From positions 1-29,252 of IMG/VR virus record IMGVR_UViG_3300020419_000066: a DNA stretch of 29,252 bases. The stretch is one strand, 5' to 3'. Shown here piece after piece: positions 1-29,252 of the stretch; the stretch's first letter is position 1, and each line of letters opens with the position of its first letter. The position numbers and the translations under genes are program-made. The notes beneath the pieces were generated by a model, which saw only the letters and a list, made by a program, of their open reading frames with translations, did no database searches and was not told the DNA's origin. This DNA comes from a virus.

Positions 1-618
1 TTGGGATCCAGAGGATGTATGTGTTGTGTTAACCTGAAAGACATTATTTGTGGATGTGTCTTTGACAAGATCTCTTTCATTATAATCTGTGCCAGAAGCC
101 CAGTTACCTCTATTGGTCCCAATATTTGTTGTAACGGAAATATCACCAGTAGAATCAAAGCCGAATATTTTGTTTGCTCTGTCTGTTGGTGAGTTAGAAA
201 ATTCTGAAGAAGAAATAGTATTTGTAACAGAAGCTTTAATAGATCTATCGACTTCTTCCTGGATCTGTTGCACATGCATTGTGAGACGATCTAAACCTTC
301 TTCGTGAGACTCGGCTGGGAAAGGATCGTTTTCAACATAATCATGGGTTTGAGTTAAAGCTACTACTCTTTGTATAATAACAGTCTCGGTATTAGTTGGT
401 GTATTGCCACCAGTAAAAGTTACATTACCACCAGAAGCAGATCCTACTCCTGACACATTGTAGTGAGTTGATATTGTCTTTAATGTTTCGGTCCCAGTAG
501 CAGATCTTATATAAACCTTTAAATCTGAGTTTGCTAATATCTTAAAGTTGTAAGCAAAAACAGTTGTAGATCCATTTCCTGAAAACGATACTTTGTTTGA
601 TGTTGTTGATAATGTCAT
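1..618 (-). CDS. Tail fibre protein, T7 gp17-like N-terminus (partial)
   Basis: The reverse complement from the ATG at 618 is open for 206 codons to the left edge, so the C-terminal, receptor-binding part is missing. The first ~115 residues follow the T7 gp17 N-terminal pattern: an early SFSGNGSTTVFAYNF stretch, then SDLKVYI, a Gly/Thr-rich segment before VTFTGG, then VIIQRVVALTQTHDY, NDPFPAESHEEGLDRLTM and a QQIQEEVDRSIK helix. In T7 this domain attaches the fibre to the tail. Residues ~135-206 look like the start of a beta-rich shaft or carbohydrate-binding part. It begins one base after the stop of the 1122-aa gene, so it is probably translated from the same transcript. Family assignment is confident; receptor specificity cannot be read. 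Confidence 0.88.
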   Translation of the reverse strand, partial: MTLSTTSNKVSFSGNGSTTVFAYNFKILANSDLKVYIRSATGTETLKTISTHYNVSGVGSASGGNVTFTGGNTPTNTETVIIQRVVALTQTHDYVENDPFPAESHEEGLDRLTMHVQQIQEEVDRSIKASVTNTISSSEFSNSPTDRANKIFGFDSTGDISVTTNIGTNRGNWASGTDYNERDLVKDTSTNNVFQVNTTHTSSGSQ

Positions 619-619
619 T

Positions 620-3600
620 TTAGTAACCTTGCCTTTCTAATAGTTTATTTTCTCTTAATCCTTTCATATAAATTTGCCTTATACGAACAGCTTCAGGTCC
701 GTACCTTCTTGGGTTTGCCAAAAGTTTTTTTAAATCTGCGTTTCTTAATTTTCTTACATAACCTTGAGCTAGTTCAATGCATCTATCTCTAGCGTTAAGA
801 TCTGTTTTGTTGCTTAGAACAAACCTTTTTTTGTTCATTCGATAATCCCTATCTGATCTTAATTTTCTCTCAATTATTCTGTTGTAATTTTTTGCATAAT
901 ACTTTTGCAAAAACACATAAAGATCACCTCCATCATCTTCTTTATAAAAATCTATTGTTACACCATTATGTTGAAACTTTGGTTTTACAAGAGTTGGTCC
1001 TCCTCCAAATAATTTCCAATCCTTTTGCAAATTTGTTAAATTTTCAGGGGTAAAAGATTTGCTTGCAAATGGACTCCACATTTGTCTTAAACCTTCTTTT
1101 CCTTCTTTTAATTCACGACCATGTAAATCCATCCTAGGAATTAGATTGTCTTTTAAACCAGGTATAGACATCATGAATTTATCTCTCATGTTCATAGTTT
1201 GTCGCATTGTTGGATCTGCCACTTTTGCTCCAGCTCTAAAAATATTTGGAATAAAAGAAGCTACTAAATTTTGAATATATTTTTCACCATATCTTTCTGG
1301 TTCAAAAATAGCTTTTATAAATTGATCTGCTCCTGAAGCGAATGTTTTGTTTAAGACTGCATTTTCAATAGCCAAAGCAGATGCGAGCATAAGTTGCATA
1401 ACATCACCTTCGTTATCAGCATAAATTTCTGGAGAGCTTGTTATTTTATGTAAATCCATACCAAGCATAAGCCATGATGAAAAAGGCTCTAAACCTCTTA
1501 TTGGCATATAGTATGGTTTACCTTCCCCATCAAATCTTAATATAGAATATTCAGGAGCATATTCTAAAGCATCCACAGTTCTTGCAACCCTTTTATTATC
1601 TTTCCATTGTGATTTTAAAGTACCAGCTTTAACATTTGGATATTGCTGTCCATCAGGTCCAGTTGTAAATCCACTTGCAAACATCATTGATCCAAATAAC
1701 AAAGTATTACCGCTTGCAAATCTCATTATGGCTGTTTCTCTTTCTCTGGCAGTACCAGATATTAATTTTCTTCGAAACTCTTTTGATGCAAATGCTAGTG
1801 GAGATCCTTCGGCAAATGTTACTTTTGCAATATTTAATGGTGTTTTAAAGAACGGCAAAGCCCATCTCATTGGAGTTGATTGAATAAAACTTTGAGCATT
1901 CTTTGCTGTTTTTCCTAGCTCTTCTTGAAATGTCATGTAGCTTGCAAATTTTTGAGATTCTTTTAATGCTTCGTATGGAGGATCTGCTACAAATTCTGCG
2001 ACAAAATTTAAAAAACTACTTCCAGTAAGACCTTTTGATTTTGCTGTTCTTTGAGCAAGCATGGTAATTTCATATCTTTGAGCTAAAACTTTAAAAAATA
2101 CATCTTCTGAATTTAAAATATTTGTCGGTGCATTAAATGTTTTGCCTATAGCATTAAACATATGTGCCATTAATGGAGCTTCTGGATCAAAATAACCCAT
2201 AACATTTGATTTATCTATTGAGTTATTTGGAGATGTATAACCAAAAGTCTCTGGACTCCAGCTGTTATTGTTTTTATTAAGCTCGTCAAATTTATTATTA
2301 CGACCAACATGTGGTGCTGTTCCATAATAAAAAGCCCTTATAGCTTCATCGAAAGCAAGCAACATTGCTCCAGTTGAAGCGTGTACTTCATCAAGCTTTA
2401 TTCCACCATAATCAAAACCTAATTTCTCTGATATTGTTCCAACAGTTCCTAAAGCATAATTTTCTATCATATGCTTTCCCATCATTAAGCCGTTACCAAG
2501 TATATTTCTAATATGCGATACTGGTAAGCTTAGAAGAGAGTTAATCCAAAGCTCATTTACTAGCTCTATACCAATGTTAGATCCGTCTTTACTTGCCCTG
2601 TAATAATCTCTTGCAAATCTATTTCTTCTATGACCTTCTGGCATATCTTGATATTTATAAAAAAAATCAATTAAGTTTTCTTTACCACCAAAAGTATCAA
2701 GCATTACTTTAGCTTCTTCTTCAGAAATGACACCTAGTTTGGTTTCTTTGTCTTCTACTAAATCAGATCCCTTAAATTCAAAACTTTCTGGCTTAGTAGT
2801 TCTTTGATCAATTTGACCTTCAGGACCATAACCAGAAGGTCTTCTAAAAGACACTACAGCTCTACCTAAATTAGTTTTAATTCCAGATATTTTTAATTGA
2901 ACATTTGCTACTATTTCATATTGCTGTCTAGCTTTTAACAACATATCATTGCTAACATCTTCGCCACTTCTAATTAAATCAATCATGTCGTTAAGTTTGC
3001 GAGTTTCAATATTATAGAGATCTCTCATAGCCAAGATATATGGCATAGGAGGGATTTCACCTGGCTTGTTAGCTAATAACCTTTTTAAGAATTTTTTGTC
3101 TGTTAAAAAAGTAATATCACTTATGTTCTGCATAAGATCAAAAGAGAGCTTGTCTACTCCTCCAGTTTCAGCAGTAAAAGCCTTGGAATAATATTTTACC
3201 AAATAAGCAAGGGACTCTTCAAAATATAAATCTTCTGGAAACTTGTTATTGTTAGGATCTACCTTGCCATCTTTCTTTCCAAAAATTCTTGTGTTTCCAA
3301 TAAGACCATCGTTTAAAGCTGGATCATCATATATTGTATCAGATATATCGTTTATAAAATCGTTATCAGTAAGTTTAATATAATTAAGTCTATCAGAATC
3401 GTAAGTAACACCTTCCTCTGATAATATTTTTCTTATTCTTTCTGTTTTCTCTTTTGCCGTTAATGATACATCTTCGTTAATTCTATTAACTTCATCTTGC
3501 AAAGCTTGTTTTTTTTCATTTAAAAGTTTACTTGCTTGCGCCCATGTTTTTAGACCAGGAATTTTTTGGATAAACTCCATGGGATTTCCAAAATTTAAAA

Positions 3601-3988
3601 GACCAGCTAAATTTACTGTTTCAGCATTAAGATCACCCTCAAAGTCTCCATAATATCTATAACCTTCTGGATCTTCTGCTAGTTCTGCAAGAGGGTTTTC
3701 AAGCTCCTCTGTATTTGGTGTTTCAAATCCACCACCACCAGACTCATCTATGGGAGTATAAACATCATTACCTTCCATATTGTCGTTTACTGGTTCTATT
3801 TCTATAGGATCTGTATTATCTTGATTTATATCTTCTCCTTCAAGATTAACAGTTTCTTTAGGCAAAGCAGTAGTGTCTACAGGATCCACCTCTGGGACAT
3901 CTGGATTATTGTTTGCCTGTTCTGTAAGTACCTCTTTTGGACCACCACTTGCTACGGAGTCTAAAGCCAGCTCTTCTACTTCATTCAT
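620..3988 (-). CDS. Large internal virion/ejection protein with LPD38-like segment
   Basis: 1122 aa. The first ~110 residues are very acidic and low in complexity (Glu, Asp, Pro, Asn). A Lys/Glu-rich helical stretch follows (~150-190), then a long alpha-rich body. Around residues 700-760, RWALPFFKTPLNIAKVTF followed by small and hydrophobic residues resembles LPD38, a domain found in large phage polyvalent proteins. Several Gly/Ala/Met-rich hydrophobic segments (for example near 730-780) could touch membranes. The position, last before the tail fibre, is that of the largest internal virion protein (gp16) in T7-like phages, so a role in DNA ejection is inferred. No lytic transglycosylase motif was recognised. 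The ATG at 3988 has no Shine-Dalgarno sequence; a terminator-like hairpin lies just upstream. Confidence 0.72.
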   Translation of the reverse strand: MNEVEELALDSVASGGPKEVLTEQANNNPDVPEVDPVDTTALPKETVNLEGEDINQDNTDPIEIEPVNDNMEGNDVYTPIDESGGGGFETPNTEELENPLAELAEDPEGYRYYGDFEGDLNAETVNLAGLLNFGNPMEFIQKIPGLKTWAQASKLLNEKKQALQDEVNRINEDVSLTAKEKTERIRKILSEEGVTYDSDRLNYIKLTDNDFINDISDTIYDDPALNDGLIGNTRIFGKKDGKVDPNNNKFPEDLYFEESLAYLVKYYSKAFTAETGGVDKLSFDLMQNISDITFLTDKKFLKRLLANKPGEIPPMPYILAMRDLYNIETRKLNDMIDLIRSGEDVSNDMLLKARQQYEIVANVQLKISGIKTNLGRAVVSFRRPSGYGPEGQIDQRTTKPESFEFKGSDLVEDKETKLGVISEEEAKVMLDTFGGKENLIDFFYKYQDMPEGHRRNRFARDYYRASKDGSNIGIELVNELWINSLLSLPVSHIRNILGNGLMMGKHMIENYALGTVGTISEKLGFDYGGIKLDEVHASTGAMLLAFDEAIRAFYYGTAPHVGRNNKFDELNKNNNSWSPETFGYTSPNNSIDKSNVMGYFDPEAPLMAHMFNAIGKTFNAPTNILNSEDVFFKVLAQRYEITMLAQRTAKSKGLTGSSFLNFVAEFVADPPYEALKESQKFASYMTFQEELGKTAKNAQSFIQSTPMRWALPFFKTPLNIAKVTFAEGSPLAFASKEFRRKLISGTARERETAIMRFASGNTLLFGSMMFASGFTTGPDGQQYPNVKAGTLKSQWKDNKRVARTVDALEYAPEYSILRFDGEGKPYYMPIRGLEPFSSWLMLGMDLHKITSSPEIYADNEGDVMQLMLASALAIENAVLNKTFASGADQFIKAIFEPERYGEKYIQNLVASFIPNIFRAGAKVADPTMRQTMNMRDKFMMSIPGLKDNLIPRMDLHGRELKEGKEGLRQMWSPFASKSFTPENLTNLQKDWKLFGGGPTLVKPKFQHNGVTIDFYKEDDGGDLYVFLQKYYAKNYNRIIERKLRSDRDYRMNKKRFVLSNKTDLNARDRCIELAQGYVRKLRNADLKKLLANPRRYGPEAVRIRQIYMKGLRENKLLERQGY

Positions 3989-3998
3989 GTTTGGGTAT

Positions 3999-4022
3999 AA
4001 AAAAAGGATGCGTAAGCATCCT
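3999..4022 (-). terminator. Rho-independent terminator upstream of the 1122-aa gene
   Basis: On the minus strand AGGATGC, a TTAC loop and GCATCCT form a perfect 7-bp stem, followed directly by a run of T (forward A-run ending at 4005). It lies after the stop of the 49-aa gene (4055) and only 11 bases before the start of the 1122-aa gene, so it is inside the structural operon. It would reduce transcription of the 1122-aa and fibre genes, or serve as a processing site. Confidence 0.8.
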
Positions 4023-4054
4023 AATATATATTTTTATAATCTGATTTCGCTACA

Positions 4055-4204
4055 TTAGCTACTATTTTTTGTATCTAACTCAGGTCTTAAATTAATAGAT
4101 CCATCACTATCTGCAATTGGATCTGTTGTTACTAATTGAAATGTCCTGGAGTTGGATCCATAGCGTTGTTTAATGTTTTCTATTTCTTGATCTGATAATG
4201 CCAT
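4055..4204 (-). CDS. Small hypothetical protein (49 aa)
   Basis: A short gene with ATG at 4204 and stop at 4055, beginning MALSDQEIENIKQRYG. It has a textbook ribosome-binding site: AAGGAG five bases before the ATG. The product is polar, has an N-terminal amphipathic helix, and carries no membrane segment or known motif. It sits between two large virion genes and is followed by a rho-independent terminator, so it closes one transcriptional segment. A small virion or assembly accessory protein is possible, but function is unknown. The good SD and tight packing are the main evidence that it is real. Confidence 0.7.
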   Translation of the reverse strand: MALSDQEIENIKQRYGSNSRTFQLVTTDPIADSDGSINLRPELDTKNSS

Positions 4205-4244
4205 GTTAACTCCTTAATTGCGCAGATCTATAAATATAATCTGT

Positions 4245-7166
4245 TCATTTTTCCTGTCTATTATTTTCGTCAATTATTTCATTTCCAACAACAATTGCTG
4301 GTGGAACAGTGAAAAAGTATTTGCTAAGTTTTGGTCTTAACTGATCTTGATAGCCACTAGCATCATAAGATTTTTCACCTGACATGTTAGGAGGTTCCAT
4401 AATAATTTCTAAACCATTCTTTTCTAATATTTCAATAACTTTTGGATCTGTATTTTTATGGACTATAGCTCCACCAAACTCATCAAGATAAACAACCCTT
4501 TGAGGTTTAGCTTCAAAATAATCAACAGGAGCTTCTCTTAAAATTTCAATAAAATTTCTAACTCTTTGTATTTCATCAGGACCAAAATTATCTCCACCCA
4601 TATATGTAAAAGCTTCTTTAATTGCTTCATCAGATCTATCAGATCGTATTGCATCAATCATTGAGTAATATAATTGATCTGGTTCAACACCACCCTCAGA
4701 AAATCTATTAACCATTTTTTCTAATTTACCCCAATTATATCCAAGATCTATTTCACTTCCTTGAAAGGATCCATCTTCATTTATTACTTTACCAGCTTCA
4801 GCATTTTCTTGAGATAATTGCTCATCTGGCGATAATATTCTATCTTTATCAGCTTTTACCTCATCAAGACTTTTGTATGATTTAGATGCCACAGCTTTTA
4901 CTTTATTAGGACCACCAGATCCAAAACCTACTTCTCCTCCTCTTTGGACTTCTTCTAGCATGTTGTCTAAAATATTATTTAAGGTAAATGGTAGATCCAT
5001 CCATTTTGATCCTCCAAACTCAAGTTCTTCCAGTTCAAGAGTATATTTTTCATATAGATCTTGATCTCTCCTAACTAATGGACTGTTTAATAACTCAACA
5101 AGCCTATCAATTCTTCTTTGTACTTTTTTGTTTTTAGTATTAAAAGTTTTGCTTGGACTAGAATATTTTGTTTTTTCATTCTTTACAAAATCACGAATAG
5201 TTTTTTGTCCATCCATTCCAATAACTTCATTTACTAATTTTCTAATATTTTGTTCTTTCACAAATTGTGGATCTTGGTCTTTTAAACCTTTTTTAGTATC
5301 TTCTAAAACTTTTTGTAGTGTTTCAATCATATCAGGTCTTGTATTTGGATCAGCAAGCTTTTCTTCATATTCTTTAATTGCCTTATTTCTCATCTTTTCA
5401 ACATCAACATCTAAGGCTTCTCTAATCTCTTTCTCATAACCCATTTCATCTAAAAATTTAATTTGTGTTAAAAGTGTAGGGTTTTTAAAATTATTTAAAT
5501 CATAATCAAGATCTATGTATCGAAATTCAATACCATATTTGTCTACTAATGGTCTGTAATCTGCTTCTATTAAATCATCAGCATTATCAAGAAATAAATT
5601 TTCTCCTCTTGGCATCCTAGGAGTATAGGCATCAGATCCATAAATTACATTCTTAGGATCTTCTGCTGGATCAAAATTTTTAGGTTTAGCAATAAGTTGA
5701 ATATCTCCAAAACCTTCAAACACCTGGTCTGATTTTGTTACCGCTAAACTTGGTGATGGTATACCTCCAAGTTCATCGTATTGAAGAATAGCTTCGTCTC
5801 CTGTGTTGTGAAGAATAACCATATCTTCAATAGGTTTATCATCGGCAATATTATGTTTTTTTCTTATTTTCTGAATTTGCTTGTCAATTGCTCCTGGTGT
5901 TGCAAAACCAGCTTCAATTAACGGAGCAAGAAAGAAGCCCATTACGGCTGAAGCTCCTATAGATTCTTTATTTATTTCTGTTGGAAAAGGATTTGTCTCA
6001 TCTGTTGGGATCTCTCCACCACCAAATGTTTCTGGATTTTTAGCTTGTCCTTCTATTTGAAATTCTTGATTCATATAATCATAAGCTGACATGTAGGCAG
6101 ATCCTTCAAAACCAGCGACTAATTTTGGAAGAATAAATTCCATTATTTTTTTTGTTACTCCTTTACCTCCATATCTTTTAGCCATGCCTTTAGCAAAGTG
6201 ATAAGTAAATCCTCCGCCATATGTTGTAGCGTCTGTAAGTATACCTCTAAAAGCTCTACTTAATCCATCCCAGGCAATGCCATCAAACTGAGGTGTACCA
6301 GGATCCATATAACCAAATAATTGATTGTCTTTATCACCTCTCTCTCTTTCTTTAGTATAATATAAATCTGCCACTCCAATGTCTGAATCCTCATCAGAAG
6401 ATGTAGTATACATATTTAAAAGTCTATATATGTCTAATTTAGATTCATTACTTATATCGTCAAAAAATCTTAAATGACTTGCACTGTAAATTAAATTGTT
6501 ATCTATTCTGGCAATAAATTCTAAAGCCCACTCAGAAATTTCCTCTGGGGATGCATCATAATTTTTGTCCATCGGTTTATAAAATTTATTAAATAAATCA
6601 GGATCTCCAAATAATCGTTGAGCAGATTCAGCCCATAGCTGAACACCATTCTCATCTTTATAATTGTGAAAAATTTCACCAGCTCTGGAGTTTTCAAACA
6701 AATCACTTTCGTTAAAAAAAACACTCTTGCCTTCTTCTGTTCTTTTTATTGCATGCTCAATAGCAATATCTTTCATTGTTTGTGGAAAGTTTTGTGCATT
6801 GCCTTCTATTGGGTTATTCATAAGCCAATCTAAATCTTCTGCACTTTGTCCAGGTACTAAGAGTGGTATTTCCTTATTATCTAAAACATCTTCAAAACTT
6901 ACAGTAACTTCTGTCATGGTGCCATTAGTAACATTATTAGTTATCGGTCCTAAAAAACCTCGGTCTGATTTAAGAGTTCCGTCAGCCCTATACATACTCT
7001 TTCTTTCTTTTTCTTTTTTTCTAAATTTAGCAATCTCCTGAAGATCTACAGACTTGTTATGAATTTTTAAATGCTGTGGATTATAACCTTCATCGATCAA
7101 AGCATTGTCAGCATCGACTTCATGCTTTGGTATATATTCGCTATTAATAAGTTTGCTAAACGACAT
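4245..7166 (-). CDS. Internal virion protein with N-terminal GFLGP/MTE-type phage module
   Basis: 973 aa. Residues ~60-150 contain a module I recognise from many podovirus virion proteins: an RADG start, then GFLGPI, a Gly-Thr-Met-Thr-Glu strand, an IPLLVPG strand, an Asp/Leu-rich helix, and a terminal HAIKRTEEGKSVFF. The middle (~300-440) is rich in Gly and Ala with amphipathic or hydrophobic patches, including ASAVMGFFLAPLIEAGFATP, as in ejection proteins that enter membranes. The C-terminal half is charged and helical with no catalytic motif that I can name. It is packed 2 bp from the 629-aa gene and probably corresponds to one of the T7 gp15/gp16 ejection proteins by position. Precise function is inferred. 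Confidence 0.65.
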   Translation of the reverse strand: MSFSKLINSEYIPKHEVDADNALIDEGYNPQHLKIHNKSVDLQEIAKFRKKEKERKSMYRADGTLKSDRGFLGPITNNVTNGTMTEVTVSFEDVLDNKEIPLLVPGQSAEDLDWLMNNPIEGNAQNFPQTMKDIAIEHAIKRTEEGKSVFFNESDLFENSRAGEIFHNYKDENGVQLWAESAQRLFGDPDLFNKFYKPMDKNYDASPEEISEWALEFIARIDNNLIYSASHLRFFDDISNESKLDIYRLLNMYTTSSDEDSDIGVADLYYTKERERGDKDNQLFGYMDPGTPQFDGIAWDGLSRAFRGILTDATTYGGGFTYHFAKGMAKRYGGKGVTKKIMEFILPKLVAGFEGSAYMSAYDYMNQEFQIEGQAKNPETFGGGEIPTDETNPFPTEINKESIGASAVMGFFLAPLIEAGFATPGAIDKQIQKIRKKHNIADDKPIEDMVILHNTGDEAILQYDELGGIPSPSLAVTKSDQVFEGFGDIQLIAKPKNFDPAEDPKNVIYGSDAYTPRMPRGENLFLDNADDLIEADYRPLVDKYGIEFRYIDLDYDLNNFKNPTLLTQIKFLDEMGYEKEIREALDVDVEKMRNKAIKEYEEKLADPNTRPDMIETLQKVLEDTKKGLKDQDPQFVKEQNIRKLVNEVIGMDGQKTIRDFVKNEKTKYSSPSKTFNTKNKKVQRRIDRLVELLNSPLVRRDQDLYEKYTLELEELEFGGSKWMDLPFTLNNILDNMLEEVQRGGEVGFGSGGPNKVKAVASKSYKSLDEVKADKDRILSPDEQLSQENAEAGKVINEDGSFQGSEIDLGYNWGKLEKMVNRFSEGGVEPDQLYYSMIDAIRSDRSDEAIKEAFTYMGGDNFGPDEIQRVRNFIEILREAPVDYFEAKPQRVVYLDEFGGAIVHKNTDPKVIEILEKNGLEIIMEPPNMSGEKSYDASGYQDQLRPKLSKYFFTVPPAIVVGNEIIDENNRQEK

Positions 7167-7168
7167 AG

Positions 7169-9058
7169 TTATTTAACCTTATCTACATCTGAATCTATTT
7201 TGTATTTATCCAAAACTGATGGATCATAAGCATTAGCCATTAAAACAACATCCTCTAGCTTTGCTTCAAAAGATGCTTTTCTAGTTTCAGTTCTTTTTGC
7301 TATAGGAAGACCATTATAAGCTAAACGCATGTCTTTTTTAAATTGTTCTGGATTTGCTTTTATTACTGGAAAAAATAGTGAAGCCACATCACCAAGATCA
7401 TCATCATCTTCATATAAAGAATTATAATTATCTATAACATCTGATCCAAACGCTATGGCTAAAGGTGTAAAATCATCTGCTATAATTTCTGCTTGAGTTG
7501 TGTAGTAATCTATTACTGCTTGATTATAACTAGCTTTTATTTGATCTGTAGTAGGATAAACTCCATCCTTTGGTGCTATAGCTACTACAAAATTAGATAA
7601 AATTGAGCTTTCAGCAAGAGTTGTATTTGTTCCAAATCCATCCTCTAAACTTAATGGTTTTAATTTAGCTTTTAATTTATCAGTGTGTAATTCTACTTGT
7701 CTTCCATACTCAGTATCTCTATTTTGCCTTCTTGAAGTTATTAATGCATTTCGAGACAAGTATTCATCATTAAGCATTTCTTTATTAATAAATTGAGTAT
7801 TTATTTGATTTTGAAGCCTGTCAAGCTCTCTAGGATCTTTAGCCTTATACAAAGCTGTCATAAAATCACTAGTATTGCTTCTTGATGCTCTTGTTAAAGA
7901 TCCAAATTCTTGATTGTTCACAAATAGTTTTAATGTTTTAAAAGTGGCTTCATCTATATTTTCACTATACAAAGCATGATCCAATCTTTTTACATCAAAG
8001 TTTTCTTTTTGTGTAATTATATCTTGTATAAATTCAAACTCTTTACCTTTGATTGCTTTTTGTTTTCTTGACTCTTCTAGGTCTAATGCAAGCTCTTCCA
8101 TTTGATTATTTTTTTTTATATTCTCATAAACAGCATCATAAGATTTCTTAATTAACTCATCTCTTAATGTCTTTGTCATATTGGGAAATAATTTATAAGA
8201 TCCATTTGGACCTTTCTCATTCAGTCTATCAGCATAATCTTTTATTTGATTTTGCAAAACTTCTTCGTTATCAGAATTTTCATTTTGTGCTAGTCCAGCC
8301 GTCATATTGTTTAATATGCCCTCACTAATAAGATTTGTTAGTGTTTGAACATCCTCGTATTGATCAGCATAGTTTTTATATAAATTTGCTTTTCTTTTTT
8401 GATCAATAAGACCATCTGGTCCAAAAATCGCATCGTATGCAATTGCACCTTCAGCAGTATCGTGGTTTTCAATTAAATCAGAAATTAAACCATCTTCTTT
8501 TTGTTGAAATGAAGCCGTTAAGTTATTAGTGTATTGTATTGCTGATATTTTTTGAACATTTGGATCACCCAAAAGATCAATGTTATCAAATGATAAATTT
8601 GCAGTAGTTTTTACACTATTATTTTTAACAATATCATTTGCACTGCCATCTGCTTTAGCATTAAAAACAATTTGATCACCATCCTGTCCATGAAGAGATT
8701 CTAATGTATAAGTAGCTCCACTTAACAAAGCAAGTCTTGCTTTTTCTCTTTCAGTTTTTACCCAAGCCGTTACATCTGTTTCACCATTTAAAAGCTCGGC
8801 TCTTTTTTGAATATGTACTGAAATTTTCTTATATTCATTTTCAATTCTTTGTGCATCAGAAGTGTTTTTAATTTCCTGAAGCTGTTTTCCCATTTCAAAA
8901 ACTTGACCTCCAAACTGGCTGACTTGATTTCCAAAATTAGCTTGTGCCATAGCCCCTTGGGACAATGCTTGAGGATTTGCTTGTATAGAGAAATTTGTAT
9001 TACCTACCTCTCCAGATAGTTGAGTTTGTGCTTTAAATGTAGGGATTTTCATTGCCAT
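7169..9058 (-). CDS. Putative internal virion protein
   Basis: 629 aa, mostly alpha-helical and charged, with an N-terminal segment rich in Gln, Gly and Ala (residues ~20-65) and coiled-coil-like Lys/Glu/Gln stretches (~65-110 and ~320-345). No enzyme motif, signal peptide or membrane helix is visible. GGAG lies 6-9 bases upstream of the ATG, and a second in-frame ATG is the third codon. The gene lies between the gp14-like small protein and the 973-aa protein, the order in which T7-like phages carry the gp15-type internal core protein. The assignment rests on position and composition, not on a recognised domain. Confidence 0.6.
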   Translation of the reverse strand: MAMKIPTFKAQTQLSGEVGNTNFSIQANPQALSQGAMAQANFGNQVSQFGGQVFEMGKQLQEIKNTSDAQRIENEYKKISVHIQKRAELLNGETDVTAWVKTEREKARLALLSGATYTLESLHGQDGDQIVFNAKADGSANDIVKNNSVKTTANLSFDNIDLLGDPNVQKISAIQYTNNLTASFQQKEDGLISDLIENHDTAEGAIAYDAIFGPDGLIDQKRKANLYKNYADQYEDVQTLTNLISEGILNNMTAGLAQNENSDNEEVLQNQIKDYADRLNEKGPNGSYKLFPNMTKTLRDELIKKSYDAVYENIKKNNQMEELALDLEESRKQKAIKGKEFEFIQDIITQKENFDVKRLDHALYSENIDEATFKTLKLFVNNQEFGSLTRASRSNTSDFMTALYKAKDPRELDRLQNQINTQFINKEMLNDEYLSRNALITSRRQNRDTEYGRQVELHTDKLKAKLKPLSLEDGFGTNTTLAESSILSNFVVAIAPKDGVYPTTDQIKASYNQAVIDYYTTQAEIIADDFTPLAIAFGSDVIDNYNSLYEDDDDLGDVASLFFPVIKANPEQFKKDMRLAYNGLPIAKRTETRKASFEAKLEDVVLMANAYDPSVLDKYKIDSDVDKVK

Positions 9059-9067
9059 TCTATTCTC

Positions 9068-9604
9068 CTAAGTAATTGCTTTGTATTGCATTCCCATGCT
9101 TGCAAGGTTTGAAGCTCCACTTAATAAACTTCCATATGCCTGGTATTTACCTCTGGTCCTAGCTTGATCTCCATACATCCTATTAAGATCAGCTTGCATA
9201 CCACCTTGTATGGCTTGCTCTTCAAGTTGAGATTCTTTTATTTTGCTATTGTATTTTTGTATTGCAATTTCTTTTTCTGCTTCATAGGCATTTTCTAAAG
9301 CCACTACTAATGGTGTCCCTGTTCCAGCCTGAAATCCATTTACTCGGTATTGTTGTGAAGTAGTTGCTTGAAAGTTTTCAAAATCTTTTTGAAAATCAAG
9401 AATTTGTAAATCAGTCTGTTTTGCTGTGATTTCTTTAGAAAGTCTTGCAACCCTAGAATTTCTTTCTGCAACCTTGGCATTATATTCTTGTGCCTGTTGT
9501 TCCATCTTACCAGCCTTCTTGGCTCCTTTGTAAGACATGTATGTTCCAGCTACAGTTGTAGTAGCCCCTATTCCTAATAATAATGCTGGTTCCATTCCTG
9601 ACAT
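9068..9604 (-). CDS. Internal virion protein, T7 gp14-like
   Basis: 178 aa. A Gly/Ala/Thr-rich hydrophobic N-terminus (ALLLGIGATTTVAGTYMSY) is followed by a long Lys/Gln/Glu coiled-coil region (~28-75 and ~105-140) and a Gly/Ser/Ala/Met-rich end. This is the usual look of the small podovirus internal virion protein (gp14 type) that enters the cell envelope during DNA ejection. AAGGAG precedes the ATG at good spacing. It follows the GNAT-like gene directly and precedes the two larger internal proteins, matching T7-type order. The family pattern is recognised by eye; membrane activity is inferred. Confidence 0.72.
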   Translation of the reverse strand: MSGMEPALLLGIGATTTVAGTYMSYKGAKKAGKMEQQAQEYNAKVAERNSRVARLSKEITAKQTDLQILDFQKDFENFQATTSQQYRVNGFQAGTGTPLVVALENAYEAEKEIAIQKYNSKIKESQLEEQAIQGGMQADLNRMYGDQARTRGKYQAYGSLLSGASNLASMGMQYKAIT

Positions 9605-10063
9605 TTATAGCTCCTTGTAAATTTTTGCGTATGTATAATAATCTGTTTCGTTAGGTCCGTATTTTTGGTGAAAGCCTTCTCTTTTAAATCCTAGGTATTC
9701 AATAAATCGGACCGCTTCTTTCCAGTCAGTTAAGACATGGGTACTTACTCTTTTGTATTTTTTATGCTTTGCAATTACATCAATTGTTCTTGATGTTATT
9801 TTTATTATTGACTTTGCGTGTTTTGGTAAAAGATGAGTTCCGTAAAACCAAGCATCGCCATGATGTTGCCATAGTTCCATAATTCCACCACAAGCTATAA
9901 TTTTACCTGAATCATCTACGGCAGTATAAGCACCACCATCGTCAACATGTTTTCTAGACCACTCTCTCCAATTCACTAATGGGTTTCTCATTTCCTCAGT
10001 AGCAGATCCATATGGTTTTTCTAACCATGAAACATGCGATGGCTCAAAAGGTATTAATCTCAT
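9605..10063 (-). CDS. GNAT-like acetyltransferase in T7 gp13 position
   Basis: 152 aa with a GNAT-like layout: the N-terminal MRLIPFEPSHVSWL helix, central strands with AYTAVDDSGKIIACGGIMEL (typical beta2-beta4), a helix after HLLPKHAKSIIKITSRTI where the acetyl-CoA site would be, and a C-terminal WKEAVRFIEYLGFKREG, the common GNAT 'residue-pair then GF' ending. The expected (Q/R)xxGx(G/A) pyrophosphate loop is not clear, so enzyme activity is doubtful. T7 gp13, which I recall as grouped with acetyltransferase-like folds, sits at the same place between tail tubular B and the small internal protein, so a virion-assembly role is as likely as acetyl transfer. Its start overlaps the stop of the tail tubular B gene by one base. 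Confidence 0.7.
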   Translation of the reverse strand: MRLIPFEPSHVSWLEKPYGSATEEMRNPLVNWREWSRKHVDDGGAYTAVDDSGKIIACGGIMELWQHHGDAWFYGTHLLPKHAKSIIKITSRTIDVIAKHKKYKRVSTHVLTDWKEAVRFIEYLGFKREGFHQKYGPNETDYYTYAKIYKEL

Positions 10064-12627
10064 TATCTCTCAAATGTTTGTAGTCGTGGATAGATAGATA
10101 AAACTGTTAATGGTAACGGCTGGTCCGATACAACATAAATAAATCCATCGCTATCATAACCAGAAGTAAACTCAATTGTCTTATCACCAGTATACAGATC
10201 TAAAGGCTGGTCCATTTCATCAGCAGAGCTTCTAAAAGGAATAAGATCGTTAGTTGCTAAACTTTGTCCAATCTTTAATCCAACAGTTCTAAATAATCGT
10301 ATAGTAACATCGTAGATCCTTTTTGTTTTACCTTGTGATGTTCCTAGAGTTGCTCCAGCATCTACTCGCATAGTCTGAAGTGTAGATGTATATTTTAACC
10401 CAAAGTGAACAGTCTTTGCAGATCTATTTAATGTAATAGATCCACCTGAGACAGTTACATCTGGATGCGTAGCACCATCAGCTAGAACAGATAATGTTTG
10501 CCCTTCTAAATGTCCAAGACCAGAGAAGGAAGTAAAAGCACTTGATGTGTAAGATGATAATCCAGAATCAACAAAAAAGGCATCTTTTACATCAGTACCA
10601 AAATCAAAATAATTAAATCTTTCTACAAATCTTTTTGTGGCTCCGTTAATAGTTCTTTTTACAACAACATAAATATCATCTTCATCAAGTTCACCTGGAA
10701 TAGTTGTTATACTTTCAACAACACCATATGGATAAGTTATGTTTGGTGAAACAGATGTATCAATCCAAGATCCGCCAAGAGTATGCTCATGCCATGCAAC
10801 AATATTTTCTTCTCTTCGGTATGTCATACACGCAAGCTTGCCGTTATTTAATACGCACCAAATTGTATTGTCTGGTTCTTGCGCATGTGCCATTTCTTTA
10901 ATGCCAGATGAAGTTATATGCTCTGCCATAATCGTAAGATCTGGAGCTGTGTATGAATCTGTATCAAAACTATAAACTAGCTCTCTAACCTTTCTTCTTG
11001 CTCTTTGTACGAACAAGGTAACATTACCTACTTGCACTGGGCTTATGTTAGAAGTTCCATAATAAGCTTGTCTTTTTATTTGAGCAGATGTTGGTGATAA
11101 TGGTGCGTCAGATCCAGAAGATCTAACAGCAAATTCACCACCAGAAGTTCCAACAAGAAGAGAGCTACTAGAAGATAAATATCGGATAACATTTACCTGG
11201 TTAGATCCAATTGTGTAAATTAAACCATCGTCATCAGCGACACCAGTTGCAAAGTTTTCAAAGTCTCCGCCTTTACTAAAAAATAATGTTTGTGGATTTG
11301 AGCTTGTTCCAGCTAACACTAATCTTTCTTCATAAAAAGCTATTGCTCTGGGATAACCGCTTGTAGAAGAGAATGCTCCCATAGACCAATTTAAGTCATC
11401 TTCTAAAGATCCATTTATAGCTATAGCTTGTCCTACTGCTTCATTAACAAGATCATCAGACGGAGCTAATAAAATTGTATCTTCTGTAGATTGTACGATT
11501 AGTTTAGGAGGGTAACTTGAGCTTCCTACTGTTGCATTGTTTTCATTGTTTGAAGCTCCAGTAACCTCAATAGACATTCCTGTTTTAAAACCTTCTGTTA
11601 CAAAATTCTTTTCACTGTTAACAATTCTATCGTTATGCTCTAACCCAGTTGAAGACGGATCACCCTCTGCAAAACTAATTTTACTGTTACTTATAAAAGG
11701 CATTAGCTCTGCCCTGTTCTCTTCGTTTTCTTGTATAGTTGTATTAACAGAAGTTAAGCTAGTAACAGTTGCGCCAGAATTATGGGCTACGGCTGATGTT
11801 CCTAATTGTCCTCTAGCTACACCTGAATTTACAGAAGATCCAGACATAGATGTATATTTAATTATTTCGTCACCAATTTTAAAATAACCACCAGGGCTGT
11901 CTGTTTGAAATCCTGTATTACTTGCAATGTTAAATGAAGTCGCAGAGTTATTTATTCCTGACGATAATGTTGTTGTTACTAAGGCTGAAATTTTTGTGTA
12001 ACCATCGTGAATCTTTATTAGCCTTCCTACATCTGTACTTAAAAATCCTTGACCATCATTTATGCCAACAACATCACTTGCATAAATATATGCAGATCCA
12101 GTACGGCTTGAAGCTCGCATAGTAGTTGCTGTTAAATTAATATCCATCATTGGACCATTTTTGAAATTAACTTCAGTCAAGGTCCAATTAATATGGCTTG
12201 TTCTGGTAAGCTTTCTTACTGGATGATCTGGATGTACTAAGTACATTACATCAGCAGATTGAACAAATTTTATATCCGCTAGTTGTGCAGATGTGTATGT
12301 TGTAACTGTCTCAACAATGGTGTTTCCACCATCGACAATAATTCCACCATCACGATAAAAACGAATATAGTTATTACCAAATTCTAAGATATAAGTTTGT
12401 GTTACATTAAACTCAAAAGGAATAAGACGAGAAGCATTAGCCGAAGACTTTACCTCATTTACAAATATAGTTCCTGGTCTTCTTGATACGCCACCATGAG
12501 GATGGACCAATAAATTTTTCATCTGAGTTGCACCAGTGAAATATTTTTCTAAGTCAGTTCTACCTGACATTTTTTCACTTAGCTCTCCAGAAGTAAAAGC
12601 ATTAAAGGCTGGGGCAGATTTAGCCAT
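10063..12627 (-). CDS. Tail tubular protein B (nozzle), T7 gp12-like
   Basis: 854 aa, close in length to T7 gp12. The N-terminus (AFTSGELSEKMSGRTDLEKY, then MKNLLVHPHGGVSRRPGT) is a characteristic signature of podovirus nozzle proteins. The body is rich in beta strands, Ser, Thr and Gly. Around residues 255-290 there is an RGQLGTSAVAH-type insert often seen in tail proteins of BPP-1-like phages. Mid-protein ISPVQVGNVTLFVQRARRKV and WCVLNNGKLACMTYRREE are further family-like segments, and the C-terminus PLPLTVLSIYPRLQTFER is typical. It forms the distal tail tube and binds tail tubular A. It lies 2 bp after tail tubular A and is translationally adjacent to the GNAT gene. Confidence 0.88.
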   Translation of the reverse strand: MAKSAPAFNAFTSGELSEKMSGRTDLEKYFTGATQMKNLLVHPHGGVSRRPGTIFVNEVKSSANASRLIPFEFNVTQTYILEFGNNYIRFYRDGGIIVDGGNTIVETVTTYTSAQLADIKFVQSADVMYLVHPDHPVRKLTRTSHINWTLTEVNFKNGPMMDINLTATTMRASSRTGSAYIYASDVVGINDGQGFLSTDVGRLIKIHDGYTKISALVTTTLSSGINNSATSFNIASNTGFQTDSPGGYFKIGDEIIKYTSMSGSSVNSGVARGQLGTSAVAHNSGATVTSLTSVNTTIQENEENRAELMPFISNSKISFAEGDPSSTGLEHNDRIVNSEKNFVTEGFKTGMSIEVTGASNNENNATVGSSSYPPKLIVQSTEDTILLAPSDDLVNEAVGQAIAINGSLEDDLNWSMGAFSSTSGYPRAIAFYEERLVLAGTSSNPQTLFFSKGGDFENFATGVADDDGLIYTIGSNQVNVIRYLSSSSSLLVGTSGGEFAVRSSGSDAPLSPTSAQIKRQAYYGTSNISPVQVGNVTLFVQRARRKVRELVYSFDTDSYTAPDLTIMAEHITSSGIKEMAHAQEPDNTIWCVLNNGKLACMTYRREENIVAWHEHTLGGSWIDTSVSPNITYPYGVVESITTIPGELDEDDIYVVVKRTINGATKRFVERFNYFDFGTDVKDAFFVDSGLSSYTSSAFTSFSGLGHLEGQTLSVLADGATHPDVTVSGGSITLNRSAKTVHFGLKYTSTLQTMRVDAGATLGTSQGKTKRIYDVTIRLFRTVGLKIGQSLATNDLIPFRSSADEMDQPLDLYTGDKTIEFTSGYDSDGFIYVVSDQPLPLTVLSIYPRLQTFER

Positions 12628-12629
12628 TG

Positions 12630-13220
12630 TTATCTTCTCGCATTAATAAATGTGTTGGATTGAATAGATCCATAATCAGCAACATTTTCTGTTGCACCTG
12701 GCATTCCTTCTGTTGCATCTACAAATCTTGCTTCTGATAATTTAAGCATGTAGATGTCCATCATTTGAGCTGACAAGGTGTTAGATCCAATTACTGGATA
12801 TGAAATATCTGAAGCTAATCTTGATGCGATAGCTTCGACTAATAATTCATCGTATTGCATTGCATCAGTTAACTGAGCAACATATTGTATTTTTAATGGT
12901 GCGCCTTCATTCGTTACAATTTTTTTGCCTTCAATTTTATAAACGCTGTCAAGATATTCTAATCTTAATACTCTTAGACAATCGGCTGGTAACGAATAGG
13001 CATAACTAAATTCCCAATCTGGTGCAGTTGTGTCGGCTGGCAATGAAGTTCTTTTAATTAAACAATTCCATGGATGCGCTCTAAAAACGGCATCTCTTAC
13101 ATGAGGGTATCTTTGGTTACAGATACGACCTACTTTACTGTCTTCTGTTAATGATAGTATTGTGGAAGCCCCTATCATATTGAGGGCTGAATTACATATA
13201 TCTACATCTGAAGTTGCCAT
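12630..13220 (-). CDS. Tail tubular protein A (gatekeeper), T7 gp11-like
   Basis: 196 aa, matching the gp11 family size. The start (ICNSALNMIGASTILSLTED), then CNQRYPHVRDAVFRAHPWNC, then YAYSLPADCLRVLRL are the hallmark blocks of tail tubular A proteins. The C-terminal helix bundle (YDELLVEAIASRLASDISYP) also fits. The protein forms the ring that joins portal to nozzle. It begins downstream of the hairpin at 13238-13272, so its expression may be lower than that of the capsid genes. AAGG precedes the ATG at rather long spacing. Confidence 0.88.
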   Translation of the reverse strand: MATSDVDICNSALNMIGASTILSLTEDSKVGRICNQRYPHVRDAVFRAHPWNCLIKRTSLPADTTAPDWEFSYAYSLPADCLRVLRLEYLDSVYKIEGKKIVTNEGAPLKIQYVAQLTDAMQYDELLVEAIASRLASDISYPVIGSNTLSAQMMDIYMLKLSEARFVDATEGMPGATENVADYGSIQSNTFINARR

Positions 13221-13237
13221 AATAAATCCTTAAATTA

Positions 13238-13272
13238 AATATGGGAGAGCGATAACTCAACCCTCCCATATT
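13238..13272 (-). terminator. Hairpin between decoration and tail genes (partial terminator or processing site)
   Basis: A perfect 10-bp inverted repeat, AATATGGGAG at 13238-13247 and CTCCCATATT at 13263-13272, with a 15-base loop. On the minus-strand transcript it is followed by TAATTTAAGG, U-rich but not a clean U-run. It lies directly after the capsid and decoration genes, the place where T7 has its leaky late terminator. Partial termination or RNA processing is inferred. Confidence 0.6.
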
Positions 13273-13280
13273 CTTAGTTA

Positions 13281-13709
13281 TTAACTAACTGTATAGTAAA
13301 CTACAGTAGTGATCGTACCAGTAGCAGAGCCACCAGCAGTTGTGATCAAAATGTTTGTAGTTGTTGATGTGATTTCGTTTCCGATACCAGCAATAACACC
13401 ATCAGAGGACAATGATATAAGCTTGTTGCCTGTATTCATTGCAGTCTGAGCGATGTAAGTAGTTGCTGAAGCAGAATCGCCAACACCTAAAGTAACAGAT
13501 CCACCTAAAGCATCAGCTTTAACATGAATGTCTACGACTTTAGCACCAATAGGTAATCTTGCTACAGTGATGTCAGATCCAGCTCCGAGTGAAGATGCTT
13601 CATAAGTATCTTTAAAAACTCTAACTGATCCGTGGACTTCACTTGCATTAGCAAGAACAGATGGTGATGCATCTAAGTTAGTAATATTTGTTGCTTTTAC
13701 ACTAGCCAT
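13281..13709 (-). CDS. Putative capsid decoration/cement protein
   Basis: 142 aa, rich in Ala, Thr, Gly, Val and Ser, with alternating strand-like segments and almost no helix. Typical blocks are VHGSVRVFKDTYEASSLGAG, ARLPIGAKVVDIHVKADALG and a Thr/Ile-rich C-terminal strand pair. It directly follows the major capsid gene with a strong AAGGAG site, the position of cement proteins in BPP-1-like phages. Composition and synteny support a beta-sandwich protein on the capsid surface. No specific motif proves this, and a minor capsid or head-completion protein remains possible. Confidence 0.65.
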   Translation of the reverse strand: MASVKATNITNLDASPSVLANASEVHGSVRVFKDTYEASSLGAGSDITVARLPIGAKVVDIHVKADALGGSVTLGVGDSASATTYIAQTAMNTGNKLISLSSDGVIAGIGNEITSTTTNILITTAGGSATGTITTVVYYTVS

Positions 13710-13722
13710 TTTTTATTACTCC

Positions 13723-14580
13723 TTATTCAGCACAGTTGATTTGGATGACTTTTGATTCTTCCATTCTGGTAGCACCAAAGTCAGCACAATAATAAACTTG
13801 AGTTGAGTATGACTTGTCTGCTCTTTCCTCAATACGAGAAGTTACATTCTTGCCAACACCCAATAGAAGACCATCTTCAGCCCATGCAAAGCATTTTCTG
13901 TCAGATCCGTCTAAACCAAGTCTATTGGTTACGATAAATTTGAAGCCTACAAAACTATCAATTTCACCAGTTGAAAGAGCTTTAACAGTGTTAAAGTCTG
14001 CGCTGGTTACTGTTGTTGAGTTTAATAGATCTTCAATTTGCTCTGGAGAAACAGCTATATATCTTGTGATAGATGGATCAACGCTTCCTTCATCAAGTTT
14101 CTTTTTAGCAGAAACAAGTTTCGCAATTGTTAAGCCAGCACCACCAGTTGCTATAACATTACCGCCAGGTAACGCTACAGAAGATGCGCCAGTTTTTCCA
14201 GTCAAGGATGATCCTGTAGCAGATGCAATAATAGCATCATCCATAGCTCTACCCATTGCGCCAGCCATAGCTTTTGCATAAGTAGAAGATGGATCAGTTA
14301 AAAGACGGACTTTATCAGAATCGTCAATTAAATCTGCGACTTCATAAGTTGAAGTAAGGACCATGCGTCTTGCATGAGGAGTTTCAATTAAAGGGGTATC
14401 TGCATGTCGAGATGTTCTTAATTGAGCTGTGGTACTTCCCACTTGATCAAAAAAGGCTTTCTCACCATTAATGCTTTCTTCTCTAACTGAACCCCTAAGT
14501 AAGCTAACTTTCTGTTGAGAAAGTAGCTGAATGTTTGCACTAAATTGTTGTACAAACGCTGTAGTAATCTGATTAGACAT
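13723..14580 (-). CDS. Major capsid protein (HK97 fold, BPP-1/T7-like type)
   Basis: 285 aa. The N-terminal half is highly characteristic of this podovirus capsid family: FVQQFSANIQLLSQQKVSLL, RGSVREESINGEKAFFDQVG, RTSRHADTPLIETPHARRMV, and YEVADLIDDSDKVRLLTDP followed by a Gly/Ala/Met-rich helix. The C-terminal half has RYIAVSPEQIEDLL and a KFIVTNRLGLDG block typical of the A-domain. It forms the icosahedral shell with the scaffold protein encoded just upstream. AAGGAG lies six bases before the ATG, one of the best ribosome-binding sites in the window, as expected for the most abundant protein. A 151-bp non-coding leader precedes it. Confidence 0.9.
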   Translation of the reverse strand: MSNQITTAFVQQFSANIQLLSQQKVSLLRGSVREESINGEKAFFDQVGSTTAQLRTSRHADTPLIETPHARRMVLTSTYEVADLIDDSDKVRLLTDPSSTYAKAMAGAMGRAMDDAIIASATGSSLTGKTGASSVALPGGNVIATGGAGLTIAKLVSAKKKLDEGSVDPSITRYIAVSPEQIEDLLNSTTVTSADFNTVKALSTGEIDSFVGFKFIVTNRLGLDGSDRKCFAWAEDGLLLGVGKNVTSRIEERADKSYSTQVYYCADFGATRMEESKVIQINCAE

Positions 14581-14731
14581 TACTATCTCCTTAGTTGTTA
14601 TTAAAAAAAATTAAGTAGGCTACCCATATAACTATGGACCAAGGTTTTAGGAATGCAGAATCCGTCTGCTGTCGGAGGGGCTTTTCAGCTTGTCCCAGTC
14701 TTGTAAGGTTAGTAGGGCTTGCGCTTGTCTA
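14581..14731 (-). promoter_or_regulatory. Structured leader upstream of the capsid gene
   Basis: A 151-bp gap in an otherwise tightly packed region. On the minus strand it holds a 6-bp stem TAGTAG/CTACTA (14734-14729 with 14715-14710) that includes the scaffold stop codon, and overlapping smaller stems around 14655-14690 (GCAGA/TCTGC and TCCG/CGGA). A T-run follows near 14610, then the capsid SD. No convincing sigma-70 promoter was seen. It may raise capsid expression by RNA processing or by an unrecognised late promoter. Confidence 0.4.
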
Positions 14732-15607
14732 CTAGGATTCAGGATATAGTTGTTCGTATAATTCTGAAACCTTTCTTACATAAGAATCGTGTTCAGGATG
14801 TTTTTTATCGCCATAAGGTCCGCTAAGATCTTGTAGCTTATTTAATTCATCCTCTAATTGAGTTGGATTGAAAGCAGTTGTTCCTTGCAATCCGTCAATA
14901 GAATCTTCGCCTATTCGTGAATTTATAAAGTCACCAACACCAGCCATCATTTTAATAAACTCAGCATTATCGCCAAGCCTAGTTCCATCGGCTAATGAAG
15001 TTTCAAACAAAGCTTCTTTGTCTCCAGTAAAAAATTTATCTATAACATTTTGTGATATAGCTAACTTATTATCATAAGTTTGCCCCCACTCTTGCCGTAA
15101 TTGTTTCGCAGAATCTTCCTGAGATTGACGAGCAGTTTCTTCATTCATACTTGCCATTTCAGAATTATTAGCATTCCACTGTTCTACTAAAGATTGTGCC
15201 TGGCTGTTGTTTAATCCAACCTTATGCGCCACATCTTTAAACCATCCAATCAGATTTTCATCTGCTTCCATGTTTTCACCTAGACCAGCATTTGAATCAA
15301 ACTGATACTCGCCACTGGTGGATGGTAATCCCAGCTTTGTATAAGTTTCTCTCCATTCATCCTCGGTAGCTGATTGACCAGGGACTATTATCTTGTCCTT
15401 TCCAATCATGGTCTGAGCATTCATATAACTTTTTGCTAATGCTCCTACATCGGTGAAATGAGATATTGATTTGTGATCTCTAATATCTTCTGGAAGATTA
15501 TCTCTCCATGAAGATTCTGATACTTGCTCTTGACTGACAGACTCCGTAGATGCCACTGGGGCTTCTGCTGGAGTTGCCTGTTCAGCTACTTGCGCTTCTT
15601 CAGACAT
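14732..15607 (-). CDS. Scaffolding / capsid assembly protein
   Basis: 291 aa, very acidic, with a disordered Glu/Ala/Pro/Ser-rich N-terminus (~1-35). Then come SSWRDNLPEDIRDHKSISHF and a LAKSYMNAQTMIGKDKIIVP block that are recognisable in scaffold proteins of T7- and BPP-1-like phages. The rest is helical, with a Gln/Asn/Glu-rich middle and a C-terminus that probably contacts the capsid protein. It directly precedes the capsid gene, the standard order. It would template shell assembly and then leave. AGGAG precedes the ATG, with an A-rich spacer. Confidence 0.82.
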   Translation of the reverse strand: MSEEAQVAEQATPAEAPVASTESVSQEQVSESSWRDNLPEDIRDHKSISHFTDVGALAKSYMNAQTMIGKDKIIVPGQSATEDEWRETYTKLGLPSTSGEYQFDSNAGLGENMEADENLIGWFKDVAHKVGLNNSQAQSLVEQWNANNSEMASMNEETARQSQEDSAKQLRQEWGQTYDNKLAISQNVIDKFFTGDKEALFETSLADGTRLGDNAEFIKMMAGVGDFINSRIGEDSIDGLQGTTAFNPTQLEDELNKLQDLSGPYGDKKHPEHDSYVRKVSELYEQLYPES

Positions 15608-15624
15608 TTTTATTTACTCTCCTA

Positions 15625-15867
15625 TTAATTTTCAGCTTGTTTACCAATTTCCCCCATTGCTATGAGGAATAACACGACAGAACGCTGACCTTCTGCATAT
15701 GCTAATTCGTGGGGATCTATTGTCCCTGTTTTTACTGTTGTTGCATTGTAGTGAAATCTTTTTTTCAGATCATCTAATACAATTTGACCAATGGCATTTT
15801 GAGCAAAGTTTGCATACATTGCATGTAGTCTTTTTAACTCTTCTTCAGGGTTAACTTCATTTTCCAT
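15625..15867 (-). CDS. Bbp19-like small podovirus protein
   Basis: 80 aa. The pattern of a short acidic start, an IGQIVLDDLKKRFHYNAT block, an acidic patch, and a C-terminal AYAEGQRSVVLFLIAMGEIG matches the small Bbp19 family found between portal and scaffold in BPP-1-like phages (leading helix, D.DP.E.A..EG.R.V..fI). The molecular role of this family is not known to me; its constant place in head-gene clusters suggests a head-assembly or head-tail function. The ATG at 15867 abuts the stop of the portal gene, indicating coupled translation. Confidence 0.7.
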   Translation of the reverse strand: MENEVNPEEELKRLHAMYANFAQNAIGQIVLDDLKKRFHYNATTVKTGTIDPHELAYAEGQRSVVLFLIAMGEIGKQAEN

Positions 15868-17529
15868 TTAGACTTCCTCCGTGTCCATTTGATTAAAAGC
15901 TTCTACCATTGGAGCTGAGTTTTTTGCTATTTCGGCTTGTTGCATTTGCTCTTGCATCTGACCTTGCTGTTGTTGCTCCTCTTGCTTTTTATTTCTTCTT
16001 GCTTGGATCTCATCTTCTGATCGTATAACGGATGCTGGTATGGATAAGCTTTTTAATAAATGTTTAATTAAGCCATCGCCATCTAGGTGATCAATAATAG
16101 TTGGATCTATCTGTGCTACTGGCTGAACAACCTGGAGCATTTGCATTGTTGATTGCACATCTGTTTGCCTTTGAGCTTTAGCTAATGGAGATACATATTC
16201 AATCTCAATATCTTGACCAGCAATAACTTGTGGTGGTGGTGGCAATTGTTCTTGCCTTAATAAGATATTATAGCTTCTGTTAATAAGGGGCTGGAGCAAT
16301 TCAGCTTGTAATCTCCCCAGGACTGGACCAAGTAATCTCATTTTTTCCTCGGTCCTTGCAACCACCTCAGTAGCCGTCATTTGAGGACCAGCCCCCATGA
16401 CCAATTGATCGACATAAAACGCAGATCTTATCGCTTGTCGTCTTTGGTCTTCCATTTGCAGACCAAGAGGATTATTAGATCCAGTTTGTAAAGGCTCCAG
16501 TCTATCTCTTGTTCCACTTCTGTAGAAATTTAAACCACCAGGGACAGTTCTTATTGGTAACATAAAACCATCATCAGGTAACATAAGAGGAGGATCTACT
16601 TGTTTCTCAGCAGATCGGATTGTAACTTCACTCATTTTATTTAGCATTTTTACATCTGGTAACGCTTGCATAGCTGGGGATCTTCCGTACCCTCTTTCAA
16701 AACTTGCTTTTAAGTATCGAGGACACATGTATGGAAATTCGTCAAAACCAGATTCTTTGATGATTACTTTTTCCTCTGGATCTATGTAAATAGATGCAAA
16801 GGGTTTATTTTCAGAAGATAGTTTTTCAATATCTCTTTCATCTCTTGGCATAACAACATGAACGATCTCGATCTCTTCGTGAGGATTTGATTTCATAAGT
16901 TTGTTAATACGAGAAGATGCTTCTTCACCAAAAAGTTTTTGAGCAGATCTCACGGACATTTTATATTTTCTATAAACAGTATCGACTCTTCCTTCGCTAT
17001 CTTCAGCTAAGAAACACTCAGAGATATGTCTTGTCTCAAAACGAAAACCAGTTTCAGGATTGCTTTCAACATAAATAACGCCTGTGCCGAAAGTTATAAG
17101 ATCGTGGTAAAGTTCATGGATCTGTTCTTGAAAATTAGATCTATGAAAATGTGCATACATTATTGCTTCTACTTCTTCTAACCATTCTTTTGCTTCGTCA
17201 ATCAAAGTTAGCTGAAAGTTCATGTAGCATAAATTAAACCAGTTAGTTGATGCAGAAGTTAACATGCCGTGAATAGATGCTGATAAAAGTTCGGATGCAT
17301 GTATGGCTGTACCATCATAGATCTTATCCATTCTTTTATCGCCAGCAGATCTTGTACGAGTAAAGTCTGCTTTTCTAGGAACAATATAATCAGCAACATC
17401 TTGCCAATGATCTTCCCAAGATTCTCTTTGCTCTTCTAAAGAAGATAGTCTGTCTAAAAGTTTAGAAGCTATTTTTTTTGTATCTTCATTTATAGATGGC
17501 TCTACATCTATTATTTCTTCATCAGCCAT
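15868..17529 (-). CDS. Portal protein (head-to-tail connector)
   Basis: 553 aa, the usual size of the podovirus head-to-tail connecting protein family. Diagnostic blocks are ESWEDHWQDVADYIVPRKAD near residue 40, MDKIYDGTAIHASELLSASI, HGMLTSASTNWF, then FGTGVIYVESNP and ECFLAEDSEGRVDTVYRKYK, and later RGYGRSPAMQALPDVKMLN. The C-terminus is a Gln-rich tail (~505-530) with an acidic end. Twelve copies would form the ring through which DNA is packaged by the terminase. It lies one base after the 707-aa gene and abuts the Bbp19-like gene. Confidence 0.92.
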   Translation of the reverse strand: MADEEIIDVEPSINEDTKKIASKLLDRLSSLEEQRESWEDHWQDVADYIVPRKADFTRTRSAGDKRMDKIYDGTAIHASELLSASIHGMLTSASTNWFNLCYMNFQLTLIDEAKEWLEEVEAIMYAHFHRSNFQEQIHELYHDLITFGTGVIYVESNPETGFRFETRHISECFLAEDSEGRVDTVYRKYKMSVRSAQKLFGEEASSRINKLMKSNPHEEIEIVHVVMPRDERDIEKLSSENKPFASIYIDPEEKVIIKESGFDEFPYMCPRYLKASFERGYGRSPAMQALPDVKMLNKMSEVTIRSAEKQVDPPLMLPDDGFMLPIRTVPGGLNFYRSGTRDRLEPLQTGSNNPLGLQMEDQRRQAIRSAFYVDQLVMGAGPQMTATEVVARTEEKMRLLGPVLGRLQAELLQPLINRSYNILLRQEQLPPPPQVIAGQDIEIEYVSPLAKAQRQTDVQSTMQMLQVVQPVAQIDPTIIDHLDGDGLIKHLLKSLSIPASVIRSEDEIQARRNKKQEEQQQQGQMQEQMQQAEIAKNSAPMVEAFNQMDTEEV

Positions 17530-17530
17530 T

Positions 17531-19654
17531 TTATGATCCTACTAAAGTTTTCTTGTTTACGCTTCCACCGAGAAGGGAAGCAGTACGAGTTTTGTTTCTA
17601 AAATTAGGTCCTCTTGTCTGACCTTGCTTTGTTGCATTTGGATCTTCATCACCTATACGAACAACATCTTTAGGTGCAAAGAAAGATCCACTGGATTGTT
17701 TTTTCTTGCTATCTTTTTTAGCTTTTGCTGTATTGATTTTTAATTCTTCTGTGGTCGTACCCCAAGCTTCGGCTACTTCATCTAGAGTTAACCCATAAGC
17801 CGATAGATCTAAATCTTCATTAGCTAACCAGAAGGTAGTTACATATTCTTGGTCCGTACCTCTAGCATCTAAAATCATTTGTTGAACAAGGAAGTTAGTT
17901 ACACCAAGCTCATTATCGGCAATACCATCACCGCCTACACCATAGGTCCAATCATCGCCAGCCTTCCAGGAGTAATCTGTTAAGTAACGCATTGCTTCTT
18001 CGGCTGTTAATGTTCTTCCTTCTCCATAAACAAGCTGTATTAAATTTCCTAAACCTTCGTATTGGCTATGATCTTGTATATTATCTAAACTCCATTTCTG
18101 AGAATTATCTAATCCAGAAACAAAGAGTACAGATTCAGCTAACCAATCAGATAAGAATTGATCCATATCGGCTTCAGATATTGTTCCGTTATATTGACCA
18201 GTATATTCTTTTACGAGTTCAAAATAATCGCCCATAGTTTTAGAGGACATAATTACGCCAGTTGTTTCACCCTGGTCTATCATTGTGTTCCAGAAAGCTG
18301 TTAATTTAACTTGGTCTTCTTCTGTTAAAGATCCGTCTTCGCCTGTAGCAAACAGACCTTCTATTTCACTATAGTAACCAACAAGCTCATCTGTTGTATC
18401 AGATCCAGTTGTTACTAAAATTCCTTCTAATGTTGTTTTAACAGTGTCATAAGTTTCTTGATCTAAGCCTGTATTGCCAACAGTGTTAGTATCGCCATCA
18501 CCATCACCATCGCCATCGCTAGATGAAACAGTTGTAGAAGTAAGAGTCATGCCTTCATAACCCTTGTTATCTTTTCCAACAAGCTGTCCGTTATCATTCC
18601 AATACATTGCAAAATCAATATCTTCGCTGAAAAAAGGGTTTCTACCACCACCAGCAAGGACAGTTGAAAAAATAAACCCTTTAGATCCATCTTCAAATGT
18701 ATGTTCTTCTATTTGCTCTGCTGATAGTCCTGTTTTTAAAATACCATCTGGTATACCATCGCCATCTTCATCTGTAGATCCTGTAAGCCAAACATCACCA
18801 GATTCTAAACCACTAGCAATAGTTGTATAACTTACATCAGTTGACTGTGTCTCTGCTGTAACAATATCAGTAGTAGTAGTTGCTCCAGCAACATAATCAA
18901 CGCCAGTAAACTGATCTGCATTTATAGTTTCGACTTCAGCTCCAGTTCCGTCTTCTATTCTATAAGTGTCAAGTTCCCCATCACCATTTGAATCAAAACC
19001 ATAAGCAAGATTACCATTAGCCAATTCAATTGGCTCAGTATTTATTGTCGATACATTTTCAAGTGTGTCGTTACCATCACCGCCAACAATAGAATCTTCA
19101 CCAGTTGCACCAGGTATGGAATCCTCCTGGCTAGATCCTGTGATTGGTGTTCTTGTTCCGTCATCAAGACCTATAAATTGTCCATCTTTGGACCACACAT
19201 AATTTGCATTTTCTATTCCAATGCTACTACCAAAATCAATATTAAGATTTTGTGTAAAAGTTCCGTCAGAGTTTTCAGTCCAAGTAGATTGTTCGTTATC
19301 AAACCCAAGTGTCTGCCAGTTAGGATCTAAAACAAAATCAGGAGTTACAGATTCAACATCAATACTAGCAGAAGAAGTAGCCCCATCAGCACCAGCAATT
19401 TGAGGAGTGTTATCAGTTGTCTCACCTGAAACAGTAGAGAGTAAAGTGGTGTCAAGACCAGTTGTTTTAAGAGTTGAATTAGCATCTATTGTTTCTCCCT
19501 CGGCTGGCACAACCTCATCAGGACCAACACCAGCATCATTATTCATTAAAGATCCACCAGAAGAGGAGACAGCATTAGCTGTTTGATTGTTTGGTCCCAT
19601 TAACAAATTAGGATCTATTCCGCTAAGATCTAACTCTAATCCTGTTGTACTCAT
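17531..19654 (-). CDS. Acidic calcium-motif-rich protein (RTX-, TSP3- and EF-hand-like segments)
   Basis: 707 aa, extremely rich in Asp, Glu, Gly, Thr and Ser. Visible motifs: an RTX-type turn GGDGNDTLEN (~190-200), an EF-hand/dockerin-like loop DSNGDGELDTYR (~221-232), a thrombospondin-3-like DEDGDGIPDG (~295-304), and a DGDGDGDGD run (~380-388) encoded by a 6-bp microsatellite. The second half has degenerate helix-loop-helix units: GEDGSLTEED (~438), YNGTISEADMDQFL (~486), EGRTLTAEEAMRYL (~543) and GGDGIADNEL (~577). The C-terminus is basic and ends KTRTASLLGG...NKKTLVGS. There is no signal peptide. It sits between the 165-aa protein and the portal gene, so a virion or assembly protein is likely. 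Calcium binding follows from the motifs and is not proven. Confidence 0.6.
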   Translation of the reverse strand: MSTTGLELDLSGIDPNLLMGPNNQTANAVSSSGGSLMNNDAGVGPDEVVPAEGETIDANSTLKTTGLDTTLLSTVSGETTDNTPQIAGADGATSSASIDVESVTPDFVLDPNWQTLGFDNEQSTWTENSDGTFTQNLNIDFGSSIGIENANYVWSKDGQFIGLDDGTRTPITGSSQEDSIPGATGEDSIVGGDGNDTLENVSTINTEPIELANGNLAYGFDSNGDGELDTYRIEDGTGAEVETINADQFTGVDYVAGATTTTDIVTAETQSTDVSYTTIASGLESGDVWLTGSTDEDGDGIPDGILKTGLSAEQIEEHTFEDGSKGFIFSTVLAGGGRNPFFSEDIDFAMYWNDNGQLVGKDNKGYEGMTLTSTTVSSSDGDGDGDGDTNTVGNTGLDQETYDTVKTTLEGILVTTGSDTTDELVGYYSEIEGLFATGEDGSLTEEDQVKLTAFWNTMIDQGETTGVIMSSKTMGDYFELVKEYTGQYNGTISEADMDQFLSDWLAESVLFVSGLDNSQKWSLDNIQDHSQYEGLGNLIQLVYGEGRTLTAEEAMRYLTDYSWKAGDDWTYGVGGDGIADNELGVTNFLVQQMILDARGTDQEYVTTFWLANEDLDLSAYGLTLDEVAEAWGTTTEELKINTAKAKKDSKKKQSSGSFFAPKDVVRIGDEDPNATKQGQTRGPNFRNKTRTASLLGGSVNKKTLVGS

Positions 19655-19693
19655 TTACTTTCCTTCTGGGGTATTGTTAAAAATTTTTTTGAC

Positions 19694-20191
19694 CTATGAG
19701 TCCAAAGTATCAAGAATTAAACTTTCTAATTCTTCATCTGGTGTCATAGTTATTTGATCTAAAGGAACAAAGCCCTGGTCTGCACCTTGCTCAATAATCT
19801 GATCTGAAGTTGCACCATCGGTAATACCAAAAGCACCAGCATAGGCTACTGGAGTCGGTGACATCAATCCCATTGGACCAGTGACGATTGTACTCTTCCT
19901 GGAAAACCTTCTCATCAGCATTTCTTTTGTTCTTTGAACCATATCTTTATAACGAATAACTGGATCAGGAGATATAGTTTCACCTTCATTGATCATAGTT
20001 GGATCTATTGGATCCCCAGCATTTAACATAATGCTTTCACCAGTTGTTGGATCTATGAAAGATTTCTTGTTTGAATATTCAGTTGTATACGATTCCGTTA
20101 CTGGTGCTACTGGATCTGTCTCCAAAGGATCATTTGGATTAGCTTGCGCTTGTGTTTCCACTGGAACATATACTTTCTTTGTTTTAGCCAA
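19694..20191 (-). CDS. Hypothetical protein in head-gene cluster (165 aa)
   Basis: 165 aa; N-terminal half polar and Pro/Thr/Asp-rich, then a basic helix MVQRTKEMLMRRFSRKSTIV followed by TGPMGL and an acidic end. The R-K-S-T-hydrophobic-x-TG-x-x-G-L turn is a motif I associate with small proteins near the terminase of BPP-1-like phages. Translation starts at a TTG (20191) inside the end of the terminase large subunit gene, with AAGGA nine bases upstream; no ATG fits better. The 8-bp overlap suggests coupling to terminase translation. Role unknown; head completion or linkage to the terminase are possibilities only. Confidence 0.6.
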   Translation of the reverse strand: MAKTKKVYVPVETQAQANPNDPLETDPVAPVTESYTTEYSNKKSFIDPTTGESIMLNAGDPIDPTMINEGETISPDPVIRYKDMVQRTKEMLMRRFSRKSTIVTGPMGLMSPTPVAYAGAFGITDGATSDQIIEQGADQGFVPLDQITMTPDEELESLILDTLDS

Positions 20192-21485
20192 TTGCTTTCA
20201 TCCTTTTATCAGATCCCAACGGATCCCATTTATTATCAGCAAAACTTTGTGGAGCTTGCTGGACTTGTTGTTGTTTTAAACCGACTGCCATATACCGAAA
20301 GGCATCCGCTCCGTGGCTGGTCCAATCGTGGACTGGCGTAGCTCGGAAAGATCTGGTCCTCTCATTGTAAGCTCGGTGATAATGCCGAAGAGCTTCGATA
20401 CCATCTTTGCAATTTTTGACATCGAACATGCACCTGGGAAGCATCATCTTCACAGCATGAATGCCATCTTCTATTGGCAATTTCGGAACAACCCTAAAAT
20501 TAATTCCAAGATCATAAGCTACTTCTCTTCTGGATCTTCCTGTACCAAGTTCACGGACCTCAATATCATGTGGTGCATTGTGTGTGCCGTATAAATATTC
20601 TTTATCTTCCAGGACACCAACAAAATGCGGAAGCCCCTCGTTTCTTACTTCATAATAATCGATAACAGATACAGCTCCACCTCTGGATGTTTGTGCAAAC
20701 CATATGGCAGTGCTATCGTTAAGACCAAGATCCCAGTAGGTATCAACCCTAAGAGAAGGATCGTAAGGGCATGTTGTAATTTTTCCATCTTCTTGTAACT
20801 GTTCCATCTCGGATCCAAAAATAGATCCTGGTATATTGGCTACCCAGCTACACTCAAACTCCTGATTGTATTGATCTGGAGACATGGTTTGTGATGCCTG
20901 GCGTAATTCCTCTTCATCTAATATATTTGTTTCACTAGCCTTATACAAAGCCGTATACCACTCAGGCTGTATTTCTCCATTCTCATAAAGATCATAAAAC
21001 ATATTATGTCCTTTAGGAGTTCCAATGAAATAACAAAAACCTTTTCTATCGGATAGAGCTGGTCTTATTACTTCTGGAAAGACACTCTCTGGCATGTCAG
21101 CGACCTCATCGATAACACAACCATCTAAATATATACCTCTAAGACTGTCTGGATTTTCCGATCCTAGGAGAGTTATTCTTGCTCCATTCGGAAGATCACA
21201 TCGCAATTCTGTTTCATTAAATTTTATATTGGGAATCTTACTTGTAAATTGTTTTATATAATCCCATGCCACCGATTTAGCTTGTCGGTATGTGGGAGCT
21301 ACATAGGCAAATCTTGGATTTTTTTTATCGCTAAGAATGCTTGCTCGTAGTAAATGATTTATAGCCATAACAGTCTTGCCGAATCTTCTATGGCAAACTA
21401 TTACAGCCCATCTATGATTGTCTAACTCCTGGTGCAGATCATTCTGCAAAGGTCTGGGAGTATAGGGTATGATTACCTCAGTCAA
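20184..21485 (-). CDS. terL: Terminase large subunit
   Basis: 433 aa with both enzymatic parts. The ATPase has Walker A CHRRFGKT (residues 31-38), an adenine-binding-like N-terminal RPLQNDLHQELDNHRW, Walker B CVIDE (123-127) and a FIGTPKGHN coupling motif (~153-161). The C-terminal RNase H-like nuclease has TYWDLGLNDSTAI with Asp252, and the final GADAFRY aspartate near residue 400. It pumps DNA into the prohead through the portal and cuts concatemers. The start is a TTG at 21485 with GAGGAG nine bases upstream; the frame has an upstream stop and no alternative ATG. Divergence around it is low and the gene looks intact. Confidence 0.95.
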   Translation of the reverse strand: MTEVIIPYTPRPLQNDLHQELDNHRWAVIVCHRRFGKTVMAINHLLRASILSDKKNPRFAYVAPTYRQAKSVAWDYIKQFTSKIPNIKFNETELRCDLPNGARITLLGSENPDSLRGIYLDGCVIDEVADMPESVFPEVIRPALSDRKGFCYFIGTPKGHNMFYDLYENGEIQPEWYTALYKASETNILDEEELRQASQTMSPDQYNQEFECSWVANIPGSIFGSEMEQLQEDGKITTCPYDPSLRVDTYWDLGLNDSTAIWFAQTSRGGAVSVIDYYEVRNEGLPHFVGVLEDKEYLYGTHNAPHDIEVRELGTGRSRREVAYDLGINFRVVPKLPIEDGIHAVKMMLPRCMFDVKNCKDGIEALRHYHRAYNERTRSFRATPVHDWTSHGADAFRYMAVGLKQQQVQQAPQSFADNKWDPLGSDKRMKAIG

Positions 21486-21712
21486 TGTGTGTGTCTCCTC
21501 GATAGGTGTAAAAGCATATAAGCTTCACGGACTTTTCTTTTGGGGGTACGCCTTACCTTTTTTGTAGGTTTGGAGTCGTGAATGGAGTCACGATCATTTT
21601 ATTCCCACAGATCTGCCAATATTAAGGGGAACCATACCCCTCAGATCTGTCAGCAATCGCATGCGCGCATAGAAAGCCGACACGCACCGCATTGCATAAC
21701 CATCATAGCCAC
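21486..21712. other. Structured non-coding region between terminase genes (candidate packaging site)
   Basis: No convincing gene on either strand. It holds a hairpin TCGTGA/TCACGA (21576-21581, 21588-21593) and a nested hairpin whose outer 9-bp arms are ACAGATCTG (21607-21615) and CAGATCTGT (21642-21650), with an inner AGGGG/CCCCT stem (21625-21629, 21637-21641). A GC-rich palindrome with the core TGCGCGCA lies near 21660-21670. Upstream of the terminase start there is only the SD of terL. The location next to the terminase genes makes a pac or cos site plausible, and so does an RNA control element for terL; neither is shown. Confidence 0.45.
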
Positions 21713-21844
21713 CTACAGTAATGTATCTCTTGGTCTAGCATATCCATACTTGCTAGGTCTTCCACCTAGGTCTACTGGTCCTTGCTTCTTCTTATTGCTT
21801 TGATCTGTTGTTGGCTTAACACCTGGTGGTAATAGATTATTCAT
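21713..21844 (-). CDS. Small hypothetical protein (43 aa)
   Basis: A short gene from ATG 21844 to stop 21713, beginning MNNLLPPGVKPTTDQSNKKK and ending with DLGGRPSKYGYARPRDTLL. The GGRPSKY turn resembles basic N-termini of DNA-binding terminase small subunits, so a packaging accessory role is a guess. It starts seven bases after the terminase small subunit stop, with no strong SD, and would rely on coupling to that gene. Codon usage fits its neighbours. Moderately supported; it could be a remnant. Confidence 0.5.
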   Translation of the reverse strand: MNNLLPPGVKPTTDQSNKKKQGPVDLGGRPSKYGYARPRDTLL

Positions 21845-21851
21845 GTTGAGC

Positions 21852-22250
21852 TTACCCATCTTCATTGCCCCATCGAATAGTTATCTCACCACTGTCTTGC
21901 TTGTCCTCTACCTTGTTGCGTAAAGATCCTCGTGGCTGTAGTTGAGTCCTTCTCTTATCAAGCCAATAGGACATCTTATCCCTTCTTAATATCTCTGTAT
22001 GCTTCTCTTTAACATCTATTGGATAGCTCTCATTCCACATGTCTAACAGTTGGTCTGAGATCTTCTCAGCTTGTAATGCTCTAGCCTTCATATACTCTTC
22101 AAAGTTCTCGTCACTGTCTTGCACATGGCGTAGAACAGTCCTGTCCGAAGGCATGCCATCGTCAGTACAGATCTGTCTTAGACTCTCACCATCTATGATG
22201 CGATCTAAGATCTCTTTAAATGTAGTCTTGTTAACTCTTGCTTTAGCCAT
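21852..22250 (-). CDS. terS: Terminase small subunit
   Basis: 132 aa. The block RIIDGESLRQICTDDGMPSD, then RTVLRHVQDSDENFEEYMKA, then RALQAEKISDQLLDMW is the typical HTH plus helical-hairpin pattern of phage terminase small subunits of this class. C-terminal residues are charged and end in EITIRWGNEDG, the usual short tail that contacts the large subunit. It recognises the packaging site on phage DNA and regulates the large subunit. It is adjacent to the 46-aa gene (stop and start abut) and lies upstream of terL with a small gene and non-coding region between. Confidence 0.85.
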   Translation of the reverse strand: MAKARVNKTTFKEILDRIIDGESLRQICTDDGMPSDRTVLRHVQDSDENFEEYMKARALQAEKISDQLLDMWNESYPIDVKEKHTEILRRDKMSYWLDKRRTQLQPRGSLRNKVEDKQDSGEITIRWGNEDG

Positions 22251-22391
22251 TTAACCTACTAATGTTTTCTTCTTTTTCTTGGGGAAGCCAGCTTTCATGT
22301 TGGCATACGATTTATCAGACACAGTGCTATCTTTCTTGCTTCGACTTGTTCCAGCCTTCTTACGAGCATTCATGTTCTTGTATAAGCTCAT
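22251..22391 (-). CDS. Small basic protein (46 aa) with KKTLVG tail
   Basis: ATG at 22391, stop at 22251. The product begins MSLYKNMNARKKAGTSRSKK, is strongly basic, and ends in a Lys run followed by TLVG. I recall similar MSLY-start, KAG-containing basic mini-proteins next to terminase genes of marine phages, but their function is unknown to me. Its ATG overlaps the upstream 41-aa gene in an ATGA arrangement, and its stop abuts the terS start, so the three are translationally coupled. A nucleic-acid or virion accessory role is plausible from charge alone. Confidence 0.72.
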   Translation of the reverse strand: MSLYKNMNARKKAGTSRSKKDSTVSDKSYANMKAGFPKKKKKTLVG

Positions 22392-22513
22392 AGTAAAAAC
22401 AATACTGTTGCTACGACCAATGTAATGCCAAGAAGCTTATATAAGCCTGGTGTTGTTAGTCCTTCAAAGTATTCCAATAATGTGTCTTCAAATTTGTCTA
22501 ATAGTACTCTCAT
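22388..22513 (-). CDS. Small single-pass membrane protein (41 aa)
   Basis: ATG at 22513, stop at 22388, with AGGAG seven bases upstream of the start. The N-terminal half is amphipathic and acidic (DKFEDTLLEYFEG). The C-terminal half is one hydrophobic helix, LYKLLGITLVVATVLFLL, that ends the protein. It overlaps the next gene by four bases (ATGA). In T7 a small holin gene sits beside terS, so a holin-like lysis role is possible, but sequence similarity to any holin was not recognised. Confidence 0.62.
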   Translation of the reverse strand: MRVLLDKFEDTLLEYFEGLTTPGLYKLLGITLVVATVLFLL

Positions 22514-22660
22514 AGTCCTCTCCTGATTATACCCCTCTCAAGGCTAGTCCCAGAGCAAGACAAAGCAAAGGACTGCCGATGAGTCTACTAGCCAATAGGG
22601 AGGAGGTAATGATTTTTTTGATTTATTTGTGATATAAGGTGCGCACAAAAATGCTCTAGG
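22514..22660 (-). promoter_or_regulatory. Structured leader before the packaging genes
   Basis: 147 bp without a gene. A 7-bp inverted repeat GGCTAGT (22542-22548) and ACTAGCC (22587-22593) encloses a small GACT/AGTC stem (22571-22574, 22582-22585). On the minus-strand RNA, ACCTCCTCCC (about 22608-22599) is an anti-Shine-Dalgarno-like stretch that could pair with AGGAG before the 41-aa gene. A TATAAT-like hexamer is at 22531-22526, but it has no -35 and lies too close to the start. The function is inferred as post-transcriptional control or a late promoter region. Confidence 0.4.
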
Positions 22661-23149
22661 TTATCTATTATTAAGCGAATTTGACTGCATTGGCAACACT
22701 TTATGCTCAATATTTTGTGTGTTTGGCTTCAGTGTGTACCAGAGCTTGTAGAGTGCATCCAGGTATCGTCTCTTCACAGTCCTGTAATTGATGTGCAAGA
22801 TCTTTCCAATCTTGGACCATTGTGGTCCTCTGTCACGAAATGCTCCGCTATGATTTACAGCCCAGATAAGCTTTCTCTCTTCAAGTGTGCAATGCTCACT
22901 TAGCATTTCTATGACAAGATCGTATCGGTCAATTTGTTTTGGTGTAGGTTTAGGAAGTCGTGACTTGCCTTTGCTATAGCCATAAGCAGTCCATTCTGTC
23001 TTGTAGTCCATCCAATGTGTTAGCCTTTGTTTTACCCTCACAGAAGGCATCATCTTTTCAGTCTCGCATGCTTCCGCTAATAGGTTATCCAGGTGATCTA
23101 TGCCATTGTTAAGTATGAGATCTATCTCATGCTGTTTAATAGTCTGCAT
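22661..23149 (-). CDS. DUF6362-like helix-turn-helix protein
   Basis: 162 aa. The C-terminal two-thirds matches the DUF6362 pattern known from phages: LPKPTPKQIDRYDLVIEMLS, TLEERKLIWAVNHSG, then a helix-turn-helix WSKIGKILHINYRTVKRRYL. The spacing of the last part is like sigma-factor region 4 or terminase-type HTH. It lies at the end of the leftward block and just before the packaging genes, so late-gene regulation is a reasonable inference; a packaging-related role is the alternative. It starts 14 bp inside the preceding 122-aa gene. Confidence 0.62.
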   Translation of the reverse strand: MQTIKQHEIDLILNNGIDHLDNLLAEACETEKMMPSVRVKQRLTHWMDYKTEWTAYGYSKGKSRLPKPTPKQIDRYDLVIEMLSEHCTLEERKLIWAVNHSGAFRDRGPQWSKIGKILHINYRTVKRRYLDALYKLWYTLKPNTQNIEHKVLPMQSNSLNNR

Positions 23150-23504
23150 GCTTAATCCATTCTTGCTTTTGATTGTAGTCCATATTGCTAACTCGCAGTG
23201 CTAGATCCTTCCAGGCATCTCTGGACATGCTACTGCTGGCTCTTGTTAGCTTCTTATGTGTCATGTTCTCGACATAGCCATGCTTTTGGCTTTTGTCTTT
23301 TGCTACGACATAATAAGCATTCATATGCTTAACTGTGTCTTGCAATGTCTTGCTTAGATCTGCCTGTCTTATATTAGCCTGGCTAACTGATGGCTTGCAG
23401 TCACTTGCTTTTTTTAAGTTAATTTTTTTTAGGTGATTAAGCAGATCTTGGGCTGATTCGTTGCCCTTGCTTATATAAGCCTTTTCGTTATCACAATTCG
23501 TCAT
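23136..23504 (-). CDS. Hypothetical protein (122 aa)
   Basis: 122 aa, basic and polar, with helical segments (SAQDLLNHLKKINLKKASDC and AWKDLALRVSNMDYNQKQEW) and two or three Cys without a clear metal-binding pattern. No family was recognised. GGAGG-like sequence lies 9 bases before the ATG, and the gene overlaps its upstream neighbour by four bases (ATGA) and the next by 14 bp, as in a coupled operon. Its neighbours are HTH and zinc-ribbon-like proteins, so it may belong to a regulatory set. Function unknown. Confidence 0.6.
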   Translation of the reverse strand: MTNCDNEKAYISKGNESAQDLLNHLKKINLKKASDCKPSVSQANIRQADLSKTLQDTVKHMNAYYVVAKDKSQKHGYVENMTHKKLTRASSSMSRDAWKDLALRVSNMDYNQKQEWIKHADY

Positions 23505-23782
23505 GTTTGTAAATCCTCCTCCATATTGCCCTTAATTTTGCTAAGTAATTCTTTTGCGGAAACAGTTCGAAGTCCGCTCCGATTGCATTCCAATCCCATT
23601 CTGGCTTCTGCTTCTCTTCTCGTTTTTTCAAAACAATCTGTCCTTAATTCTCCTGTTTGAAAGTTAAGCTCGTAACAGTGTAGTTGGTTCTTGCCGTTGA
23701 AAACCCATCCACCGAGATGGCTGTAATGGATCCTATTGCAGACGAAACATTTACCAACACTTACAACCTTCTTCTTTCCCAC
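23501..23782 (-). CDS. Small zinc-ribbon-like protein (93 aa)
   Basis: 93 aa with Cys12-x2-Cys15 (KCFVCNRIH), a His19, Cys36 in QLHCYEL and Cys50 in RTDCFEK, which could form a four-Cys or Cys/His zinc site. The C-terminal half is helical and charged. It starts at GTG (23782) in a TAGTG junction with the preceding stop; no better ATG lies nearby. It could act in nucleic-acid or protein binding. The zinc site is seen only as a pattern of residues. Confidence 0.55.
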   Translation of the reverse strand: MGKKKVVSVGKCFVCNRIHYSHLGGWVFNGKNQLHCYELNFQTGELRTDCFEKTRREAEARMGLECNRSGLRTVSAKELLSKIKGNMEEDLQT

Positions 23783-24012
23783 TAATGATCAGCCCAGATC
23801 TTTACCAAAGACACACCAACATCCATCCAGTCAGCCTTCTTCCAGCCAGCTCCAGTAAACTTGTTTGGTCTAATGCCAAGAGCTTCCATGGCTTCTTGTG
23901 GTGAAACATCTTGGTCCATCCAAAATTGTAATTGTTCTGCCGTTATCATAAATATTTCGTCTTCTCTTCTTGGTTTGTTATCTACCATTCTAACTTTAGG
24001 TTCTGTTCGCAT
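23782..24012 (-). CDS. Hypothetical protein (76 aa)
   Basis: An upstream in-frame ATG exists at 24060, but it lies 65 bp inside the previous gene with no SD; the ATG at 24012 has GGAG eight bases upstream and is preferred. The 76-aa product starts MRTEPKVRMVDNKPRRE and has a helical middle with an AEQLQFWMDQDVSPQEAMEA pattern that recalls small HTH or adaptor proteins. No family was recognised. It overlaps the HTH gene by 17 bp and is coupled to the zinc-ribbon-like gene. Confidence 0.55.
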   Translation of the reverse strand: MRTEPKVRMVDNKPRREDEIFMITAEQLQFWMDQDVSPQEAMEALGIRPNKFTGAGWKKADWMDVGVSLVKIWADH

Positions 24013-24271
24013 GAAATTTCTCCGCCTTTTCTTTAGTTTGTGTGTTTTCAAACCATTCATAAAAATCTTTACTCGTCACTTCGCCAAGCGTGGCTGTTTG
24101 AACATTGAGAATATTATCTGGTCCAGGGAAATTAAAATTCTTGTCATACGCATCAAGAGTCCATCGTCTTATGATAGATCCATCACTAATGCCAAATCTA
24201 TGCGCAAGCTGTTTCCAGGTAATTTGCTTTTCACCTTTTGCTTGCGACTTCTTCCAATCTATTAAATACAT
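23996..24271 (-). CDS. Small HTH protein, Cro-like position
   Basis: 91 aa. Residues ~15-40 contain KQITWKQLAHRFGISDGSII followed by RRW, a good helix-turn-helix. The remainder is polar. It is the first leftward gene, transcribed away from the CI-like regulator, the classic place for a Cro-type repressor or early activator. AAGGA lies six bases before the ATG. The same HTH style occurs in terminase small subunits (MarR-unlike, Nu1-like), so the name Cro is positional. Expected targets are the operators in 24272-24407. Confidence 0.6.
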   Translation of the reverse strand: MYLIDWKKSQAKGEKQITWKQLAHRFGISDGSIIRRWTLDAYDKNFNFPGPDNILNVQTATLGEVTSKDFYEWFENTQTKEKAEKFHANRT

Positions 24272-24407
24272 TTCGAATCCTTTTTTGGCGTGTTAAATTT
24301 TTATCAACACATCTTGTTAACTTACTAATAATTTTTTGGGATTTCGAAAACTAATTCGTTTGACTTATTAAACCAAGTTAATATACTTTTTTGCGGAGGT
24401 CAATGAC
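24272..24407 (+). promoter_or_regulatory. Divergent switch region with sigma-70-type promoter and candidate operator
   Basis: Rightward promoter: -35 TTGACT at 24360-24365, 16-bp spacer, -10 TATACT at 24382-24387, then GGAGG at 24395-24399 and ATG at 24408. Candidate operator: TTGACTT (24360-24366) and AAGTTAA (24375-24381), an imperfect inverted repeat with an 8-bp centre that lies between and over the promoter boxes. A further half-site-like TTAACTT is at 24317-24323. A GTGTT/AACAC repeat lies near 24290-24310. The leftward promoter is less clear. The arrangement suggests autoregulation of the regulator. Confidence 0.65.
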
Positions 24408-25331
24408 ATGATAAAAAATATAAACCCATCAGCTTTTGTTTTACATCAAGAGAGAGCTAATGCTATTTTAGTCGATAAGATACAACAGGATAAAGAATTG
24501 TCTAAAAATAATGTTCAATCACTTAATGAAAATAAACAGCATGCGCATCATTTAAGAAATGCATTAAACGAGTTAATAGTTTCATATAATTTAGAAAATT
24601 ATAAACTTGCTGAGTTTCTTAATATTAAAGCAGAAACAGTTTCAAAGCACAGGCATGGCAAAAGCCCAATAAGTTTTGAGATGGCTGAAAAATATGCGGA
24701 AGTTCTTATTGATGAATACAACATAGCAACAGATCCACTCGGCTTAATGACAAGTAAATGCAAGGATGCAGATCTATATGAAAATTCTCTTGCGCCTGGT
24801 CAAATGGAAATTATTGGACATTTCAATAGACCTGAAAGAGAGGTAAATCTTTTTAAAACTACTGATAGAAAGATGTTTTTAACATGTGAGTATTTAACGC
24901 ATTGGATGACTGTAGCTCGACCAGAAGTAAAGACCTCTGCTATTATGTTCTCTGGCTGGGATGATCAAAACAATTATCAAGATGACAGTGATTTTCACAT
25001 GCAAGATTTTCATTATTGGTTAGTTATCCATAGACCTATGGTAAAAAATATTATTCACAGGAATGCTTTAAATAGCTTGTCTGTTTGTAAGTTAAAAGAT
25101 TCAGATAAAATTCTTACTGGCATTTTGTATGAAAAACCAAGAAGGACAAGAAAGGCTCCTAGGTTATTTCAATTGTTAGATGAAGATTATTTACATGATG
25201 ATTATAAGTTTTTGCCTGTAGACCAAAATCTGGATGGGATAGAATTAGACTGGGCTACTCCAGTAATAACTTCTATAGTAAATCCATTTGCGCAAGGTAT
25301 GAAAGTAGCTTTTGAAGATACCGAAGAATAA
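24408..25331 (+). CDS. CI-like HTH transcription regulator
   Basis: 307 aa. Residues 65-89 (YKLAEFLNIKAETVSKHRHG) form a Cro/CI-type HTH, preceded by a coiled N-terminus rich in Asn and Lys. The C-terminal ~190 residues are unusual: they start with ENSLAPGQMEIIGHFNRPER and hold KILTGILYEKPRR near the middle, which faintly recalls the S24/LexA-like fold (PGQ..., strand, GxLxxxP), but the Ser-Lys catalytic pair of self-cleaving repressors was not found. It may be a repressor that senses something else than RecA. It has its own promoter and a strong terminator, so it is monocistronic and divergent from the leftward block. Confidence 0.65.
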   Translation: MIKNINPSAFVLHQERANAILVDKIQQDKELSKNNVQSLNENKQHAHHLRNALNELIVSYNLENYKLAEFLNIKAETVSKHRHGKSPISFEMAEKYAEVLIDEYNIATDPLGLMTSKCKDADLYENSLAPGQMEIIGHFNRPEREVNLFKTTDRKMFLTCEYLTHWMTVARPEVKTSAIMFSGWDDQNNYQDDSDFHMQDFHYWLVIHRPMVKNIIHRNALNSLSVCKLKDSDKILTGILYEKPRRTRKAPRLFQLLDEDYLHDDYKFLPVDQNLDGIELDWATPVITSIVNPFAQGMKVAFEDTEE

Positions 25332-25355
25332 GGTGCAATGTAAATTTTAAATTTT

Positions 25356-25382
25356 AAGGGACAGAAATGTCCCTTTTTTTTT
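25356..25382 (+). terminator. Strong rho-independent terminator after the regulator
   Basis: AAGGGACA (25356-25363), GAAA loop (25364-25367), TGTCCCTT (25368-25375), followed by a T-run to 25382. The stem is perfect and the loop is a stable GNRA tetraloop, 25 bases after the regulator stop. Confidence 0.93.
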
Positions 25383-25496
25383 AATTTTTTTTCTGTCTTT
25401 TAATGTTATCCACAGCCTTATAAACATCTCTAATGACTTGTGAAGACATTTGAGTGATTTTGTAAGAATTTATTGTTGACTTGTTAGGTCTTGTAA
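25383..25496 (+). promoter_or_regulatory. AT-rich spacer with two DnaA-box-like sequences
   Basis: TTATCCACA at 25406-25414 is an exact consensus DnaA box, and TTATAAACA at 25418-25426 is a near match, next to a T-rich tract (25383-25401). A TTGACT hexamer near 25483 could be the -35 of a promoter for the nuclease operon, though a good -10 in the right place was not found. The stretch could be an origin or just the promoter region of the operon. Confidence 0.4.
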
Positions 25497-26507
25497 ATGA
25501 ATATTTTTATCATGCAAGAAAAGTCAAACATAGAAAACAGAGATTCATTTGGCACCTTTCCAGATTGGGCTAAGATCCATCAATTCAAATGGCATAGTAA
25601 TCCAGCCAGTAAACATTTTAGTAAAACAGTTTTTGATAAGTCTTTTATAAGACCTCAAACTGACAAAGCCTGGAAGCTTTTAAATGATTCAAAAATAGAT
25701 GAACAAAAAATACGAAGACAAGCATTTAAGATTATAGATAAATATTCGTATGACTCAGCTCCGATGTGCCTTGGTAGAACAGTTCAAACCATCTGTGATG
25801 CTCGTCTGCTTCCCCTAGACGAATTACAGAGGATCTATCAAACAAAAAATAGAAAGGAGATTGAGGACACAGCTCGACATGAGATGGATGTATACAAACC
25901 CTATGCATATGCCACTAATGACGAGCTTAAAGCAAAGGCATGCTTTGAAGCTTTAGATGATACTGTGCATCATGCTATGCAAGGTTTAGAGCATGCCTTT
26001 CAATTGTTAGGCTTAAACCAATGGGAGGGAGAAACAGATGTATTTATGGAGCTTAATGGGATTGAGCTTCCGTATTACTTCAAGCCTGACTTTTGTAACC
26101 TGATTGAGCTAAAAATCCGTTCACCTCGTCTGAATCCTCCACGGAAGGATGGTTCACGCACCTGGAGTAAAGGTAGCATTCCGAAAACGCCTTATGCTGG
26201 ATGGCTTAATCAGGTTAGCGTATACAATTCCTATTTTAACAGACAACCAGTTATCGTTTGCGCCAATAATGTAGAGAGCAAAGTTTATCACCCAGAGAAT
26301 GGTGATTGGATGCTGGAACAAGATCACCTAAACAACACAATGCAGAACATTGTTCAAGATCTAAAAAGACACGAACACATTTTAAGAAAAAGCGACAGCC
26401 TGAAAGAGTTGGTCCAGATGGTTATACCTGATTGGGATCACATCTCATGGAGCAGTATGAATCCAGAGGTCCTTGATGAAGCTAAATTATTATTTGGAGT
26501 TATATAA
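25497..26507 (+). CDS. PD-(D/E)XK nuclease (recombination exonuclease type)
   Basis: 336 aa. The catalytic core is KPDFCNLIELKIR: Asp198, Glu204 and Lys206, with Gln239 in NQVSVYNSYF, which is the Q-x-x-x-Y motif of the RecB/lambda-exonuclease/Cas4 group. The N-terminal 130 residues are helical and include MCLGRTVQTICDARL. Together with the ERF gene directly downstream it would form a two-component recombination system: resection of dsDNA ends, followed by annealing. Two in-frame ATGs (25497 and 25512) are possible; neither has a clear SD. It follows the regulator terminator and so needs its own promoter. Confidence 0.8.
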   Translation: MNIFIMQEKSNIENRDSFGTFPDWAKIHQFKWHSNPASKHFSKTVFDKSFIRPQTDKAWKLLNDSKIDEQKIRRQAFKIIDKYSYDSAPMCLGRTVQTICDARLLPLDELQRIYQTKNRKEIEDTARHEMDVYKPYAYATNDELKAKACFEALDDTVHHAMQGLEHAFQLLGLNQWEGETDVFMELNGIELPYYFKPDFCNLIELKIRSPRLNPPRKDGSRTWSKGSIPKTPYAGWLNQVSVYNSYFNRQPVIVCANNVESKVYHPENGDWMLEQDHLNNTMQNIVQDLKRHEHILRKSDSLKELVQMVIPDWDHISWSSMNPEVLDEAKLLFGVI

Positions 26508-27188
26508 ATGAATGCAGATCTAAATTTACCAATAGTTAAAATAGAAAATGAAAAGGCTCCTGAGATGATCAGTACAATTGATAAGATAGATCCTGATCTA
26601 GCTTCATCTCTTGTGAAGTTTCAAAGCAAGATGAGGTTAATTGAAAAAGACGGCAAGTCTCATAACAATACATACACTACTTATGACAAGCTTATAGAAG
26701 CCTTTAGAGAGCATGGACCAGAATGTGGTCTTACACCATACATAATGATCAGGGGTAACTTTATACAAGCCCACATGATCCATGAGAATGGACATCTTAG
26801 TCCAGCATCTATTGTTGAAATGCCAGAGGAACATAGTCTTCGTGCTGGTAACAATTTGCAAGGCTTGGGATCTGATATTACTTATCTTAAAAGATACATT
26901 TTATCAGCCATGTTAAATCTTGCATCTGGTGATGATACGGATGGCAATCCAATAAAAAAAGAAACTCTAATAAAAAAAGAAACTCCAATAAAAAAACAAG
27001 ATCCAAAATCAATGGAAGCTAACTTGATCGATGGCATTGTAAAAACAACAAGATTGCCAGCCCTCATGTCCTGGAAGATGGACAATGCAGATGCATTAAA
27101 ATTTTTTGAAGAAACAAATCCAGAAGGACATGTTCGTATTTTTGAACACTACAAGAAAAAAGAAACTGAATTAAAGGAGAAAAAGTAA
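26508..27188 (+). CDS. ERF-family ssDNA annealing protein
   Basis: 226 aa. Key family blocks: SSLVKFQSKMRLIEKDGKSH followed by YTTYDKLIEAFREHGPECGL, then SDITYLKRYILSAMLNLASG with the DDTDGN that ends the ERF core (~120-146). ERF proteins anneal single strands during phage recombination or genome circularisation. After the core is a linker made of an 18-bp tandem repeat (IKKET units), then a Lys/Glu-rich C-terminus. GGAG lies eight bases before the ATG. It starts immediately after the nuclease stop. Confidence 0.88.
   Translation: MNADLNLPIVKIENEKAPEMISTIDKIDPDLASSLVKFQSKMRLIEKDGKSHNNTYTTYDKLIEAFREHGPECGLTPYIMIRGNFIQAHMIHENGHLSPASIVEMPEEHSLRAGNNLQGLGSDITYLKRYILSAMLNLASGDDTDGNPIKKETLIKKETPIKKQDPKSMEANLIDGIVKTTRLPALMSWKMDNADALKFFEETNPEGHVRIFEHYKKKETELKEKK
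26949..27002 (+). repeat. 18-bp tandem repeat in the ERF linker
   Basis: Three copies of an 18-base unit (26949-26966, 26967-26984, 26985-27002), each encoding about six residues of the form PIKKET; the third copy has diverged. The A-runs make slippage likely, so linker length may vary between relatives without shifting the frame. Confidence 0.85.
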
Positions 27189-27470
27189 ATGGGAAGACCG
27201 CATATGGGTAACTCAAGAGTTACAGTACATCAAGATATAAAGCAAAACTGGGCTAACGGAGAAGCTACAGGCTTTAAAGATATTAAAGCTTCCGCTTGGA
27301 TTAATTGTGGCAAGGAAGGTCCCAGCCAAGACGATCAAGAAGTTATAAGTATGTTTACAAAATGGCTAAAGACAAACAGCTACACAGTTGGAGTTCAGAT
27401 CCAAGAAAAAGCTGGTGACAATTTCATTAAATTATTAAGCGTAAATTTATTTGGTAATACGGAGGAGTAA
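27189..27470 (+). CDS. Possible ssDNA-binding or accessory protein (93 aa)
   Basis: 93 aa; starts MGRPHMGNSRVTVHQDIKQN and has strand-like segments FKDIKASAWINCGKEG and SYTVGVQIQEKAGDNF, ending LSVNLFGNTEE. The strand-rich layout and acidic end fit a small OB-fold ssDNA-binding protein, and the place after exo and ERF fits too, but no OB signature is certain. AAAGGAG lies nine bases before the ATG, which abuts the ERF stop. Function is inferred from context. Confidence 0.5.
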   Translation: MGRPHMGNSRVTVHQDIKQNWANGEATGFKDIKASAWINCGKEGPSQDDQEVISMFTKWLKTNSYTVGVQIQEKAGDNFIKLLSVNLFGNTEE

Positions 27471-27773
27471 ATGAAAGATGCAGAGGAAAACAGCATCTTG
27501 GTCAACACTAAGCAAGCTTCGCAAATTTTATGGGGAGACATTTCTCCCTCGGCTCAAAGAAGGACCACAAGACTTGCGAACAAAGGAGTCATCAAACATG
27601 TCAGAGAAGGAAAGCTCTACTGGTTCAATCGAATTGCCCTTAAACGAGTTGCTGGTGATACCGACAGAGAACAAGATAACAGTAGTAGTGCAAGGCAAGG
27701 TTTATACATGCAAGGCAAGCAAGCAAGTCTTGATCCGAAAAGCACAAGAGTTTTTAACAAGAGGAATACTTAG
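27471..27773 (+). CDS. Excisionase-like winged-HTH protein (100 aa)
   Basis: GGAGG lies five bases before the ATG, which abuts the preceding stop. Residues ~9-62 (ILVNTKQASQIL, then TTRLANKGVIKHVREGKLYW and FNRIALKRV) match the small MerR/excisionase-type DNA-binding fold with a wing (the VREGKLYW part). The last 40 residues are polar and low in complexity, and this stretch is overlapped out of frame by a second gene. A regulator or recombination-directionality role is possible, but no integrase is seen in this window. Confidence 0.7.
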   Translation: MKDAEENSILVNTKQASQILWGDISPSAQRRTTRLANKGVIKHVREGKLYWFNRIALKRVAGDTDREQDNSSSARQGLYMQGKQASLDPKSTRVFNKRNT

Positions 27774-27795
27774 TAAGGAAAATCCAAATGGCTAA
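27598..27795 (+). CDS. Overlapping small protein in +1 frame (65 aa)
   Basis: ATG at 27598 with AAAGGAG at 27582-27588, nine bases upstream, all inside the excisionase-like gene. The product runs MSEKESSTGSIELPLNELLV, then IPTENKITVVVQGKVYTCKA and a helical end, with strand-strand-helix periodicity that reads more like a real protein than the C-terminus of the overlapped frame. The frame is open further upstream to 27478, but only this start has an SD. Overlap with the first gene is 176 bp, with 22 bp extending past its stop. Function unknown. Confidence 0.6.
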   Translation: MSEKESSTGSIELPLNELLVIPTENKITVVVQGKVYTCKASKQVLIRKAQEFLTRGILSKENPNG

Positions 27796-27925
27796 AAAGT
27801 TGATACCAGGAAAAGAAAAATCTAAAGGCAAGAAGTACAGCCATAGACCAAAGAGATTTGAGGACCAATGGTTCTGCAAAGAAACAAGAACATGGCTAAG
27901 AGGTACGGATCCAGATGTCAGTTGA
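27788..27925 (+). CDS. Small basic protein (45 aa)
   Basis: Begins MAKKLIPGKEKSKGKKYSHR and has one Cys and four aromatic residues in the second half (RFEDQWFCKETRTWL). AAGGA lies nine bases upstream. The start overlaps the end of the previous gene by eight bases and its stop overlaps the next gene, so it is embedded in a dense early operon. Strong positive charge suggests nucleic-acid binding. No family recognised. Confidence 0.55.
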   Translation: MAKKLIPGKEKSKGKKYSHRPKRFEDQWFCKETRTWLRGTDPDVS

Positions 27926-28109
27926 TAAAGGTATGATTTTATACAATGCCTGTAGGGATCTTAATCACATCTGTAATGATGTATATCCATACGCACATGA
28001 AGATCATACTGTTAACGATAAGATCTTAAAAGAGATGTATTTAGATCTACAAGATCTTCAACAGAAATATTTGCAAGAAGTTAGAAAGCAAAGAGTTAAA
28101 CATGGATGA
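27915..28109 (+). CDS. Hypothetical protein (64 aa)
   Basis: A helical protein with a Leu/Gln/Lys-rich heptad-like C-terminal half (MYLDLQDLQQKYLQEVRKQR), probably a short coiled coil. The overlap with the upstream gene (11 bp) and with the downstream mini-gene (8 bp) supports its place in the operon, though its SD is weak. Function unknown. Confidence 0.5.
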   Translation: MSVDKGMILYNACRDLNHICNDVYPYAHEDHTVNDKILKEMYLDLQDLQQKYLQEVRKQRVKHG

Positions 28110-28191
28110 CTTTGATTTTTATTTACGAGTTATCATGGTAACAGTACTTGGATATGCCTTTTTTGTTAAATTATTGTTTAGTTTAGTATAA
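28102..28191 (+). CDS. Tiny membrane protein (29 aa)
   Basis: ATG at 28102, stop at 28191: MDDFDFYLRVIMVTVLGYAF and a short hydrophobic end, i.e. an acidic N-terminus and one transmembrane helix. It is the last gene of the rightward operon, followed by a hairpin. The SD is weak (AAAGAG), and a protein this short is easily a chance reading; the transmembrane pattern and overlap with its neighbour favour a real gene. Confidence 0.42.
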   Translation: MDDFDFYLRVIMVTVLGYAFFVKLLFSLV

Positions 28192-28203
28192 AAAACTGTC
28201 GGC

Positions 28204-28222
28204 ATGGCTGTTAGCCATTTTA
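28204..28222 (+). terminator. Terminator-like hairpin between convergent operons
   Basis: ATGGCT, loop GTT, AGCCAT (28204-28218) followed by four T. It sits 12 bases after the last rightward gene and lies between converging genes. The stem is short, so efficiency is uncertain. Nothing else was seen in 28192-28274. Confidence 0.5.
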
Positions 28223-28274
28223 AGCCCCATACAGAATCATTTAAAGTTTTAGATCAGATCGTATTAAGGACCTA

Positions 28275-28475
28275 TTAGTTTATCTTCTTAGGGCTTATAT
28301 GAAGTTTTTTTTCAGCCAAATACATGTTTGTAATGTCACTTACAAACTCGCTAATGCCGAAAGCTAAATTATGATCTAAAAGGTACTGCAAGGCATCTAT
28401 ATATTCTTGTTCCTCTTCACATTGTATCAATCCGTGGATCTTCATAATAACTTTGTAAAGATTTTCTTCTGTCAT
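28275..28475 (-). CDS. Hypothetical protein (66 aa)
   Basis: 66 aa, acidic and helical (YKVIMKIHGLIQCEEEQEYI, then a second helix ending GISEFVSDITNMYLAEKKLH), with no recognised motif. Its ATG overlaps the stop of the upstream gene (TAATG), indicating coupling. It is the last leftward gene before the convergence at about 28.2 kb. Function unknown. Confidence 0.5.
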   Translation of the reverse strand: MTEENLYKVIMKIHGLIQCEEEQEYIDALQYLLDHNLAFGISEFVSDITNMYLAEKKLHISPKKIN

Positions 28476-28774
28476 TAGTTTGTCTCTATAAACTTTTTTT
28501 CTGGCTTATAGCCATGATCAGAATCTTCACTTAAAATTGTTACTTCAATATTATTAGCAAGCATTCCCTGGATCAAACTTTCGGCTAACAAATCATCGAC
28601 ATTATATCCCATGTTGGTCCTTCCAGAAACATTCCTTCTCCAGTAGTCTCTCGCCCATTGATTGTTAGGATGGAATGTATATATTAACCCATGGCATACG
28701 ACATAGAAATCTATCTCATATGCTGGTGGGATCTCTGGTGATATGTTTGACGATGTTTCTTCCTCTGGTCCCAT
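28475..28774 (-). CDS. Hypothetical protein (99 aa)
   Basis: The frame opens at an ATG at 28789, but that ATG directly touches the U-run of a terminator and has no SD. The ATG at 28774 has GGAG eight bases upstream and is the better start. The product has an acidic N-terminus, then AYEIDFYVVCHGLIYTFHPN, a Trp/Arg-rich turn and an SEDSDHGYKPEKKF end. No family recognised. It is coupled to the 66-aa gene. Confidence 0.55.
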   Translation of the reverse strand: MGPEEETSSNISPEIPPAYEIDFYVVCHGLIYTFHPNNQWARDYWRRNVSGRTNMGYNVDDLLAESLIQGMLANNIEVTILSEDSDHGYKPEKKFIETN

Positions 28775-28789
28775 CTTTTTTTGCTCCAT

Positions 28790-28813
28790 AAAAAAAGGGA
28801 GCCGTAGCTCCCT
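28790..28813 (-). terminator. Strong rho-independent terminator
   Basis: On the minus strand AGGGAGC, TACG loop, GCTCCCT (28813-28807 and 28802-28796), followed by seven T. It lies 25 bases after the stop of the 114-aa gene and immediately before the 99-aa gene, so the latter needs read-through or its own promoter. Confidence 0.9.
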
Positions 28814-28838
28814 CTCATTAGTTAAATTTATTTTTTTA

Positions 28839-29183
28839 TTACTCGATTGTATAAACTCGTCCGCACCAATCTAAAAGAGACTCACCTTCTTCCAAGATTT
28901 CGTATGGTATAGAATTTTCATAAAGTTCTTTTATAGTCACCCACTTGGTATCTTGAAATGTTGAATGGCTAAATTCTTCTTTTGTTTTTTCTATAAATTT
29001 ATTAACCTCTTCAATGCTCTTCATAGCTATTTCATTGCCACACTGCCATCTTGAAAATGGGGTACCATCACCCATCTCCTCAACATGCGCCCTATAGTAA
29101 ATATGGTTTTCTGTAGCTTCAAATTGAAATAAATCAGAGACACTTTCGGATCTAAATTTTTCTATAGTGATTCGTTTGCTCAT
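28839..29183 (-). CDS. Hypothetical protein (114 aa)
   Basis: 114 aa, acidic, with alternating helices and strands: SVSDLFQFEATENHIYYRAH, MGDGTPFSRWQCGNEIAM, and a long helix IEEVNKFIEKTKEEF. The C-terminus ends with DWCGRVYTIE. No family or catalytic pattern was recognised. The ATG overlaps the stop of the upstream gene by four bases (ATGA), so it is translated as part of a unit that extends beyond the right edge. A strong terminator follows it. Confidence 0.55.
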   Translation of the reverse strand: MSKRITIEKFRSESVSDLFQFEATENHIYYRAHVEEMGDGTPFSRWQCGNEIAMKSIEEVNKFIEKTKEEFSHSTFQDTKWVTIKELYENSIPYEILEEGESLLDWCGRVYTIE

Positions 29184-29252
29184 AAGCTTGCCACCATATC
29201 TAAAGTTTTTTCATCCTGATAATTATTTAAAGCAATCACATGAGCATAAACT
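29180..29252 (-). CDS. C-terminal end of a gene cut by the right edge
   Basis: An open frame enters from the right edge and ends at TGA 29182-29180, with 23 codons visible ending KTLDMVASL. The ATGA overlap with the next gene is the main support. Too little is visible to name it. Confidence 0.5.
   Translation of the reverse strand, partial: VYAHVIALNNYQDEKTLDMVASL

Follow-up and report, generated by a model that had tools for sequence, protein, structure and literature searches.

The virus record IMGVR_UViG_3300020419_000066, a marine podovirus whose 29,252 bases were analysed in full and are here called the window, carries a pronounced excess of the degenerate palindrome RGATCY, with 129 copies lying within 221 GATC sites across positions 1 to 29,252, in coding and non-coding DNA alike. 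As judged from sequence, selection or drive acting on RGATCY at the level of the motif is well supported; the agent behind it is not. The excess over both composition and codon use is strong and genome-wide, as is characteristic of highly iterated palindromes. The window encodes a head-tail connector, Sf6-like small and large terminase subunits, an ERF protein and a CI-like regulator, and its closest named relatives are the HTVC010P-type Pelagibacter phages, in all of which terminase and portal identity lies below 60%. The window and a second IMG/VR record of 37,079 bases (G001) represent one population (99.8% identity over 28.1 kb) and can be joined into a 38,155-base circle with 157 RGATCY and 274 GATC sites. 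Because G001 carries an integrase gene (PF00589) beyond the window, the phage looks temperate. A search of six phage stretches against Rfam gave no match at gathering thresholds.

For the window, base composition predicts 95 GATC sites and a second-order Markov model 151-156, and the Markov expectation for RGATCY is 58.9. Coding DNA was represented by 27 open reading frames (26,112 bases) chosen by a greedy rule that favours length rather than by curation of genes. They contain 113 RGATCY sites; 200 shuffles of synonymous codons gave 47.6, with a maximum of 64, and shuffles that also kept the bases at codon junctions gave 73.1 (maximum, 86); the 195 coding GATC sites compare with 132 and 163 under the same two schemes. 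In G001, 135 coding RGATCY sites stand against 61-63 under codon-preserving shuffles. An earlier sequence-only reading of this DNA had named such a shuffle as the test that could refute its claim of an RGATCY excess, and the observed count was not reproduced. The hand counts from which that reading started, made in 1-1240, 15961-17160 and 19550-20230, are exact (13, 17 and 14 GATC, or 44; 9, 10 and 9 RGATCY, or 28), these three stretches being denser in sites than the window mean. Its argument that no single codon pair is responsible is borne out by an excess in all three codon phases (phases 0, 1 and 2: 52, 14 and 47 sites against 19.5, 2.7 and 25.7 expected in the window; 59, 16 and 60 against 25, 2.8 and 34.5 in G001), and shuffles and non-coding counts agree with it that coding and non-coding DNA are both affected. 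Strict non-coding DNA, summed over four clade genomes that are related rather than independent, holds 29 RGATCY sites against 8.0 expected from base composition, and 25 other GATC sites against 23.9. GANTC is somewhat low over the window (67 versus 94.5). Among the motifs listed from a total of 3,112, RGATCY has the highest z score in G001, G016 and G004; in G008 it is outranked by CCWGG.

Counts in individual genes show the excess. On the minus strand, RGATCY occurs 12 times against 3.8 expected in the gene for an 854-residue tail protein, tail tubular B by its likeness to pelagiphage proteins (10063-12627), 12 times against 5.1 in the head-tail connector or portal gene (PF12236; 15868-17529), whose product served for the family tree, 12 times against 4.9 in the gene for a 707-residue protein (17531-19654), 7 times against 3.0 in the large terminase gene (PF03237; 20184-21485, the frame being counted from the first ATG), and 4 times against 0.9 in the gene for the Sf6-like small terminase subunit (PF20901; 21852-22250). 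A gene for a 629-residue protein (7169-9058, minus strand), which aligns poorly with G004, lacks the excess (3 versus 3.2). Observed-to-expected RGATCY is 2.5 in genes that align with G004 and 1.9 in the others, a contrast that fits an excess growing with the time a gene has resided in the genome. The CI-like regulator gene (24408-25331, plus strand) does contain just three GATC sites, as the sequence-only reading had stated, but two of these are RGATCY against 0.6 expected; the gene is thus not exempt from the effect, and the proposed region specificity is not supported, although RGATCY density nonetheless varies along the genome. Spacing analysis rejected an even arrangement of sites, the widest interval between neighbours being 3,017 bases.

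The sequence-only reading had also held that the enrichment is specific to a motif, which proves to be RGATCY rather than GATC: in G001, the neighbouring classes RGATCR (80 observed/79 expected) and YGATCR (22/21) are both neutral. Nor are other palindromes equally enriched there, GGWCC (53/28) and CCWGG (46/26) being weaker. Words one base removed from RGATCY are variously low and high (RGATTY 105/130, RGATAY 83/103, RGATGY 97/80, RGAACY 34/67, RGAGCY 67/54, RGACCY 25/31), so that no single donor is evident for the 70 extra sites, and lost RGATCY sites likewise have passed into mixed states without a single donor. Codon choice changes where it can complete the motif. In the context RG|ATH|Y, isoleucine is encoded by ATC in 16 of 23 cases in G001, 19 of 30 in G016, 13 of 24 in G004 and 16 of 28 in G008, compared with 0 of 13 and 0 of 6 in the sister-clade genomes G013 and G014; after a base other than G, the ATC share in G001 is 9% and 15%. 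Serine after RGA is encoded by TCY in 59 of 71 cases in G001, compared with 57-58% following other codons, and in 0 of 26 in G013. These two contexts together indicate a shift in the flanking Y as well as in the C of GATC. The A/T pair is less clean: in G001, glycine is GGA in 41 of 46 cases before TCY, 12 of 16 before TCR and 32 of 126 before other T-initial codons, and aspartate before CY is GAT nearly 100% of the time regardless of the preceding base. An extended consensus was rejected, the only feature past the six bases being a deficit of G before and of C after the site.

Existing sites are also kept preferentially. Between G001 and G016, 114 RGATCY sites are shared and 35 unique, compared with 230 and 179 for one-off words (odds ratio 2.5, p = 1.3e-5), and four other pairs, which share genomes with one another, give odds ratios of 1.6-2.2 (p from 0.037 to 6e-5). 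Retention in the G001-G016 pair is not unique to RGATCY (228/263), GGWCC (74/87) and RCATGY (58/67) coming near it; RCATGY, being retained no less well, weighs against the full explanation offered below.

The enrichment is a property of a clade. With 85% identity or more in any of portal, terminase and tail protein as the limit of the window's clade, ten contigs were counted, in which RGATCY stands at 1.9-2.5 times codon expectation; by Markov model, clade loci contain about 1.6 to 2.3 times the expected number (G019 is nearly identical to G008 in their overlap). The sister clade shows the reverse, with 0 sites against 26.8 expected in G013, 0 against 14.3 in L015 and 6 against 24.5 in G014. 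Restriction-site avoidance of RGATCY is thus seen in the sister clade and is not seen in the window's clade. The portal tree has 64 rows drawn from 72 contigs; in it, the six enriched clade rows form a single group (support 100/100), to which the sister trio, itself a group with 100/100, is joined at 99/91. L159 and L136, of about 50% GC, are also RGATCY-enriched and lie elsewhere on the tree, on which the enriched state must have changed at least twice given the branches with good support. Given the contrast between sisters, these data suggest that one and the same palindrome may help a phage in one host and harm it in another. When sites were traced into the sister clade, the sequences were too diverged to infer ancestral enrichment.

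Other palindromes behave similarly in a survey of 464 palindromic motifs over the 72 related contigs, in which a motif was called avoided at no more than 10% of at least 8 expected copies and enriched when its z was 5 or higher and its count 1.6 times expectation or higher. Avoided and enriched contigs number 7 and 15 for CCWGG, 7 and 12 for RGATCY (10 of these 12 belonging to the window's clade), 23 and 6 for GGWCC, and 5 and 6 for CAGCTG; GANTC (17 contigs), ACGT (12) and GGCC (11) are avoided only. Several motifs can be enriched within one genome, and the sets differ between relatives, as for CCWGG in G008 (106 observed/38 expected) and G004 (28/27). Among named phages, HTVC203P is rich in GGWCC (32/12) and CCSGG (14/2.5), and HTVC019P is rich in GCSGC (46/8.7) and devoid of GATC (0/82); T7 is poor in GATC (6/120) and CCWGG (2/53). 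The association of enrichment with avoidance over 290 motifs is weak (odds ratio 3, p = 0.03), and T7 (CTNNNAG 210/124) and lambda (CCGG 305/222) also have words with high z; both observations count against the full explanation. A broader reading, by which restriction-modification motifs are two-signed, purged as cut sites or accumulated as protective self marks, such that enriched palindromes would reveal host modification systems, strikes us as rather doubtful; the excesses in L159, L136, HTVC203P and HTVC019P would make it general.

A methylase carried by the phage, which the sequence-only reading had suggested, found no model matches in the window or the clade records searched. Searches with PF02086 for Dam (D12) methylases had no match in sets of 1 and 15 records, PF05869 matched 0 of 23, and the C5 and N6/N4 methylase models PF00145 and PF01555 matched 0 of 11 records of the window's clade (46 records searched), these negatives applying to the methylase families that the models cover. 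No methylase occurs among the 38 proteins of the window and G001. The cognate methylase in the same genome that accompanies cyanobacterial highly iterated palindromes thus did not appear in the clade records and proteins searched. Of the RGATCY-poor sisters, G013 and G014 have C5 methylase genes, the frame in G013 being interrupted by two stops. A link to host methylation, which the sequence-only reading had also raised, may hold, the motif being of the restriction-modification type and missing from the sister phages.

The predicted host is an order of AT-rich, small-genome alphaproteobacteria. In G001, the putative attachment core (35245-35272) matches the 3' end of tRNA-Glu(UUC); in G004, 32-36 bases match the same end plus a few bases past it, and G008 has similar sequence beside its integrase as well as a whole tRNA-Glu gene. 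Of 385 genomes in the class to which an Ascidiaceihabitans genome belongs, 5 have the exact 26-mer; the three low-GC carriers fall in one order, and 6 of the 18 genomes examined from that order contain it. A prophage search found the portal in 0 of these 18 genomes, a set that held no positive control. A 66-residue ORF of the phage (28278-28475, minus strand, a position worked out by hand from coordinates on the joined circle) has a relative in the host-order genome G419 at 43-51% identity (43% over 61 residues for the window copy); this relative, the only match to a phage ORF within 0.95 Mb of host-order sequence, lies near a type II restriction gene pair. N6/N4 methylase genes occur in 16 of the 18 genomes and C5 methylase genes in 8. 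A nuclease of the MvaI/BcnI family adjoins a methylase in G428, which also carries the 26-mer, and a TdeIII-type fragment adjoins one in G419. MvaI cuts CCWGG, BcnI CCSGG and TdeIII GGNCC; no RGATCY-specific enzyme was identified among the 18 genomes. Ten proteins neighbouring methylases were scanned with PADLOC models; the DrmMII models are among many that the C5 methylases match. An inherited host word bias, also raised by the sequence-only reading, is not borne out, RGATCY being at or below expectation in the predicted host order (68/90, 76/83, 57/74, 68/94 and 79/88 in 73-80 kb samples of five genomes; z never above 1.7 in 13 smaller samples).

We consider it very probable that the motif itself is under selection or drive, and much more so than the full explanation, which we advance tentatively and with the balance leaning somewhat against it. 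The full explanation holds that this lineage is under genome-wide positive selection, or an equivalent drive, that holds RGATCY, a site of the restriction-modification kind. Host populations would carry changing type II modification systems; an unmodified site would be a liability for most phages and so be purged, as in the sister clade, and in the window's lineage a modified site would be an asset, most likely as a self mark. A host defence attacking insufficiently marked DNA anywhere, an idea drawn from DISARM and Dnd biology, would reward each extra markable site, and copies would then accumulate through weak additive selection. The host, the modification and the benefit to the phage are all inferred. 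Consistent with this proposal are an excess that is RGATCY-specific, clade-wide and present in all codon phases and non-coding DNA, the codon choice in RG|ATH|Y, the retention of sites above one-off words, the adjacent sister clade poor in the motif, the shuffles barred from creating absent words, the unenriched host order, and the type II nuclease and methylase gene pairs of host-order genomes. Besides the points already named as counting against it, the 18 host-order genomes yielded neither a portal nor an RGATCY-specific enzyme. A modification mark whose benefit grows with its number is preferred on the ground that the sign of several restriction-type palindromes differs from one close relative to the next; restriction acting alone could only disfavour sites. 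The most substantial rival, though an unlikely one, is methylation-biased mismatch repair, by which mismatches near a site would be resolved toward RGATCY methylated by a host enzyme and the sites would be a by-product. Such a drive can act anywhere within the motif, the better retention that it predicts is seen, and a ratchet model of this type has been published for cyanobacterial iterated palindromes (PMC4390886). It also predicts an enriched host chromosome, which the five host-order samples lack, although a recently acquired host methylase would escape that test; moreover, the sole MutH-like protein, near the Pfam cut-off and in 1 of 18 genomes (G420), adjoins a methylase in the fashion of a restriction pair.

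That RGATCY is instead the site of a phage or host DNA-binding protein, for packaging, replication, recombination or nucleoid structure, whose action rewards many sites would account for an excess that is phage-specific, additive and genome-wide. We regard this as quite unlikely, given the unextended consensus (apart from the flanking G and C deficit), the uneven spacing, the related phages that do without RGATCY, and the several enriched motifs per genome that differ between relatives (CCWGG in G008 and G004), for which a binding role would need several motifs at once. A scar or side effect of avoidance, in which formerly or currently avoided words shifted into RGATCY, draws on the many words absent from the window's population and on the sister G013, where avoidance of RGATCY is accompanied by raised RGATCR (102/63), showing that avoidance does move neighbours. 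Shuffles barred from creating any of 30 absent words nevertheless yield 64.6 RGATCY in G001 (highest of 12 runs, 72) against 135 observed and 64.4 in G008 (highest, 76) against 125, and the scar would need past avoidance of all one-off neighbours simultaneously; it appears improbable. We give little credence to an ordinary cause, be it codon or amino-acid use, host word bias, or a one-base mutation bias such as very-short-patch repair or deamination. Codon use does lift expectation over base composition, to 73 in the window with junction bases kept, and G001 is depleted in RGAACY and somewhat in RGATTY and RGATAY, but no shuffle reached the observed count and the predicted host order is not enriched. 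One-base mutation bias fits poorly with a shift that affects the flanking Y as well as the C of GATC, with lost sites that lack a single donor, and with the lack of CTWGG depletion in G008 (78/86), a genome enriched in CCWGG.

The nearest known phenomena are restriction-site avoidance and the iterated palindromes of cyanobacteria. Avoidance is known in prokaryotic viruses, in an account that mentions over-represented sites in passing (GCNGC and Type III sites; PMC6286503); the resemblance is that type II palindromes deviate and that avoidance is seen in the sister clade and for many words of the window's own genome, and the difference is that RGATCY is over-represented in the window's clade. 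In cyanobacteria, palindrome excess is tied to methylases for HIP1 and its variants (PMC4390886). As with HIP1, the excess in the window concerns a methylase-type palindrome with a GATC core and is large and genome-wide, but the window is a virus record rather than a cellular, cyanobacterial genome, its motif is a degenerate 6-mer, its predicted host is unenriched and its sister lineage lacks the motif. Some Helicobacter pylori genomes are described as over-representing the sites of widespread systems (PMC4687349). A study of 33 pelagiphage genomes describes GANTC depletion in about half of them and reports that restriction-modification systems are lacking in the Pelagibacterales genomes it covered (PMC9516812). 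There, too, clades of related phages of marine alphaproteobacteria differ in a methylase motif, but the difference described is between depletion and normal density, whereas RGATCY is enriched here and absent in the sister. The searched literature, which left subscription journals and preprints largely uncovered, yielded no report that we recognised of RGATCY enrichment in phages or of mirror-image sister phages. GATC avoidance in enterobacterial phages has been linked to methylation; it involves the same core with the opposite sign (6 GATC in T7 against 120).

The usual view of restriction sites in a phage genome is that they do harm or have no effect. If the proposed explanation is true, the window's clade would provide a sequence signature of selection for such a site, and its sister of opposite sign would point to a second force in the conflict between phage and host; host modification systems would also become inferable from palindrome excess in metagenomes. 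The named, culturable pelagiphages with comparable excesses make selection for sites testable, and the two sister clades offer a natural contrast for asking why some genomes accumulate methylase-type palindromes.

In the 37-kb record of the same phage population (G001), analyzed together with the window (1-29252), a large number of short words occur at zero or near-zero counts, namely ACGT, GGCC, CCGG, CCCG, GCAGC/GCTGC and CCTGC, as well as ACCGT, CTTAAG, GATATC, GAATTC, GAGCTC and GCTAGC. The set of missing words varies among close relatives; for example, GGCC is present and GCGC absent in G008, an RGATCY-enriched genome of the window's clade. At 36948-37022 and 37371-38567, this same genome carries a whole tRNA-Glu(TTC) gene adjoining the integrase gene; an att-like tRNA 3' end is next to it. 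Word counts were also obtained for the isolate Pelagibacter phage HTVC019P, in which GATC is absent (0 vs 82 expected) and GCSGC occurs 46 times vs 8.7 expected. Among the 38 proteins of the window and G001, one matches the PBECR5 nuclease domain (E 3.6e-19).

C5 methylase genes are carried by two RGATCY-poor sister phages, G013 (C1:23916-24440, a copy broken by two stops) and G014 (C1:14142-15284). A C5 methylase gene (773-2062) is also found in L283, a sequence from G419 (a genome of the predicted host order), together with a TdeIII-type nuclease fragment (202-714) and, separated from these by ~1.4 kb, a gene for a relative of a small phage protein (3443-3676). This contig could be a mobile element in its own right.
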